DNA of 64,000 nt. Origin: Streptomyces sp. NBC_01255. Lineage in GTDB: Bacteria; Actinomycetota; Actinomycetes; Streptomycetales; Streptomycetaceae. Every line of letters begins with the position of its first letter. Within the stretch, counting starts at the first letter, position 1. The DNA lies in contig NZ_CP108474.1 in NCBI RefSeq assembly GCF_036226445.1, forward strand, positions 310,001-374,000. Direction: 5' to 3'. Made by a program: the position numbers and the translations under genes. This document shows positions 1 to 64,000 of the stretch, in pieces. The notes below the pieces were generated by a model that saw only the letters and a list, made by a program, of their open reading frames with translations, ran no database searches and was not told where the DNA came from.

Positions 1-379
1 CGTTCCACCACTCCCGGCTCATGCCGAGGAGGAGGTTGGCGTGCACGAGCTGGATGATCCGGCTCGCCCTGCGGTCGGCGGTGATCTGGGCGTGGCCGGC
101 GTCGTGGCCGACGAAGGCAGCCCGGGCGGAGAGCAGGGCGAGGGGGACGGCGAGCAGGAGCGCCCACCAGGAAGGGCCGATCAGGGCGAGTCCGGTCACG
201 ACGGCGGCGATGCCGAGGAGGTTGACGACGATCCCGCGGGCGTACCAGCCGGGGCGGTGTTCCAGGAGGCCCTGTTCCCTGACCGTCCGCAGGAGCGGGC
301 TGAACTCGCTGCCGCCCCTGGCGCGGGCGGGAGCCTCGGCGGGGGCGGGCGCCGGGGGCAGGACGGTGGCCTGGGACAT
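1..379 (-). CDS. Fatty acid desaturase, N-terminal part (cut by window edge)
   Basis: The reading frame is open from an ATG at 379 to the window edge, so only about the first 126 residues are visible. AGGAG lies 8 nt upstream of the ATG. After an Ala/Pro-rich head come a hydrophobic stretch (about residues 52-85) and the motif GHDAGHAQ, the HxxxH first histidine box of membrane di-iron fatty acid desaturases. The other histidine boxes would lie outside the window. The family introduces double bonds into acyl chains at the membrane. It is transcribed away from the SNF2 gene, with a 276-bp divergent spacer between them. The family call is firm; the substrate is unknown. Confidence 0.8.
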   Translation of the reverse strand, partial: MSQATVLPPAPAPAEAPARARGGSEFSPLLRTVREQGLLEHRPGWYARGIVVNLLGIAAVVTGLALIGPSWWALLLAVPLALLSARAAFVGHDAGHAQITADRRASRIIQLVHANLLLGMSREWWN

Positions 380-528
380 GGCGGGGCTCCTGTTTCTGTG
401 GGTCGGGCTCGGGATCGGATCTCGGATCGGGGTGCGAACGGTGGGCGCCTCCACTGAAACTACGGATTCGTGATCGTCCGGGGCCATGGCGTCACCACCC
501 GGCCTCGGCAGGGGGCGCGCAGGGGTGC

Positions 529-584
529 GGGGGTGGGGTGAACCCCACCCCCGCGAGAAGGGACCCTCGACTGTGGCGAGGGTC
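529..584. promoter_or_regulatory. Two stem-loops in the divergent desaturase/SNF2 spacer
   Basis: Bases 529-552 form a perfect 10-bp stem, GGGGGTGGGG with CCCCACCCCC, closed by a TGAA loop. Bases 562-569 and 577-584 form a perfect 8-bp inverted repeat (GACCCTCG/CGAGGGTC) around 7 nt. Both lie between two divergent genes, so neither is placed as a terminator for its neighbours. They may act as a 5' leader structure or operator for the SNF2 gene, or as a relic terminator. The rest of 380-655 holds no gene I can see. Confidence 0.4.
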
Positions 585-655
585 ACGTGAGCTTCGTGCG
601 CGTCGGATCGATCGCCTGAGGTATCCTCGGCCGCTCGGTCCCCAGGTAGTCAAAT

Positions 656-3630
<2,975 letters not shown>

Positions 3631-3634
<4 letters not shown>

Positions 3635-5019
3635 GCGGGTACGGACACGGGCACGCCGGCGGAGGCGACGAGCGGACGTTCGAGGCGCTGCCGCCCGCGA
3701 AGGGCGCGGCGTTCGCCCGGACCTGGTGGGGCCGGGCGTGGCTCAAGGCGCTGGAGGACACGGCGCTCGACGGCCAACAACTCAAGGCCGGGCGCCGACA
3801 CGCGCGCGCGGGGGCGGTCGGAGCGGTGTCGGTGCGCCCCGGCCGGATCACGGCGGTCGTCAAGGACCGCGACGGCACGGCGCACCGCAGCGACGTGCTG
3901 GTGCGGGAGTTCTCCGAGGAGGAGTGGGAGCGGCTGCTCGATCTGGCCGTGGACAGCGCGGGGCACATCGCGGCGCTCCTCGACCGCGAAATGCCTCCGC
4001 ACCTGGTGGAGGATGCGGCGGTCTCGGGGCTCGACCTGCTCCCGGGGATCGGCGATCTCGATCCGGAGTGCGGCTGCGAGGCGTGGGACCACTGCCCGCA
4101 CACGTCGGCGCTCTGCTACCAGGTGGCGCGGCTGCTCGACGAGGACCCGTTCGTCCTGCTGCTGATGCGGGGACGCGGGGAGCGGACCCTCCTCGACCAA
4201 CTCCAGGCGCGCAGCGCGCGACGGGCCGCGGCGCCCTCGGAGCGCGACGGTCAGGACGGATCCGGGGACGGGTCCGGTGTGGAGGGTGCCGGGGGCATGC
4301 CGGGCGTGTCGGCGTCCGAGGCGTACGCGGCCCGGGACATCCTGCCGCCGCTGCCCGCCCCGCCCGGGGCCCTCTCGGCGCCGGGCGAACCGCCCTCCCT
4401 CGACACGGAGACGGATCCGGAGCCGGGGGTCGATCCGACGGCACTGGAGTTCCTCGCGACGGACGCGGCGGCTCGCGCGCACCGGATGCTCGTCGTGGCC
4501 CTCGGGGGCGGCGGCGGGCCGGAGTTCGTGGAGCCGCCGCTGACGGTCGCTCAGGACGCGGTGCGCCTCGCCGCCGGCTCGCCCGCCTCCTGGATCACGG
4601 CGCGGCTCGCCGACGGTTCGGGCAGGTCGCGGGCGGATCTGGACGCGGCCACGCGCGCGTGGCGCTTCGGTGGCGCCGCCGCCCTCGCCGTACTGGAGGA
4701 GGAGTGGACGCCGGACGCCGACACCCTCGCCCGGGCGGCTGCGCGGCTCGCGGAGGCCTGGGAGGGCGACGAGCGGCCGGTGCTGCGGCGGACGGCCGGC
4801 GCGCGCTGGACGGTGGTGGGCGCGGAGGCGCAGTTGCGCCTCGGTGCGGACGGCCGCTGGTGGCCGTACCGCAAGGCGGGGGGCCGCTGGTCCCCCGCGG
4901 GCCCGGCGGACCGCGATCCGGCGTCGGCCTTGGCCACGGCCTCTCTCCCGTCCGACGCCACGGGAGCGGGTGGCGCCGTCGGTGTTACCGGAGTCGGTGC
5001 TACCGGAGGAGGCCGGTGA
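3631..5019 (+). CDS. SWIM zinc-finger protein, partner of the SNF2 helicase
   Basis: 462 residues. The start ATG at 3631 overlaps the helicase stop as ATGA. The SWIM signature CxCx(n)CxH is visible at about residues 145-155 (ECGCEAWDHCPH) and follows the usual N-terminal motif with TWWGRAWLKALE. The linker from about 190 to 270 is acidic and Pro-rich. SWIM domains bind DNA or protein. SWIM genes directly downstream of SNF2 genes are a common actinobacterial pair, and the two products probably act together in DNA metabolism. The 3' end overlaps the convergent gene at 5000 by 20 bp. Confidence 0.85.
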
Positions 5020-6037
5020 TCTGCCCGCCGGTGGCGGACGGGGCGGCCAGGCTGCAGGCGACGGCGTCGGAGCCGAGGAGGTAACTGGTGCGGTAGGGGT
5101 ACTGGACGAAGGTCGTCCAGCGCGTGCCGAGCGGCTGCAGAGCGGCCTTTGCGCGGAGGGGTGCGCGGCAGAGTTCCGTGGCGGCCTCGCGCACCTTCTG
5201 GTCGTCGGAGTAGGTACCGGTCAGACGTGGCCGGGCGACGAGCTCGGCGTCGTGCGGCGTGTCGCAGTCGCGCCGGAGCGCGGTGCCCGGCGTGGCGCGG
5301 TCGATGTCGAAGCAGTCGCCGACGCGCAGCGCCTCGAAGGAGACGGGCGTGGCAGGAGGACGTGTCGCCGTCGGGGCCGTGGAAGGGGCCGGCCGGGCCG
5401 TCGCGGGAGCGGTGCTCGCTGTACGGGAGGGCTGCGGGGCGGCACCCTTCCCCTGCGGGTCGGACCGCTCGTCGGGCGCCGCGTGCGTCGGTGTGTCGGC
5501 CACGGGGCCGCCCGCGGTGGGCACGCCGGTGGTGGACGTGCCCGGTGTGGACGCGCCCGGCGCGCCCGGCGTGGGCTGGCCGGTCGACGGCGTGCCGGTC
5601 GTCGGGACGGACGACGTGCCTCCGTCCTCCGCGGTGACGACCGGGGACGGTACGGCCACCGGACCGCCGCCCGGTCGCCCGTCGGCCCCCGGCCCTTCGA
5701 AGTCCTCTCCGCCGCCGACGGCCATGAACCCGCCCACGACAAGGGCTGCCAGGACCAGCGGTACGAGCGGCACGCCGAACCAGCGGGCGCGCCGCGCGGC
5801 CGGCCCCGGCCGGGGTGCCCCGAGGCGTACGACACGCGGCCACCCCACAGCGGCGAGCCGCTCGGCGGAGTGAGCCTCGGTGGACGGTGACTCGGCGGAA
5901 CGGAGCTCGGTGGAACCTGACTCGGTGGGACGGGGCTCGGTGGAACGAAGCTCGGTGGGACGGGGCTCGGCTGAGGGGGACTCAGCCGGTCGGCGGTCCG
6001 GCGGCGGAGTGGCGGTCGGCTGGTGCGGCACAGACAC
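5000..6037 (-). CDS. Membrane-anchored septum-formation-like protein
   Basis: About 345 residues from GTG 6037. Upstream ATGs at 6112 and 6190 are in frame, but the protein-like sequence begins near the GTG. Order of parts: a Pro/Glu/Ser-rich head with pentapeptide repeats; one membrane segment (VPLVPLVLAALVVGGF); a long Pro/Thr/Gly-rich extracytoplasmic linker; and a C-terminal domain with VGDCFDID, a PHDAEL motif and conserved cysteines, as in actinobacterial septum_form/DUF4190-associated domains. Topology suggests an extracellular C-terminus. No clear Shine-Dalgarno sequence precedes the GTG, so the start is uncertain. The exact function is unknown. Confidence 0.65.
   Translation of the reverse strand: MSVPHQPTATPPPDRRPAESPSAEPRPTELRSTEPRPTESGSTELRSAESPSTEAHSAERLAAVGWPRVVRLGAPRPGPAARRARWFGVPLVPLVLAALVVGGFMAVGGGEDFEGPGADGRPGGGPVAVPSPVVTAEDGGTSSVPTTGTPSTGQPTPGAPGASTPGTSTTGVPTAGGPVADTPTHAAPDERSDPQGKGAAPQPSRTASTAPATARPAPSTAPTATRPPATPVSFEALRVGDCFDIDRATPGTALRRDCDTPHDAELVARPRLTGTYSDDQKVREAATELCRAPLRAKAALQPLGTRWTTFVQYPYRTSYLLGSDAVACSLAAPSATGGQITGLLR
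5874..5990 (-). repeat. 15-bp tandem repeat encoding a pentapeptide tract
   Basis: About eight imperfect 15-bp units of the type GGCTCGGTGGAACGA lie within the coding region above. They encode five-residue units such as PRPTE, LRSTE, SGSTE and LRSAE on the cytoplasmic side of the membrane segment. The unit length keeps the frame, so copy number could vary without breaking the gene. Confidence 0.8.
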
Positions 6038-6197
6038 CAGGGTTGCTTGTCGACGGCCGTGCGGCGAGTGATCCGGGGCCGTTGAGCCCGGCCTGTACAG
6101 AATCGTGACCATCGCCGACAACGCCTTGTCCGACCATGGCCGGAAAGCACCTCTCATCCCCCGCCCACCGTCCCGCCGACGCCCCGTCATGGGTGCC

Positions 6198-7052
6198 CTA
6201 CAGACCGAGCTGGCGCTCCGCGCCCTCGACCGTCTGCGCGAGCAGCACGGCGATGGTCATGGGACCGACGCCACCGGGGACGGGAGTGATGAGGGAGGCG
6301 CGCTCGGCGGCGGACGCGAAGTCGACGTCGCCGATGTTGCCCGGGTTGTAGCCGGCGTCGACGACGACGGCGCCGGGCTTGATGTCCTCGCCCTTGATGA
6401 AGTTCGGCTTGCCGACGGCCGCCACCAGGATGTCGGCCTCCCGTATGACGGAGGAGAGGTCCTTGGTGCGGGAGTGGCAGTAGGTGACGGTGGCGTCGCG
6501 GCCGAGGAGGAGGAGACCGGCCGGCTTGCCGAGGATCGCGCTGCGCCCGACGACCACGGCCCGCTTGCCGCTCGGTTCGACGTCGTACGCGTCGAGGAGG
6601 CGCATGATGCCGCCGGGCGTGCAGGACACGAAGCCGGGCAGTCCGAAGCCCATGGCGGCGAAGGACGCCATGGTGACGCCGTCGACGTCCTTCTCCGGGG
6701 CGATGGCCTCGAAGGCGGCGCGCTCGTCGATGTGCGGGCCGACCGGATGCTGGAGCAGGATGCCGTGGACCTCGGGGTCCTCGGACAGCGCGGTGATCGC
6801 GGCGACGAGCTCCTCGGTCGTCGTGGTGGCGGGCAGCTCGACGTGCTTGGAGCGGATTCCGGCCTTCGCACAGCGGTTCTGCTTCATCTTCACGTACGTC
6901 ACGGAGGCCGGGTCGGCGCCGACCAGGACGGTGGCGAGGCACGGCGTGACGCCGGTGCGGCGGGTGACCTCGGCGGCGCGCGCGGCGGTCTCCTCGACCG
7001 TACGGCGGGCGAGGGCGGTGCCGTCCATGAGGGTGGCGGTGCTGGTGGACAT
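6198..7052 (-). CDS. folD: Bifunctional methylene-THF dehydrogenase/methenyl-THF cyclohydrolase
   Basis: 284 residues, normal for FolD. The start is ATG 7052 with AGGAG 7 nt upstream; the upstream in-frame extension is not protein-like. Seen are the substrate-site motif with SVTYVKMKQNRC, the loop GILLQHPVGPHID, the NADP-binding GRSAILGKPAG and the C-terminal signature TPVPGGVGPMT. The enzyme interconverts methylene-, methenyl- and formyl-tetrahydrofolate in the cytosolic one-carbon pool. It is divergent from the GAF regulator. Confidence 0.95.
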   Translation of the reverse strand: MSTSTATLMDGTALARRTVEETAARAAEVTRRTGVTPCLATVLVGADPASVTYVKMKQNRCAKAGIRSKHVELPATTTTEELVAAITALSEDPEVHGILLQHPVGPHIDERAAFEAIAPEKDVDGVTMASFAAMGFGLPGFVSCTPGGIMRLLDAYDVEPSGKRAVVVGRSAILGKPAGLLLLGRDATVTYCHSRTKDLSSVIREADILVAAVGKPNFIKGEDIKPGAVVVDAGYNPGNIGDVDFASAAERASLITPVPGGVGPMTIAVLLAQTVEGAERQLGL

Positions 7053-7354
7053 GGCAACTCCTGGGCGTCGTGTCTGACCGGTGGTTCGCCCAGGCGCACG
7101 GCATCGGCACGGTCGCACCGCTCGGGTGCGCTCCGCCCGGGCCGCTCCCCGGTGGTGATCCACCTCAAGCGCCAGTCACGGCCCGGTCCCACTCTACGTG
7201 CTCCGCGCCGGGGGCCGGGGGCCGGTCCAGGACAGGGCGCATATGCCGTGGTGCCGGGGCGCTTGTCGGCGGCCCGCGCGCGCACGACGATGAGCCGGAC
7301 GACGACCCGAACGACACGTCCGACGTGCTGGGCGACCTCGACGAGGAGGCCGAA
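7053..7354. other. Divergent spacer between folD and GAF regulator
   Basis: 302 bp without a convincing gene. It must hold both divergent promoters. I saw no strong palindrome and do not assign -35/-10 boxes. Confidence 0.5.
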
Positions 7355-8599
7355 TTGAGCGATACGTGGGTGACCGGGGCAGCGGGTCCGGGGTCCGGTC
7401 CGACCCGTTCGGTGCTGCGGCCGCTGGTGGCAGCCTCGTGGCGGCGTTCCGTGCGGGCCAGGGTGAGCCAGGAAGGGGTCGCCCGGATCGAGCTGGACGA
7501 GGACGAGTTGGCGGGTCACCGGGACGGCCATCCCCTCTCGGCGGCGATGCCGGTGATCCGGGAGTTGATGGGGACGTACGCGACGGACGGGGAGCATCTG
7601 CTGGCGGTCTGCGACGCGGCAGGGCGGATGCTCTGGGTGGAAGGCCATCCGGGCACGCTGCGCAAGGCCCGGGCCATGAACTTCGTGGCCGGGGCCCGCT
7701 GGTCGGAGTCGGCGGCCGGGACGAACGCGCCGGGGACCGCGATCGCCGTCGACCGGCCGGTGCAGGTCGTCGCCGACGAGCACTTCCGGCGACGGGTGCG
7801 GGCCTGGACGTGCGCCGCCGCTCCCGTGCACGATCCACTGTCCGGCCGGGTGATCGGCGCGGTGGACATCACGGGCGGGGAGCGCCTCGCGCACCCGCAC
7901 AGCCTCGGTTTCGTGCAGGCGGTGGCGCGGGCCGCCGAGTCCCAGCTCGCCCTCCTCGGGCCGCCGGCCCGGCCGGGTGGGTTCAGGCTCTCCGCGCTGG
8001 GCCGCGACGAAGCGGTGCTCTCTGTGGGCGGGCGGCGCGTACGCCTGTCCCGCCGGCACAGCGAGATCGTGGTGGTCCTGGCGCACCGCCTGGAAGGGGT
8101 GGGCGGCGACGAGCTTCTGACGCAGCTGTACGAGGACGAGTCGGTCACCCCGGTGACGCTGCGGGCGGAGCTGTCCCGGCTCCGCGCTCTCCTCGGCCCC
8201 GACGTACTGCGCTCGCGCCCGTACCGGCTGGCGGGAGCCGTCGACGCGGACTTCGCGACGGTCGACCGGCGACTCGCCTCGGGTGCCGTCTCGGCTGCGG
8301 CCGGCGAGTACGCGGGCCCGCTCCTTCCGGCGTCGCTCGCCCCGGGGGTGGTCCGGCTGCGCGAGCGGCTCGCGGACCGGCTGCGGGCCGCGCTGGTGGA
8401 CCGGGGTGACCCCGGACTCCTCGCGGACTGGGCGTACAGCACATGGGGCGAGGAGGACGTGGTGGTCTGGCGGGCCCTGTGCGCGGCGGTACCGGCGCCC
8501 CAACTCCCGCCCGTCCGGGCGAGGCTCGACTCCCTGGAGGCGGAACTGAGCTGCACTGCAACGGGGTTGCAACGTACGGGCGCGCAGACTCGGCGATGA
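7355..8599 (+). CDS. GAF-domain transcriptional regulator
   Basis: About 414 residues from TTG 7355, chosen because AGGAGG sits 5-6 nt upstream; an in-frame GTG at 7325 is an alternative. Residues about 60-200 form a GAF sensor domain of the acetoin/alcohol-utilisation regulator type ([21 protein letters not shown], then [17 protein letters not shown]). The C-terminal half resembles the actinobacterial helical and winged region ([16 protein letters not shown]) rather than an AAA+ sigma-54 activator, since no Walker motifs are present. It sits 43 bp before the aldehyde dehydrogenase gene in the same direction and probably controls it. Confidence 0.75.
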
Positions 8600-8642
8600 G
8601 CGCCGGCCAGGGACGGCCGGCGCGCCGAGGGAGGCCATGCCG

Positions 8643-10166
8643 ATGACCCGTTACGCCGCACCCGGCACCGAGGGCGCGCTCATGTCGTACGCGGACCGCT
8701 ACGACCACTGGATCGGCGGCGAGTACGTCGCCCCGGCGCGCGGCCGCTACTTCGAGAACCCGAGCCCGGTCGACGGCCGCGCCTTCACCGAGGTCGCCCG
8801 CGGCACGGCCGAGGACGTGGAACGCGCCCTCGACGCGGCGCACGCGGCGGCTCCGGCGTGGGGCCGGACGGCCCCGGCAGAGCGCGCAACCGTCCTGCTG
8901 CGGATCGCGGACCGCATGGAGAGCAACCTGGAGGCGCTCGCGGTCGCGGAGAGCTGGGACAACGGCAAGCCCGTCCGGGAGACCCTCGCCGCCGACATCC
9001 CGCTCGCCATCGACCACTTCCGCTACTTCGCGGGTGTGCTGCGAGCCCAGGAGGGATCGCTGAGCGAGATCGACGACGACACCGTCGCGTACCACTTCCA
9101 CGAACCGCTGGGCGTCGTCGCGCAGATCATCCCGTGGAACTTCCCCATCCTGATGGCGGTCTGGAAGCTGGCCCCCGCGCTGGCCGCCGGCAACGCGGTG
9201 ATCCTCAAACCCGCCGAACAGACCCCGGCCTCCGTACACTTCTGGCTGAGCCTGGTCGCGGACCTGCTGCCGCCGGGCGTCCTGAACATCGTCAACGGCT
9301 TCGGCGAGGAGGCCGGCAAACCGCTCGCCTCCTCGCCGCGGGTGGCGAAGATCGCCTTCACCGGCGAGACGGCGACGGGCCGCCTGATCATGGGGTACGC
9401 CTCCGAGAACCTCAAGCCGGTCACCCTCGAACTCGGCGGCAAGTCCCCGAACATCTTCTTCGACGACGTGTGGGCGGCGGACGACGACTTCCGCGACAAG
9501 GCCCTCGAAGGCTTCACGATGTTCGCCCTGAACCAGGGCGAGGTCTGCACCTGCCCGTCACGCGCCCTCGTCCAGCGCGGCCACTACAGCGAGTTCCTGG
9601 AGGCGGCGATCGCCCGTACGGAGCGGATCGTCCCCGGCCACCCCCTGGACACGGCGACGATGATCGGCGCGCAGGCCTCCGCCGAGCAGCTCCGGAAGAT
9701 CCTCTCGTACCTGGAGATCGGCCAGCAGGAAGGCGCGAAGATCCTCACGGGTGGTCAGCTCATCACGTACGACGGAGACTTGGCGGGTGGCTACTACGTC
9801 CAGCCCACGATCTTCGAGGGCGACAACCGCATGCGGATCTTCCAGGAGGAAATCTTCGGCCCGGTGGTGGCGGTGACGTCCTTCACCGACTTCGACGACG
9901 CGATCCGCACGGCCAACGACACGCTCTACGGCCTCGGCGCAGGCGTCTGGACCCGCGACACGAACACGGCCTACCGCGCGGGCCGCGCGATCCAGGCGGG
10001 CCGGGTCTGGACGAACTGCTACCACGCGTACCCGGCCCACAGTGCTTTCGGAGGCTATAAGCAGTCGGGCATCGGCCGAGAGACCCACAAGATGATGCTG
10101 GACCACTACCAGCAGACGAAGAACTTATTAGTCAGTTATTCCCCCAAAAAGCTCGGCTTCTTCTAA
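8643..10166 (+). CDS. ExaC-type NAD+-dependent aldehyde dehydrogenase with a recoded tail
   Basis: 507 residues. ATG 8643 has GGGAGG 8 nt upstream; ATG 8637 is too close to the RBS. The family oxidises acetaldehyde and related aldehydes. Seen are PWNFP, the catalytic Glu in LELGGKSPN (about 263) and the catalytic Cys in NQGEVCTC (about 302). The end [16 protein letters not shown] is the usual family C-terminus. The last 14 sense codons use unusual synonyms, including consecutive TTA TTA at 10125-10130 plus AGT, TAT and AAA, unlike the rest of the gene. This suggests the 3' end was replaced by recombination. It may also make translation depend on the TTA-reading tRNA bldA. Confidence 0.95.
10116..10166 (+). 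repeat. ALDH 3'-end repeat copy C1 (gene's own end)
   Basis: The last 17 codons of the aldehyde dehydrogenase gene, with stop TAA. The same protein tail recurs as direct repeats at 21592, 29049, 32025 and 41808. C1 encodes the same residues but with different codons (AAC TTA TTA GTC AGT TAT). It lacks the left arm of the GAAGAA-N7-TTCTTC motif seen in the other copies, having CAAAAA instead. Together this looks like an attL/attR-type junction. Confidence 0.8.
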
Positions 10167-10176
10167 GAAGTTGAGC

Positions 10177-10215
10177 ACGGTGCCTGACCTGCCCAAACGG
10201 CCGGTCAGGCACCGT
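10177..10215 (+). terminator. Stem-loop terminator after the aldehyde dehydrogenase gene
   Basis: A perfect 13-bp inverted repeat, ACGGTGCCTGACC with GGTCAGGCACCGT, around a 13-nt loop, 11 nt after the stop. There is no U-run, as is usual in Streptomyces. Confidence 0.8.
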
Positions 10216-10291
10216 TGCCCTGGTCTCGAAACGGCTACCGAATTCGGGTGATTGCAGAGTTCGCTTGCCTCCGATATCTCACTTCATAGAG

Positions 10292-10356
10292 AAGATCCGG
10301 GCCATGCACGGGCCAGCGCGGTCGCCGTTCCACCGTGCATACCAGCAGACGCAGAG
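10292..10356 (+). repeat. Vestigial att-like arm near C1
   Basis: AAGATCCGGGCCA at 10292-10304 is identical to the left-arm start of copies C2 (21495) and C3 (28952). At 10340-10356 comes TACCAGCAGACGCAGAG, close to the ALDH codons around 10109-10123. The spacing is shorter than in C2 and C3 (36 against 73 nt), so this looks like a deleted extra copy of the same site. The rest of 10216-10446 shows no gene. Confidence 0.45.
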
Positions 10357-10446
10357 CCCTTTCCAAGCTGATGGTGGCGGCCGGTCGTTGTGGGGATGGC
10401 TGCACGAAACGACAAAGCTGCTGATAGACGATTCTCGATCAAGATG

Positions 10447-13416
10447 TCAGGAACGGGCCATGAGGGCGGCGAGACCCGCACGTGTGGCGACGTCGGTCTT
10501 GCGGAACACCCGGGAGAGGTGGGTCTCGACGGTCCGCGGACTGAGGTAGAGCCTGGTGGCGACCGCCTGGTTGGTGAGGCCCTCGGCCACCAGTTCGGCG
10601 ATCTCCCGCTCGCGTGCCGTCAGGGAGGCCAGCCACGGCGGGGCGGTGGAGGACGTGCGGGGTACGGACGGCCGCGTCATCTCCGCCAGGCCGACCAGCA
10701 GACCCGCGCCTCCACGGGTGGCGAGCCGGTGCCCCTGCTTCCACATGGCCTCGCCACGCGCTCCGAACCCGGCGGCCGTCATGACCGGGGCCGCGAGCAG
10801 CAGTGACCGCGCCTCCCAGAACACCGCACCAGACCGTGCGCATTCCGCCGCTGCCTCGGAGAGCAGCGTTGCCGCCCTGCCGGCGTCGCCGTGGTGCAGT
10901 GCGAGTTGTGCCGCGCTCCGCATCGCGGAGGCGCGTTGCACGGGCAGGCCGAGCTGCTCCGCTTCCGTGCGGGCCCGCTCGGACCATGCGGACGCGGACG
11001 GGACGTCCCCTGTGAAGAGGGCCGCCGTGACGAGAAGTTCCGACAGGAGGGGGCGCATCGAGGGTTGCAGGCCACGCAGGTCGTCTCCCCCGGCCCGGAG
11101 GAGAGCGTCCCGGGCGCGGTGCGGGTCGCCGCCGGTGAGCGCCGCGTAGCCGAGCATGCACCAGGCCATGGAGGCCCGCCAGTTGTCGCTCGGTCCCATG
11201 GTCGCAACGGCCTCCTCCGCGGCCGCCAGTGCCTCCGGATCGCCGGGCGCGGACGCCGCGACGCGCACCTGGGCCTTGTTGGCCAGGACGAAGGCGAGCA
11301 GTTCACCGCTGCCGATTCCGCGGGCGATGTCCTCGGCCTCGTCCGCCAGTTCCCAGGCCGACTGCAGTCGGCAGGTCTGGATCCCTACGTGTGCCTTGCA
11401 CAGCAGCAGGAGCGGCAGGAGGTAGATCTGCCCGCTGCGCCGGGCGATGCTGAGGCCGCGGTCGGCGTGGCGTTCCGCATCGATGAAGCGGCCCAGGAAG
11501 GCCTCCGCCCATCCCAGTCTGCCCAGTGGTTCGCACAGTGCCGTGAGGTCGTCGTCGGGCAGACCGTCCAGCAGGCAGGCTGCCTGCGCCGCGTACGCGC
11601 TCGCCGCGGCCACGTCGCCCTCGTAGGCCTCGCCGAACGCGGCGACCGCCAGTGCCCCCGCCTCGCCGAGTTCGTTGCCGAGGACGCGCGCGTCGGCGAG
11701 GGTCCGTGCGACTTCGCCCCGCATCTGCGGATAGGAGGCTTTGTGCGGTGCGGACGAGCAAAGTTCGAGGCCGATCGACACCCGGTCGGACGGCGACAGC
11801 TCCGGCTGGCGCAACTCGCGGCGCAGCAGCGCGATCGCCTCGGGATATCTTCCGAGGTGCCGTTCCGTCAAGGCGCACAGCACGACGGCCGACGTCCTGA
11901 CGCCGGTCTCGTCGGGACCGGCCGTGCTGATCACTTTGTGCAACAGGTCGCGGCTCTCCCGCAGCCCGCCGGAGACCCCGAGTGCTCGTGCGCGCCGCAG
12001 CAACAGATCGCGTCGCTCGACGGTGTATTCGGCCGTGTCGGGCAGCAGTCCGAGTGCGGCCTGGAGCCAGTGTGCGCAGCTCGTCGGAGCCGTCGACGCG
12101 GTCTGCTCAGCCGCCTGCCTCAGTACGGCGTACGCCTGCGGATCCCACGTGGTCACCGACCGTTCGATGTGCCGGGCCTGCTCGACGGCCGGTGCGCCGG
12201 TGCGGGCCAGCTCTGCGGCGGCGGCGCGATGGATCTCGACGCGCCGCCGAACCGCGGTGGACTCGTGGACCAGGGTCCGGATCACCGGGTGGCGCAGCAC
12301 CATGCGGCCGCCTGGGCCCGGCCGCACGAGGTCACGTCGCGCCAGCGTATCCAGATCGTCGTCGAGCTCGGCATCGGTACGGCCGGTCACCGTACGGATC
12401 ACCGGGGACACGGCGTGATCGCCGAGCACGGCGATCACCTCCAGGGTCCGGTGCTGCGACGGGGTCAGCGGGGCCAGCTCGTTAAGCAGCAGCGCTCCGA
12501 GCCCGGTGGGCAGTTCGCCGAGGCTGATCTCGGCGAAGGCCGAGGAGGACGTAGGGCGACGCGCGGCGTCCTCGCGGTGTGCGTGCAGGAGGGAGAGGAA
12601 GTAGAGCGGGTTGCCCTCTCCTGCGGCATGCAGTTGCGCGGCCCGGTCGCGCGGCAGATCGGGGGCGAGCCCTTCGACGCATTCCTGTTCCGAGAGCGGC
12701 GCCAGACCGATCCGGAGGACCGCTCCGGTGCCGGCTTCACGGGTGAGCGCCGCGGTGAGCGCGGTCGGCGTCTGCCGGTCGCGGCGGGCGACGACGAGGA
12801 CGACCGGGCCGGGTACGGGATGCCGGACGAGATGGTCCAGGAGCTCCAGGGAAGCCGGGTCCGCCCAGTGCACGTCGTCCAGCGCCACCACCAGGCCGCC
12901 CGCCCGGCCGAGTTGTGCCATCAGCCCTGCCACCGACCGGTGGAGACCGAAGCGGTCGGCGGTGGCGGGCACCGGCCCGGGGGACGGCCCGGCGCCACGG
13001 CCGCCGAGGACACGGGAGACCGCGTCCAGCAGGTCGGGGGCATGCGGGGGACGGTGGTCCAGATCGGCGAACGCGTCGGCGAACGGATGGAACGGGAGGT
13101 GCCGCTCGTACTCCGCCGCGCGGCCGCGCAACACCGTCATCCCCCGTCGCCGTGCGTGCAGGCAGAACTCCGCCATCAGCCGGCTCTTGCCGATCCCTGC
13201 CGCGCCGGTGATGTCGACGAAGGACGGGGTCCCATGGCCCAGCCGGTCGATCACCGTGTCGAGCAGCCGTAGTTCGGCCGTGCGGCCGACGAGGGGGCTC
13301 CCGCTGTCGTGATGTGTGGCCGCGTCTTCCGATGTTCCGACGTGTGTGATCCCTCTACCGAACTCCACGGCATTGTCTATCACGCCGAACGGAAGAACGT
13401 TCGAGAGTCGACCCAC
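10447..13416 (-). CDS. LAL-family LuxR transcriptional regulator with ATPase domain
   Basis: 989 residues, typical of large ATP-binding LuxR (LAL) regulators. GTG 13416 has AGGA 8 nt upstream. The N-terminal AAA/NACHT-type ATPase has Walker A in GAAGIGKSRL (about 70) and Walker B in VVALDDVHWAD. The middle is a long helical TPR-like region. The C-terminal LuxR helix-turn-helix reads LTAREREIAELVAEGLTNQAVATRLYLSPRTVE. Family members are pathway-specific activators, often of antibiotic clusters, and sense an unknown ligand. No obvious target operon is adjacent, so its regulon is not visible here. Confidence 0.9.
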   Translation of the reverse strand: MGRLSNVLPFGVIDNAVEFGRGITHVGTSEDAATHHDSGSPLVGRTAELRLLDTVIDRLGHGTPSFVDITGAAGIGKSRLMAEFCLHARRRGMTVLRGRAAEYERHLPFHPFADAFADLDHRPPHAPDLLDAVSRVLGGRGAGPSPGPVPATADRFGLHRSVAGLMAQLGRAGGLVVALDDVHWADPASLELLDHLVRHPVPGPVVLVVARRDRQTPTALTAALTREAGTGAVLRIGLAPLSEQECVEGLAPDLPRDRAAQLHAAGEGNPLYFLSLLHAHREDAARRPTSSSAFAEISLGELPTGLGALLLNELAPLTPSQHRTLEVIAVLGDHAVSPVIRTVTGRTDAELDDDLDTLARRDLVRPGPGGRMVLRHPVIRTLVHESTAVRRRVEIHRAAAAELARTGAPAVEQARHIERSVTTWDPQAYAVLRQAAEQTASTAPTSCAHWLQAALGLLPDTAEYTVERRDLLLRRARALGVSGGLRESRDLLHKVISTAGPDETGVRTSAVVLCALTERHLGRYPEAIALLRRELRQPELSPSDRVSIGLELCSSAPHKASYPQMRGEVARTLADARVLGNELGEAGALAVAAFGEAYEGDVAAASAYAAQAACLLDGLPDDDLTALCEPLGRLGWAEAFLGRFIDAERHADRGLSIARRSGQIYLLPLLLLCKAHVGIQTCRLQSAWELADEAEDIARGIGSGELLAFVLANKAQVRVAASAPGDPEALAAAEEAVATMGPSDNWRASMAWCMLGYAALTGGDPHRARDALLRAGGDDLRGLQPSMRPLLSELLVTAALFTGDVPSASAWSERARTEAEQLGLPVQRASAMRSAAQLALHHGDAGRAATLLSEAAAECARSGAVFWEARSLLLAAPVMTAAGFGARGEAMWKQGHRLATRGGAGLLVGLAEMTRPSVPRTSSTAPPWLASLTAREREIAELVAEGLTNQAVATRLYLSPRTVETHLSRVFRKTDVATRAGLAALMARS

Positions 13417-13471
13417 CCACTGAGTCCTGCGCTTCCACTGAGGACCCGAGGCAGTGCGGCCCTCCGTCGCC

Positions 13472-14029
13472 TCAGCCGAACCAGTCGACCAAGGCGATGG
13501 CTATCGAAACGATGATGCCCACCAGGACTCCGAGGACGAGTGCGGCGACCTCGGCGGCGATGAAGACCAGGACGTAGTCGCCGTTGTGGCTGAACGTGCC
13601 GTCCCGCGCACCGGCGCGGAACGACAGCGACAGGGCGAGGAACGGTCCGAGGATGAGCCCGGTGACGGTGACCCACGTACCCAGCGCGTAGCCCGACAGC
13701 TCGTGGGCTCTGCCCCTCGCCATCCGCACCTCCACGGTGCTGCCTGGCTTGTGCGACGTGGCAGCCTTGTCCAGCGTGACCTGACGTCGGGGCTCGCCCG
13801 CACGCGGTGTGTACGTGCCTGTGCAGTTGGTGCCGTCCGAATACCCCTGCGCGTCGGTGGCCTCGTAGCACGAGCTGATCCTCATGACGCCGTCCACGGG
13901 GCCGAACCCCAGAACGGCCGCCAGGTGGGGGCCCGGAAACAGCCAGATCAGCCACCCGGCGACCGCGAGACTGACCACCGCTCCGGTCCGTCCCACCCTC
14001 CGCTCCCATGTCCCCGCCGTTCGCGCCAC
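13472..14029 (-). CDS. Membrane protein of unknown function
   Basis: 185 residues from GTG 14029, with AGGAGG 9 nt upstream. It has an N-terminal membrane segment (VVSLAVAGWLIWLF) and a middle extracytoplasmic part of about 80 residues with paired cysteines (SSCYE, TNCTG). Two further membrane segments follow (YALGTWVTVTGLILGPFLAL and VFIAAEVAALVLGVLVGIIV). I do not recognise the family. It lies downstream of the LAL regulator promoter on the same strand order, with no sign of an operon. Confidence 0.65.
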   Translation of the reverse strand: MARTAGTWERRVGRTGAVVSLAVAGWLIWLFPGPHLAAVLGFGPVDGVMRISSCYEATDAQGYSDGTNCTGTYTPRAGEPRRQVTLDKAATSHKPGSTVEVRMARGRAHELSGYALGTWVTVTGLILGPFLALSLSFRAGARDGTFSHNGDYVLVFIAAEVAALVLGVLVGIIVSIAIALVDWFG

Positions 14030-14327
14030 ACCGCCCGCCCTCCTGGAAGGCGGCCGCCACGCGGACCGCCTGTGATGTGTACGGCTCACCGAACCGACAC
14101 GACTCTCCCGCCCGTCGCGGTTCCGCGAGTCCGTGGTTTCCCTGACATGCCCTACGTAATTCAGAGTGCGTGCGGTCGGCCAGCCGGCCACTACGTAGCG
14201 AAGTACGTGGTTCCACCGACGCCCTCGTCAACGGATCCTGCGAGCATCGGCCCCGTGTCGCAGCACAGCCACGTGCCCTTCGCTGCCGGCAGTCGAATGC
14301 TTCCCCCGTCGAACAAGAGGTACCTCC

Positions 14328-15032
14328 GTGTCACACCGCGTTCTCGCTTCCACCATCCTCGGAGTGGTCCTGACGCTGTCGCTCGCCGCTTGCGGATCAA
14401 CGGCGGACAAGGACCCGGCCGTCCCGGGCTCGACGGCCGCGGGCAGCGTGGCCGACGGGCGCGCCGCAGACGGAGGCGCGTCAGGGGATTGCCCCGACAA
14501 GCACGCGGCCACCGTGCAGGACGACAAATTCGGAGGGACTGCGGACATCGACCTGTGTGCGCGTCCCGAAGTGCACCGGACAGCCGTCAAGGCGGCCTGG
14601 GCCAGCGTGTACACCAGGCCCACCGTGAGCCCGCCCCTCAACATGATGCCGGTCTCCTGCACGGGCGAGTCCGAGGACAGCTGCAAGGTGACCAAGGTCA
14701 GTGGCACCGAACTGTGCAATCAGGCGAAGCCGAATTGCCACCCGCGGCGCGGCGAACAAGTACCCGTGCTCTGTTCCGCCGTGGACAAGCTGAACTCCGA
14801 CAGGCTGTACTACGGCGTGCTCCTCGACAGCAAGCGCCTGCTGGCCATGGGGACGGACAATGACCGCGGCTACACCAAGGACTTCACCGACAAGGGCGAC
14901 ATCCCCGTGGGTTATGTGGATGCCGGGCGACTGGAGACGGTGCAGGCCGAACTGCCCGCCTGTGACGGCACCCTGCTCCACGGCTGGGGAGCCCGCTCCC
15001 TCGGACGGATGCAGGGTCTTCCCATCGACTGA
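14328..15032 (+). CDS. Secreted lipoprotein of unknown function
   Basis: 234 residues. GTG 14328 is preceded by AAGAGGT at suitable distance. There is a signal peptide with a type II lipobox (SLAACG, Cys about 22), then an Ala/Asp/Gly linker. The mature domain has about seven further cysteines, suggesting disulfides and surface display. I recognise no catalytic motif. The 298 bp upstream hold only its promoter and that of the divergent membrane protein. Confidence 0.7.
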   Translation: MSHRVLASTILGVVLTLSLAACGSTADKDPAVPGSTAAGSVADGRAADGGASGDCPDKHAATVQDDKFGGTADIDLCARPEVHRTAVKAAWASVYTRPTVSPPLNMMPVSCTGESEDSCKVTKVSGTELCNQAKPNCHPRRGEQVPVLCSAVDKLNSDRLYYGVLLDSKRLLAMGTDNDRGYTKDFTDKGDIPVGYVDAGRLETVQAELPACDGTLLHGWGARSLGRMQGLPID

Positions 15033-15523
15033 TTCCCCGTCGTGACCACCTTGCTCCGGGCCCGAGCCGATGGTGGACGCGCTGCTGGTCGAGCCCTTGG
15101 CGCCGGTCGCGAGTTCCCGGTCGGCTTCTCGCCACAACGGGACGGCTCGCGCGGCCGTCGCAGGGCCTTGGCCCGCCTGCTCACTCGGTACGGCCGGGCA
15201 CCGCCCCTACAGTCGTGGCCGCCTCGGAGCCACCCGAGGAACGACAGCCGCACATGGCGCTCCAGGTTGTCCCGGTGCCTGGACCTCATGGCCTCGATGC
15301 ACGCGGCGCGTGCGGCGGCGGGCCGATCTCGGGGATACGCCCGCCCCAGGTTCATGCCGTCGTCGCTCTGGACGTTGCCCCACTCGTAGTCGTGCCACAG
15401 ATCCCGCTCGGGCTGGTGGACGTAGGTCTTCCACAGGCCCACAGCCGTGCTGACATCGCCTGGCTGCAGATAGTTGCGGGTGCGCTCGAGACGGGTGATC
15501 TCGGACAGTGCACGCAAAGACAT
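14912..15523 (-). CDS. Hypothetical protein, C-terminal part doubtful
   Basis: ATG 15523 with AGGT 8 nt upstream opens a frame whose first about 110 residues look protein-like (MSLRALSEITRLERTRNY, then a W-rich stretch and a helical ARAACIEAMRSRHR). Beyond about residue 115 the frame becomes Arg/Pro-rich and runs antisense into the lipoprotein gene. A frameshift or lost stop near 15190 is therefore likely. No family recognised. Confidence 0.35.
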   Translation of the reverse strand: MSLRALSEITRLERTRNYLQPGDVSTAVGLWKTYVHQPERDLWHDYEWGNVQSDDGMNLGRAYPRDRPAAARAACIEAMRSRHRDNLERHVRLSFLGWLRGGHDCRGGARPYRVSRRAKALRRPREPSRCGEKPTGNSRPAPRARPAARPPSARARSKVVTTGNQSMGRPCIRPRERAPQPWSRVPSQAGSSACTVSSRPAST

Positions 15524-15591
15524 GTCAGCGCGACCTGAGAGCATCGCAGTGGGCGAGACCGGAAGTGGCTCGCGAAGGGGGAGTGTGGGCG

Positions 15592-16017
15592 ATGAGCTGG
15601 TGGCTGTGGGCTCTTCTGGGCGTCGCGGTCGTGGTCGTGGCGCGGCTGACGTGGAGGATCGTCCACAAGCGTGGGTTGTGGGACACCAGAACCATGGGGC
15701 TCGGCTTCGGGCGCGATGAGCACGGTGGTGTGGTCTTTCTCGACACGGCCAACAACTGGGCAGACAGCACCGCGGGCTACGACCGGGACATCGCTCGCGA
15801 GGTGGATTTCCGGGGACCGAACCCGCTCCCGTCCAACCGTCCACCGGGGACGGCACCGGGTGAAGGCGACTGGGGCAATTGGTGGCTGGACCGCATCAGG
15901 TATCTCCGGGAGGACCACGTCCAGAACTCGGAGAAGCACATCGTGTACATCATCCAAGCCCGACGGCTCGCTGGGCTGCCCGAGTTGGAGGCGACGGACG
16001 ACACAGGTTCAGGGTGA
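15592..16017 (+). CDS. Small membrane-anchored protein
   Basis: 141 residues. ATG 15592 has GGGGGAG 8 nt upstream. An N-terminal membrane helix (WWLWALLGVAVVVVARL) is followed by a soluble domain of about 115 residues rich in Trp, Asp and Asn. No family recognised. It is divergent from the hypothetical gene ending at 14912 and is followed at once by transposase debris, so it sits at a rearranged edge. Confidence 0.6.
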   Translation: MSWWLWALLGVAVVVVARLTWRIVHKRGLWDTRTMGLGFGRDEHGGVVFLDTANNWADSTAGYDRDIAREVDFRGPNPLPSNRPPGTAPGEGDWGNWWLDRIRYLREDHVQNSEKHIVYIIQARRLAGLPELEATDDTGSG

Positions 16018-16019
16018 CG

Positions 16020-16365
16020 CCCAAGGCTTGAGCAAGCCCGATGTGATGAAAGCCGTCCACCGCCGCGGCCACGGAGGGCTCTTCGCCGGTGTGGCCCCTG
16101 GCCGGGTCGACACCAATCGGCTGCGGCTCGCGCTGGCATCGGGTTCGCTGCCTCGGGCTGCAGACTGCCGGTTTGTCCTGGCCATCGACATCACCTGCTG
16201 GCTGCCCCGTTCCCGGCTGGCCGTACTCGATCACCCGCGCGCTGGAGCCCGGTCGCAGTTTGTGCACCGCACTCCTGAACGCGCTCCACCTGGCACCCGG
16301 GGACGAACCGCCACCGTCGTCGCTGCCGGGCAGCTGCGCGAAGTGCTCGGGCGGCTCATCGCGGC
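16020..16365 (+). pseudogene. Transposase remnant (IS701-like/NF041680 type)
   Basis: One frame encodes GLFAGVAPGRVDTNRLRLAL and then LPRAADCRFVLAIDITCWL. A second frame continues with PGWPYSITRALEPGRSL and ends near the block AAGQLREVLGRLIAAGLK. These are consecutive blocks of one Streptomyces DDE transposase, separated by a frameshift and an internal deletion. Both ends are missing. Confidence 0.6.
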
Positions 16366-16620
16366 GGGGCTGAAGCTTCACGCCGCCTACGCCTCGTGGG
16401 CAAACCCGATCGAGGTGCACTTCGGACCGCGCGACAGTTCGCCAACTCCAACCACCCCAACCACCCAGTGCAGGCCCGGGCCCTGCCCGCCTACCTGCGC
16501 TGGCGCAACGCCAACGCCTGTCACCCCGACATACTCGCCGCACGACGCCGAGAACAGGCACGCTTCCGCAGCGAGAATGGCATCCACTGGGGAGGACGCC
16601 CCGTCCTCGAGACGCGGCCT
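16366..16620 (+). pseudogene. IS630-family transposase C-terminal remnant
   Basis: The first frame gives YASWANPIEVHFGP and the next SNHPNHPVQARALPAYLRWR, followed by NGIHWGGRPV. This is the end of IS630-type transposases (the DDE Glu region and tail), broken by a frameshift. It is fused directly to the preceding transposase remnant, so two mobile elements have collapsed together here. Confidence 0.65.
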
Positions 16621-16662
16621 GAGTCGTCCCGCGCATGCGGCGCACCGCACACGTTTCCCGGA

Positions 16663-17145
16663 TCACCGCCTCGAGTTGCGGCCATCGCTGTCGAGGTCTT
16701 CGTCGAGTTCGGCGCGCAGCCGGCTACGGGTGCCCACCAGAATCCGCCCGAGCATGTTCTTGCCGGTCCCGGTCCGGCCTCGACCCCAGTAGTGATCGGT
16801 GGTGGTGTCCTCGACGATCTCTTCGTCACCGGTGGACAGCAGAATGTCACGGATATCGGCATGCGCGCGGAACTTGGTTGCCACCGCACGGCGCATCACG
16901 TCGTCCTTGACCCGCTCCCAGTCCCTCCGTAGAGGTCTGGACGAGTCACGGCCCAGCTCCGCTGCCCGCAGCGGCGTGCGAGCACGCCGGATGAGATCCG
17001 CGTGGCGAGTGCCCTTGAACTTCTGCGCCTGGAAGTAGTGCTCCGAGGTTGGCCACCAGATCCCGTCGAGGCCGAAGCCATGATCAGAAAAGTTCGAGAA
17101 GCATCCGTAAGGGACTTCGCCGGCGCCGTAGAAGTAGATCGTCAT
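16663..17145 (-). CDS. NADAR-family protein (YbiA-like)
   Basis: 160 residues, a normal size for the family. ATG 17145 has GAGG 7 nt upstream. The NADAR signatures are visible: GCFSNFS near the start, WWPTSEHYFQAQKF, and DHYWGRGRTGTGKNMLGRIL at the end. The family acts on N-glycosidic bonds in ADP-ribose or riboflavin-precursor type compounds, and some members reverse ADP-ribosylation in toxin-antitoxin or phage-defence settings. Here it stands alone in a mosaic region beside transposase debris. A defence role is possible but not shown. Confidence 0.85.
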   Translation of the reverse strand: MTIYFYGAGEVPYGCFSNFSDHGFGLDGIWWPTSEHYFQAQKFKGTRHADLIRRARTPLRAAELGRDSSRPLRRDWERVKDDVMRRAVATKFRAHADIRDILLSTGDEEIVEDTTTDHYWGRGRTGTGKNMLGRILVGTRSRLRAELDEDLDSDGRNSRR

Positions 17146-17456
17146 GGGAAACCTCGCGGAAGTTGCTGAAACCCGCACCGTGTCAGGCATGCCCACACCC
17201 CCACAACGAGTTTTCTTCGCCAAACCCGGTTCTTCACCGCAGATCTCAAACGCGCTGTGAGGGTCGTCCGGCTACGGTGGCGCGTACGGTCCTTTGGATG
17301 TGCCGGGCTTGGGGGTCGACGGTGGAGACCACGCGGTCGTGGGCGGTTCCCTTGGTGATGTGCGCCAACGCCCGTCGCGGCCGTCGGAGTCGTCGGCCGG
17401 GCGGAGAAGCCGCCCACCCTGACCCCGCTGGTCTACTGAAAGGTGGCCGACTCCCC
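17146..17456. other. Gene-free stretch
   Basis: 311 bp with only short unconvincing frames. It contains the promoter and RBS of the NADAR gene at its left end. Confidence 0.4.
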
Positions 17457-17822
17457 ATGGACCTGGCACTCGAGGAGATCGACCGTCTCCTCACGGATTA
17501 CATGTACGGGGACGACAGTGCCCTCGACGGCTTGCTTGCGGCAGGTCCGGTGAGTCTTCGTCGGCTCCTCGCCATTCGGGCGGGCCGGGCCGAGCCGGGA
17601 TGGGACATGGAGGAGATCATGCGCCGCGACCGGGACGACTACCGGCGCCCCGGAGAGGCGCAGATACACCTTGCTCGCGCCTTCCCGGACGCCTTCTTCG
17701 ACGCGGCGGAGGACCTCGTGCATGAATGGGCGATCACGGAGACGCGCCCTTGGCGCGGGGCGACCGCCCGGGATCGGGAGCATCAGTCAGTCGTCAAGGG
17801 GGCGCTGAGAAAGCGACGTTGA
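17457..17822 (+). CDS. Small acidic hypothetical protein
   Basis: 121 residues from ATG 17457, with AAGGTGG about 11 nt upstream. It is mostly helical and acidic (LALEEIDRLLTDYMYGDD and MEEIMRRDRDDY) with a basic tail. No family recognised. In-frame upstream sequence is not protein-like, which supports this start. Confidence 0.55.
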   Translation: MDLALEEIDRLLTDYMYGDDSALDGLLAAGPVSLRRLLAIRAGRAEPGWDMEEIMRRDRDDYRRPGEAQIHLARAFPDAFFDAAEDLVHEWAITETRPWRGATARDREHQSVVKGALRKRR

Positions 17823-18000
17823 CCGGCGGGCCGGCTCGGCCGGAGGCTGTGTGGGCTCCGGCCCGGAAGTGGTCCGGGCGCGGCGAGGGACGTAGTAGAT
17901 CAGCACCACACCAGCCGTCTGGCAAAGGGTCGTTCATGAGAATCGCGGAGCGTGGCACTCCTGACCGGAGAGCTACCCCGAAGCCCTTCCGCCCTGCCCA

Positions 18001-18022
18001 GGGGTGTGGCAGGCCACACCCC
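18001..18022. terminator. Stem-loop upstream of the membrane protein gene
   Basis: GGGGTGTGG and CCACACCCC form a perfect 9-bp stem with a CAGG loop. It may end transcription of the gene at 17457 or lie in the leader of the next gene. It overlaps a possible GTG start at 18004, which speaks against that start. Confidence 0.45.
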
Positions 18023-18069
18023 CAAGTGGGTGGCACACCTCAGTGACCAGCACGCACGAGTACGCAACG

Positions 18070-19038
18070 ATGAGCGCTGGAACCGCGCCCTTTCCGCACA
18101 TTCTGGTTCTGGGACCCGGTCGGAATGAGCCCCTCAACCGCGCGGTGTACGCAATCGTTCGAGCCGAAGGAATCTACTTGCGCAGGCTCATATCACCGTC
18201 GAGATCAGCAGTTTTCCCCACACGTGCAGTTTCTGTACTCACCGCCCTCGCTGGCGCTCTCGTCGCAGCTCTCGTCTTCGCGCCTGGCATGCTGGCGACA
18301 CGTGGCCGGGACAGCGGCCTCGCCGATAGGAACAACCTCGTCGATGACCTGTGCGACGCGTTCATCGGATATTGGCATTCCGGGAAAGAGCAGTATTCTC
18401 CGGACTTGGAGAGGGTTGTTGACTACTGGTTCCGATACAACGTGGTCAAGGGTTTGATCGCTTCGGTCCTGCTGATCGTTCTCGTTGCGCTTGGCTCTCT
18501 TCTCTGGAGGACGTTCCTGAGAGATGGAGGACCTGGAAGGGTGAGAAGGATCGCCCTCGTGGCGGCCGGCGTATCTGTCGTGTGGTTCGCGCTGTTCGCT
18601 TTGTGGACGGCGGTGGCCAGTCTCCAGGGTGCGGCAGCGCCCTTCGCTTCGATCCTGCCGCTACTGGGGGACGCCTCCAACGGAGCGCTTGCCGATACGG
18701 TCGACCAAATCAAGCAGCAACTGACTGACTCCACGGGCGGGAGTGAACGAACTCGGCCTGCCCTTGAGGGAATAGTCAGCGACTACGTGCGGTTCCACGT
18801 GGTCCGCGAGATCGCGGCGGTACCTATAGCATTCGCCTTCATGGGTGCAAGCGTGATGTCGTGGAATACGTTTGCACGAAAGGGATCGACTGACAGGCGA
18901 ACGAGGCGCGTATTGGTGTCGTTCGCTGTTTCGTCGACAGTGTTTTCGCTCTTCTTCATTTTGATCTTTGTGGTAAACAGGGCCACCGCAGCAGACCCTA
19001 ATCCAGGACTCCTGAACTTTTTCAACGGCAGCTGGTGA
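18070..19038 (+). CDS. Integral membrane protein of unknown function
   Basis: About 322 residues from ATG 18070 (weak RBS; GTG 18004 rejected because it lies in a stem-loop). Four membrane segments are visible: AVSVLTALAGALVAALVFAP, ASVLLIVLVALGSLLW, IALVAAGVSVVWFALFALW, and near the end VLVSFAVSSTVFSLFFILIF. A soluble loop of about 75 residues separates the third and fourth. The gene is less GC-rich than its neighbours, with many AT-ending codons, consistent with separate acquisition. No family recognised. Confidence 0.6.
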   Translation: MSAGTAPFPHILVLGPGRNEPLNRAVYAIVRAEGIYLRRLISPSRSAVFPTRAVSVLTALAGALVAALVFAPGMLATRGRDSGLADRNNLVDDLCDAFIGYWHSGKEQYSPDLERVVDYWFRYNVVKGLIASVLLIVLVALGSLLWRTFLRDGGPGRVRRIALVAAGVSVVWFALFALWTAVASLQGAAAPFASILPLLGDASNGALADTVDQIKQQLTDSTGGSERTRPALEGIVSDYVRFHVVREIAAVPIAFAFMGASVMSWNTFARKGSTDRRTRRVLVSFAVSSTVFSLFFILIFVVNRATAADPNPGLLNFFNGSW

Positions 19039-19115
19039 TGCACCATCGCAGTCGGTCAGACGCGGGCGGTGAAAATGGCGGCCTTTCCGGGCGGGAGGAA
19101 CATTATGCTGGGGGC

Positions 19116-20453
19116 ATGGTTGAGTCGTTGCCTTCCGTGGCCGCTGGTCGGTGGCGGCCACGTGTCAGGTTTGCCGTGCGCATCGCGCGTCGCACGGTCG
19201 TAGAGTCGGTGTATCTCGTTACCGCGCCGTTGAGCGCTGCTGTCGGTCTGCCGCTCGTGGTCGGCGGCCTCTGCGTCGGAACAGTCGGTTCGTTGTTGCA
19301 GCGCGGGTCGCCCGTCGCGGCCCGGGCTCTGGCGCTGGCGCGGTGGCCCGGCGACCTGGAATGGTGGCGGATCGGCCAGGTGCGTTCCCGGGCGGGCGGG
19401 GCCCGGGGCAAGGGCTGGCGGCCCCGGTCCAAAGAGACGGCCGATGCGGCCGACCCGGGGCTGTGGCTCGACCTGGCGCACACGGTGCTGGCGCTCCCCG
19501 TCGTCCTGGTCACCTCGGTGGTGACACTCCTGTGGTGGTTCGTGGGAGTCGGGACCGCCACGTACCCCCTGCGCAGCCAGGTCACGCCTGGGTCGCCGCG
19601 GCCGTTGACTCTGTACGCGGGCAGCGACCGGTCGCACATCGCCTTGAGTCTTGGGCTGACGTCGCCGGCCGAGCGGCTGGCCTTCGCGATGACAGTCGCC
19701 GTGCTGCTGCTGTTCACCCTGCCGCTGGTCACCCGGGTATGCGTCACGGCCCAAACCGGTCTCGGGCAGGCACTGTTGTCCAACATGTCCGCGTTGCACC
19801 GCAGGATCAGCGGACTGGAGCAGGACCGCGACACCGCCGTCGCACAGGCCGTCGCAGCAGTGACAGCGGAGGCGGCTGCCCTGCGCCGGCTCGAACGCGA
19901 CATCCACGACGGGCCCCAACAGCAGCTGGTCCGTCTGGCGATGGAACTGGGTCGCGCGCAGCATCACTTCGACCGCAATCCGGAACTCGTCCGGGCCGCA
20001 CTCGCCGACGCGGTCGTCCAGACCCAGCAGGCGCTGGACGAGCTGCGGGCCCTTTCGCGAGGCATCGCCCCGCCGATCCTCGCCGACCGCGGACTTCGGG
20101 AGGCGCTCTCCACCCTGGCCGCGCGCAGCGTCGTCCCCGCCGAGCTCGACTCCGGTCCTCTGGGTCGTCGGCCGGACGCCGTCGTCGAGGCGACCGCGTA
20201 CTTCGTGGTCGCCGAGGCGCTGACCAATGTGGCCAAACACAGCCATGCTCGCCGGTGCACTATCGGTATGCGTCACGCCGAGGGAATCCTGCGGGTCTGG
20301 GTGACGGACGACGGGGCGGGCGGCGCGGCCTTGGCCAAGGGACACGGACTGCAGGGGTTGGCCGACCGGGTGCATGCGGTCGGTGGCCGACTGCGAGTCG
20401 ACAGTCCTGAGGACGGCCCGACGACGGTCACCGCGGAGCTGCCGTGTCGCTGA
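19116..20453 (+). CDS. NarL-type two-component sensor histidine kinase
   Basis: 445 residues from ATG 19116. The N-terminal region holds hydrophobic segments around an extracytoplasmic loop. A HisKA_3 dimerisation helix follows with the phosphorylatable His in LERDIHDGPQQQLVRL. Then comes a HATPase_c domain with the N-box EALTNVAKHS, VTDDGAGG and GLQGLADRV. It autophosphorylates and passes phosphate to the response regulator encoded immediately downstream, whose gene overlaps its 3' end by 10 bp. Signal unknown. Confidence 0.9.
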   Translation: MVESLPSVAAGRWRPRVRFAVRIARRTVVESVYLVTAPLSAAVGLPLVVGGLCVGTVGSLLQRGSPVAARALALARWPGDLEWWRIGQVRSRAGGARGKGWRPRSKETADAADPGLWLDLAHTVLALPVVLVTSVVTLLWWFVGVGTATYPLRSQVTPGSPRPLTLYAGSDRSHIALSLGLTSPAERLAFAMTVAVLLLFTLPLVTRVCVTAQTGLGQALLSNMSALHRRISGLEQDRDTAVAQAVAAVTAEAAALRRLERDIHDGPQQQLVRLAMELGRAQHHFDRNPELVRAALADAVVQTQQALDELRALSRGIAPPILADRGLREALSTLAARSVVPAELDSGPLGRRPDAVVEATAYFVVAEALTNVAKHSHARRCTIGMRHAEGILRVWVTDDGAGGAALAKGHGLQGLADRVHAVGGRLRVDSPEDGPTTVTAELPCR

Positions 20454-21151
20454 CCTCGGACGAAACAGGGTCTCGAGCAGGGTCGGACCGAGCGGCCCGA
20501 GATCCGCTGCGGATCGTCGTCGCCGATGACGCGGTGCTGCTGCGCGAGGGCCTGGTCCGCCTGCTCGCTGAGGACGGTCACGAGGTGGTAGCGGCGGTCG
20601 GTGACGGTCCTGCCCTGGTCGAGGCGGTGCTCGCACTCCGCCCGGACGTGTCGGTCGTCGACGTGCGGATGCCGCCGACCCATACCGACGATGGTCTGCG
20701 GGCGGCGATCGCAGCCCGCAGACAGCTGCCCGGCACCCCCGTGCTGGTGCTCAGCCAGTACGTGGAGGTGTCCTACGCCGCCGATCTGCTCGCGGATGGT
20801 TCCGCCGCTGTCGGCTATCTGCTGAAGGACCGAGTCGCCAGGATCGAGGAGTTCCTCGACACGCTGGACCGCGTCGCCCGCGGCGAGACGGTGCTCGACC
20901 CCCAGGTCATCGCTCAGTTGCTGGCCGGACAGCGCCGCGGCAAGGCACTTGGGGCGCTGACCGCACGTGAACGGCAGATCCTGGCGCTGATGGCGGAGGG
21001 CTGCTCCAACACGGCCATCGCCCGGCGACTGGTGGTCTCCTCCAGCGCGGTGGAGAAAAACATCGGCAACATCTTCGCCAAGCTCGGACTACCGCCCGAC
21101 GACGCCCAGCACCGCCGGGTACTCGCCGTCCTCACCTACCTCAGAGGCTGA
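20444..21151 (+). CDS. LuxR/NarL-family response regulator
   Basis: 235 residues. GTG 20444 lies inside the kinase gene end (10-bp overlap, translational coupling). The receiver domain has the acidic pair in IVVADDAVLL, the phospho-acceptor Asp in SVVDVRMP and the conserved Lys in YLLKDRV. The C-terminal LuxR helix-turn-helix reads LTARERQILALMAEGCSNTAIARR. It is the partner of the upstream kinase and a DNA-binding regulator. Target genes are unknown. Confidence 0.92.
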   Translation: MSLTSDETGSRAGSDRAARDPLRIVVADDAVLLREGLVRLLAEDGHEVVAAVGDGPALVEAVLALRPDVSVVDVRMPPTHTDDGLRAAIAARRQLPGTPVLVLSQYVEVSYAADLLADGSAAVGYLLKDRVARIEEFLDTLDRVARGETVLDPQVIAQLLAGQRRGKALGALTARERQILALMAEGCSNTAIARRLVVSSSAVEKNIGNIFAKLGLPPDDAQHRRVLAVLTYLRG

Positions 21152-21159
21152 CGACAGCT

Positions 21160-21480
21160 CGCTTCCACCGCATTCGGCCCCGGGACTCGGGGCTGAGGTG
21201 CTACCCGTGCCCCAGGGGTGGGGCGGGGGGTTCCGCGTCGCCTGCGATCGGCGACCTGGTAGCGGCGCTCGGGGATCGTGGCGGCGACCGGCCGTCGACG
21301 GCGAGGTGGACCTAGGTGGTCCGCCCGCCCCGGGACCGTCCGAGGCATGCCTGGCACCCAGCCCCGGACGATGCTGCGTCCGACTGCAGCCGGCCACCCG
21401 ATCAGGCCGTGAAGTCGCTCAGGGTGCCGTGCCGGCATCTCTTCGACGGCCTGCTCCGCCGGGGCCGACGGTCCGTCCTT
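21160..21480 (-). pseudogene. IS5-type transposase remnant
   Basis: The minus strand encodes LGRSRGGRTT, then a TAG stop, then VHLAVDGR, matching the LGRSRGGxxTKxHLAxDGR block of IS5-family transposases. The stop and frame breaks show decay. It lies between the response regulator and the C2 repeat. Confidence 0.5.
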
Positions 21481-21487
21481 CGCCCAA

Positions 21488-21672
21488 GCGGACCAAGATC
21501 CGGGCCAGTTGCGGACCAAGCTGCGATCACCCCGTTGAGCAACGTGCGTTTCGCCTGGTCAGCGGGGGTGCCACCTGTGTACCACCAGCACTCGAAGAAC
21601 CTGCTGGTCAGCTACTCGCCGAAGAAGCTCGGGTTCTTCTGAGCGTCTCTGGCGAGGCGCACCAGGCGCCAA
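21488..21672 (+). repeat. Att-like site C2: arm + ALDH tail + right arm
   Basis: The core at 21592-21642 encodes [16 protein letters not shown] and stop, the end of the ALDH gene without the gene. The left arm begins with AAGATCCGGGCCAGTT (21495), and GCGGACCAAG is repeated at 21488 and 21511. The right arm runs to about 21672 (GCGTCTCTGGCGAGGCGCAC). The same arms occur at C3 with identical left spacing. The core contains GAAGAA-GCTCGGG-TTCTTC. Confidence 0.8.
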
Positions 21673-21885
21673 CTGTCCGTCGACCGGTCCGTCCGACTAT
21701 GAAGAGAACCCTCTTCGCCGCCCTCAAGGTCGCAAGTAGTAGGGCATCGGTTGGCCACCTGGTGGAGCGGTGGTTCGCCGAGCTGCCCCGGAAGAGCTCA
21801 AGCGCGGCGTCCACCGCTCCGTCCAAGTCCTCGAACGCAACGCCTATAAGAGTACGGGGCCTGCCCTCCGCCGGCCGGCGGACGG
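21673..21885. other. Gene-free stretch right of C2
   Basis: 213 bp between the C2 site and the end of the NmrA-like gene. Open frames here are not protein-like. Confidence 0.4.
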
Positions 21886-22728
21886 TCAGGCGAACGCCTG
21901 CGCGTGGTCCGCCGCCCAGGTGTCGAAGGCCCGTGCGGGTCGTCCCAGTATCGCGGGCACCGCTGAGTCCACCCGTGCCTTCGCACCGGCCTGCTGGCGT
22001 CCGGCGCTGCGCAGCAGCGCTTCGGTGATCGCCTCGGGATAGCGGTCCAGCAGTGCGGAACGGGCCCGCTCCGGCCCGAACTCCTCGAAGCGCAGTGGTC
22101 GCCCCAGCACCTTCGAGAGCACGGCGGTCTGTTCGAGCGCGGTTACCGCCTCCGGACCGGAAAGCGCGTGCACGCGGCCTTCCTGCCCGTCCTGTGTCAG
22201 AGCGTGCACCGCTACCTCGGCGACGTCGCGCGGGTCCACACAGGCGTTGGCCGACTCCCCGTAGAGCGCGCGCACGACGCCCTCGGAGCGGACGGCCGGT
22301 GCCCACGACAGCGTGTTGGACATGAAGGACCGGGGGCGCAGCAAGGTCCACGCCAGTCCCGATTCCCGCACGGCCCGCTCGTTCTCGCGCTGCCAGCGGG
22401 TGATGAGGTCGTCCGCCTCCGGATCCTCCACGGCGGCCGCGGAGAGTTTGACCAGGTGCCGTACGCCGCAGGCCCGGGCCACGTCGATGAACCGCGCGTC
22501 GTCCTCCTCCGCCACCCGGTTGGTGACCAGGAAGGCGGCGTGGACTCCCGTCAACGCCCGGTGGAGGCTTTCGGGGTCAGTGAAGCTGCCGCGGACCACG
22601 GTGACGGCGGGCCCTTGGGCGGTGACGAGTTCGGGCCGCCTCGTGAGGATGCGCAGCGGGCGGTCGGGGGCCAGCAGGCGGGCGACCTCCCGCCCCACCG
22701 TGCCGGTTGCTCCGGTGACAAGGATCAT
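21886..22728 (-). CDS. NmrA-like NAD(P)-binding reductase
   Basis: 280 residues from ATG 22728 (weak RBS); the in-frame upstream extension overlaps the AfsA-like gene and is not protein-like. The N-terminal Rossmann motif is ILVTGATGTVGREVARLL, followed by VRHLVKLSAAAVEDPEAD and TLLRPRSFMSN, as in NmrA/atypical SDR proteins. The atypical SDR family includes NAD(P)H-dependent reductases acting on butenolides and quinones. It is 17 bp downstream of the AfsA-like gene on the same strand, so the two likely form an operon. A role in reducing a gamma-butyrolactone precursor is a reasonable inference. Confidence 0.85.
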   Translation of the reverse strand: MILVTGATGTVGREVARLLAPDRPLRILTRRPELVTAQGPAVTVVRGSFTDPESLHRALTGVHAAFLVTNRVAEEDDARFIDVARACGVRHLVKLSAAAVEDPEADDLITRWQRENERAVRESGLAWTLLRPRSFMSNTLSWAPAVRSEGVVRALYGESANACVDPRDVAEVAVHALTQDGQEGRVHALSGPEAVTALEQTAVLSKVLGRPLRFEEFGPERARSALLDRYPEAITEALLRSAGRQQAGAKARVDSAVPAILGRPARAFDTWAADHAQAFA

Positions 22729-22745
22729 GTCTGCGTTACCGTCCG

Positions 22746-23678
22746 TCAGCAGATGGGAAGGGCTGAGGAGAGCTCGGCGAGGAACACCGCGCCGTCGTCC
22801 TGGCTCCCCGTGATGGTGATGCCGGTCGTTCCGGCGCGCGATGTGGGCAGGGCGTGGGCCCGTATCCAGCAGGGGGTACCGAACTCCGCGTAGCGCTGGA
22901 AGCTTATGCGTCCCGAGGAGGGGACGAATGGCTGGGACGGCGCCGCCAGTTCGGCCGCCTGCCTGGCTGCTTCCAGGAGCAGCATCCCGGGCACGTGGTC
23001 CTTCTCGCCCTGGAACAGGACCGGGTGCCTGGTGTCGACCCGCAGCTGCCACACCTGGTCCTGCGGGGTGGGCGAGAGCAGGACGTCCTCCGGGCGTGAC
23101 CGGCCGACGAGCGAGGCCGTCACCGGAGGTGTCCGCGGGACCTCGAATCCCGGGACGGCACGGTCGCCCCGTATCCGCCGGTAGGCCTCCGGGCCGACGA
23201 TCCGCCCCAGGATGGCGCCCGTGGACACGACCGACCCCGCGCGGCGCACGACCATGTCGACCTTGATCTGGGAGACGTGCCCACGGGCCTGCTTCACATC
23301 GGAGCCGACCACCTGCACCTCCACCTCTCCGGGCCCGTCGTCGATGGCGAGCCGGTTCATGCGGCAGGTGAACTGCAGCTCCGACAGGAGGAAGTGGTGT
23401 CCTATGGGAACGCCGTACCCGGCGTGCAGCACGAGCAGGGTGGCCTGGCGCATGGTCTCGGTGACGAGCAGCGGATCGTAGCGGTGCCCGTGTACTGGTA
23501 TGAAGTAAGGGTGTCCACCGGGCCAGTGGGCGATGACCGAGTAGTGGTCGTCCCGCGTCCGCGTCCAGCTGACCGGGAAGGCGTCGGCCTCCCTGGCGCG
23601 ATGCAGCTGAGCCAGTGACGCGGGAAATGACCCGCTGGGCGACCGGAGGCTTCCCTCATCGATCGTCGTCGTGTTCAT
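22746..23678 (-). CDS. AfsA/ScbA-family gamma-butyrolactone biosynthesis protein
   Basis: 310 residues, usual for the family. ATG 23678 has GGGGGA 6 nt upstream. Two hotdog-like AfsA repeats are visible. The first contains DPLLVTETMRQATLLVLHAG. The second contains HPVLFQGEKDHVPGMLLLEA, the family hallmark. AfsA proteins condense a beta-ketoacyl-ACP with dihydroxyacetone phosphate, the key step to A-factor-type signals. The downstream NmrA-like gene fits a later reduction. No TetR-type butyrolactone receptor gene is adjacent, which is unusual for a complete signalling locus. Confidence 0.88.
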   Translation of the reverse strand: MNTTTIDEGSLRSPSGSFPASLAQLHRAREADAFPVSWTRTRDDHYSVIAHWPGGHPYFIPVHGHRYDPLLVTETMRQATLLVLHAGYGVPIGHHFLLSELQFTCRMNRLAIDDGPGEVEVQVVGSDVKQARGHVSQIKVDMVVRRAGSVVSTGAILGRIVGPEAYRRIRGDRAVPGFEVPRTPPVTASLVGRSRPEDVLLSPTPQDQVWQLRVDTRHPVLFQGEKDHVPGMLLLEAARQAAELAAPSQPFVPSSGRISFQRYAEFGTPCWIRAHALPTSRAGTTGITITGSQDDGAVFLAELSSALPIC

Positions 23679-23937
23679 GAAATCCCCCGTGGTTTCCGGC
23701 GGCGGCGACAGTCGAGCCGCGCCCGAAACAAGATCCAATCAGAGGGATGATCCTACGTCGATCAAGTTATGGCTCAACGAAGAGATCCAGGTCACGGGCG
23801 CGAAGGCGGCGGCGTGGCGAGGCAGGATCGGGCGACCCGAACACGGCGGAAGACCGTGGAGGCCGCCCGGTCGAGCACCGATTCCGCCGCGCCCCGACCG
23901 GGGCTCGATCCGCAGGCGGGCCGCCGCCCGCCGCCGC
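23679..23937. other. Spacer: AfsA-like gene promoter and monooxygenase terminator
   Basis: 259 bp without a gene. It must hold the AfsA-like promoter. I looked for an autoregulatory-element palindrome of the butyrolactone receptor type and did not find a convincing one. Confidence 0.45.
23915..23932 (-). terminator. GC stem-loop after the monooxygenase gene
   Basis: GGCGGGC and GCCCGCC form a 7-bp stem with a CGCC loop, 6 nt beyond the stop of the minus-strand monooxygenase gene. Confidence 0.5.
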
Positions 23938-25413
23938 CTACCGGGGCTCGCCGAACCACAGGCGCAGCGCGTCGGTGAGGTCACCCGCGTCCGGTGCCCA
24001 GGCGATATGGCCGTCAGGACGCACCAGCACCGCGTCGCACGGGAGGGCGGCATTCGGTGAGGCGGCGACGATGTTCAGCACATGGGCCCAGCCCCGGGCC
24101 GACTCGCCGTACGCCGCAGCCTGCTCGCCGGACAGGAGAAGCAGAGACCGACTGTCGGGCAGCAGCCCCGTGACGTCCTGCGGCTCCGCGCCGTCCCTCA
24201 CCACGACGTTCTCCAGGAACCACCCCTCCCACCGGGAGGCGAAGCCCGAGCGAGCCGGGTACACCGTATCCTGCGCGCTGATCAAGTCGCCCACGTGCCG
24301 ACAGGTCTGCTCCAGCGTCAGCAGCTCGGCGACCATCGCGCGGAGCGGGTCGAGTTCGGGGGCGGGACGCATCAGGGTCAGCTGGACGCGAGTGTTGTCG
24401 ATGACCCGCTGCGCGGCCGGCCTGCGCTCGTCGTCGTACGTGTCGAGCAGCCCCTTGCCCGCCGTTCCGCGCACGGCGTGGGCGAGCTTCCAGCCCAGGT
24501 TGAGCGCGTCGACCAGTCCGGTGCTCAACCCCTGCCCCCCGATCGGGAAGTGCACGTGCGCGGCGTCCCCCGCCAGGAACACGCGGTCCTTGCGGTAGTG
24601 GCGCACCAGCCGGGTGAAGTCGCTGAACCGCGTCACGGAGAGCGCATCCTCCATCGGGATGTCGTATCCGGCGATCCGGGATGCCTCGTCCTGCAGTTCC
24701 TGCACAGTCGCCCGTGTGCGCCGGTGGGGATGGGGCCCGTCGCAGTCGAGCGTGCGTATGAGGGTGTGCCCGTCGGGAACAGGCTTCGCGACGACCCAGC
24801 CCCGCTCGGTACGGCACCAGCCCCGCGGCGCTTTGTCGGGCTCGATCAGCCGGACCAGGCCCATCATCGCCGAGACCGTCGCGGGGTGGGTGTCCTCGGT
24901 GAAGCCGGCCTCCCGGCGTATGGTGCTGCGCGCGCCGTCGGCCCCGACCAGGAAGCCGGCGCTGTACGTGTGCTCGCCCCCGGGTCCTTCGGCCACTACT
25001 TCGACCCCGTCGGGCCCCTGGCTCAGCGCGGTCACCCGGTGGTCGCGCAACACGGTCACTCCGCGATCCCGGGCCCGTTCCTCGAACTCCCGCTCCAGAT
25101 CGGCCTGTGCGCGCTTGAGGACGGGCTCCGGCTCGGCCGCGGGAACCGTGATCGTCAGCCCGGGCATTCCGGCAAAGTGGAACTGCTCAGTCACTGGAGC
25201 ATCCGAGAACCGCGGCAGCCCGAGGTAGCCCCGCCGGGCCAGCGCCTGCACGGCCCTGGCGTGGACGGTCCCGGCCTTGGGCTCACCGGATGTCGCACTC
25301 TTCTCCTCCAGCACCACGACATCGATCCCGTACGCCCCCAGCTCGGCAGCGATCAGCATGCCGACCGGCCCGCCTCCGACGACGACTATCTCGGTGTGCG
25401 TAGTGGTGCGCAT
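23938..25413 (-). CDS. FAD-dependent aromatic/polyketide monooxygenase
   Basis: 491 residues. ATG 25413 has GGAGGAG about 11 nt upstream. FAD sites of the PHBH class are seen: VVVGGGPVGMLIAAELG at the N-terminus, VGADGARSTIRR in the middle (DG motif) and VFLAGDAAHVHFPIGGQG (GD motif). The C-terminal thioredoxin-like domain is the extra domain of PgaE/RdmE-type polyketide hydroxylases. The family hydroxylates phenolic or anthraquinone-type substrates with NAD(P)H and O2. It lies upstream of the AfsA-like and NmrA-like genes on the same strand, with a 259-bp gap, so it is probably a separate unit. Confidence 0.88.
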   Translation of the reverse strand: MRTTTHTEIVVVGGGPVGMLIAAELGAYGIDVVVLEEKSATSGEPKAGTVHARAVQALARRGYLGLPRFSDAPVTEQFHFAGMPGLTITVPAAEPEPVLKRAQADLEREFEERARDRGVTVLRDHRVTALSQGPDGVEVVAEGPGGEHTYSAGFLVGADGARSTIRREAGFTEDTHPATVSAMMGLVRLIEPDKAPRGWCRTERGWVVAKPVPDGHTLIRTLDCDGPHPHRRTRATVQELQDEASRIAGYDIPMEDALSVTRFSDFTRLVRHYRKDRVFLAGDAAHVHFPIGGQGLSTGLVDALNLGWKLAHAVRGTAGKGLLDTYDDERRPAAQRVIDNTRVQLTLMRPAPELDPLRAMVAELLTLEQTCRHVGDLISAQDTVYPARSGFASRWEGWFLENVVVRDGAEPQDVTGLLPDSRSLLLLSGEQAAAYGESARGWAHVLNIVAASPNAALPCDAVLVRPDGHIAWAPDAGDLTDALRLWFGEPR

Positions 25414-25629
25414 GGCAGGTTCGCTCCTCCGCCGGTCGATGTGTACAGCGGTTGCGGGCCGTTTCCTCGTGGTTCGGGCCGATCCGCCGGGCCTTCTCCG
25501 GGACTCCCGTTCAGCCGTCATGATCGAATCTAGTGCAACAGTACGGCTGCGTGTGGTGCTCACGTCCATGCGTCACCCGGGGGGTACGGGCGGCCCGGCT
25601 CGGTGAACTCCGAGGCCGGCCTGAAGCGG

Positions 25630-25768
25630 ACCTCCCGCGACACCCTTCAGAGCCTGATCCGAAAGACAGACCTTCGACATCGTCTTCACGGTCTCGATCG
25701 GGTATGCGCCGACCGAGGACTCTGTCGACAGAACGATCGCGTCCGCGCCGGACTTACCAGGACAGGGG
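25630..25768 (-). pseudogene. Pyruvate kinase fragment
   Basis: The minus strand encodes GKSGADAIVLSTESSVGAYP then IETVKTMSKVC, matching the active-site segment of pyruvate kinases (DAVMLSxETxxGxYPxExVxTM). Only about 45 residues remain, with no start, N-terminal barrel or C-terminal domain. It is a relic of a second pyk gene. Confidence 0.6.
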
Positions 25769-26852
25769 TCCCGAAGCCGAGCTGTCCCGCGAGGGCCGGC
25801 TGCCTGCAGGTGGCCCTCGCGGGCAAATTCGTCGTGGGGGAAGGCGAAGCAGGAATGGCAGGACTGCTCGGGCTGCTGGCGCGCAACGGGACTCGGGTCG
25901 CTCCTAAGGGCGCGCTCGTCAAGGACTTGTCCGGCCGATCAGCGAGGCCGCCGCTCCTCAGCAGCGTGGTCGCCTCCGCTGACCGGCAAGGGACCACAAG
26001 CCCAGGCATGATGGGAAAGAGACAGAGTCTCCCGACCTCCCCGCTGAGCCGGCCGACCGAGGAGTGCAACTCCAGATCGAGAACTGCCGCGGCATGCGCT
26101 CGTGCAAACCCATGTGGCATGCGCTGCACCAGTTCCTCGGCCTCTCGCCACCGTCCCGTCATCGCGGCGACCAAGGCGGCCTGCATGCCCATGCGGGGGT
26201 CTTCTGCCTCATGCGGTTCGGCTTCCCCTTCCGGCGCCGGTCGGGCCGGCTTCCACGCCAGGGCCAAGTCCTCGCTCACCACGGCCGCCTGTACGGCCAG
26301 CACGGCCGCTTCGGTGCTGTCGCCCGACCAGCTCCGGCGGCTGTTCCTGGCGCGGAGGGCCACGGCCAGGGCCTCCTGGCCGGCACCGAGCCTGTTCGTG
26401 GTCCGGCTGTTGCGGGCGTGTTCCAAGAGCGTGGCGACCAGGGTCATTCCGATACCGCTGGAGGACTCGGCGGCCCCCCGCAGTACGGCCAGTGCATCCT
26501 CCGATCGCTGAAAGTTGAGCAGCGCCTTGGCCTCGAAGAGGGTCTTGATGGCCGCTGCTCGCGCATCGCGCGGTTCCCACCGCCTGAGATCCACCAAGCC
26601 CTGCTCCCACGAGCCGTCGAGAAAACCACGGAACGCTGCCAGGAGAGAGGACGAGCCTCCGGGTCCGTGTGTATCGAGGTAACGGCGCGCGCCCTCGTCC
26701 GTGCCATCCTCCTCCTGAAGCGCCGCCAGCATCGTGTAGTAGTCCCGGGGGTGCGAGCCACCGACACCGGCACCTGCATCGACAGCGCCGCCTACCGCGG
26801 CGGCCCGATCCTCCACGTGGCCAGCCCACCGTGCGAGGCATGCGTCCGGCAC
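25769..26852 (-). pseudogene. Helical (TPR-like) protein, decayed at its C-terminus
   Basis: The frame is open from GTG 26852 down to 25686 (388 residues). Residues about 40-280 are helical and repetitive, with TPR-like spacing (DYYTMLAALQEEDGTDEGAR, then EALAVALRARNSRRSW, then WREAEELVQRMPHGFARAHA). Beyond about 26030 the frame is Pro/Ser-rich and runs over the pyruvate kinase relic, so the original C-terminus is lost. No enzyme motif is visible. It may be an internal piece of a larger regulator. Confidence 0.45.
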
Positions 26853-26891
26853 GGTACGAGTGGAGGAACGATGGCTGGGCGGAGGCTGCCC

Positions 26892-27632
26892 TCAACGTTG
26901 CCCAAGATACTGGACCTTGAGTTCGAGAAAGTCGCTCAGCACACCGTTGTTCGGCGACTCCACCAGTGCGATTGCACCCTTGCCCGACTCAAAGCAGAAC
27001 CGCATCCCCGCCTCCAACTCGTCGACGATGAGCGCAGTGATGAAGCGGGTGACCGACTTGCATGTGGCGAGGGTGCCCGGCTCCTCTGGCTTGAGCGCAA
27101 TGATCCGGGAATTGTTGTCCGCCAACACATCATCGTGCTCACGGTAGAAGTCCAGCGCCTTCGAGTAGCGTTCGAGAGTAGGGTCCGGTCCTCGCAGACG
27201 GAATCCGTAGTCCTCGCCGGGAGGGAACGTGAGCACCGTTCCCTTGAGCTCGGTGGGGGTTGAGGAAGCTGGCGACGAGCTACTCGGACTCGCCGAGGGC
27301 GACTGCGTCGTCGGTGTCGCCGTCGGCGCGACCGTCGGGGTCGCGGATGGCGTGGGGGTCACGGTGACGTACACCGTCTCCGTGCGTGCCGTGGGCGACT
27401 TGACGAGCGCGGGTAGGCCAAGGAAGCCGAGCGCTACACCGGCCACTGCGGCAACGGCGGAGATCAGAGCCGCCCAGTCACTTAATCGCACATTCGACCG
27501 CCGAGGAGGTTCCGACGTTCCACCCGTCGGCGCCGCCGGCGGCTGCTGTGGCGGCGCCGGTGTCGTGGGCGGATCCGGCGGCCCTGCCGACGTTCCTGAT
27601 CCGGTGTCTCTGTCCTGCGGGCTGCTGCTCAT
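26892..27632 (-). CDS. Membrane-anchored protein with Pro/Ser/Thr linker; contains a TTA codon
   Basis: 246 residues from ATG 27632. A Pro/Gly-rich head (to about 50) leads to one membrane segment (WAALISAVAAVAGVALGFLGL). A long Thr/Pro/Ser linker follows, then a C-terminal domain of about 115 residues with two cysteines, likely extracytoplasmic. A TTA Leu codon (27483-27485, RLSDW) precedes the membrane segment. In Streptomyces this suggests control through bldA. No family recognised. Confidence 0.6.
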   Translation of the reverse strand: MSSSPQDRDTGSGTSAGPPDPPTTPAPPQQPPAAPTGGTSEPPRRSNVRLSDWAALISAVAAVAGVALGFLGLPALVKSPTARTETVYVTVTPTPSATPTVAPTATPTTQSPSASPSSSSPASSTPTELKGTVLTFPPGEDYGFRLRGPDPTLERYSKALDFYREHDDVLADNNSRIIALKPEEPGTLATCKSVTRFITALIVDELEAGMRFCFESGKGAIALVESPNNGVLSDFLELKVQYLGQR

Positions 27633-27720
27633 GCGTCTCTCGGCCTCCACTGGTGGATGCTCCACGTAGTCGCGTAGGAAGGTTCATACAGCCCGACGAA
27701 CGGCGGGGCCAAGCGGTTTC

Positions 27721-28938
27721 ATGCGGGTGCCGGATCGTGGAAGCATGGCCGACGTTCCGGAGCCCGGTGGGTGCCGACGTTGCCCCAACCCGTTCCCCGA
27801 CCACTACACGCAGGCCCGTCGTCTGATCTCAGGCATGAAGGAACTGGCCACGCTGGCCGGCCGGCTCGACTCCGGGTATGACCTGGAGGCGTATTGCGAC
27901 GTCCTCACCTTCGGGATGTTCGGACCGGGAGGGCGCAATGCGGGGGACATCCACCGCCTCATTCGGAAGCCGCACTCGGCACTGGGCGCAGCTCGTGATC
28001 GGGTGGCGGAACGCCATGCCGCCGCCTACCGCGGTGGGAAGGCCCAGGAAGAGCTGCTCCTGATCGGGGCGGCGGCACTCCTCGACCCCGACTTCCGACG
28101 CCGTCGGCCCGGGAAGTTCCGGCTCCCCTGGCAGCAGACCTGGGAAGTGATCTGCGAGGAAGCCCTGGGCGCACAGGAGGGGAAGGACTCCCTCTCGGGC
28201 ACGGCACGTTACAACTACCGGTCCGGCTTCGACCGGTGGTGCGAGAGGTGGCTCGATGCCCTGATGCGTCTCACTCCTGCCGAGCAGAACAACCACGCCT
28301 CTCCGGTAGCGGCACAATGGGCGCGTGCATACGACGCCCTGGAGCGGGCGATCAAGCGCGATCTGCAGGATGAACCGTGGGTGGTCAGGCTGGCCGATCG
28401 ACTGCACCACGCGGGGCGTGGGCTGGTCACCGGCATCGCTGCTTCCATGGCCGAGCCGGTGGTCGTGGCCTACGGCGGACGCGAGGTGATCGACCTGCCG
28501 TGGCCTGCCCAGTACCTGCTCTGGACCCGATATCCAGCCGGCGTCCGCCAAGCCGGCCCCAGCCGACACCGCCTGACGGCAGTCCCCCGGCTCTTCACCG
28601 CCCTCGACGGTCTCTCGCGCCGCTCCCTACGAGTGATCGGCGACACCGAGTGGCCCGACTCACCCGCCGTGTACCAAGAAGCCATCGACCAGGTCTCCAA
28701 GGCCGCGCTCTCGCCCGACGCCCACTGCTGGTGGAACACCCCAGCAGCTGGGCGGCTCCCACACCTTCTGTCCATGGCACGCGCAGACGCCGCATCCGCG
28801 CAACAGCAGGCACAGCGCGCCCAGGCACCCTGGGCGGTAAGACGACCACACGTTCGGGCCCAGCTGGCGAAACACCAGGAACGTGCAGGACATGGATCAC
28901 TCCCAGAACTTCCCATCCCACGCCATCTCTCCGCCTGA
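27721..28938 (+). CDS. Hypothetical protein, 405 residues
   Basis: Start ATG 27721 (in-frame ATG 27745 also possible; neither has a strong RBS). The composition is soluble and largely helical, with an N-terminal CRRCPNPFPDHY motif that could bind metal. Further in come TWEVICEEAL and DEPWVVRLADRLHHAGRGL. No family recognised. It is divergent from the membrane-anchored protein gene. Its 3' end lies 14 bp before the left arm of the C3 repeat. Confidence 0.6.
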   Translation: MRVPDRGSMADVPEPGGCRRCPNPFPDHYTQARRLISGMKELATLAGRLDSGYDLEAYCDVLTFGMFGPGGRNAGDIHRLIRKPHSALGAARDRVAERHAAAYRGGKAQEELLLIGAAALLDPDFRRRRPGKFRLPWQQTWEVICEEALGAQEGKDSLSGTARYNYRSGFDRWCERWLDALMRLTPAEQNNHASPVAAQWARAYDALERAIKRDLQDEPWVVRLADRLHHAGRGLVTGIAASMAEPVVVAYGGREVIDLPWPAQYLLWTRYPAGVRQAGPSRHRLTAVPRLFTALDGLSRRSLRVIGDTEWPDSPAVYQEAIDQVSKAALSPDAHCWWNTPAAGRLPHLLSMARADAASAQQQAQRAQAPWAVRRPHVRAQLAKHQERAGHGSLPELPIPRHLSA

Positions 28939-28951
28939 CACCACCAGGATC

Positions 28952-29158
28952 AAGATCCGGGCCAGTTCCGGTCCAACCCCTGCCGAGGAGGCACACCACC
29001 TGCCGTCTCCGCTGGTCAACGTGGGTTCGACATCTGTACCACCAGCACACGAAGAACCTGCTGGTCAGCTACTCGCCGAAGAAACTCGGCTTCTTCTGAG
29101 CGTCTTGGGCGAGACGTACCAGGAGGCGCTTGGGCAGCCGAGATCGCGAGCCATGGGG
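28952..29158 (+). repeat. Att-like site C3: arm + ALDH tail + right arm
   Basis: The core at 29049-29099 encodes [16 protein letters not shown] and stop. The left arm starts AAGATCCGGGCCAGTT (28952) and reaches TACCACCAGCAC (29037) over the same 73-nt interval as in C2. The right arm (GCGTCTTGGGCGAGACGTAC, then CAGCCGAGATCGC) matches C2 at its start and C5 over about 55 nt. Core motif: GAAGAA-ACTCGGC-TTCTTC. Confidence 0.8.
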
Positions 29159-29270
29159 CGGTGTGCAGCAGACGGCACGTCCCTGCAGCCAGTTGCAGTA
29201 CGGGGGCGGCCGCCTTGGGGCTCCCATGGCCCCTTGGCCAAGGCGGGTCACCATGTCGTGGCGACCGTTC

Positions 29271-29630
29271 TCAGGGGATCCACGTGTCGCCGCGGCGGCC
29301 GTAGTCGGTGGTCAGGAGCAACCGCCAGTCGGCCCGGCTTCCGTACACCGTCGCGTCGGTCATGGTCCGGACGGTCACACGCGCCGTGCCGCCGTCGAGG
29401 TCGAGCGCCGTGTCCACCTCGTCGATGGAGTGGTAGACGAACTGCCCGGCCTTCATCTCGGCCAGCCACTCTGCCTCGGGCTGCACGTATCCCGTCATGT
29501 GGGTGAGGGTGAAGGCCTCGTCGAGCAGGTCGTCGAGTGACTGTGTGTCTCCTTCGACCATGGCGTCCAGGTAGACGTGGTGGGCCTGGAGAATGTCCTC
29601 CCGGTCCGTCTGACTGGGGGTGGGGGGCAC
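29271..29630 (-). CDS. NTF2/SnoaL-like protein
   Basis: 119 residues. GTG 29630 has AGGAG 5 nt upstream. The NTF2-like cone fold is suggested by HHVYLDAMVEGDTQSLDDLL at the start, then LTHMTGYVQPEAEWLAEMKAG, and the ending WRLLLTTDYGRRGDTWIP. Such proteins (DUF4440/SnoaL-like) are small isomerases, hydrolases or binding proteins. It follows a broken SDR gene on the same strand, suggesting a former two-gene operon. Confidence 0.75.
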   Translation of the reverse strand: MPPTPSQTDREDILQAHHVYLDAMVEGDTQSLDDLLDEAFTLTHMTGYVQPEAEWLAEMKAGQFVYHSIDEVDTALDLDGGTARVTVRTMTDATVYGSRADWRLLLTTDYGRRGDTWIP

Positions 29631-29639
29631 GCTGACTCC

Positions 29640-30479
29640 TTGTTGCGTGGCGGGCGTTGCGCGGGGGCCCGGACTGTCGCCAGGCTGCGGCGCGTGCCCG
29701 GACGGCGTCGAGGTCGTCGCGGACCCGCTGCGGCTCGGCGTCGAGCGGCATGTTCGCCTCGTCCCGTACCGCGTCCAGGGAGCCAGGCGGGTCCTGGTCC
29801 AGCGCCGCGAACAACGGCCCCAAGTCGCTTGGTGCGTCTTCCTGTTCGGCCACCAGCTCGAAGGTGTGACCGGCCGCCTCGGGAGCGGTGAGCGCCGCCA
29901 CCAGGACCCGTGCGATGTCGGCGCGCGCGATAATTCCGTCGGCGGGGCCACCGGAGCGGCGGCGGTCGCCCTGGAGGAACACCAGGCGCTGCTCGTCAGG
30001 TCCGTTCATGTCGAACCAGCCCGGTCGCACGATGGTGTACGTGAGACCACTGGACCGCACAAGACGCTCCGAGCGGCGCTTCCACTCCAGCAGATGGCCG
30101 TAGCTGCTGCTGCGGGTAGTGGCCCCGATGGAGGTCTTCAGCGCCAGGCGGGGCCGCGCGCCGTCCAGGGAGGCCAGGGCGGTCAGGACGTTGTGTACGC
30201 CTGCGTAGTCCACCGTCTCCGGCGAGGAAGCGCCGGTGCCGAAGGAGCCGAGGGTGAGCACGATGGCGTCGGCGCCGGCCACCGCCGCGGGCAGGGTCTC
30301 GGGCCGGGTGATATCGCCGACGACAAGCTCGGCGTCGGCGGGGAACAGCTGGCCCCCTTCGCGCTGTCCCGCACCAGGGCCCGGACGGCGTGTCCGCGGG
30401 CGACCGCCTCGGCCACCACGAGCCGTCCGATGCTGCCGGTGGCGCCGACACCAGCACGGTCAGGGGCGGCGCTGCCATG
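29640..30479 (-). pseudogene. NAD(P)-binding SDR-family gene with two frameshifts
   Basis: ATG 30479 opens MAAPPLTVLV. The Rossmann motif GATGSIGRLVVAEAVARGH continues in a second frame, and ADAELVVGDITRP to ERLVRSSGLTYTIVRPGWFD in a third. Each break is explained by one missing G in a G-rich run (near 30449 and near 30352). The rest (ADIARVLVAALTAPEAAGHTF) is intact to about 29690. Either a recent pseudogene or two sequencing errors. Confidence 0.7.
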
Positions 30480-30652
30480 TTCGTTTCCTCCTCGCCAGGG
30501 CACGGGTGGGATGAGCGCCCATGCCGTCAGTCTCACTCGGTCATCGCGATCGCGCGCTGTGCGTCAAGCCCCCTGCGGGTGGTGTTGCCGCAGGTCACTC
30601 CCGTAAGAGGTCGGCTCTCGGCGCCCTCGTACAGCGTCCACGGGGGGGGCCG

Positions 30653-30717
30653 GTCATGCCTGCTTCGGCTTCGCGAAGGTCGCGCCGTCGATCACGAACC
30701 GGTAGCGGACGTCGGAG
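30653..30717 (-). pseudogene. Zinc alcohol dehydrogenase C-terminal scrap
   Basis: About 20 residues ending in DVRYRFVIDGATF, a short Lys-rich tail and a stop resemble the last strand of medium-chain NAD(P)-dependent alcohol dehydrogenases. No further match upstream. Confidence 0.35.
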
Positions 30718-30753
30718 GAACATCGACGTCTTCAGCTTCGATGGGCCCTGGTC

Positions 30754-31045
30754 ATGCACAGCCGCTTCGGCGTGTTCACCTTCATCGCGCCCTACCTGGA
30801 GCGGCTGGGCGTGGGATCGTCCGTGGTCGGCGTGGCCCTGACTGTACTCGGCGGTGCCGGCATCGTCGGAGTGAAACTGATCGGGCGCCTGGGACAGCGT
30901 TCCCTGATGGCGGGCATGGTGACCGCACCCGCGATGATCATCCTTGCGCTCGCTGCGCTGCTGGTCGCTCCGAACTCCCTCCCGGTCATGTTCCTGATCT
31001 TCATCGTGTGGGGCATGGGCTTCTCCGCCACCGTCCTGCTCTACC
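30754..31045 (+). pseudogene. MFS transporter fragment
   Basis: About 97 residues of membrane protein: FGVFTFIAPYLERLGVG, then VVGVALTVLGGAGIVGVKLIG, then MIILALAALLVAP and VMFLIFIVWGMGFSATVLL. This equals about three to four helices of an MFS efflux protein, without start, N-terminal half or end. The right side is joined to an antisense DUF2255 relic. Confidence 0.65.
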
Positions 31046-31272
31046 AGCAGACACCACCGGCCTCCACATGGCCCTCGCGGCAAGCACGGGTGCCATGGAA
31101 CCAGTCGGAGCCGGGGCCGTTCACGGAACGGACGTAGATGTCGTCGGCTACGCGCACGACCCAGATCGCGCGCGGGCTGCTCAGCCCGCCGTCCCGGCGT
31201 GGTGACGCGATCTCCAGCTCCTCGGCGGCTCCGACGCGGTCGAGCTCGTCGGCGGTCCGGGTGGTGGTCGTG
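31035..31272 (-). pseudogene. DUF2255-family gene remnant
   Basis: The minus strand encodes TADELDRVGAAEELEIAS, then SPRAIWVVRVADDIYVRSVN, DWFHGTRA and GHVEAGGV, the body of DUF2255 proteins. There is no start codon in frame (a TGA precedes it), and the C-terminus is replaced by the MFS scrap. Function of the family is unknown. Confidence 0.6.
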
Positions 31273-31392
31273 GTTCATCTCCTCGTGCGTCGTACGACTA
31301 CTCCTGCAGGGCGGGTTTGAGCAGGACGGCGGAGATCTGTCCGGTCGACCGGCAAGTTTTTGAAGAGGATGGCGGGCCGGTGTCGGGGGGCG
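31273..31392. other. Gene-free stretch
   Basis: 120 bp without coding signal between the DUF2255 relic and the truncated membrane protein. Confidence 0.3.
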
Positions 31393-32018
31393 TCAGCCGT
31401 GCTTCCGCAGAGCCCGGGAGAGGCGTTCGCCGAGCGTGCGGTCTATGCCCGATGGGGAGTCGATGCCCAGGGTGGCCGCCAGGTCGCGGACGTGCAGGTC
31501 GGCCAAGGCCTCGGTGAGTTCGGCGAACGCGTCCGCGGCGGCCCGGCCGCGACGGAGGCCCGCGGCGACGGCGGTGATCCCGACCAGGGCGGCCGGCCAC
31601 CACCACACGCCCATCACCAGATACCCCGCGCCCCAGGCGCACAGGCGCGCCGCCGCGCCGAACCGCACGCGAGCGGCGTGCAGTTCGGCGCGGGTTCCGT
31701 CGGCGGCGAGGAGCCATAGGTGGGGCCAGGCGGCCGCCAGGTCCAGGCGGTATATGCCCCAGAGCCGTTGCCCGGGTGCGGCAAACCGGTCGCCCACGCC
31801 GAAGGGGTGGCGTGGCGCGGCAGCCGCGATACGGTCACGGTCGGCGAAGTGGCCCTCCGCGAGGCCGGCGAGCCTGTCGGCGTCATCCGCCCCGGCGATA
31901 CGGGCCCGGCCCGCCGTGACCAGCGCGGCGCGGAACGCGGCGTCGGCGGCGCGCCATCGGCGCAGCCGGCGGTCGGCGAGGCGCCGCAGCAGGGGCCCGC
32001 GGGGCTCGGCGCACCAGA
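31393..32018 (-). pseudogene. Membrane protein truncated at the C4 junction
   Basis: The frame is protein-like from about 32018 (WCAEPRGPLLRRLADRRLRR) through FRAALVTAGRARIAGADD and GQRLWGIYRLDLAAAWPHLW. It then has two membrane segments (LCAWGAGYLVMGVWWW and PAALVGITAVAAGL). The C-terminus is intact, but a TAA sits at the C4 boundary and no start codon with an RBS precedes the conserved part. The 5' end was therefore lost at the recombination junction. Confidence 0.6.
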
Positions 32019-32024
32019 GGAGTT

Positions 32025-32075
32025 ACGAAGAACCTGCTGGTCAGCTACTCGCCGAAGAAGCTCGGGTTCTTCTAG
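32025..32075 (+). repeat. ALDH 3'-end repeat copy C4
   Basis: 17 codons encoding [16 protein letters not shown] and a TAG stop. It matches C2 over a 49-bp run (GAAGAA-GCTCGGG-TTCTTC core) but lacks the C2/C3 arms. Left of it is a truncated gene; right of it is the integrase-end match below. Confidence 0.85.
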
Positions 32076-32094
32076 GGGCATGAAAAGTGGCGCC
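32072..32094 (-). other. Match to the end of the integrase gene relic
   Basis: CTAGGGGCATGAA and 10 further bases match 55919-55941, the last codons of the tyrosine recombinase relic, at 21 of 23 positions. Read on the minus strand it ends in FSCP and stop, against LCSCP and stop at the relic. The stop codons of the ALDH tail (TAG 32073-32075) and of this minus-strand end overlap in CTAG. It looks like a fossil junction of integrase gene end and ALDH tail. Confidence 0.6.
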
Positions 32095-32119
32095 CGAACT
32101 GGGCCACGGCACGTTGTCA

Positions 32120-32149
32120 AAGGGCCCCACCGTTCGCGGTGGGACCCTT
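32120..32149 (-). terminator. Strong terminator of the MFS/aminotransferase operon
   Basis: AAGGGCCCCACCG and CGGTGGGACCCTT form a 13-bp stem with one G-U type mismatch and a TTCG tetraloop, 17 nt beyond the stop of the minus-strand MFS gene. Confidence 0.85.
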
Positions 32150-32165
32150 CGAGACGTGCTCCATG

Positions 32166-33491
32166 TCAGTCGGCGGCCTGCCCGTCCGTTCCCGCCGTGA
32201 CGGGTTCTTCCGGTGCCGACGGCAGGCTGCGTAGTCGGCTCACCGGGGACAGGACGAGTGCGATCAGCACGGCGGCCGAGGCGATCGCCGCCACGGTCAA
32301 TGCACCCCGGGCACCGATCCGGCCGGACAGCAGGCCCGCGAACAGGCCACCGAGTGCTCCGCCGCCGAACAGCAGGGTGCGGAAGACCGCCGTCATCCGG
32401 CCCATCATCGACTGTGGGGTACTGGCCTGGCGCAGACTGACGATGACGACGCCGGCGACGCCGAGCCCGAGGTAGGTGATGAAGAAGGAGAGGACGAACA
32501 TCCCCACCATCACCGGCCGGGGGCCGGCGGCCAGGACGATCAGCATCGGGCCGATGAGGAGGGCCGACTGCGCGACGAGGTAGACAAGGCCGAGCCGGAA
32601 GCGCCGGATCACCTTGCGGGAGATCGCCGCGCCGATCAGACCGCCCACGGAGGCAGTGGCGAAGATGCCGCCGAGGACCGTCGAGTCCAGCTGCAGGTCC
32701 CGTGCCCCGTACAGCAGGAACATCGTCCACACCGTGACCATGGAGAAATTGCAGCAGAACCCGATGAGCGCGAGAGACCGCAGCACCGGGTTCTTCAGGA
32801 CCCAGCGCAGACCGTCCCTGAGCTCGGTCGGCACGTGTCGTCGTGCGGCCGGGAGCCGGGGTCCTGGCTCGGGGGTGCGGATGAGGAGCAGCGAGACCAG
32901 GGACACCAGATAGGAGAACGCGTTCACGATCAGCGCCACGGGTGCGGTCAGAGCGCCGATCAGGACACCGGCGAGCCCGGGTCCCGCCACGTCGGCCGCC
33001 GATGAGCTCATCCCCATCTTGGCGCCGGCTTCGACATAGTGCTGGGGGTCGCGTACGAGTGTGGGCACGTACGACATCCAGCTCACGTCGAACAGCACCG
33101 AGGCCACGCCGACGGCGCATGCGATCACCAGGAGCGAGGCCATGCTCAGCGCGTCCGTCCAGTACAGGACGGGCACGAGGGCCAACAGGATCATCCGGAC
33201 AAGGTTGGCGCCGAGCATGATCCGCCGGCGCCGGGCGCGGTCCACCCACACCCCGAAGACCAGGGCGAGTCCGAGATACGGGACGAGTTGCAGGAAGCGC
33301 AGGACACCGACCTGCTCGTCGGTGGCGTCGAAGGCGAGGATCGCGGTCAGGGGTAGGGCGAGATTCGTGACCTGGGTGCCGAGGAGCGAGATGGTCTCGC
33401 CGAGCCAGAACTTGAGAAAGTCGCCGTTGCGCCAGAGGCTGTCCGGGCTGTCCGGGGCCGGTTCTACGGTGCGTGTCTGCGTGGCGGTCAT
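32166..33491 (-). CDS. MFS efflux transporter (enterobactin-exporter-like)
   Basis: 441 residues with about 12 membrane helices. It starts NGDFLKFWLGETISLLGTQV, the typical entry of the MFS_3/EntS-like group, with VWVDRARRRRIML as the loop 2-3 motif. The start ATG 33491 overlaps the stop of the upstream aminotransferase gene (ATGA), so the two are translationally coupled. A proton-driven exporter of a small product, perhaps one made or modified by the aminotransferase. Substrate not inferable. Confidence 0.88.
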   Translation of the reverse strand: MTATQTRTVEPAPDSPDSLWRNGDFLKFWLGETISLLGTQVTNLALPLTAILAFDATDEQVGVLRFLQLVPYLGLALVFGVWVDRARRRRIMLGANLVRMILLALVPVLYWTDALSMASLLVIACAVGVASVLFDVSWMSYVPTLVRDPQHYVEAGAKMGMSSSAADVAGPGLAGVLIGALTAPVALIVNAFSYLVSLVSLLLIRTPEPGPRLPAARRHVPTELRDGLRWVLKNPVLRSLALIGFCCNFSMVTVWTMFLLYGARDLQLDSTVLGGIFATASVGGLIGAAISRKVIRRFRLGLVYLVAQSALLIGPMLIVLAAGPRPVMVGMFVLSFFITYLGLGVAGVVIVSLRQASTPQSMMGRMTAVFRTLLFGGGALGGLFAGLLSGRIGARGALTVAAIASAAVLIALVLSPVSRLRSLPSAPEEPVTAGTDGQAAD

Positions 33492-34726
33492 CGCCGTCCC
33501 CGGCTGAGGAGGTCCGCGACCGCGTCGGCGACGTGGTCCACCTCCTCCTCGGTGTTGTAGTAGTGCGGCGACAGGCGCAGACACCATTCGATGCCCTTGT
33601 CCGCGAAGTCGAGCTGCGCGAACTCACGGAAGCTGAGTGCCGAGTTGATGGAACGGGCGTCCATGGCCGCCTTGAACGGCTCCGGCTGCCAGCCCTCCAC
33701 CTCGAAGGTGACGAGCGCGGCGAGACGCCGGCCACGGTCGAGCAGGCGCACTCCGGGGATGGGTTCGAGCCGGTCGCGCAGCCGGGCCGCGAGCATCGGT
33801 GTGCGCTGCTCGATGGCCTCGATGCCGACCTCGCGGGCATAGCGCGTCGCGGCGGCGCTGCCGAGCACCGTGGCGTACGGCAACTCCCACTCCTCGAACC
33901 GGGTTGCCGTCCCGACGGGCTCGTAGCCGCCCGGCTCGGTCCAGCGGGCGCCGTGCATGTCGATGAACAGCGGCTCGTAGCCCGCGCGCAGGACGCGATC
34001 GGAGACGTACAGGAATCCGGAGCCGCGCGGCCCGCGCAGGAACTTGCGGCAAGTGGCGGTGAGGAAGTCGCAGCCGATCTCCTCCACGTCGAGGACGAAC
34101 TGGCCCACCGACTGACAGGCGTCGACCAGGTAGAGCAGGTCCAGCTCACGGCAGTGGCGGCCGATCTCGGCCACGGGCGAGACCAGACCCGAGTTGGTGG
34201 GGACATGGGTGGCGGACACCAGGCGCGGGCGGTGGGTCCGCATCAGCGCGGCCATCGCCTCCACATCGACCCCGCCCTCGGGTGCGTCGGGCGCGTGGAC
34301 GATGCGTACACCGAATCGCTTTCGCAGGGACAAGAAGGCGATCTGGTTGGAGACGAAGTCGTCGCGGGTGGTGAGGATGACGTCGTCGGCCTCGAACGGG
34401 ATCGAGGACAGGGCGTTGGAGTAGGCGTGGGTGGCGCTGCCCGCGAAGGCGATGTTGTCGGGCGTGGTGTTGATGAGGGCGGCGATCTCCGTGTAGAACT
34501 CGCGGACTTCGGCGGCTCGGGCGGCCGACGCCTCGTAGCCGCCGATCCGCGCCTCGAGGTTCAGCTGGCCGACCATCGCGTCCAGGACCGGGGCTGCCAG
34601 CAGGCCGGAGCCCGCGTTGTTGAAGTGGATGACCTGTCGGCACCCCGGGGTGTCGGCCCGCAGAGCGGCGACGTCCAGCTGAAGTGCTTCCGAAGCGGAG
34701 CTAGTAGCGCTATTCTTCTCTGTCAT
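33488..34726 (-). CDS. Class V PLP-dependent aminotransferase
   Basis: 412 residues. The fold-type I class V signatures are seen: HFNNAGSGLLAAPVLDAM near the N-terminus, VDACQSVGQF (PLP-binding Asp) and the Schiff-base Lys in ATCRKFLRGPRGSG. It is related to isopenicillin-N-epimerase/cysteine-desulfurase-like enzymes. ATG 34726 is the only plausible start. It shares the CATG tetranucleotide with the divergent MocR start at 34725, so at least one of the two mRNAs is probably leaderless or starts inside the other gene. Coupled to the MFS gene. Confidence 0.88.
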   Translation of the reverse strand: MTEKNSATSSASEALQLDVAALRADTPGCRQVIHFNNAGSGLLAAPVLDAMVGQLNLEARIGGYEASAARAAEVREFYTEIAALINTTPDNIAFAGSATHAYSNALSSIPFEADDVILTTRDDFVSNQIAFLSLRKRFGVRIVHAPDAPEGGVDVEAMAALMRTHRPRLVSATHVPTNSGLVSPVAEIGRHCRELDLLYLVDACQSVGQFVLDVEEIGCDFLTATCRKFLRGPRGSGFLYVSDRVLRAGYEPLFIDMHGARWTEPGGYEPVGTATRFEEWELPYATVLGSAAATRYAREVGIEAIEQRTPMLAARLRDRLEPIPGVRLLDRGRRLAALVTFEVEGWQPEPFKAAMDARSINSALSFREFAQLDFADKGIEWCLRLSPHYYNTEEEVDHVADAVADLLSRGRR

Positions 34727-34745
34727 GAACGACGGTAGCACTTCT
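34681..34745. promoter_or_regulatory. Candidate MocR operator over the divergent starts
   Basis: GAAGTGCT (34681-34688) and AGCACTTC (34737-34744) are a perfect 8-bp inverted repeat centred on the divergent start codons. GTAGCGCTA (34705) and GTAGCACTT (34735) are near-direct repeats 30 bp apart, and TAGCGCTA is a perfect palindrome. MocR proteins typically bind direct repeats near their own divergent promoter. Confidence 0.45.
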
Positions 34746-36146
34746 GGGGAGTTGGCCGACAGTCTCCGTACGCGGCTCTCCCGGCTTTCCCCCGGCGACC
34801 GGCTGCCGAGCAGCCGGGAGCTGATCAAGGAGTACCGGGTCGGCCCCGCGACCGTGGCGCGGGCCATCGCCGCGCTGGCCGCCGAGGGCGCGGTGGTGAC
34901 CCGTCCGGGCAGCGGTACGTTCGTGGCGCAGCGCACCCGACTCCACGGCGAAGCCGCCGCCACGGACACGGACTGGCAGACGGTCGCCCTCACCGACCGC
35001 GCCGTAGACACCCAACTGATCGCCGACCCGCTCGGCCCGCCGCCGGCCGGAACGATTGCGATGGACGGCGGCTACGTGCACCGCTCGCTCCAGCCCACCC
35101 GGGCCCTGAGCGCGGCGCTCGCGCGGGCAGCACGCCGTCCGGACGCCTGGGACCGCGCCCCGGCCGGCGGACTCATGGCGCTGCGCACCGTGTTCGCCCG
35201 CATCGTCGGCGGCAGCGTGGCGCCGGAGGACGTGCTGGTCACCGCAGGCGGACAGAGCGCCCTGTCGATCGCGTTCCGGGCCATCGCCGGGCCCGGCAGC
35301 CCGGTCCTGGTGGAGTCCCCCACCTATCCCCGGGCCCTGGCCGCCGCCCGCGCCGCGGGGCTGCGGCCCGTCCCGGTACCGCTCGACGCCGACGGCCTGC
35401 GGCCCGACATGCTGGCCGACGCGTTCGCGATGACCGGCGCGCGACTGCTGTACTGCCAGCCGACCTTCCAGAACCCGACCGGCACCGTCCTTGCACCCGA
35501 GCGGCGCCGCCAGATCCTCGACGTGGCGCGCGCCTCGGGCGCGTTCGTCATCGAGGATGACTTCGCACGGCACCTGGGACACGGCAGCGCCGTGCCGCGG
35601 CCGCTGGTCGCCGACGACCGCGACGGCACGGTCGTCCACGTCACCTCACTCACCAAGCCCGCCGCACCGAGCCTGCGGATCGGGGCGCTCGTGGCCCGCG
35701 GACCGGTCATGGAACGCATGCGGGCGGTGCGCCTGGTCGACGACTTCTTCGTCACGCGCCCGCTCCAGGAGGCCGCGCTCGAAGTGCTCAGCTCCCCGTC
35801 CTGGGAGCGGCACGTACGTTCTCTCGGTACGGCGCTGCGGGAGCGGTGCGCCGCGCTGGCCGCCGCGGTCACGCAGGAGATCCCCGGCGCGACCTTGGCC
35901 GGGCTGCCCACGGGCGGACTGCACTTGTGGGTTCGTCTGCCGTCAGGTGTGGACGACACGGTCCTCACCGCCGCCGCCCGGCAACGCGGCGTCGCGGTGA
36001 GCGCCGGCAGCCGCTACTTCGCCACGGAGCCGCCGGCGGCTCACCTGCGTATCGGGTTCGCCACGACGGCCGATCACGCCGAACTGACCGAGGGCACACG
36101 TCGGCTGGCAGCCGCGCTTGCGGATGTCGGCCCCGGGCAGGGGTGA
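34725..36146 (+). CDS. MocR-type GntR regulator with aminotransferase domain
   Basis: 473 residues. A GntR winged helix (about 8-70: SRELIKEYRVGPATVARAIA, then GSGTFVAQR) is followed by a fold-type I PLP domain. That domain has the PLP-site motif QPTFQNPTGTV and the Lys in VTSLTKPAAPSLRIG. MocR proteins sense PLP or amino acids and usually control a divergent PLP-related gene. Here the divergent gene is the class V aminotransferase plus exporter. The start codon overlaps the neighbour's start, and the RBS-like GGAG is too far away, so a leaderless transcript is likely. Confidence 0.88.
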   Translation: MNDGSTSGELADSLRTRLSRLSPGDRLPSSRELIKEYRVGPATVARAIAALAAEGAVVTRPGSGTFVAQRTRLHGEAAATDTDWQTVALTDRAVDTQLIADPLGPPPAGTIAMDGGYVHRSLQPTRALSAALARAARRPDAWDRAPAGGLMALRTVFARIVGGSVAPEDVLVTAGGQSALSIAFRAIAGPGSPVLVESPTYPRALAAARAAGLRPVPVPLDADGLRPDMLADAFAMTGARLLYCQPTFQNPTGTVLAPERRRQILDVARASGAFVIEDDFARHLGHGSAVPRPLVADDRDGTVVHVTSLTKPAAPSLRIGALVARGPVMERMRAVRLVDDFFVTRPLQEAALEVLSSPSWERHVRSLGTALRERCAALAAAVTQEIPGATLAGLPTGGLHLWVRLPSGVDDTVLTAAARQRGVAVSAGSRYFATEPPAAHLRIGFATTADHAELTEGTRRLAAALADVGPGQG

Positions 36147-36596
36147 GGCACACGACTCGACTACGTCGCGGAGCGCGTATCGACACCGGATCGCACTCCT
36201 GACCAGCGGTCATCCGTCTTCGGAAGCATCCAAGGCCGGGGAGAATGACCCCCCGATGGGGAACGGCCGGGGAGGATCGCCCGCATGAACGGGCAGCACG
36301 GCAGAAGGGCCGGAAAGGCGGATCGCCGCAGGTCGGACCACATATACAGCCGATTTCCGCAGGTCAGCGGATCTGGGGAGAATGCGCGGCGCTGGGGAGT
36401 GGACGCCTCCTGCCGACCCGCTCGCAGTTCTGCGGCCACCACGGGAACGGTCCCCACAGGCAAGGCTGAGAGTCGGGGGTCACCGAGGGTGCCAGGCGAA
36501 GCCCTGCCGACCGTTCCCTGGATGCTGTTGACTTCCACGCGGGGCATCACACACAGGGAGGGCCGGTTGGAACCGAGGAGTGCAGCGGCTGCGGGA
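36147..36596. other. Gene-free stretch
   Basis: 450 bp with no convincing coding frame; the open frames here are Arg/Pro-rich shadows. The next gene begins at 36597 or, less likely, at ATG 36522. Confidence 0.4.
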
Positions 36597-37340
36597 ATGG
36601 ACTTCCCGTACACCGCACGTACGACGTGCTACATCGAGGTCCACGAAGACGGCAGCGTGACGCACGGGGCTGACCGTGCTGCCTACGAACGAGCTCTGGC
36701 CGGCAGCTCGCGGCTCTTCGCGGTCTGGCCCGGCGAGTGGTCCAGCCACTTGTTCGTGATCGACGACCTGGACGAGTACGCCAAGGCTCACGGTATCAAG
36801 CACGACGAGGAGCGGACCGGCCTCAAGGAACACGTCCACGAGGTGCGGTGGGAAGAGACCTCGTACGGGAACGACAATCCCCGCAGCCCGTATCTGAGCA
36901 TCGACGTCTCGCTGGACTGCGGCTGCACGATCCACAACATCCGAACCTTCGCGGCCCAGATGAAGGCACAGAGGGGATGGGACGTCGCCACCAGCGTCGG
37001 CTGGGGCAGCAGCGGTGGACCGCTCCGGCGAGGACGAGGGGTCTGTGAACCGGCGGCACAGCTCAACCGTGTCGACCCGGGACATCCTCGCCAACGTCCT
37101 GATCGACGTGGGACGGCACGCGAAGGCTGCTGCTCTCCTCGACCGCTGCGTCCACGACTACCGGCGCGTCTACGGCCCGGGGCACCCCCGCCAGCGGGCC
37201 GCCGAGGAGAAGCTGGCCTGGCTACCGGACGACACCCGGTAGGGCAACACCGGGCGGCCCGGAGCCACAGACCGTATCGGCCCCGTTTCTCCACCCACCC
37301 GGAGATGCAGGCGCAAGGGATCTCGGCGCCGGAGACGTAG
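36597..37340 (+). CDS. Hypothetical protein, C-terminus replaced
   Basis: From ATG 36597 the first about 140 residues look native: YTARTTCYIEVHEDGSVTHG, then VWPGEWSSHLFVIDDLDEYA, DVSLDCGCTIHNIRTFAAQM and VGWGSSGG. Soluble, with a CGC motif. After GWGSSGGP the frame becomes Arg/Pro-rich and overlaps the TPR fragment in another frame. The original end was thus probably lost near 37015-37060. No family recognised. Confidence 0.45.
   Translation: MDFPYTARTTCYIEVHEDGSVTHGADRAAYERALAGSSRLFAVWPGEWSSHLFVIDDLDEYAKAHGIKHDEERTGLKEHVHEVRWEETSYGNDNPRSPYLSIDVSLDCGCTIHNIRTFAAQMKAQRGWDVATSVGWGSSGGPLRRGRGVCEPAAQLNRVDPGHPRQRPDRRGTAREGCCSPRPLRPRLPARLRPGAPPPAGRRGEAGLATGRHPVGQHRAARSHRPYRPRFSTHPEMQAQGISAPET
37015..37242 (+). 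pseudogene. TPR-protein C-terminal fragment
   Basis: About 60 residues, TVSTRDILANVLIDVGRHAK, then AAALLDRCVHDYRRVYGPGH and AAEEKLAWL, form one to two tetratricopeptide units as found in Streptomyces regulator/NB-ARC-TPR proteins. Upstream repeats and start are missing. Confidence 0.55.
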
Positions 37341-37551
37341 ATCGCTCCTGCGTACCTGCGGGCGAGGCGTCATACCAGGTCCAGCCGGCCACACTGACCG
37401 GCGTCCCGACGCTCGACGCAGCCCCCGAGCACCTGGTGCAGGTGGCGGCGACGGCCGTCCTCGAGTGATCGCCGAGGGCACGGCCGAGAGGCGGGGGGGC
37501 GATCGCCGATGGCAGCCTGGGCCCATACGGGATCTGCGAAAGGGACTACCC
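37243..37551. other. Gene-free stretch before the VOC gene
   Basis: 309 bp without coding signal. The RBS AAGGGAC of the VOC gene lies at its right end. Confidence 0.4.
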
Positions 37552-38352
37552 ATGATCACCACCGACTTCGCCCCCGGCTCCCCCTGCTGGCTCGACCTCG
37601 GTGCTCCCGACGTCCCCGCCGCCGCGGCCTTCTACGGCGCCGTGCTCGGCTGGGACTACGAGCCTATGAGCGGCGGCGGAGAGGACATGGAAGGCGGCAT
37701 GTTCCGCAAGGACGGCAAGATCGTCGCCGGCCTGGGCAAGCTCACCGAGAAGGGCGCCCGCTCCGCCTGGATGATCTACTACAGCGTCGCCGACGCGGAC
37801 GCCACGACCGAGGCCGTCGAACGCGCCGGCGGGACCGTGCGGGTCACACCGACGGACCTCGACGAGTGGGGACGAATGGCCCAGTACAGCGATCCGCTGG
37901 GGGGCCAGTTCGCCGTCTGGCAGCCCGGCACGAACAAGGGCGTCGACCTGGTGGACGCGCCGGGCGCGCTGTCCTGGACGGAGCTCTACACGAGCGACGC
38001 CGCGGCCGCCCGGGAGTTCTACGGCAGCGTCTTCGGCTGGCAGTACGCCGACATGGAAATGCCCGGCGGCGGAGGCACGTACACCCTCATCACCCCCGCC
38101 GGCCTGCCCCAGGAGCGCATGCAGGGCGGCCTCATGGAACTCCCCCGGGAGCATCTCGCCCTCACGGGCGGCCGCCCGTACTGGCACCCGGTCTTCGACG
38201 TCGTCGACTGCGACGCTGCGATCGCCAAGGTCACCGAGAACGGCGGCAGCATCCAGATGGGCCCGGACGACGCCGAGGACGTGGGCCGCCTCGCCGTCTG
38301 CCTCGACCCGTCCAACGCCGACTTCGTCGTCCTGACCCCGACCCCGAAGTGA
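37552..38352 (+). CDS. Double-domain VOC (glyoxalase-like) protein
   Basis: 266 residues. ATG 37552 has AAGGGA upstream. Two VOC domains in tandem, each starting with a W-x-(D/E)-L motif: SPCWLDLGAPDVPAAAAFYG and LSWTELYTSDAAAAREFYG. Each ends in an (F/V)xxxxDP or LDPSNADFVV strand. VOC proteins bind divalent metal and act as lyases, dioxygenases or resistance binders. This hydroxylase/27-kDa-antigen-like group has no defined substrate. It stands alone in the C4-C5 segment. Confidence 0.85.
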   Translation: MITTDFAPGSPCWLDLGAPDVPAAAAFYGAVLGWDYEPMSGGGEDMEGGMFRKDGKIVAGLGKLTEKGARSAWMIYYSVADADATTEAVERAGGTVRVTPTDLDEWGRMAQYSDPLGGQFAVWQPGTNKGVDLVDAPGALSWTELYTSDAAAAREFYGSVFGWQYADMEMPGGGGTYTLITPAGLPQERMQGGLMELPREHLALTGGRPYWHPVFDVVDCDAAIAKVTENGGSIQMGPDDAEDVGRLAVCLDPSNADFVVLTPTPK

Positions 38353-38945
38353 CCGAGGGCCGCTCGTCGTGGCCGGCGCGCGACGAGCCGCACACGGTCC
38401 CTGCCGACGGAACCGTCGGGCTGTTCGAAGCGCCGGCTTGGTCGCTCCGGCTTCCACGATGCCCGCGTACGACGCGACGTGATACATCCTCGCGCACTTG
38501 CTGCCGGTCGACCCGACCGACGACACCGTGCTCGTCCTCCCTTCCAGGAGAGCCGGCCGGTGCTCGTACTCGTTGCCGTCGCGCAGTACAGCGGCGGGCA
38601 GGCGGGAGACCCATGCCTCGGGCACGCCGGCGGCGGCCACCGCGGTGCGCGCTCCGCGTAGTGCCACGCGAACGGGTATGCGCAGCGGATGGGTGCGGTT
38701 ACCGGGATCGGAGTGAGTACGCGTACTCACATGACCCGCGCTCGTACGCTCGAGGGAAGATGGCACCGCAGACAGGCCCTGGGCTCCGGGCTGAGGTTGG
38801 CCGGCGGCAGCAGGCGCCACAGCACCGGCTCTGCCGCCGGCGGACCAGGCGCTGCTGGTCGCCGTGTACTACCGGACGAACCATTGGCCGCAGTCGAACC
38901 CTGCCCTCCTCGTCGCGACAAGCACCGGACCGATCGTCCAGGGCG
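38353..38945. other. Decayed stretch with an 18-bp palindrome
   Basis: 593 bp between convergent genes. The minus strand around 38430-38675 has a weak coding-like frame (GVPEAWVSRLPAAVLRDGNE) that I cannot assign. GTGAGTACGCGTACTCAC at 38713-38730 is a perfect 18-bp palindrome, possibly an operator whose gene has decayed. Confidence 0.35.
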
Positions 38946-40445
38946 TCAAGTGGGTGTGTGGGCGGTTTTGTTCGTCGTGGCGCCGTCTTCGTCCTGGTCC
39001 TCCGACGCAGCAGGCTGTTGCGGAGTGGGAGGGGTGCGGACCAGCAGTGCGACCAGCACGGCCAAGGTGCCGATCACGGCGCCGACGCCGAATCCCCAGC
39101 GGATGCCCGTGGCCAGGGCGCCGGTGGCGCCGGCGCCGTCGGCTGCCGCCGTGGCGGCGTGTCCCGACATGACGCTGATGACCAGGGCGGTACCGGCGGC
39201 GGCCGCGACCTGTTGGAGCGAGCCCAGGATGGCGGAGCCGTGGGGGTAGAGGTGCGGCGGCAGTACGGACAGGCCGGAGGTGAAGACGGGGGTGAAGACG
39301 AACGCCATGCCCGCGCTCAGGGCCACGTAAAGGGCGAGCACCAGCCACGGCGAGGTCTGTTCGCCCGTGAGGGCGAACAGTGCGAGGCAAAGCGCGGTGA
39401 GTGCGGCTCCGGGTACGACCAGGCGTGGTGCGCCGAGTCGGTCGTAGAGCTTGCCGACCTGCGGTCCGAGCAGGCCCATGGTCAGGCCGCCGGGGATGAG
39501 GAGAAGCCCGGTCTGCAGTGAGGTCAGGCCGCACACCTCCTGCAGATAGATCGGCAGCAGGATGAACGCACCCATGAGGGCCATGAAGGACAGGCACATC
39601 AGGCCCAGTGCCACGGAGAAGTGACGAAACGTCAGGGCGCGGAGGTCCAGCAGCGGTGTGGACGAGCGCTGCAGTGCCAGCTGTCGCCATGCGAACAGGC
39701 CTACCAGCACGGCGCCGGCCAGGGTCGTGGCCGCCGGAGACATGGGGGCCTGGGCTGCGTTCCCGGCACCGAGCCCGCTCAGGCCGTAGACCAGGGCGCC
39801 GAAGCCCGCTGCCGCCAGGGGGACGGACAACCAGTCGATCGGGCCGGCCTGCGGCTCGCCGACGTTGACCAGTTTGCGCCGACCGAATATGGCCATGGCT
39901 CCGGCGATGGGCAGCACGGCCAAGAACAGCAGGCGCCATGTCCCCAGCTGCAGCAGCACGCCCGAGACCGCAGGGCCGAGGGCGGGCGCGACGGAGATGA
40001 CGAGGGTGATGTTGCCCATGACACGGCCGCGGTCGTGCGGGGGCACGAGGGTCATCAGCGTCGTCATGAGCAGCGGCATCATGACGGCGGTGCCGCTGGC
40101 CTGGATGACGCGGGCGGCCAGCAGCACGGGGAAGGCGGGCGCGGCCGCGGCCAGAGCCGTGCCGGCGAGGAACAGTGCCATGGCCAGGCCGAAGGCGGTC
40201 CGAGTCGTCACCCGCTGGAGGAACCACCCCGTCACCGGGATGACGACGGCCATGGTGAGCATGAAGGCCGTGGACAGCCACCCTGCGGCTGCCGCGGTGA
40301 CCTCGAACTCGCGCATGAGCCGCGGGATCGCGTTGACCATGATCGTCTCGTTGAGGAGGACGACGAACGTGGACAGCACGAGAATCCGCAGCACGGCGGT
40401 GACGCGGGCGGGCGAGAGGGTGGGTGTTGCGTGTGGTGCGAGCAT
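38946..40445 (-). CDS. DHA2-family multidrug MFS exporter
   Basis: 499 residues, about 14 helices. ATG 40445 has GGAAGG upstream. EmrB/QacA-type motifs are seen: TIMVNAIPRLMREFEVTAA in helix 1, GWLSTAFMLTMAVVIPVTGW, and motif C GPAVSGVLLQLGTWRLLF. The proton-driven family exports drugs and antibiotics. The C-terminal tail is acidic. No adjacent regulator of its own is seen; the 38713 palindrome lies beyond its 3' end. Confidence 0.92.
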   Translation of the reverse strand: MLAPHATPTLSPARVTAVLRILVLSTFVVLLNETIMVNAIPRLMREFEVTAAAAGWLSTAFMLTMAVVIPVTGWFLQRVTTRTAFGLAMALFLAGTALAAAAPAFPVLLAARVIQASGTAVMMPLLMTTLMTLVPPHDRGRVMGNITLVISVAPALGPAVSGVLLQLGTWRLLFLAVLPIAGAMAIFGRRKLVNVGEPQAGPIDWLSVPLAAAGFGALVYGLSGLGAGNAAQAPMSPAATTLAGAVLVGLFAWRQLALQRSSTPLLDLRALTFRHFSVALGLMCLSFMALMGAFILLPIYLQEVCGLTSLQTGLLLIPGGLTMGLLGPQVGKLYDRLGAPRLVVPGAALTALCLALFALTGEQTSPWLVLALYVALSAGMAFVFTPVFTSGLSVLPPHLYPHGSAILGSLQQVAAAAGTALVISVMSGHAATAAADGAGATGALATGIRWGFGVGAVIGTLAVLVALLVRTPPTPQQPAASEDQDEDGATTNKTAHTPT

Positions 40446-40652
40446 GGCGCCTTCCGTCAGGTGAGTGCCCTCCGCACGTGGGCAGGTCACACTGGCAGAC
40501 CGCGGCGCCGGGAAGAACTCATCGGTGTTGTCCGATCCTGTCGGTGTCGCCGCCCAAGCTCAAACCATTTTGCCGACCCGGAACGGCCAAGCCCAGGAAA
40601 CCGCCCTGTACGTCACCCCCGGCGTGGGGGCTGCTGGTGCGGGCCTACATCT
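40446..40652. other. Spacer upstream of the DHA2 exporter gene
   Basis: 207 bp holding the exporter promoter. No clear palindrome or gene. Confidence 0.35.
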
Positions 40653-40893
40653 TCACCCGTCGCCGTCGGAACTGACAGGCGGTACGTCGACCGGCACACC
40701 CCCGCCGCGCAGTGACTCGGTTCGCTGCACAGCCGGTTGCCACCGCCTGGCGTGCGGCGACCGAAGAGGTGAGCATGGGGCACCGTCGCGTACGAAGTCC
40801 ACGAACTCGGCCAGCAGCCTCGGGTCCGCGCCGCCGTGCCCGCCGTCCCCGGCCCGCACCTCGACCGTCAGGTCCGCGTCCGACCCGGCGTCG
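40653..40893 (-). pseudogene. Gfo/Idh/MocA oxidoreductase C-terminal remnant
   Basis: Three frames give consecutive blocks GDGGHGGADPRLLAEFVDFV, then SSVAARQAVATGCAA, then TESLRGGGVPVDVPPV and stop. They are the end of Gfo/Idh/MocA-family sugar oxidoreductases, with two frameshifts. The NAD-binding half is absent. Confidence 0.65.
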
Positions 40894-41039
40894 GAACTTC
40901 AACTCACGTGCCGTCTGGGGCCGGGAATCCGCCGTCCCCACTCTGTCTTGTCCGGTGATCCAGGACTCGACATTTGGCACAGCGACACGCACCCTACTGG
41001 TACCAGGTCAACCCCCGAAGGACTTCCGGAGCCGACCAC

Positions 41040-41553
41040 TCCTCACAGTGGGCCGAGCACTGCACCTCGCAATTGCCTATGAGGACAAGTGCCAGTACGT
41101 GCTCCGTGTCGGCAACCTGATCACCGCCCACCATGCCGACCCGGCCATTACCTCGAAGAGGCCGTCGCCTCAGTCCCCGCCGACAAGGTGCTGGGCGGCA
41201 CCCTGCACAGCCTGACCGCGCACCCGATGGGCCGGACCATGGACATGGACACCCTGCACAAGGCCAGGCAGGCCCGAAACTGGATCGCCTACGAAGGCGC
41301 CTCGATCGGCGCCATCTGCTCAGTGGACCGCGACCTCGTCATTCAGCACACCGTCAAACCGCGTGACGCCGTCACGGATCTCGCGCTCGGCGACAACATC
41401 ATCTCGCACTGGTGCAACGGCCTGACTGAACCGCACGACCCGCCGCCCACGGACCGGATCAACAGCTACCCCGACGCCGTCGACACCTGGGTCCTCGGCC
41501 ATCTCTGTGGCCTGCTGCCCGAGCCGGCTTCGAGCCTCGCCAGCCCGGAGTGA
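41040..41553 (+). pseudogene. Frameshifted hypothetical gene
   Basis: One frame gives VGRALHLAIAYEDKCQYVLR to about 41130. A second continues EEAVASVPADKVLGGTLHSL, then RQARNWIAYEGASIGAICSV, INSYPDAVDTWVLGHL and a stop at 41553. The second part alone is about 140 residues and could still be translated. It is protein-like but I recognise no family. Confidence 0.45.
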
Positions 41554-41570
41554 CGGCACAGACCCTGTGG

Positions 41571-41681
41571 TCAGTCGTCTTCACACTCGGTCAGGTGCTC
41601 CATAAGTCGCTCCAGGATCTCCCCTGAGAGAGCCGGTGCCCGCTGCAACCAGTGATCAAGCCACTCCACTTCCGTCATCAT
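41571..41681 (-). CDS. Small 36-residue protein
   Basis: ATG ATG at 41681 opens a 36-residue frame: [20 protein letters not shown] followed by a Glu/Leu helix ending in TECEDD. It is amphipathic and protein-like in composition, unlike shadow frames. The RBS is weak. It could be a real small gene or the rest of a larger one. It lies just left of C5. Confidence 0.35.
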
Positions 41682-41723
41682 GCCTGGTCAGCCACCTTCC
41701 ATATCTACGGACTTTCATCGAAC

Positions 41724-41918
41724 TCCGCACACAGCGCTTTCGGAGGAACTAAGCAATCCAGCATCGGTCACGAGACCCACAAGATGATGCTGGAGCACTA
41801 CCAGTGGACCAAGAACTTGCTGGTCAGCTACTGGCCGAAGAAACTCGGCTTCTTCTGAGCATGCCAGTGAGGCGTACCAGGAAGCACTACATAGGGCGGC
41901 CGAGATCGCTGGCCACGA
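41724..41918 (+). repeat. Att-like site C5: longest ALDH tail copy + right arm
   Basis: Codons from 41730 encode [20 protein letters not shown] and on through [17 protein letters not shown] to the stop at 41858, about 43 codons of the ALDH end. Nonsynonymous changes (Y to T, G to S, S to W) show it is no longer under selection. The right arm (GAGGCGTACCAGG, then GGCCGAGATCGCTGGCC to about 41918) matches C3. Core motif: GAAGAA-ACTCGGC-TTCTTC, as in C3. Confidence 0.85.
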
Positions 41919-42166
41919 AGCTCAGCCAGGCGCCGAACCGGAAGGCACATGACGAACACTCCACCCAGTCCCCTGCCGTCCAGGTGGCGGAACGGGCCCG
42001 AGCTCAGACTGACGGTGGCCACCCACTCGGCAGCTGCGTATAGTCCATTCGGTTCTTGGGCCATATGACGCTCTATCAGGCTTCATGAGTCACAACTTCA
42101 GCGGAGCCCAAAGGGCGGCTTCAGGCCCTCGGCGTCGCCGTAAGGTCACCGACGCCCCCCAAACTG
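41919..42166. other. Gene-free stretch right of C5
   Basis: 248 bp without a convincing gene. Confidence 0.35.
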
Positions 42167-42560
42167 CTACAGGCGGCCTCCCTCGTCGACGCGGCCCCAG
42201 CCCTCCAGCAGCTCGGCCGCGGCGACGACGGCCGTCCACCAGCCGGTTGCCAGGTACGAGGACAGCGCCTCCAACGCGTCGGCCTGTCGACCCCGCTCAC
42301 CCAGTGACCGCGCCCACGCCAGCGCGCAGTACCATTCCCCACGTCCGGCCTGCAACGTGGTCACGTTCGAGGAGCCGCTGGACCAGCTCCGGCGGGATAC
42401 GGCCGGACCGCGTTCGGGTCCGGTGGTCAAGATCAGTAGCGTCCACGGCGACGCACCATAGCGCCGACGACGAGCACGGCGCGTACGACTGTGATCAGCG
42501 GCCACAGCGCGTACACGATCCAGGAGCCGGGGACCGTGGCGGTGTAGCCGAGGGATCAGG
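42167..42560 (-). pseudogene. Relics of two hypothetical genes
   Basis: One frame (about 42435-42560) ends a small membrane protein, LGYTATVPGSWIVYALWPLI, then a hydrophobic stretch and MVRRRGRY-stop. Another gives PELVQRLLERDHV and, after a frameshift, GRGEWYCALAWARSLGERGR and SYLATGWWTAVVAAAELLEG. The latter is a helical-repeat Streptomyces hypothetical protein, cut at 42167. Confidence 0.45.
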
Positions 42561-42752
42561 GATCCGGCTCCCAGCTCTGGGACCAGGCGCTTCCATGCAG
42601 CCGACACCATCCCGTGGTTGATATCCGCCGACCAGCACAATCGGCCCCGGCCTCAAGGACATCCGGCGCACCGTACTCATGCCCCAGCCGTCACGAGCAA
42701 GGCACGAAACCCAGACCCGTCACGGGATGAGACCACCAGCTCAACAACAAGG

Positions 42753-43094
42753 TCAGGGGCCGACGTACTCGAAGACGCCGCCATGAGGGTGCCGCAGAAC
42801 CGCACGGCGGCCGTTCGGGGAGGGCTGAATGGGCATCACGATTTCGGCTCCTCCCACCTCCGCCTCCTCTACTGCGGCGTCCAGGTCGGCGACGGTGAGA
42901 GTCGCCGCCACGCCCGCGACGCGCTGCACGGCCTCATCAGGCCCGGAAAACAGGAGGAAAGGTCCGACGCTGGCCAGGGTGACTCCGGCAAAGGCGAACC
43001 TCGATGCGCTGCTTCCAGTCAACCTCTCGTAGAAGGGAAGAGCCGCATCCAGATCCTCCACACGCTGTCGCACGACCACTGAATCTATAGCCAT
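42753..43094 (-). CDS. Single-domain VOC protein
   Basis: 113 residues, typical for one VOC domain. ATG 43094 has GAGGTG 6-8 nt upstream. The start gives RVEDLDAALPFYERLTG. The middle has ATLTVADLDAAVEEAEVGGA and the end RHPHGGVFEYVGP, with the His and Glu metal-site positions preserved. Glyoxalase/bleomycin-resistance-like; substrate unknown. Confidence 0.8.
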   Translation of the reverse strand: MAIDSVVVRQRVEDLDAALPFYERLTGSSASRFAFAGVTLASVGPFLLFSGPDEAVQRVAGVAATLTVADLDAAVEEAEVGGAEIVMPIQPSPNGRRAVLRHPHGGVFEYVGP

Positions 43095-43443
43095 GATCAA
43101 CACCTCACATCTTCATACGCGCCCGCGAAGGTCATCCTGCAGACCCGCAAACCGCGGAGCGCCAGTCACGTTCGAGACGCCGTTCGACGCCGAACCTTAA
43201 ACGACAAGCTCAGGGCACGGGCCGCGGACGGGACCTCCAGATGCCAGCGGCGTTCCTTGTAGGGCAGGGTGACTAACTCGCCGGCCGCGACGAGGTTGGG
43301 GGACGGGTCCTTGGATCGGTGATCTACGCCGGGTCTGCACCAGGACCGGGCCGCACGGTCCGGCCGGGATATAGATCAGGGCGCGGTGCCCGTCGAACTT
43401 CCCTCATGCACTGTCGGACAGTTCGCGTCTGCGGCCCTCGCGG
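43095..43443. other. Gene-free stretch
   Basis: 349 bp. A short minus-strand frame (LVTLPYKERRWHLEVP) looks weakly coding but cannot be assigned. Otherwise nothing seen. Confidence 0.35.
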
Positions 43444-44394
43444 CTACGCGTCCGTGGCGCCCCGTGCCTCCGCAGGATCGAGGCAGTCGATGTCCTCCAT
43501 GAAGCTCAGCATCCGGGCGTTCACCAGGTCGGGGTGGTCGATCTGCGGGCCGTGGCCGGTCGCGGCGACGATCTCGGCGCGGGCGCCGGGGAGCAGGCGC
43601 GGTACGCGTTCCAGCTGCCGCTTGGGGTGTACGAGCAGGCTGCGCTTGCCCATGATCAGGTAGAACGGCGTCCGGATGGAGCCCAGTTCCGCGTCCGACA
43701 GCGGCAGCGGGGCGGGGCGGCGGATCCGAAAGGCCTTCACGCTGGCCTGGATCATCGCGCGGAGCTCGGGGACGACGATCACCGGCTGCTCCAGCCACTT
43801 GGCGAGGCGGGGGCGCCACGCCTTGGGGGCGTAGGTGGCGAAGAGGCTGGCGAAGATCCATACGAAGAAGCGCAGGCCGACCTTCTCCAGACCGCCCGGG
43901 TCGAGGGCGGTGACCGAGGCGAGCCGCCCGGGCCGAAGGTGGGCCTGGTTGATGACCAGCCAGCCGCCGTACGACGAGCCGACGAGGTGGACCTTGTCGA
44001 GGCCCAGCGCATCGAGGGCCTCGTCCATCCACTGCGCCGCGCGCTCGGGCTGCCACATCGGTTCGCGCTGGACGCTCCGGCCGGGGTCGCCGGGAGTGTC
44101 GAGGGCGTAGACGGGACGCTCGGCGCTGAGGGCACGGGTGTTGGGGTACCACTGGGCGGAGCAGCCTCCCGAGCCGTGTATCAGGACCACCGGCGTGCGT
44201 GACTCGGCTGCCGGGTCGGCGGAGCCGTACCGGTAGACGTGCGTGGTGCCGAAGCTCGTCTGCACGTCCGTCTCGGAGCGAGTGGGCGCGCCCTTCGCGT
44301 AGAGGACGTCGCAGGTGGCGAAATAGCGGTCGCGTAGCTCGTCGCTCAGGTAGTGGCCGATGTCGCGGCGTACTCGGGTCGTGTTCTCGGGCAC
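43444..44394 (-). CDS. Alpha/beta hydrolase
   Basis: 316 residues. GTG 44394 has GGAGGTG 4-7 nt upstream. Alpha/beta fold signs: the oxyanion motif VVLIHGSGGCSAQWYP, the nucleophile elbow VGSSYGGWL (Ser), and the C-terminal Asp and His region ATGHGPQIDHPDLV. It is likely an esterase or C-C hydrolase. It is divergent from a TetR regulator with an operator-like palindrome between them, so probably repressed by it. Confidence 0.88.
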   Translation of the reverse strand: MPENTTRVRRDIGHYLSDELRDRYFATCDVLYAKGAPTRSETDVQTSFGTTHVYRYGSADPAAESRTPVVLIHGSGGCSAQWYPNTRALSAERPVYALDTPGDPGRSVQREPMWQPERAAQWMDEALDALGLDKVHLVGSSYGGWLVINQAHLRPGRLASVTALDPGGLEKVGLRFFVWIFASLFATYAPKAWRPRLAKWLEQPVIVVPELRAMIQASVKAFRIRRPAPLPLSDAELGSIRTPFYLIMGKRSLLVHPKRQLERVPRLLPGARAEIVAATGHGPQIDHPDLVNARMLSFMEDIDCLDPAEARGATDA

Positions 44395-44433
44395 GGGGCA
44401 CCTCCAGGAAGATCAGGTCTTCGTGATACGAAC

Positions 44434-44462
44434 GTACCATATTGATGGTACGGCGGTACCAT
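44434..44462. promoter_or_regulatory. TetR-type operator between hydrolase and tetR genes
   Basis: GTACCAT-ATTG-ATGGTAC (44434-44451) is a perfect 7-bp inverted repeat, followed by a further half site GGTACCAT (44455-44462). The location between the divergent hydrolase and TetR genes fits autoregulation. Confidence 0.7.
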
Positions 44463-44534
44463 GAAGATGTTCGGACCGAGCCGGACCGCGAGCCCATGAA
44501 CCGCCCACCCCACCCACGGCCGGAGACAGCACTG

Positions 44535-45188
44535 ATGCCAAAACGCGTGGACCACGAGGAACGGCGCACCCAGATCGCCGAAGCGCTCATCCAAGTCGCC
44601 GGGCGGCGAGGGCTGCACGCCGTCGGCATGCGCGACGTGGCCGCCGAGGCCGGCGTATCCCTCCGGCTCGTGCAGTATTACTTCGAGACCAAAGAGAAGC
44701 TGCTCTTCTACGGACTCCAGCACTTGACCGACCGCTTCACCGCCCGCGTGGGCGCCCGACTGGCCGCCGCCGGCCCGGACCCCAGCCCGCGCGTGACGAT
44801 CGAGGCGCTGCTGCTGGCCTCCCTGCCGACCGACCAGGAGAGCCGGACCTTCCACCTCCTGTACAGCTCCTACTCGATCCTGTCCGTGACCGACGGAGCA
44901 CTCGCCGCCCAGCCCTTCATCGACAACCCCGACGCGGCCGAGAACGCCCTCACCGGCCTGATCGAAGGAGCCCAGGCGGCAGGCCTGGCCGATCCCGGCG
45001 CCGACGCACGCACCGAGGCCATCAGCCTGCTCGCCATGACCGCGACCATGGGCACCAGCATCCTCGTCACCCAACGGACACCAGAGTCAGCCATCGCCGT
45101 ACTCCGCCACCACCTCGACCGCATCTTCACCGCCGGCCGCCACACCACCCGGACGCCAGACAACGGAGACGCCAATACCTGTCCATAA
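44535..45188 (+). CDS. TetR-family transcriptional regulator
   Basis: 217 residues from ATG 44535; upstream in-frame ATGs at 44442 and 44445 lie within the operator and are unlikely. The TetR helix-turn-helix is at about 8-55 (RRTQIAEALIQVAGRRGLHA, then MRDVAAEAGVSLRLVQYYFE). The C-terminal ligand-binding domain is helical. It probably represses the divergent hydrolase gene and itself through the palindrome at 44434. Confidence 0.88.
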   Translation: MPKRVDHEERRTQIAEALIQVAGRRGLHAVGMRDVAAEAGVSLRLVQYYFETKEKLLFYGLQHLTDRFTARVGARLAAAGPDPSPRVTIEALLLASLPTDQESRTFHLLYSSYSILSVTDGALAAQPFIDNPDAAENALTGLIEGAQAAGLADPGADARTEAISLLAMTATMGTSILVTQRTPESAIAVLRHHLDRIFTAGRHTTRTPDNGDANTCP

Positions 45189-45516
45189 CTTCGGCTCGAA
45201 CCACCAGCCCGGTCCGGCCGGCAGCACCGTCACCGGTTCGGCGAGGGCGACCGATACGGGGAAGCTCCGCTGGGGCCTGGCAGCCGACCAGGGCGAGGCC
45301 GATGCCCTGGAGGTGTACGCCGAGGCCTGCGAAACCACCGTCGTCCACTACACCCCCGCCCCGTAGCGCTCACGGCGCCGCCCGCCGCGGCCGCCGGCCG
45401 TCATTCGCCCCCACGCTCCGTTGACCGGTGAGTTCGCCGCCGACCCGACCGTGTGCCATCACGCCTACCAGGTCGCGCTCGACTTCGGCTTCGTGGCCGT
45501 CGACGCAGGCCAGCCA
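45189..45516. other. Stretch with a short unassigned reading frame
   Basis: The + strand from about 45190 to 45366 has a frame (LRWGLAADQGEADALEVYAE to a stop) that looks coding but has no start. A second short frame at 45421 (TGEFAADPTVCHHAYQVALD) is similar. Both look like tails of lost genes. Confidence 0.3.
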
Positions 45517-47139
45517 TCACGCCAAGGCCCGCCAACCCTCAGTGATCTCCTCGTGGACGGCTCTGGCGTCCGGCACGGTATTCCCCGGGCCGTGGGTCAG
45601 CAGGGTGAGCAGCGCCGTGCCGTCGGCCGGACGGCCTGTCGGTTCGGTGCTCAGGGCTTGCCGGACCACCGTGGCCACGGCCGGGTCGATCGCCTGCAGG
45701 GTGGCGAGCGCCGCAGGTTCCGGGCCCGTCTCGGTGATCCTGCGGTAGACCGCGCCGATGCTGGTCGCGGCGAACGGGCTGTCCCCGTGGACGGCGGCGA
45801 CCACGCAGCAGGCCCATGCCCAGATGTCGGCGGCCGGGCCGGGCTGGGCTTCGTCGAACTGCTCGGGGGCCATGTAGGTCAGCGTTCCTGGTGTGCCGCC
45901 GGTGCGGGTGAGCCTCGTGCGGTCCACGATCGCGGCGATGCCGAAGTCGAGGAGGCGCGGGCCGTCGCTGGTCAGCATGATGTTGCCCGGCTTGAGGTCC
46001 CGGTGCACGAGGCCCAGACGGTGGATTCCTCCCAGCGCCGTCGCGAGTGCGAGGGCGAGGGCGCGCAGCGCCTGCGGGGCGCGGATCGGGCCTTGTTCGC
46101 GCAGGTGGGCGTCGAGGGGGCGGCCGTCGAGAAGCTCCATGGCCAGGAAGGGCCGTCCGGCGTCTACTCCGGAGTCGAGGACACGGGCTGTGTACGCGCC
46201 CGAGACCATGGCGAGGACCTCGGCTTCGCGCTCGAAGCGGCTCAGCAAGTCTGCGTTGTCGAGGAGTTCGGGATTGATGGTCTTCAGCGCCACCTGGGTC
46301 GCGGAGCCTGCACGGCGGGCGGCGTAGACCGTGCCCATGCCGCCGGCGCCGATTCTGCCCAGCAGGTGGTACGCGCCGATGACCTGGGGTTCGTGCGCCT
46401 GAAGCGGCGGGAAGGCCCCCGGGAATCCCGGGGACTGGAGACCGGCGGGGGGTAGAACTTCCGCGCCGGGGGCGGTCGGGGGGACGTAGAGGGTGGGGAT
46501 GGGCGGAGTGGTGGTGGCCAGAGGACGGTGCCGGAAGCTGACGGCGAAGGCGACACCCTGGAACACCGCGGCCGCCACTGTCACGCCGACGGGCATCACC
46601 GCGACCATCAGCAGCACCCACAGGATGAAGCCGCGGATGATCCGGGTACGCGGGCGGCGGGAGTTCCACAGCCCGGCGGGCATACCCGCCGTCAACAGCT
46701 TCCGCTGCGTGAGAATCCAGAACACCAGAATCAGGGCCATGCAGACGAAGACGGTGATGGCCTCTCCCTGGCCCAGGTCGAGGGGCTGCCAGCCGTCCCA
46801 CCGTTGCATCTCGAAGATCCAGCCGCCCACGTTGAGAGGGCTGCTCGGCCAAGGCGCAGTCGCGAGGGTCCGGAAGTCGACGGGCGCGTCGGTGCTGGGC
46901 AGGAAGATCGTCAGTCCGGCTGCGCAGGCCAGGACCAGGCCGCTCTCGAAGCGCGGAATCGTCCTATTCCCGTCGCCGTCCGGCACCCCCGTGAAGGCCG
47001 CGGCCTCCCGCTGCCTGACCTCTCGCTGGGAACGGATCAGCAGCGGGAGCGCAAGCAACCGCACGACCAGCGCGAAGGCGGCAATAATCAGCACCGCAGA
47101 TATAACGAACTCGAGTCCGTACGTGTGGAATCCGAACAT
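45517..47139 (-). CDS. Ser/Thr protein kinase with N-terminal membrane domain
   Basis: 540 residues from ATG 47139. Four membrane segments at about 11-35, 67-82, 127-145 and 168-200 are followed by a Pro-rich linker. The C-terminal Hanks-type kinase spans about 255-540: P-loop GRIGAGGMGTVY (261-272), Lys in VALKTI (286), HRDLKPGN (379-386), DFG (398-400) and APE. All catalytic residues are present. Most Streptomyces kinases have the kinase first and one membrane helix after it, so the order here is reversed. The kinase should face the cytoplasm. Confidence 0.88.
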   Translation of the reverse strand: MFGFHTYGLEFVISAVLIIAAFALVVRLLALPLLIRSQREVRQREAAAFTGVPDGDGNRTIPRFESGLVLACAAGLTIFLPSTDAPVDFRTLATAPWPSSPLNVGGWIFEMQRWDGWQPLDLGQGEAITVFVCMALILVFWILTQRKLLTAGMPAGLWNSRRPRTRIIRGFILWVLLMVAVMPVGVTVAAAVFQGVAFAVSFRHRPLATTTPPIPTLYVPPTAPGAEVLPPAGLQSPGFPGAFPPLQAHEPQVIGAYHLLGRIGAGGMGTVYAARRAGSATQVALKTINPELLDNADLLSRFEREAEVLAMVSGAYTARVLDSGVDAGRPFLAMELLDGRPLDAHLREQGPIRAPQALRALALALATALGGIHRLGLVHRDLKPGNIMLTSDGPRLLDFGIAAIVDRTRLTRTGGTPGTLTYMAPEQFDEAQPGPAADIWAWACCVVAAVHGDSPFAATSIGAVYRRITETGPEPAALATLQAIDPAVATVVRQALSTEPTGRPADGTALLTLLTHGPGNTVPDARAVHEEITEGWRALA

Positions 47140-47358
47140 TCCGCCCCCGCCTCAACCGCGCCTCTGGTCGGCGCGAGTATAGGGGGCCAGCGTTACAACA
47201 GATCTTGGCCGGAGATGACCGTGGGCGCCCCACAGGGCTGCGTCAGTTGTGCTGTCCGCAGTGGCCGACACGCTCCTTCTACGCTCCTTCTACGTTCCTC
47301 CTGATTCGGCAGCACCAAGCCACCATGGCTGCGGGTTCCACGCTCCTGCGGACAGGCC
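47140..47358. other. Spacer upstream of the kinase gene
   Basis: 219 bp with no gene. A short direct repeat, CTCCTTCTACG twice near 47270-47295, is present. Confidence 0.35.
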
Positions 47359-48324
47359 CTAGTAGTCGCAGTCGCCGCACTCGCCGGGGGGCTCGTACAT
47401 GTCTCGTCTACGGCGCTCGTCGCCACAGTGGGCGAGAAGATGCTCCGGCAGATGGTCCTGCATCTGCCACCACTCCAGCGTGAAGCCGTGCTCGTCCTCC
47501 GCCTGGACCAGGAACGGGCCGTTCTTGCGCAGCGGCTCGTACTCGTACCAGCGGTCCTTCCGGGCGAGCACCCTATCCGGGGCGGGCTTGGCGAAGTCGC
47601 CTCCCATGAAGTCGTAGACACGGCGGACGTCCGCGACAGTGATGTCGCGCACGGGAGTGAGCACAAGCGGCCAGCACGCGGGGTCGTCGGAGCTGTCGAC
47701 GTCCTCAGGCACCCTGGCGGATCCCCCACTAAGGGCGTGCACTGTCCACCGGGGGATCCCGCTCGCGCGGCCCACCTCGGCCATGGGCACACCGGCACGG
47801 GCCGCGTGCACGGCCAGCGCCTCCGCCTCGGTGAGACCACCGTGACCGTGCTCGACCGACCTGGCCGCTTCGCCGGCCATGTGCAGCCAGTAGTACGGGC
47901 CGCAGCTGTCCGGTACAGGATCGCCGAGGTGCTCGGCGCAGCGGCTCCCTGGGGCCGCAGGTGCCTTGTTGGAGCAGAAGGAGTGCCCGCACAGCTCGAC
48001 AACCCGCTGGGTACCCAGCTCGGGGTCGAAGACGGTACATGCACGGAACACCCGTCTGGGCTCGCCACCCGCCGCGGTGAAGAACCGTATGCGCTCACCC
48101 CGCCTGGCGCGCTCGACCTGGAACCTCCTCACCTCCCATGCGGAGAGGACATGCCCGGCCATGGCGATCGCCAGGGCCGGGAACGGCCGGAAGGGCAGAG
48201 GGGTGGAATCGTCGAGGGTCGGGATCTCGATGAACGGACGACGGCTGTCGGCGTCGTCGAGGTGACGGAGCGAGAGTGTCAGGAGTTCCGCGGCGTTGAC
48301 GTGCGTGCTGTCGGCTTCGGTCAT
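47359..48324 (-). CDS. Hypothetical protein with cysteine cluster
   Basis: 321 residues. ATG 48324 has GGAGGG upstream. Parts: an N-terminal helical region; a Cys/His-containing middle (VVELCGHSFCSNK and PGSRCAEHL) that may bind zinc; a helix-turn-helix-like segment (RAGVPMAEVGRASGIPRWTV); and a C-terminal acidic domain ending in GECGDCDY. A DNA- or protein-binding role is possible. Family not recognised. Confidence 0.6.
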   Translation of the reverse strand: MTEADSTHVNAAELLTLSLRHLDDADSRRPFIEIPTLDDSTPLPFRPFPALAIAMAGHVLSAWEVRRFQVERARRGERIRFFTAAGGEPRRVFRACTVFDPELGTQRVVELCGHSFCSNKAPAAPGSRCAEHLGDPVPDSCGPYYWLHMAGEAARSVEHGHGGLTEAEALAVHAARAGVPMAEVGRASGIPRWTVHALSGGSARVPEDVDSSDDPACWPLVLTPVRDITVADVRRVYDFMGGDFAKPAPDRVLARKDRWYEYEPLRKNGPFLVQAEDEHGFTLEWWQMQDHLPEHLLAHCGDERRRRDMYEPPGECGDCDY

Positions 48325-48742
48325 GCGCCCTCCGTTCAGGGGTACGGCGGTTGGGCCCGCAAGCAGGCAGGACCGGAGAATACTCAGCGGACCTCTGGTG
48401 ACCGAATCGCTTTTCCATCGGGTCCCGCGGCCGCAGCGCCGACGGAACCTGTCTCAGTCGCCGATGCCCTCGGCGGCACGGGGCGGGGCTTGCCGTCCGG
48501 TCCACAAGGAACCTGCCTGCCCGAGGTGGGCGACGGGCCCGGCGAGGTCTCGAACAGTCGCCGCAGCGGTGCCGCCCCTATTCGCCGCCGGGCCGTGGAC
48601 AGCGAGACTGGGCCCGGGCAGAGCGACTCGCAGTTCCGAAGCAGCGGTGCCGGCTTCACGGCGCTGTCGGTCTGATGAGCCGTGGCCGCAGTGCGGGCAC
48701 CGGTCGAGCACGGATTGTGGGAGTAGTACCCAGGGCTCGGAC
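48325..48742. other. Gene-poor stretch
   Basis: 418 bp. A minus-strand frame beginning LDRCPHCGHGSSD near 48711 has a zinc-ribbon-like start but continues in low-complexity sequence to 48454. I do not call it a gene. Confidence 0.3.
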
Positions 48743-49123
48743 TCAGAAGTAGTGGAGGAGCGCGTCGTAGAACGTGTCGCCCTCGTCGACCGCTGGTGGA
48801 GTGTAGTCGTTGGCCCGCACGTGGTTCACGAAATCAGCGGGGATCTCCAGTGGCTGATCAGCGAGATACTCGATCGAATCTTGACGCCATACCCACACGC
48901 CGTCGGAGTTCAGCGACGACCCGCCGGGGATCCAGCGGTCCTCCTCGAATAGGTGCTTCACCGACTCCATCACATCGAATCCGGCCGGTGCGTTGTTCAA
49001 GTACCCGATGATCTCGGCGTGGTCGGGCAGCATCTGCTGGGTGACAGAGTCGGCGAGCGACGGCAGTTCACCGTGCTTGTCGCGGTACATCTCCCGATAT
49101 ATTCCGACGGGTTTGAGGATCAT
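48743..49123 (-). CDS. Small hypothetical protein, possible immunity protein
   Basis: 126 residues from ATG 49123, which overlaps the stop of the upstream frame (TAATG). AGGATG lies about 8 nt upstream. Acidic and soluble: YREMYRDKHGELPSLADSVT, then PDHAEIIGYLNNAPAGFDVM and a C-terminal DTFYDALLHYF. The size, acidity and position right after a toxin-like tail resemble immunity proteins of polymorphic toxins, but I do not recognise the family. Confidence 0.5.
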   Translation of the reverse strand: MILKPVGIYREMYRDKHGELPSLADSVTQQMLPDHAEIIGYLNNAPAGFDVMESVKHLFEEDRWIPGGSSLNSDGVWVWRQDSIEYLADQPLEIPADFVNHVRANDYTPPAVDEGDTFYDALLHYF

Positions 49124-49530
49124 TACGTCACATCCTGAATCAGCGTGCCCGCAGCGTCCCACTGTCGCCGAGCACATAGTCTGCCGGTGCCGTCATAGAC
49201 GTCGATCTGTTTGATCGTGCTGTCGGGGTGCCACTCGCCGACCGCCCTGTTCTGTGCGGCCACGCCGGCCCATTGAGCGTGCCAGCGGCGTAGAAGCCTT
49301 GGGACGGGCCGTCTTCCATACCGTGGCATAGGTCGTCCGGCTGATGATTTGGCCGCCGTCATTCTGCTCGACCATCTTGGCCTCCGGATCATCCACGTCG
49401 ATCCGCGGCGCGGCAGGCGCTTCGACGGGCAGATGCCACATGCCGGGTGGTCGTCGCACGCGTCCCTCCCCTGCGAGGCGTGCGCGGTGGCCTTCCGGTA
49501 CGCGGTCCCGGGCCCGAGCAGGACGGCGTC
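49123..49530 (-). pseudogene. Frameshifted gene end, toxin-like tail
   Basis: Blocks in different frames follow in order: ATAHASQGRDACDDHPACGI; RIDVDDPEAKMVEQNDGGQI then ISRTTYATVWKTARPK; and RRWHAQWAGVAAQNRAVGEW then KQIDVYDGTGRLCARRQWDA and DVT-stop. The last part resembles C-terminal domains of secreted polymorphic toxins. At least two frameshifts. Assignment weak. Confidence 0.4.
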
Positions 49531-49532
49531 GG

Positions 49533-50561
49533 CTACCAGTCGAGTTCCCACAGCTGCAGGGTGCCGTCCAAGCTGCTCGAGAGCAGCAACCGGTCGTCCG
49601 GGGTAAGCGCGATGCCGTAGACCTCGTCGGTGTGCCTGACCAGGGTCCGGACGCAGCGGCCGGTCGCCATTTCCCAGATCCGTATCCGCCCGTCGTCCTC
49701 GCCTGAGACGGCGAACCGCCCGTCGGAGGTGAACCGGGCCGTAAGGACCTCGCCGGACCGGTCACCGGGATCCTTCAGCGCGCGGGAGTCCCGTACGTCC
49801 TCGAAGGCGCGTACGAAGTCGCCGGTGTCGGCGTCGAGGAGCCAGAGCGTACGGCCCTGGTGGTGGCCGGCGGCGAGCACGAGGCGGCCGTCGGCGCTCA
49901 GGCACACCGAGGAGACCCACGAGCCGGGGTGCGGGAACACCGCGCACTCACCGCTGTCCACGTCCCAGACCCGGATCTCGGCGTCGGAGCCCGCCGATAC
50001 GGCGCGGCGTGAGTCCGGGCCGAGCCACACGGCGGTGGGCCAGACCGCGTGTCCTGTCAGCGTCCGCTGATGCGATCCGTCGGCGAGGTCCCCCATCCAT
50101 AAGGTGTGGTCCGCACAGATGCCCAGGGCGAAGCGGCCTGTGGCGTTGAAGGCGACCGCGCCGGGGTCGGGGACAACACCCTGCCAACGGGGGTAGGCAG
50201 GGTGCCTGGGAATCCGGGGCAGTCATCGAGTGTCGAACCGGCTCGCCCGACCGGTCAAGGTGCACTTCGTAAAATTCCCCTTGCCGCTCGCCAGCACCCA
50301 CCTCCCGTCGGTGGCGACCCCGGCCGCGCCCGCGCCACGGGTCCCGACCTCCCGCAGGAGCGTTCCCGTGGCGAGCTCCCACAGCCGTACCGGCTCGCGC
50401 CCCCCTCCGCACACACCGAGCCGCCCGTCCGGAGAGACCGCCACCGTGCCCGCCGAGAACGATCCCGGCAGCGTACGGACCGCTCTCGCTCCGCGGAGCC
50501 CGCCCGACGGCGAAGCGCGCACCCACCGGTCACCCGCGTCGCCGTTGTCGCCCTCGCCCAT
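49533..50561 (-). pseudogene. WD40-repeat protein remnant
   Basis: WD40 units are visible in two frames. From 50561 to 50223: FSAGTVAVSPDGRLGVCGGG, then VRLWELATGTLL. After a frameshift near 50200-50230 they continue to 49533 with AVSAGSDAEIRVWDVDSGEC, RFAVSGEDDGRIRIWEMATG and LLLSSSLDGTLQLWELDW. About five to six blades remain. In Streptomyces such repeats often follow a kinase or caspase-like N-terminal domain, which is missing. An ORF from 50096 could still make a 187-residue piece. Confidence 0.65.
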
Positions 50562-50970
50562 CGTCCCCACCCCGTACTCCCGGTCGAACGGTCGCGGCCC
50601 AGTGTGCCCGAACCCTGTAACGGGCCGGTGGCGCTGCCAGGAGCGGTCAGATTGCCGTCCGCGGACCGCGGACGGGGTCCTCGTGCGTCCGGGCTTAGGG
50701 CGAGACGGCGCTGTGCTGGGCGTACCCGATCTCGACTCGCCGCTCGTGCGGTCGGCGACTCCAGCCCCGCCGTCGCCGAGGTGCCCGGCCGCACGGCGAG
50801 GCCAGAGCACCCACAGGCACGACGCCTGGCGTACCGCCACCACCGCGTCCTCGCAGCAGTGCGCAGCTTGTCACCCGAGCGGTGGGAGGCGAGGACGTCC
50901 GCAATGGCCAACCGGCGGCGACTGTGAAAATCGCTGTCCGATCACCGGAGCACGGTGATAGACACCCGGC
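50562..50970. other. Gene-free stretch
   Basis: 409 bp with low-complexity frames only. The promoter of the next gene should be at the right end. Confidence 0.35.
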
Positions 50971-51771
50971 GTGGAAAAGAATCTTGAGTTCCCTGACCTG
51001 TTGCGACTGATCGATGAACGGTCGACCGCCTTCCGCGCCGTGGTCGCCGCCGCGCCCGGTCTCGACGCGCAGGTGCCGACCTGCCCCGGGTGGACGCTGT
51101 TCGACCTGGTGAAGCACCTGGGTGGGGGAGACCGTTTCTGGGCCGCCATCGTCGGCGCGGGGTCTGCCGACGCTCCCCCGGCCGAGGCCGTCGCCGCGCG
51201 CGCCGCGCTGGAAGTGCCGCAGGAGCGTGAGGCCCTGCTGGCCTGGCTGGACGCGTCGACGCAGCTTCTGCTGGGCGCCCTGCGCGCGGCGGGACCGGAG
51301 AGCGGTTGCTGGACGTGGTGGCCCGCGTCGCAGTCACCGCAGACCGCCGGCGGCACAGCCCGGCACCGGGTCCAGGAGACCGCGGTGCACACCTACGACG
51401 CCCAGCTCGCCGGGGGCGCCCCGCAGCCGCTGCCGGTCGAGCTGGCAATCGATGGTGTGGAGGAGTTCCTGTTCACCGTCTGCGCAACGCCGAGTGCCTG
51501 GCCGCACAAGCCCACGGCCTTCGACTTCCACGCCGCCGAGGGCCGCTCCTGGCGCCTCACCGTCGACGGCGACGGCGCACGCACCACCCGCATCCCCGCG
51601 CCCACCGCCGCGACCGGCGAAGACTCGGACGCAGCCGGCGCCTCCGTCCACGGCACGGCCAGTGAGCTGGTCCTCTACCTGTACGACCGGATCCAGGCCG
51701 ACTCCTTGCACGTTGACGGAGACGCAGGGCTGCTCGACCTGCTCCGCGCCTGGGAGCCGGAGGAGAAGTAG
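50971..51771 (+). CDS. Mycothiol-dependent maleylpyruvate isomerase family protein
   Basis: 266 residues from GTG 50971. The MDMPI N-terminal DinB-like helical bundle shows the motif VPTCPGWTLFDLVKHLGGGD near the start and RHRVQETAVHTYDAQLAGG with the metal-binding His residues (RHRxxEtxxHxxD). The C-terminal domain is the usual MDMPI_C type (TASELVLYLYDRI). Family members use mycothiol in isomerisation or detoxification; most homologues have no proven substrate. Confidence 0.88.
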   Translation: MEKNLEFPDLLRLIDERSTAFRAVVAAAPGLDAQVPTCPGWTLFDLVKHLGGGDRFWAAIVGAGSADAPPAEAVAARAALEVPQEREALLAWLDASTQLLLGALRAAGPESGCWTWWPASQSPQTAGGTARHRVQETAVHTYDAQLAGGAPQPLPVELAIDGVEEFLFTVCATPSAWPHKPTAFDFHAAEGRSWRLTVDGDGARTTRIPAPTAATGEDSDAAGASVHGTASELVLYLYDRIQADSLHVDGDAGLLDLLRAWEPEEK

Positions 51772-52179
51772 GACGTAGCGGGGGCTGTTGGCCGCGCCTC
51801 GAGCCGGTAGGAGACGACTCTTCGCCAGGTTCGTCAGTCGCGGCACCGGACTCAAACCCGCGAGGCGGCCTCGGGGCGTCACCAAGCCGACCGTCTACCT
51901 GGATGGCAGTGCGAATTTGTCCGTCCCAGCGATCACGAGAAGCGACGCGACTGCCGTCGTCCCGATCTCGTCGAGAAGTCAGTCGATCGGGTGACTGCGG
52001 CGGCTGCCGTGCATGAGAGCAGGGCCTCTTGGCAGCTCGAAGGGTGTCGAAGCCAACGTGCGGTCCAGGAGGTCCTGCTGTCGCATCTCTACGGCAACGC
52101 GGGAGTGGGGTCCACTTCAGCCACTCTCGCGTGTGACTGTCTGGCTCACAGGTTCGGGAACGCCAGAGACCACGGGGCG
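51772..52179. other. Gene-free stretch before IS remnants
   Basis: 408 bp with no convincing gene; probably the left flank of the IS5 insertion. Confidence 0.35.
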
Positions 52180-52203
52180 CGCGAGCGTCGGTATCCCACC
52201 GAC

Positions 52204-52511
52204 ATGTCGGACGCCGAGTGGGCGGTGGTCCGGCCACTGCTGCCGGTGCCGGGCCGGCTGCGGGGCCGGGGCGGGCAACCGGAGGCCTATTGCCACCGCG
52301 CGATGCTGGACGCGATCCGCTACCTGGTCGACAACGGCACGAAGTCGCGGGCCATGCCTGCCGACTTCCCACCGTGGGACCGGGTCTACGCGTTCTTCCG
52401 GCGCTGGCGCAACCACGATCTGGTCCGCGAGTTCCACGCCCGGCTCCGCCGCCTGGTCCGCGAGCGGGCCGGGCGGGACTCGGAGCCGGGCACGGGCGTG
52501 ATCGACTCGCG
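52204..52511 (+). pseudogene. IS5-family transposase, N-terminal part
   Basis: ATG 52204 starts MSDAEWAVVRPLLPVPGRL, then AYCHRAMLDAIRYLVDNG, MPADFPPWDRVYAFFRRWR and GVIDSR. This is the N-terminal DUF4096 part of a Streptomyces IS5 transposase including the first catalytic Asp. It ends abruptly where sequence matching the IS1380 left end begins (52512). Confidence 0.8.
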
Positions 52512-52795
52512 GCCTGCGCGTTTCATCCGGGGTCGTGCCCGGATCATGATCGGAAAGGCGAAAGTGCCTTCTGAGCTGCAACGATGAGGCTTGTCTAAGG
52601 TCCCAGCCGTACCAGTAGGACGGCACCTTCCGTGTGCACGCTGCCGGGTCACACCCCAAACTCGTCGTCAGCGCCGATGCTGAGGATTCGCGAGCTCGCG
52701 CCTGCTCGCAGATCTGGCCGACGCCACCTCGCTGACCAGCGCCTTCAGTGACGCTCTGCACCAGCTGCGGCCGCGCGGGCCGGTACAACCCCGCT
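52512..52795 (+). mobile_element. IS1380 left-end fragment
   Basis: From GCCTGCGCGT at 52512 the sequence matches the intact IS1380 copy from 54235 over about 285 bp, with scattered differences and a small deletion. It includes CATGATCGGAAA and the leader and first codons of the transposase (CTGGCCGACGCCACCTCGCT). It inserted into, or replaced, the 3' part of the IS5 transposase gene. Confidence 0.75.
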
Positions 52796-52847
52796 GAGCT
52801 GCGGTAACACAGATCAAAGTCGACTCGCGTTCGGCGCCGGACCGTGA

Positions 52848-54020
52848 TCAAGCTCTCGTTGCGGGGGCGCCCCGCAACGAGAGCGTCAGCTTGCGGTGGG
52901 CCCGTGCGAGGACTGTGGCGGTCACGATGAGGATGGCGTCGAGGAGGGCGAGGGAGGCAAGCGGGGGCAGCCACACGGCCGCGACGCCTCCGGCGGCGAG
53001 GGCGACGCAGGCGATCAGGCGTTCGATCCAGGCGCCACCCGTGGTGGTGCGGTAGAACCAGGCCGCGGTGGCGAGGTAGAACGCGGGTCCGCCGAACAGG
53101 AGCAGAGCGAGGGTCGCCGAGCCGTGGCCGAGCGGATGGGCGATGGTCAGTTCGCTGCCGACGGCGAAGGCGACCAGCGCGGCCATGAGCACGTAGGCGC
53201 TGTTCACACCCAGCCGGACGGCCCCCACCGGGTCCGTGGTGTGGGCGACGAAGGTGGTGACGACCTCCTCGCCGCCGCCGAAGTATGTGGCCCACAGGCA
53301 CACCAGCGCGGTGAAGACACCTGCGGTTGCCAGCATGCTGGGGGCGTCGACGGGGGCGTCGGACATCGCGCGGCCGGCGGTGAGGACGGTCTCGCCGAGC
53401 AGGATGATGAGGAACAGCCGAAGGCGTTCGAGCATGTGGGGCACGTCGAGGGGGAATTCCCGGCTCCTGAACGTGCGGCCGGGCAGCGGGTGGGCGAGCC
53501 AGGTACCGGAGAGGTCGATGAGCGCGGCGGCGGCCCACCACCACAGGCGGGGCCCGCTGTCGACGGCGGCCCCGACGATCCACAGCGGGGCGGCGGCCGC
53601 CATCCAGACCAGGGTGCGGCGGTAGTGCTCGCGCTGGACTTCCGTGCGCGCGGCCAGAGCCGTCACGGTACCCGCCGACAACAGGACGAACAGCAGGGCT
53701 GTCACGAAGGCCCACGCACGGTCCTGGAAGGCGTGGGGGATCGCGGAGTTCGCGAACAGGCCGATGCCCATGACCACGACGACCATCCACCGCGTGACCC
53801 GACGGTCGATGCCCAGGAGAGTCGCCTCGTAACTGGTGAAGACCCAGGTGCCGACGACGGCGACCAGGAGGACGGCGGTCTCGGCGGCGCCCCGCCAGGT
53901 GAGGTGCTCCAGGAGATGGTGGGAGAGCTGGGAGACGGCGAAGACGAAGACGAGGTCGTAGAAGAGCTCCAGCGGGGACACGTCCCGCCGCAGCGTCTTT
54001 GACTCGTGCACGCTGCTCAT
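52848..54020 (-). CDS. Low-temperature requirement A family membrane protein
   Basis: 390 residues. ATG 54020 has GGAG upstream. The LtrA hallmark is at the N-terminus: VSPLELFYDLVFVFAVSQLS. About 11-12 membrane helices follow, with the internal motif HMLERLRLFLIILLGETVL. The family is widespread but of poorly known function. It lies between an IS1380 fragment and an intact IS1380 in the same orientation, so it could have moved as cargo. Confidence 0.88.
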   Translation of the reverse strand: MSSVHESKTLRRDVSPLELFYDLVFVFAVSQLSHHLLEHLTWRGAAETAVLLVAVVGTWVFTSYEATLLGIDRRVTRWMVVVVMGIGLFANSAIPHAFQDRAWAFVTALLFVLLSAGTVTALAARTEVQREHYRRTLVWMAAAAPLWIVGAAVDSGPRLWWWAAAALIDLSGTWLAHPLPGRTFRSREFPLDVPHMLERLRLFLIILLGETVLTAGRAMSDAPVDAPSMLATAGVFTALVCLWATYFGGGEEVVTTFVAHTTDPVGAVRLGVNSAYVLMAALVAFAVGSELTIAHPLGHGSATLALLLFGGPAFYLATAAWFYRTTTGGAWIERLIACVALAAGGVAAVWLPPLASLALLDAILIVTATVLARAHRKLTLSLRGAPATRA

Positions 54021-54234
54021 GATCGGGCTCTCCTACGCCTGGGCGACGTGCCGGTCGGCACGTCGGGCTTGTCCACGGGTCCGCATGCCGGCAGCCGGAC
54101 GCATGCGTGCCCGGTCGCCGGCAATCCGTAACGCGGGCTGGTCATCGGTGCCCGAAGCGGCTCACGAAACAACTTAACGTACCGCTCATCTCACACTAGG
54201 TGATGCGAGCAGCGGTGAACGCACGCCGTCATCA

Positions 54235-55915
54235 GCCTGCGCGTGTCCTCGTGGGTCGCGTCCAAAACATGATCGGAAAAGCGAGATTGCCTTCTGAGCT
54301 GCAACGATGAGGTTTGCCCAACATCCCGGTCGTACCGCTAGGAAGGCGATTCCTGCGTGCGCACTGCACGGCCACGCCCCAAACTCGTCGTCAGCGCCGA
54401 CGGGCACGGGGTGGTCAACCACGCCGGCTCGCGCCTGCTCGCGGATCTGGCCGACGCTACCTCGCTGACCAGCGCCTTCAGCGACGCTCTGCACCGGCTG
54501 CGACCGCGCGGGACCGGGCACGACCCCGGCCGCGTCGCGGTGGACCTGGCGGTGATGCTCGCCGACGGAGGCGAGGCGATCCGGGACCTGGCCGCGCTGC
54601 GCGACCAGCGCGACGGGTTCGGCCCCGTCGCCTCCACCCCGACCGCCTGGCGAGTGCTGGCCGGCATCGACACCGCAGCCCTGAACGCACTACGGGCAGC
54701 CCGGGCCCAGGCCCGCGAGATCGCCTGGCTGCAAGCGGACGAGACCGGACACCACACACCCGCATCACACGCCGGAGGACGTGAACTACCAGGCCTGGTC
54801 CTGGACATCGACGCCACCCTGGTCACCTGCCACTCCGAGAAGGAACAGTCCGCCGCCACCTACAAACGCGGCTTCGGCTACCACCCGATGCTCTGCTTCC
54901 TAGACAACACCGGCGAGGCCCTCGCCGGCATCCTACGGCCGGGCAACGCCGGAGCGAACACCGCAGCCGACCACATCACCGTCCTCGATCAAGCCCTCGC
55001 CCAGATCCCCGAAGCCCACCGCCACGGCACCCCGGTCCTCATCCGCGCCGACAGCGCAGGCAGCGAGAAAGCCTTCCTCGCCCACCTACGTGCCCTGCGA
55101 CAGCGAGGCATCCGGACCACCTTCTCCGTCGGACACGCCGTCACCGAACAGATCCGCAAAGCCATCCGGGCCCTGCCCGACCAGGTCTGGCACCCCGCAC
55201 TGGAACAGGACGGCGCCCTTCGCGTCGGCGCCGAGGTCGCCGAGCTGACCGACCTGGTCGACCTCACCGGATACCCGGACGGCACCCGCATCATCGTCCG
55301 CCGCGAGCGTCCCCACCCAGGCGCCCAGCTGTCCCTGTTCGACCAGGACGAAGGCATGCGCCACCAGGTCTTCCTCACCGACACACCCGTCACCGGCGGC
55401 GGCTCCATCCAGTACCTGGAGGTCCGCCACCGGGCTCACGCCCGGGTCGAGGACCACATCCGCTGCGGCAAGACCACCGGCTTCGGCCGCTTCCCCTCCC
55501 GCCGCTTCGCCATCAACCAGGCCTGGCTGGAGCTGTCCCTGACCGCCATCGACCTGCTGGCCTGGGCGCGAACCCTGCTGCTGGACGGCGAGTTGGCCAC
55601 CGCCGAACCCAAGAAGCTCCGCTACCGCCTCCTGCACGCTGCCGCCCGGATCACGCGCGGAGCCCGCCGCCTATACCTGCGGATCGCCGCCACCTGGCCC
55701 TGGCGCCACGAACTAACCGTGGCGTTCAACCGCCTGGTGACACTACCCCGACCGGCCACCTGACAGACCAAGCAGCCCCTGACCACCCACGACCCCAGGA
55801 CCCAGGAGCACCCGGCCATCGCGCCGGGCCCTCTCCATGCCCAACGTCCGACGGCAGTCCCGCGACCTTCAACCTGGAGATCACCCCAGATCAGCCGACG
55901 CGAAGCGAAGCACGG
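54235..55915 (+). mobile_element. IS1380-family insertion sequence, apparently intact
   Basis: The left limit (54235) is set by homology to the fragment at 52512. The right limit lies before the integrase relic, near 55915. I could not identify matching terminal inverted repeats or a target duplication by eye, so the limits are approximate. It carries one full transposase gene. Confidence 0.65.
54357..55763 (+). CDS. IS1380-family transposase
   Basis: 468 residues, full length for the family. It starts at GTG 54357; homologous leader sequence upstream is shared with the fragment at 52512. Seen are the DDE blocks LVLDIDATLVTCHSEKEQSA (first Asp) and VLIRADSAGSEKAFLAHLRA (second Asp). The C-terminal Y-R-E-like region AHARVEDHIRCGKTTGFGRF carries the Glu. 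It catalyses cut-and-paste transposition. No frameshift seen, so it is probably active. Confidence 0.92.
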   Translation: MRTARPRPKLVVSADGHGVVNHAGSRLLADLADATSLTSAFSDALHRLRPRGTGHDPGRVAVDLAVMLADGGEAIRDLAALRDQRDGFGPVASTPTAWRVLAGIDTAALNALRAARAQAREIAWLQADETGHHTPASHAGGRELPGLVLDIDATLVTCHSEKEQSAATYKRGFGYHPMLCFLDNTGEALAGILRPGNAGANTAADHITVLDQALAQIPEAHRHGTPVLIRADSAGSEKAFLAHLRALRQRGIRTTFSVGHAVTEQIRKAIRALPDQVWHPALEQDGALRVGAEVAELTDLVDLTGYPDGTRIIVRRERPHPGAQLSLFDQDEGMRHQVFLTDTPVTGGGSIQYLEVRHRAHARVEDHIRCGKTTGFGRFPSRRFAINQAWLELSLTAIDLLAWARTLLLDGELATAEPKKLRYRLLHAAARITRGARRLYLRIAATWPWRHELTVAFNRLVTLPRPAT

Positions 55916-55918
55916 AGG

Positions 55919-56230
55919 CTAGGGGCATGAACAGAGGCGCCTCACCCGGCTGACGCGGTCCCGCTCCTCCGTGGACTGCTCGATGAGGCGGCTGACCCTG
56001 CTCTCTCGGACGCCGTCCAGGAACCTGGCGTAGTGACGGAAGAGGACCTCGATGCTCCGACCCGCGCTGCGAGCGCATTCGGCCGGGTCCACACCGGAGT
56101 ACAGCCAGTACGAGCTGCCGGCCTGCCTGAGATCGTAGGGCCGCTTGGGCCCTGACCGCTTTGCCCCTGCCGGCCCGGGGGCCTCCATGCCCAGGACCCA
56201 CGCGCGCGCGGTTCCGATGACGATGGGTAG
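55919..56230 (-). pseudogene. Tyrosine recombinase (integrase) C-terminal remnant
   Basis: About the last 105 residues: RPYDLRQAGSSYWLYSGVDP, then AGRSIEVLFRHYARFLDGVR and LIEQSTEERDRVSR to the stop TAG. The box II Arg (DLR) and the catalytic Tyr (HYARFLDG) are present. The usual His positions are replaced (DLRH to DLRQ, GHS to GRS). The N-terminal half is missing. The last codons match the sequence beside ALDH repeat C4. The left flank is the IS1380 end. Confidence 0.8.
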
Positions 56231-56724
56231 CGGCCTCGCAGGCGCGAGGAAGTCAACTCACCAGCGGTGATGTCGCCCCCGAACTGGCTGCGACTGGGGG
56301 GAGAATCTGGGGAGAATTGATGCGGGTGATCTCGCCTGACTGCCTCCAGCAAGGCCTGACAAGGCCCTGACCAGGAATTTTACAACGCGGCTCCTGGCGG
56401 ATGGGATTGCCCTCGGCTCGCCGTATCCGCTGGTCCTCACCGGCGGGTATGCCATGACGGCGCACCGCCTCGTGATCCGCCCCAGCCAGGACCTCGATGT
56501 GGCCACCGAGAACCCGGCGCCCATGGGCGATATCGCGCCGCAATCTGCCGTGGCCTCGAGGCCCGGGGGTGGCAAGTGCAGGCACTGGAATGTGCCCCGC
56601 TGTCTGCTCGCTTCACCGCAACGGCCCCGGTCACCGAGCAGGACTGTGAAAAGGACCTGGCGAGCCGCCGGGAACCCGAACCACAAGGTTCATAGCACCG
56701 CGACCATCTCATTCGACTCGACAA
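56231..56724. other. Decayed stretch left of the VMAP-type operon
   Basis: 494 bp. Minus-strand frames near 56250-56350 (NSPQILPPVAASSG) resemble low-complexity tails of Streptomyces integrases, but this is weak. The remainder shows no gene. Confidence 0.35.
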
Positions 56725-59700
56725 CTACCGGTACGACTGCGGTCGCTCCGAGCCTGACCCATCTCGCCCGTCGAGGGCGCGCAGCGTGGCGCGGTCCCTG
56801 GTCGCGCGTTGCGCGCCGGGGAATCGGAGATCGATTGCGCCGTTGAGCGTTTCCCTCCAGAAGCCGAGCAGGGGGGTGATCCACCCGCCGTCCACCGGGT
56901 CAAGGAGCGCGGACGTCTCTTCGAGCCACGCGATCTGCTGCGGTGCCACCTCGTGGACGAGGATGCGGAAAAGGATCCCCTGGGGCTCGGGTGTGGTGGC
57001 GAGCCCCGTGGGCCGGACAGCCATCAACTGCTCGCAGACGTCCTGGATGATCTCATCCTCCTCGAGCAGCGCCCACCGCTCGTACGCGCGAAGCAATCCC
57101 GTCCAGCTGGAGCCGCCCTCGTCCGGGGCGTCGAGGCGAAGGGTCAGGGTGGCGGCGCCGGTGTGGTTCAGTCTGATCCGGATGGCGTCCGGTGAGGCGA
57201 CGGGCCCCTCCACTTCCACCTGGCCGTTCCACATCGCGCACAGGATGCGGTGCAGGATCCGCTGCCTGTCCTCCTCTGTGGTGGCCAGCCAGTCGTCGCG
57301 GTAGCCCAGCCGCTGTCGCCAGTGCAGGAAGTCATCGACGCCCGCCTCGTCCCGGGATTCCGACCATGCACGCAGGGCGTGTCGTACCTCCGGGACGTCG
57401 GCGAGGCTCATCTCGCTGCGGAGCAGCACCACGGTGATCGAATCAGTGTCAGCGGCGTGGAATTCCACGGCGGCGCGCGGGAGGTTCAGCCCCTGCTTGA
57501 GGAATTGGGCGACGTTCCTGTCGCTCGCGGTGTGCGGGTGTGTCACCAGCACTCTCAGCGGGCCATTGCCCTCCGGGATGTACCCCACCGGGAGCATGCC
57601 TGCCAGCCGTGACCGGAATTCGTCGAGCCACTGGCTGCCGACCGAGGCCACGGCGTCCTCGTCGCCTACGGCTGCTTGCAGCAGCATGTCCATGGACGGC
57701 AACAGTGAGCGGTCGTCGCCCATGCTCGACGGTCTACGGAAGAGCGCCTTCACTCGTTGCTCGACCACCTGCCTGATCTCGTTCACTGCCGCGGACGGGG
57801 ACCGACGGACGGCGTCCAGAGCACGCCGCCACTCGTCGGGGCCCATCATCTTTTCCAGGAGTCCGGAGGGTGTCCGGTTCTGGGCCAGCCCCTCGAAGGT
57901 GCACAGTCGGTCGAACACCTTTCCCTGCAAGGCGTCCAAGGTGTCCCGCGTGGGCAGCAGGCAGGAGAGGCCGGTGCGATCCTCCCGGTAGAGCTCTCTG
58001 TGGCGCTCGGCGAAGGACCTGCGCTCGCTCTCCTCGTACGCACGCAGAGCCCTGACCAGTTCGGAGAGCTCATTCCTGGCCCGCACCAGCGGGGGCACGT
58101 GGATCTCCTCCAGTTCCCTCCAGTGTTGATGCCACAGCAATCTGGCCCGCCACTGGTACCAGGCGTTCTGCTCCTCGACGGCCAGCTGCACCTCCGTATC
58201 CCCCCAACGGACCGGCACCAGACCGCCCTTGAACCGGGGTACTTGGGGAGCGGAATGCTCGACGCCCGCCGGCCGCTCCGGTTCGTTGCGACGGTTCTCG
58301 AGCATGCCCTTGAAGCCCAGCCTGTCGAGTCGCTCCGGGCCGTCCTGCCCGGCCATGACTCCCTCCAGCCTGAAAGGCCCCAGCGGACCGATCAGTTGAC
58401 GCAGCGCACTGCCCGGCGCGAACTCCTCGGCCATGCGAGGGACCTCTCGGTCGAGCTGCCGATCGAGTCCGTCGAGCGCGTGCTCCATGTCGCCGAGCCG
58501 CTCCCGCAGTGCCTGGCCGATGGCCCTGCTGCCCCTCGGCAGCGGCTCGGGGTCCGGGACCTCCAGTGAGTCCCGCGTCCACAGCCGACCGATGCCCGAG
58601 AGGTAGAAGAGCTCCCGGACCCGTTGGGGGCCGTCGTCGCTGGGACGCTGGGCGTCGTCGTCCATCTCGCGTACGGCCCGGGCCAGCAGCCGTCCCGCGA
58701 CAATCTCCGCCAGCTCGTGCACCGGGACGGTCAGCGAGGCGGTGAAACCGGTGGACAGGCCCCGACGGCCGATTCCGGAGCGCGACGGCGTGGAGCGTTC
58801 GACGTTCTGATGGACGAAACTGGCGGCGAGCGACGGGTAGTCATCCCCCGTACTCCGGCTGGAGGGCTCGTCGTCCGTGGCGGAGCCGATCAAGGACATG
58901 ATCATGGCTGTGGCCGACCGGCGAAGATCATCGGGACGGACACCGTCGGGCCTGCTCAGCAAGATCGCGGTCCGGACGGTCGCGGGACGCAGGCTCACCA
59001 CGACGTCTCCCGGGTAGCGCACGGAGAGCGACCCGCGCTGCCCGGGACCATCGAGGTCGGTCGACAGGGCGTTCTGGTCGTCCACCAGGTGGGCGAGGTC
59101 CACCAGTGCACGCCCGGCGTTGAGTTCGGCCTCGTGGCCGCCGCCCGACTCGGGCGGAAAGGCAGAGGGCATGATCACCAGTGGATAGATGTTCACCCCC
59201 GACATCCTGGCCCTGCGGAACTCGTGCCCGATGAGGTGGAGGAAGTCGTGGTAGATCCCCGCTCCCGTGCCCCCCGCCACCGAGAAGGCCACGAACACGT
59301 CGCAAGCCTTGACCTTGCCGCCGCCCATCACGGCGAGGTCGCCGGCGGAGCTGCCGATCGCGGCGATGGCCTCCCTCAACTGAGCGACGACCGGTTGGAG
59401 GCCATGGCGCAGTGACGCGAAGAGCGCCGCTCTGCCGACGGTGGGCAGCTGCCCGGTGCCCGAGAGCAGCGGCGTGACCCTCGGCTCGCCACTCCTATGG
59501 GGCAGCCACGAACGCGTCTCCTCGTGCAGCGAGACCCGCAGCATCCGTGTCACCTCGGGCGAGCTGTCGTAGTCGGGCAGCAGGTCCTGGACGACACGCG
59601 AGGTACGGGCATACGCCACCGCCTCGGCACCCGAGGCGTTGACATGCGGCAGCCGGGAGAGCTCGGCCGCGCTGAAATCCGCGTACACGAACTGAAGACA

Positions 59701-61755
59701 GTCGGGCAGCTGGAACGGGAGCCGCCTTCCCCCGGCGACCAGCGCCGTGCCGTCCGTGCCGCACAGACTGCGGCGCAGCCCCCGCTCGAGCTCAGCGCCG
59801 ATCAGCGCGCCCGTTCCACCCAGGCCGACGAAGAGCATCGGCTGAAAAATCTTGGAGATGGAGGGCAGACTCGGGCTCGGGAGCGGCTCGGCCTGTTCCG
59901 AATGCGCGGAGAGAGACGCGTCGATGGGCTCCGTACCGTCCGCCACCGGCTGGGAGTGCTCCTCGGCGGTGACGGTGGTTGCGGGAGCGGCTGCCGAGTC
60001 CAGGCCTCGCGCCATGGCCGTCGACATCGCCGACGCCAACTGCCGGTTGGCTCCGCCCAGCCCACGCAGCACCGACAGGGCGACCCTCGCGAACGGCAGG
60101 CCTGTCTCCGGAATCGAGAACGGGCTGTCCGGATCCCCTGACGGTGCAAGGGCGCGGAAGTCCAGCGTGCCTCCGAACCGCTGGGCGACAGCGCCGGAAA
60201 CCCCGCTCAGGACATCGAGCACCTGCATCGACTCGCGTCGCGTCAGCGTGTCGAGCAGTTGGTCCCGTATCCCCGGCCCGAAGTCGTACAGCACCGTCTC
60301 CGGGTCCAGGCTCTCGGCGTGCGGGCCGTCCACGGCCACCAGCAGGCCGGACAGGAAGACTTCGGCCAGATGCATCGGCCCGGACGCGGGCAGCATGGCC
60401 CGCTGCACGAGGCGCATGACCGGGAGCGTCAGAGGAGCCGCGGCCAGATATCCGGCGAGCTCGAAGGCCGTCGCGGACGCCTCCGCCCGGAACTGGTCGA
60501 GGTCGGCCCAGGCGTTGGCCGGCACGGGCCGCATCGGCGACTCCGGGACCCGAGGACCGGCCCCCACTCCGGCGGTGGGCACAGCGAGCAAGGGTGTCGA
60601 TCCGATCGACGTGCCTGCCACGACCTCGGCCCAGGGTCCCAGCCAGTCCGCGTCGACCTCCAGCACGGGAATCCAGCATTCCGGCGGGCCCGTCGCGAGC
60701 ACGGGAACCGTCGGATCCGCGGCGTGGATCAGCGGTACGGATCGTCCGGTGCGCGGCTGAGCGGCGGCCCGCACCGGCACGGGCCGCAGGGACGTGCGAT
60801 GCCACAGGCGCCGGGGCAGCACCTGGAGGATCGCCACCGGGGACGTCCTTGCCCAGTGGCGGAGTACCGGACCGATCCGGTCGCGGTGCCAGGCGGGACC
60901 CACACCGTCGGTCAGCACCAGTACGGCACGCCGTCCGGTGGGGTCCGCGAGCTGTTCCGGGCTCCGCCGCAACCCCTGGCCCTGGCCCGGACGCTGTCCT
61001 CGCCGCCGGAACGGCACGAGGTCGATCCGATTGTTCGACGAGGACATCGACCAGCACCGTACGTCCCTGAACGCCCCGTGCCGCTCCAGCAGCGTGCGCA
61101 GTTCCGCGCTGAAGTTGTGCCACATCACCATGGAGGGTCCCGCATCCACCACGAGGTCGACTGACAGCCAGGGCTCGGTGGCCGGTCGCTGAACGGGGAA
61201 GGCGAAGCGGGCCTCGGCGGACGCCGTGGCTGAGGCCGCCTCGTCGAGCACGAGGGGTCCAGGCGCCCGGACTTCCCGCTTCAGAGGGCGCAGGGCGCGC
61301 GACAGCGCGAGCCCATCGGCGAGGGCGAAAGCGCCGGGCACGCGCACTGGCGACGCCCGGGTTCCGGTGGCACCGCTGTCGGTCACGGAGCTCGTGGGGC
61401 CGAGCCAGGAGGGTGTTCCGGCCGGAAACAGTTCAACCAGAGGCCCGTTGGCACCTCTCTGTTCGTCGTCCCGCGGTCCGTGCTCCCCTTCCGCGTTCTC
61501 CTCGCTGTGCGGACCGGCGTTAACGGCTGCGGGCGGCACATCGGCGTCCGGTACGGAGTGCTCTTCGGTCGCCGCGCCCGCTGCCTTGTCGCCGGACGGG
61601 ACCACCGCTGCGTCCCCTTCCGGCAGTCTCCGCGTCCGTCCGGTCGCGTGCCTGGCCAGCCAGAGCACATCAGCCACATCGTCCACCGTCGGGGAGCCGA
61701 TCTCCGGTCCAGACGCGAGTAACTGCAGGAATTCGTCGGGGAGCTCGCCGGGCAT
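56725..61755 (-). CDS. SAV_2336/vWA-like protein fused to a tubulin-like GTPase domain
   Basis: 1676 residues from ATG 61755, 6 bp after the MoxR gene stop. Residues 1-150 are an acidic, disordered head. The SAV_2336-type module (about 150-560) begins ALSRALRPLKREV. Its vWA-like core reads LSVDLVVDAGPSMVMWHNFS (degenerate MIDAS, Asp204, Ser208) then AVLVLTDGVG. After a linker, a tubulin-like module starts LFVGLGGTGALIGAELERGL (641-660), with the GTP-binding signature SVAGGTGAGIYHDFLH (825-840). The region 1010-1676 is helical with no motif I recognise. I infer a GTP-dependent, possibly polymerising effector or scaffold, working with the MoxR and VMAP proteins. Confidence 0.75.
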   Translation of the reverse strand: MPGELPDEFLQLLASGPEIGSPTVDDVADVLWLARHATGRTRRLPEGDAAVVPSGDKAAGAATEEHSVPDADVPPAAVNAGPHSEENAEGEHGPRDDEQRGANGPLVELFPAGTPSWLGPTSSVTDSGATGTRASPVRVPGAFALADGLALSRALRPLKREVRAPGPLVLDEAASATASAEARFAFPVQRPATEPWLSVDLVVDAGPSMVMWHNFSAELRTLLERHGAFRDVRCWSMSSSNNRIDLVPFRRRGQRPGQGQGLRRSPEQLADPTGRRAVLVLTDGVGPAWHRDRIGPVLRHWARTSPVAILQVLPRRLWHRTSLRPVPVRAAAQPRTGRSVPLIHAADPTVPVLATGPPECWIPVLEVDADWLGPWAEVVAGTSIGSTPLLAVPTAGVGAGPRVPESPMRPVPANAWADLDQFRAEASATAFELAGYLAAAPLTLPVMRLVQRAMLPASGPMHLAEVFLSGLLVAVDGPHAESLDPETVLYDFGPGIRDQLLDTLTRRESMQVLDVLSGVSGAVAQRFGGTLDFRALAPSGDPDSPFSIPETGLPFARVALSVLRGLGGANRQLASAMSTAMARGLDSAAAPATTVTAEEHSQPVADGTEPIDASLSAHSEQAEPLPSPSLPSISKIFQPMLFVGLGGTGALIGAELERGLRRSLCGTDGTALVAGGRRLPFQLPDCLQFVYADFSAAELSRLPHVNASGAEAVAYARTSRVVQDLLPDYDSSPEVTRMLRVSLHEETRSWLPHRSGEPRVTPLLSGTGQLPTVGRAALFASLRHGLQPVVAQLREAIAAIGSSAGDLAVMGGGKVKACDVFVAFSVAGGTGAGIYHDFLHLIGHEFRRARMSGVNIYPLVIMPSAFPPESGGGHEAELNAGRALVDLAHLVDDQNALSTDLDGPGQRGSLSVRYPGDVVVSLRPATVRTAILLSRPDGVRPDDLRRSATAMIMSLIGSATDDEPSSRSTGDDYPSLAASFVHQNVERSTPSRSGIGRRGLSTGFTASLTVPVHELAEIVAGRLLARAVREMDDDAQRPSDDGPQRVRELFYLSGIGRLWTRDSLEVPDPEPLPRGSRAIGQALRERLGDMEHALDGLDRQLDREVPRMAEEFAPGSALRQLIGPLGPFRLEGVMAGQDGPERLDRLGFKGMLENRRNEPERPAGVEHSAPQVPRFKGGLVPVRWGDTEVQLAVEEQNAWYQWRARLLWHQHWRELEEIHVPPLVRARNELSELVRALRAYEESERRSFAERHRELYREDRTGLSCLLPTRDTLDALQGKVFDRLCTFEGLAQNRTPSGLLEKMMGPDEWRRALDAVRRSPSAAVNEIRQVVEQRVKALFRRPSSMGDDRSLLPSMDMLLQAAVGDEDAVASVGSQWLDEFRSRLAGMLPVGYIPEGNGPLRVLVTHPHTASDRNVAQFLKQGLNLPRAAVEFHAADTDSITVVLLRSEMSLADVPEVRHALRAWSESRDEAGVDDFLHWRQRLGYRDDWLATTEEDRQRILHRILCAMWNGQVEVEGPVASPDAIRIRLNHTGAATLTLRLDAPDEGGSSWTGLLRAYERWALLEEDEIIQDVCEQLMAVRPTGLATTPEPQGILFRILVHEVAPQQIAWLEETSALLDPVDGGWITPLLGFWRETLNGAIDLRFPGAQRATRDRATLRALDGRDGSGSERPQSYR

Positions 61756-61761
61756 GTGGGC

Positions 61762-62853
61762 TCAGTCCCCGTTGAGTGGCCGCAGCAGGCGGCGCTCGAT
61801 GAGTTCCGGGCCGCCATCTTCCTCCCACAACGAGGACGAGGCCATCTGGAGTGCGTTCAGCAACTGGTCGTTTGCCAAGTCCGCCGACTCGTCGCGCTGT
61901 TTACGCAGGAACGTGGCAATCAGACGGCGCCGCTTGGCCAAGTCCCCCTTGTCGCGAGTGGGAAGATGGGCGGCCACCATGTGGGCGAGCTTGTTCTCGT
62001 CGGGCGGCGCGATCTCCAGGCGTACACAGCGCCGCAGGAACGCCGGAGGGAAGTCTCGTTCACCATTGCTGGTGAGCACCACCACGGGGAATTCCGTGCA
62101 GCTCACCTGACCGTTCCGCAGCTCAGCCCAGTGGCCCGGGTCCGCCGTCATCACCTTCGCACTGTCCTGGGACAGCCGTGCCAGCTCGGGAATGAGGAAC
62201 TCACCCTCTTCGAAGATGTTCAGCAAGTCGTTCGGCAGGTCGAGATCGCTCTTGTCGATCTCGTCGACCAGCAGCACGCGGGGCCTTCGCCAGGGGAGCA
62301 ACGCCGTACCGAGTGGGCCGAGCCGCAGGTAGGGCCCGATGTCCGGCGGCTCCACCGCTTCTCCGGCCCCGTCGTGTCCCGACAGCACCTTGTCGCGGTG
62401 AAGCCCCACGTCCTGGAGCCGCCCGATCGCGTCGTAGTGGTACTGCCCCTCGAGGAGGGTGGAACGGCTGGTGATGGACCATCGCAGCACAGGCCCCAGC
62501 TTCAGTTCATGAGCGATGCTGTACGCCAGGGTCGACTTGCCGACCCCGGGCCGACCGGTGACGAGCAGCGGACGGCGCAGGTGGAGAGCCATGTTGACCA
62601 GGTTGATCTCCTCAGGATCCGCCTGGTACGTCATGCCGCGCAGATTGCGACCGAGGCGGCGCGCGCCGGCCTGCCCCACCTCGCCCGACGAAGGCGTCGA
62701 CCCCGGTGCGATGTCGTCGGCAACTTGTCGTGCGAAAGCTCGCCACGGCGGCGGATCGGGCAGCCGCTCGATGCCGTCATGCGGTTCCGGGGTACAACGG
62801 TAGATCCACCAGCGCGGCGGCTCGGCAGCCTTCGGTTCCTCGATCTCTTCCAT
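61762..62853 (-). CDS. MoxR-family AAA+ ATPase
   Basis: 363 residues from ATG 62853, which overlaps the VMAP gene stop (TAATG). Walker A is GRPGVGKST (100-108), Walker B VLLVDEIDKSD (193-203), the sensor 1 Asn is in VVLTSNGERDFPPAFLRRC, and the arginine finger follows. MoxR ATPases act as chaperone-like machines together with vWA proteins. The genes on both sides fit the vWA-MoxR-VMAP ternary layout. Position between them with 1-bp and 6-bp junctions shows a single operon. Confidence 0.9.
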   Translation of the reverse strand: MEEIEEPKAAEPPRWWIYRCTPEPHDGIERLPDPPPWRAFARQVADDIAPGSTPSSGEVGQAGARRLGRNLRGMTYQADPEEINLVNMALHLRRPLLVTGRPGVGKSTLAYSIAHELKLGPVLRWSITSRSTLLEGQYHYDAIGRLQDVGLHRDKVLSGHDGAGEAVEPPDIGPYLRLGPLGTALLPWRRPRVLLVDEIDKSDLDLPNDLLNIFEEGEFLIPELARLSQDSAKVMTADPGHWAELRNGQVSCTEFPVVVLTSNGERDFPPAFLRRCVRLEIAPPDENKLAHMVAAHLPTRDKGDLAKRRRLIATFLRKQRDESADLANDQLLNALQMASSSLWEEDGGPELIERRLLRPLNGD

Positions 62854-64000
62854 TATTGCTCCCGTTCCTGCTCGATCGTGGTCCAGACCGGAGCAGCGAA
62901 TTGGCGTGCATGACTCACGTCGATACAGTCCGGGTCGTCCCACAAGAGGGTCAGGTGGTTGTGCATGTCCGCGACGTCGTCCTCCTGCGCCGAACGCCGC
63001 CAGCGACGCAGCAGCTCGGGCAGCGATGGCAGCTGTTCGGCGGCGAGTTCGCCGAGCCGGGAGACCAACGGCCCGGGATCTCCTCCGTCGCGGCGCCAGA
63101 TAATAGCGGGAATCCCCTCACGCACGGCGTCCTTCACCCCGCGCACGACCCGTTCGTCGGTCGGCTCGTAGGCGAAGGCGAGACCCAGGCAGGCGACGTC
63201 CGCATGGGTGTCGAGCCAGCGCCGTACGTCACCGTCCTTGCCTCGTAGCCGCAGCACGGGTCCCCGGTCCTTCAAGCCCGCCAGCCGCTCCGGGGCACCG
63301 GCCCCGGGTTCGTCGATGGCCAGCCAGCCGCATCGGGCCAACACCTGCGCCTCGGCTGGCCCGTTGTGCAGCAGTTTCCAGCGGTCCTGCCACGGGCGAC
63401 GCCACGACGGCTCTCGCAGTCGGTCCAGGGACCGCACCACCACCGGGCACCGGAATCCGATCCGGTACCCGTCAGCGTCGATCCCCCACAGATCCGCCGG
63501 GTGGCCGAGGAGCGACCAGGGCAGCAGGAACTCGATCCGGAAGTCCTCGCCGTGATCGCCTGTGGCGACAAGGTCGTTCCAGGTGACGAGAACGTCGGCG
63601 CCGCTCGCGACCAGTTCCCTCCTCCCGAGACGTTCCTGACGCTCCCGCTTGGCGAGCAGCCGCAGCCCCGCCTCGTCGCGCTCGTAGAGGTGTGCCTCGA
63701 TGACGTACTGCTCGCCACCGGCAGGCGCCGATACCTCCTCCACCCTCAGTTGGAGGATCATTCGGCCGCCGGGTGCCGGCTGTCTGGTCCGGGCGGACAG
63801 CGCGAGCCTGTCCTCGTCCCTAAGACCGAGCAGTCCAGCCGCAGCGCCGATCTCCTCGCGTAACTCACCGCGCAGCCGGTTCGGGAGACGGGCGGCCAGT
63901 TCGGCGAGGAACAGCAGCACCAATGGCACGTTGTCGTCGTCGCCCCGCACCTGGTCGAGCCGATGCACGGCCTCCGGCAGAGACTCCCTCCCCCGCAGAG
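62853..64000 (-). CDS. VMAP-C-like protein (5' end beyond window)
   Basis: At least 381 residues; the frame continues past the right edge (LRGRESLPEAVHRLDQ is still coding), so GTG 63968 is not the start. The visible part has a helical region (NVPLVLLFLAELAARLPN), a beta-rich domain (RMILQLRVEEVSAP, then VIEAHLYERDEAGLRLLAKR), and the VMAP-C-type end with FLLPWSLLG, FRCPVVVRSLDRLREPSWRR, WLAIDEPG and LLWDDPDCIDVSHARQFAAP. VMAP proteins link an N-terminal effector or sensor domain, not visible here, to MoxR/vWA machinery. Confidence 0.8.
   Translation of the reverse strand, partial: LRGRESLPEAVHRLDQVRGDDDNVPLVLLFLAELAARLPNRLRGELREEIGAAAGLLGLRDEDRLALSARTRQPAPGGRMILQLRVEEVSAPAGGEQYVIEAHLYERDEAGLRLLAKRERQERLGRRELVASGADVLVTWNDLVATGDHGEDFRIEFLLPWSLLGHPADLWGIDADGYRIGFRCPVVVRSLDRLREPSWRRPWQDRWKLLHNGPAEAQVLARCGWLAIDEPGAGAPERLAGLKDRGPVLRLRGKDGDVRRWLDTHADVACLGLAFAYEPTDERVVRGVKDAVREGIPAIIWRRDGGDPGPLVSRLGELAAEQLPSLPELLRRWRRSAQEDDVADMHNHLTLLWDDPDCIDVSHARQFAAPVWTTIEQEREQ

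Follow-up and report, generated by a model that had tools for sequence, protein, structure and literature searches.

Tandem accretion of units at a single gene is a kind of genome organisation that is known already, from PAISt, from the ssrA islands of Dehalococcoides and from CIME accretion. A 2017 paper by Zhang and Loria reportedly names site-specific accretion of Streptomyces pathogenicity islands in its title. PAISt of Streptomyces turgidiscabies is presented, in the part of the source available to us, as an island in the 3' end of bacA that encodes a tyrosine recombinase, has a 141-bp copy of the bacA 3' end as attR together with an internal att site, and excises as modules (PMC4057263). 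In Dehalococcoides, the accessible text describes several islands in tandem within 100 kb downstream of one gene, ssrA; they end in a direct repeat of the ssrA 3' end, which a conserved motif immediately precedes, their integration genes lie on the reverse strand beside attL, and some islands are without these genes (PMC3146451). CIME accretion of the ICESt1/CIME type is outlined, in the portion consulted, as a tandem, at one gene, of decayed units in which attL and attR are retained (PMC5704250). Excerpts on AICEs state that the vast majority of their tyrosine integrases target tRNA genes (PMC3218068) and that they transfer double-stranded DNA by means of an FtsK-related TraB protein (PMC5704250).

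Here we describe an aldehyde dehydrogenase (ALDH) gene of a soil-dwelling Streptomyces strain; the 3' end of this gene is repeated downstream. The stretch analysed, hereafter the window, comprises 64,000 nucleotides (C1:310001-374000 of the 8.57 Mb genome). Judging from sequence, we consider it highly probable (about 0.9) that mobile units accreted serially at an att site in the ALDH 3' end through a site-specific integrase family. A search of the literature, in which few subscription journals and preprints were covered, yielded no description of an ALDH att site; within that literature, the recombinase and its site appear undescribed.

Results

The ALDH gene (8637-10166, + strand), an open reading frame of 509 aa with orthologues in other genomes, presumably belongs to the ExaC type, a name taken over from an earlier reader. 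Its 3' end is the predicted integration site. The first-pass annotation had reported five direct copies of this end, gene included, and BLASTN recovered all five at the same positions on the + strand; the non-gene copies lie at 21581-21643, 29038-29100, 32025-32074 and 41719-41859, with E-values of 2e-7 to 1e-30 against the ALDH 3' end. The same annotation described the copies as 17-codon tails without the rest of the gene, a description that fails for the copy at 41808, which retains about 140 bp of ALDH (41719-41859). Three more copies are found within 22 kb beyond the window end, at 71397, 79757 and 85612 in window coordinates, the last of them degenerate. The array is thus longer than the five copies first noted, with eight same-strand copies across 75 kb. 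An 88-nt query from the ALDH end matched nothing in the remainder of the genome except one 16-base stretch, and a later pattern search of this genome added one element-type core, without an ALDH tail, at C1:8062186. Most differences among the tail copies affect the third base of a codon, which would be expected had each copy once ended a working gene.

Within the gene, the putative attL core (10109-10131, + strand) consists of CCAGCAG, the spacer ACGAAGAAC (10116-10124) and a right half-site TTATTAG. The tail that follows (10125-10166, + strand) has the codon composition of a replaced segment: GC3 is 11/17 in the last 17 codons vs 463/493 in the codons before them. Codons 497 and 498 are both TTA, a pair found at none of 54 other ALDH loci (one genome counted twice). 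In Streptomyces, TTA codons are read by the bldA tRNA. Directly after the stop lies a terminator-like inverted repeat (10177-10215, a BLASTN self-match), with a hairpin at the same position in 12 other genomes in an alignment judged by eye, and a motif search places the P' arm pair of attL, TCCGGGCCATGCACGGGCCA, at 10296-10315 on the + strand with 0 mismatches. Because the right half-site reads TTATTAG instead of CTGCTGG, the attL of the window may work poorly.

The att sites look lambda-like, with a core and paired arm repeats on either side. In the consensus core, derived by aligning 27 attR copies, the inverted half-sites CCAGCAG and CTGCTGG flank ACGAAGAAC. The first arm pair, P, lies 96-99 bp before the core at far ends (attR), and an identical pair, P', lies 119-146 bp beyond the gene at near ends (attL). 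The attR stack, picked by hand and without gaps, drew 4 of its ends from this genome and the other 23 from 16 further genomes; an earlier arm search had missed two of them (G143, and G004 at 68506). Along the aligned far ends, the paired arm repeats are followed by CTGGTCAG-like sequence and then by TGTACCACCAGCAGACGAAGAACCTGCTGGT. In this genome, the copies at 21592, 29049, 71397 and 79757 have the arm GATCCGGGCCA exactly 98 bases upstream of the core AAG, and in four of the seven non-gene copies, those with a P arm, the ALDH match begins at the left half-site of the core. The arm GATCCGGGCCA is absent from the copies at 32025, 41808 and 85612. Internal copies of this genome are without P', though stacking predicts P and P' together there.

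Across 2,443,402 fetched bases, 408 arm sites were found on both strands at up to one mismatch. Arm and core stand at the right distance in 25 cases, all 25 of which fall on ALDH tails and in the ALDH direction; since the fetched 2.44 Mb was selected for tails or ALDH, what this count tests is where and on which strand the sites lie, and not how frequent they are genome-wide. It nonetheless speaks against the tails being a dispersed repeat unrelated to ALDH, the outcome that the first-pass annotation had named as contrary to its reading. Paired arms, again at up to one mismatch, number 4 on the strand opposite to ALDH and 64 on that of ALDH itself, where 26 occupy the P place, 29 the P' place and 9 other places; one of these nine (G004 at 70897) is an attR with a frameshifted tail. 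We found P' (up to two mismatches, within 330 bp) at 31 of 55 ALDH loci, a non-random sample in which one genome was entered twice (G011, L156). All 23 loci with an adjoining integrase carry P', and the 24 loci that are without P' are all without an integrase; one of these 24, G162, has an attR. In intact cases the ALDH stop is followed by the hairpin (by eye) and then by the paired arms, an order seen in 11 of 12 in the alignment; the aligned stretch of the twelfth, G094, stops short of the arms, and a separate search finds them in all 12.

Related genomes carry a candidate enzyme at the site. A C-terminal integrase query matched 214 of 295 genus genomes at E 1e-20, many of the matches being distant relatives, and when 30 loci were retrieved from among the best matches, the integrase adjoined an ALDH tail at 27 of them: in 24 cases that of the gene, in 3 that of a downstream copy. 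The exceptions are two integrase fragments near transposase-like frames, as judged by eye (L079, L080), and a 62% relative that converges on tRNA-Tyr (L091). The integrase frame is open, at 462-487 aa, in 12 of 15 stretches and broken in G031, G025 and G100. In all 12 intact cases it is convergent with ALDH, its stop lies 96-171 bp past the ALDH stop, and it is preceded by a frame that we take, from a motif, to be Xis-like. In pSAM2, Xis lies next to Int.

The presumed catalytic residues R273, K321 and R399 are kept in 43 of 43 aligned relatives and Y431 in 42; the 43 were chosen from 120 listed sequences, and the catalytic columns were picked by motif. Tyrosine recombinases usually have histidine or tryptophan at the last catalytic position before the nucleophile. 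Here, at position 422, the 22 sequences with 66% identity or more to the first have glutamine (21) or arginine (1), and all 21 with at most 60% identity to it have histidine. All 15 ALDH-sited proteins have Q422 and the tRNA-sited L091 has histidine. The Q/H split may mark an ALDH clade. Standard models recognise these proteins poorly: when two intact proteins were scanned with PF00589 (cut-off 27.1 bits), one gave no match and the other 13.7 bits, PF22022 stayed below cut-off in both, and PF00589 at E 1 had no match in stretches fetched from nine other genomes. NCBI names the relatives tyrosine-type recombinase/integrase, a PHROG integrase family matches at E 7.5e-27, and a Foldseek search with an AlphaFold model (pLDDT 76.6, pTM 0.53) returned Tn1549 Int, XerH, lambda Int and Cre; among solved structures there was no sequence relative at E 0.01. 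The ALDH-site enzyme can be assigned to the tyrosine recombinases on the agreement of catalytic residues, modelled fold and PHROG match. A phage origin was considered and set aside, as a search of 50,697 phage records produced matches to no more than four phages, all of Arthrobacter, at 32% over 28% of the protein.

In our strain, PF00589 and PF00239 had no match in 290-434 kb of the contig. These empty scans suggested islands without any recombinase, an idea abandoned when a divergent, mostly broken gene was spotted in reading frames adjoining tails that showed a tyrosine-recombinase end. Within the 144 kb of contig searched, no intact integrase of the ALDH family was found, which counts against accretion, and three remnants are present: 55946-56146 on the - strand, 67-79% identical to the C-terminal part and with no tail found adjoining, and two past the window, at 71516-72660 and 101867-102031 in window coordinates. 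A search for degenerate att sites near the 55.9 and 101.9 kb remnants gave best core matches with 13 and 14 mismatches out of 29. With only these three remnants, the window would hold decayed or integrase-less units.

The first of these units (10167-21591, 11.4 kb) has P' at its left, P at its right and no integrase match. Its cargo includes genes for a LuxR-family AAA regulator (10447-13383), a NADAR protein (16663-17145), a sensor kinase (19257-20453) and a response regulator (20534-21151), and it ends in an attR (21497-21643, + strand) with the P arm at 21497 and core and tail from 21592. Unit 2 (21644-29048, 7.4 kb) contains an NmrA-type gene (21886-22728), an AfsA-domain gene (22746-23678), an FAD hydroxylase gene (23938-25413) and an unknown gene (27721-28938), followed by an attR (28954-29100, + strand) with the P arm at 28954 and core and tail from 29049. 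Unit 3 (29101-32024, 2.9 kb), with a DUF4440 gene and an MFS fragment, precedes a tail copy that starts at the crossover spacer and for which no P arm was found (32025-32074, + strand). Unit 4 (32075-41718, 9.6 kb) holds two MFS genes, a class V aminotransferase gene, a GntR-aminotransferase regulator and a glyoxalase-type gene, and is closed by a tail copy that has no P arm and in which over 80 bp of ALDH precede the core (41719-41859, + strand). Of the window's four non-gene copies, two thus have no P arm, an observation that weighs against accretion.

Unit 1 is a candidate CIME: it has P' without mismatch, a P arm, no integrase match and a core with an altered right half-site, the presence of transfer genes having been judged from the called genes that were scanned. 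Its cargo starts about 130 bases past P', and a block from 10445 to about 15060 recurs at 84-92% identity in four other genomes (L257-L260). Tails are absent from the fetched flanks of all nine loci that carry this block, which was therefore probably captured. The first-pass annotation had counted the same genes without tails elsewhere as contrary to its reading; such a case exists, in part, for this one block of the first interval. Tail-free loci say that cargo is not confined to the ALDH site, and the att sites are not thereby false.

Three genomes, G007, G013 and L162 (Streptomyces sp. YS415), have an empty site, in which ALDH is followed after 58-152 bases by a gene of 456-461 aa and, at a distance of about 1.5 kb, by one of 512-581 aa. 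Both neighbours are about 8.6 kb further off in G009; in G107 the longer is about 182 kb further off and the shorter was not found. Both of these genomes have an attR with arms between the insert and the anchor gene. The uninterrupted site that the first-pass annotation had proposed to look for in other genomes is thus seen empty in three and filled, with an attR, in two; empty and filled sites are in different species, so this is a comparison and not a before-and-after view. The DUF779 gene (an assignment we presume from its motif) directly follows ALDH in G298, L164 and L168. As an empty-site anchor it was rejected, lying 5-45 kb off with no preceding tail in G016, G018, G165 and G168; its displacement without a tail in these four genomes is an observation against accretion. 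Genes of our strain at 85-124 kb offered no shared anchor except one 34% match.

Islands at this site can be large. From genes with an open integrase, the nearest attR is about 131 kb away in G019 and G083, 112 kb in G094 and 172 kb in G107; tails lie 319 kb away in G110 and 239 kb in G203, and no tail was found on that side in G031, G193, G280, G247 and G100. Of 15 integrase-bearing stretches, fetched over 18-60 kb, 11 showed no attR, which counts against accretion. Besides the integrase, present in 12 of 13 gene sets, no island gene is shared throughout; the next families occur in 5, and the sole set without the integrase is from our strain. PF01580 (FtsK/TraB-type) had no match from ALDH to the far tail in G107, G019, G083, G094, G110 and G203, or in the fetched stretch of G193, where the far end of the island was not located. 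Five arm-bearing copies lie within 80 kb in G383 and four within 40 kb in G401, ALDH being outside both stretches; stacking is thus not special to this strain. In the genus sample, 99 of 295 genomes contain the element-type core with no more than one mismatch, and a reversed control pattern had one match, in 1 of 295. In an overlapping order sample the core was found in 52 of 197 genomes and in 0 of 16 outside the genus. Some of these cores lie far from ALDH, so that a core match alone is no proof of insertion there.

Discussion

The first-pass annotation had proposed serial integration at the ALDH 3' end, and its proposal gains support from a fitting integrase, arms at fixed distance and the empty-site comparison. 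An incoming element would recombine its own core with the core in ALDH. The element would thereby supply the gene with a near-synonymous new tail (attL with P'), and the previous tail would be displaced downstream to a place behind the element's P arm (attR). Repeated rounds would stack units. Our strain would since have lost its integrases, and the leftover units may still be moved in trans.

It is possible, though doubtful, that the units are non-autonomous cassettes that never had an integrase and were moved in trans by the integrases of large islands at the same site. SCC cassettes are likewise moved in trans, as are CIMEs. Consistent with this, 8 of the 31 P' loci have no adjoining integrase (our own, G143, G002, G009, L158, L163, L165 and L166); P' stands at 119-120 rather than 132-146 in five of the eight, a placement never seen in integrase-bearing loci; our own locus, G002, G009, L158 and L163 also have an attR; and the unit 1 cargo, so close to P', is also found elsewhere in other genomes. 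Deletion of an integrase after integration would look identical, however, and the remnants at 71.5-72.7, 55.9 and 101.9 kb point to integrase decay here. An integrase proper to the 119-120-type P' was sought by eye among reverse-strand frames in the first 2.3 kb of L165, L166, G009, G002 and L158, and no candidate emerged. A broader idea, which we advance tentatively and hold to be improbable as a whole, is that the ALDH end serves the whole genus as a dock for cassettes. Units that have no integrase but full P and P' of their own would form lasting families, loaded and reshuffled in trans by integrases from a few large islands; each loading would rewrite the last 13 codons and the stop, and in our strain the TTA codons would make the enzyme dependent on the bldA tRNA.

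The copy at 41.8 kb belongs to a different class from the arm-bearing copies. Its flank (41573-41718) is common to Streptomyces sp. NRRL S-87 (L161), whose ALDH ends just past the core; an ALDH repeat of 107 bp follows there about 8.9 kb downstream. One could envision two unrelated recombination systems at the site, with a longer ALDH repeat left by a system other than the arm-bearing family; the form of the L161 ALDH end, the 107-bp repeat and a left flank like that of the window at 41.57-41.72 kb agree with this. We regard it as unlikely, as the left flank and longer repeat have a counterpart in none of the loci compared but that of NRRL S-87, which makes two examples, and no recombinase was recognised by eye in the starts of reading frames in the L161 insert.

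That the tails are leftovers of duplication, ALDH fragments copied with neighbouring DNA by homologous or illegitimate recombination and no site-specific enzyme, is very improbable: the 41.8 kb copy, with its long ALDH stretch, missing P arm and S-87-shared left flank, and the armless 32 kb copy would suit it, but four of seven non-gene copies start at the left half-site with a P arm at a constant distance of 98 bases, all 25 arm-plus-core sites are on tails, and a recombinase of fitting kind is present at the site in related genomes.

Under serial integration, units piled at the ALDH tail by a recombinase family that seems widespread in the genus would make this tail a natural docking site for foreign genes, and the ALDH end a hotspot of integration in a genus whose accessory genes are a subject of study. 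The recombinase is beyond the reach of the standard Pfam integrase model, and the end sites appear precise enough for marking island borders. A working integrase with a natural site at the ALDH end could serve as an integration tool.

In the part of the PAISt account available, that island resembles ours as a Streptomyces island at the 3' end of a protein gene, with a tyrosine recombinase and tail copies; this likeness is drawn by site layout, and the two differ in that PAISt uses bacA and an 8-bp palindrome, TTCATGAA, whereas the present system uses ALDH, the core ACGAAGAAC, inverted half-sites and paired arms (PMC4057263). Going by the accessible description, the Dehalococcoides ssrA islands share with it the tandem array, the upstream motif, reverse-strand integration genes near attL and the existence of islands that lack such genes, but have a serine recombinase and a tmRNA gene as target instead of a tyrosine recombinase and a protein gene (PMC3146451). 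As in AICEs such as pSAM2, to the extent that the excerpt describes them, the host is actinobacterial and Int is found near att with an Xis gene, or here an Xis-like frame; unlike AICEs, the ALDH islands examined have no FtsK/TraB-type gene and target a protein gene (PMC3218068). CIME accretion, in the text consulted, likewise presents tandem decayed units at one gene, in a different host and with a different integrase family; transfer is reported for CIME-ICE tandems, whereas the ALDH units are known from sequence alone (PMC5704250). Set beside these systems, the ALDH locus would be a clear new example of tandem accretion.

The ALDH tail and related insertion sites

Codons 497-498 of the ExaC-type aldehyde dehydrogenase (ALDH) gene (window 10125-10130) are two TTA codons, side by side and directly after the crossover spacer. 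Examination of 54 further ALDH loci showed no TTA codon in any of them. It is possible that an element brought bldA dependence to this ALDH.

In five loci (L165, L166, L158, G009 and G002), a subtype of the P' arm lies 119-120 bases after ALDH. The hairpin differs in these loci, and no integrase adjoins P' in any of the five. A longer ALDH repeat, together with a left flank common to both genomes, occurs at window 41573-41859 and in Streptomyces sp. NRRL S-87 (L161:20125-20380); this repeat probably represents a second insertion class. On the opposite chromosome arm of the window's own genome, a P arm and core are found at G000:C1:8062186-8062208 (L248). No ALDH tail follows the core at this site; there is instead an unrelated integrase gene, which is recognised by Pfam.

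Integrase relatives and replicons

A 62% relative of the integrase at locus L091 (1492-2883) converges on a tRNA-Tyr gene (1216-1298). This single example hints that the clade of ALDH-sited integrases switched its target from a tRNA gene. In Streptomyces sp. NBC_01237, ALDH lies together with an intact integrase gene and an island of 131 kb on a 1.6 Mb record that is catalogued as a plasmid (G019:C2, which we take to be NZ_CP108509.1). Pieces of the integrase also occur on two further Streptomyces plasmid records at 85-90% identity.

Other genes in the window

Within unit 2, the segment between two ALDH-tail copies at 21644-29048, a gene with an AfsA domain (A-factor type signal; window 22746-23678) is neighboured by NmrA-type and FAD hydroxylase genes. 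The protein kinase gene at window 45517-47139 matches PD-T4-6 defence models (best E 5.9e-63). Because this match is limited to the kinase domain, the gene may encode an ordinary kinase. Finally, window 56725-63968 holds consecutive genes for a tubulin-like protein of 1676 aa, an AAA ATPase and VMAP-C, a row that resembles a conflict system.
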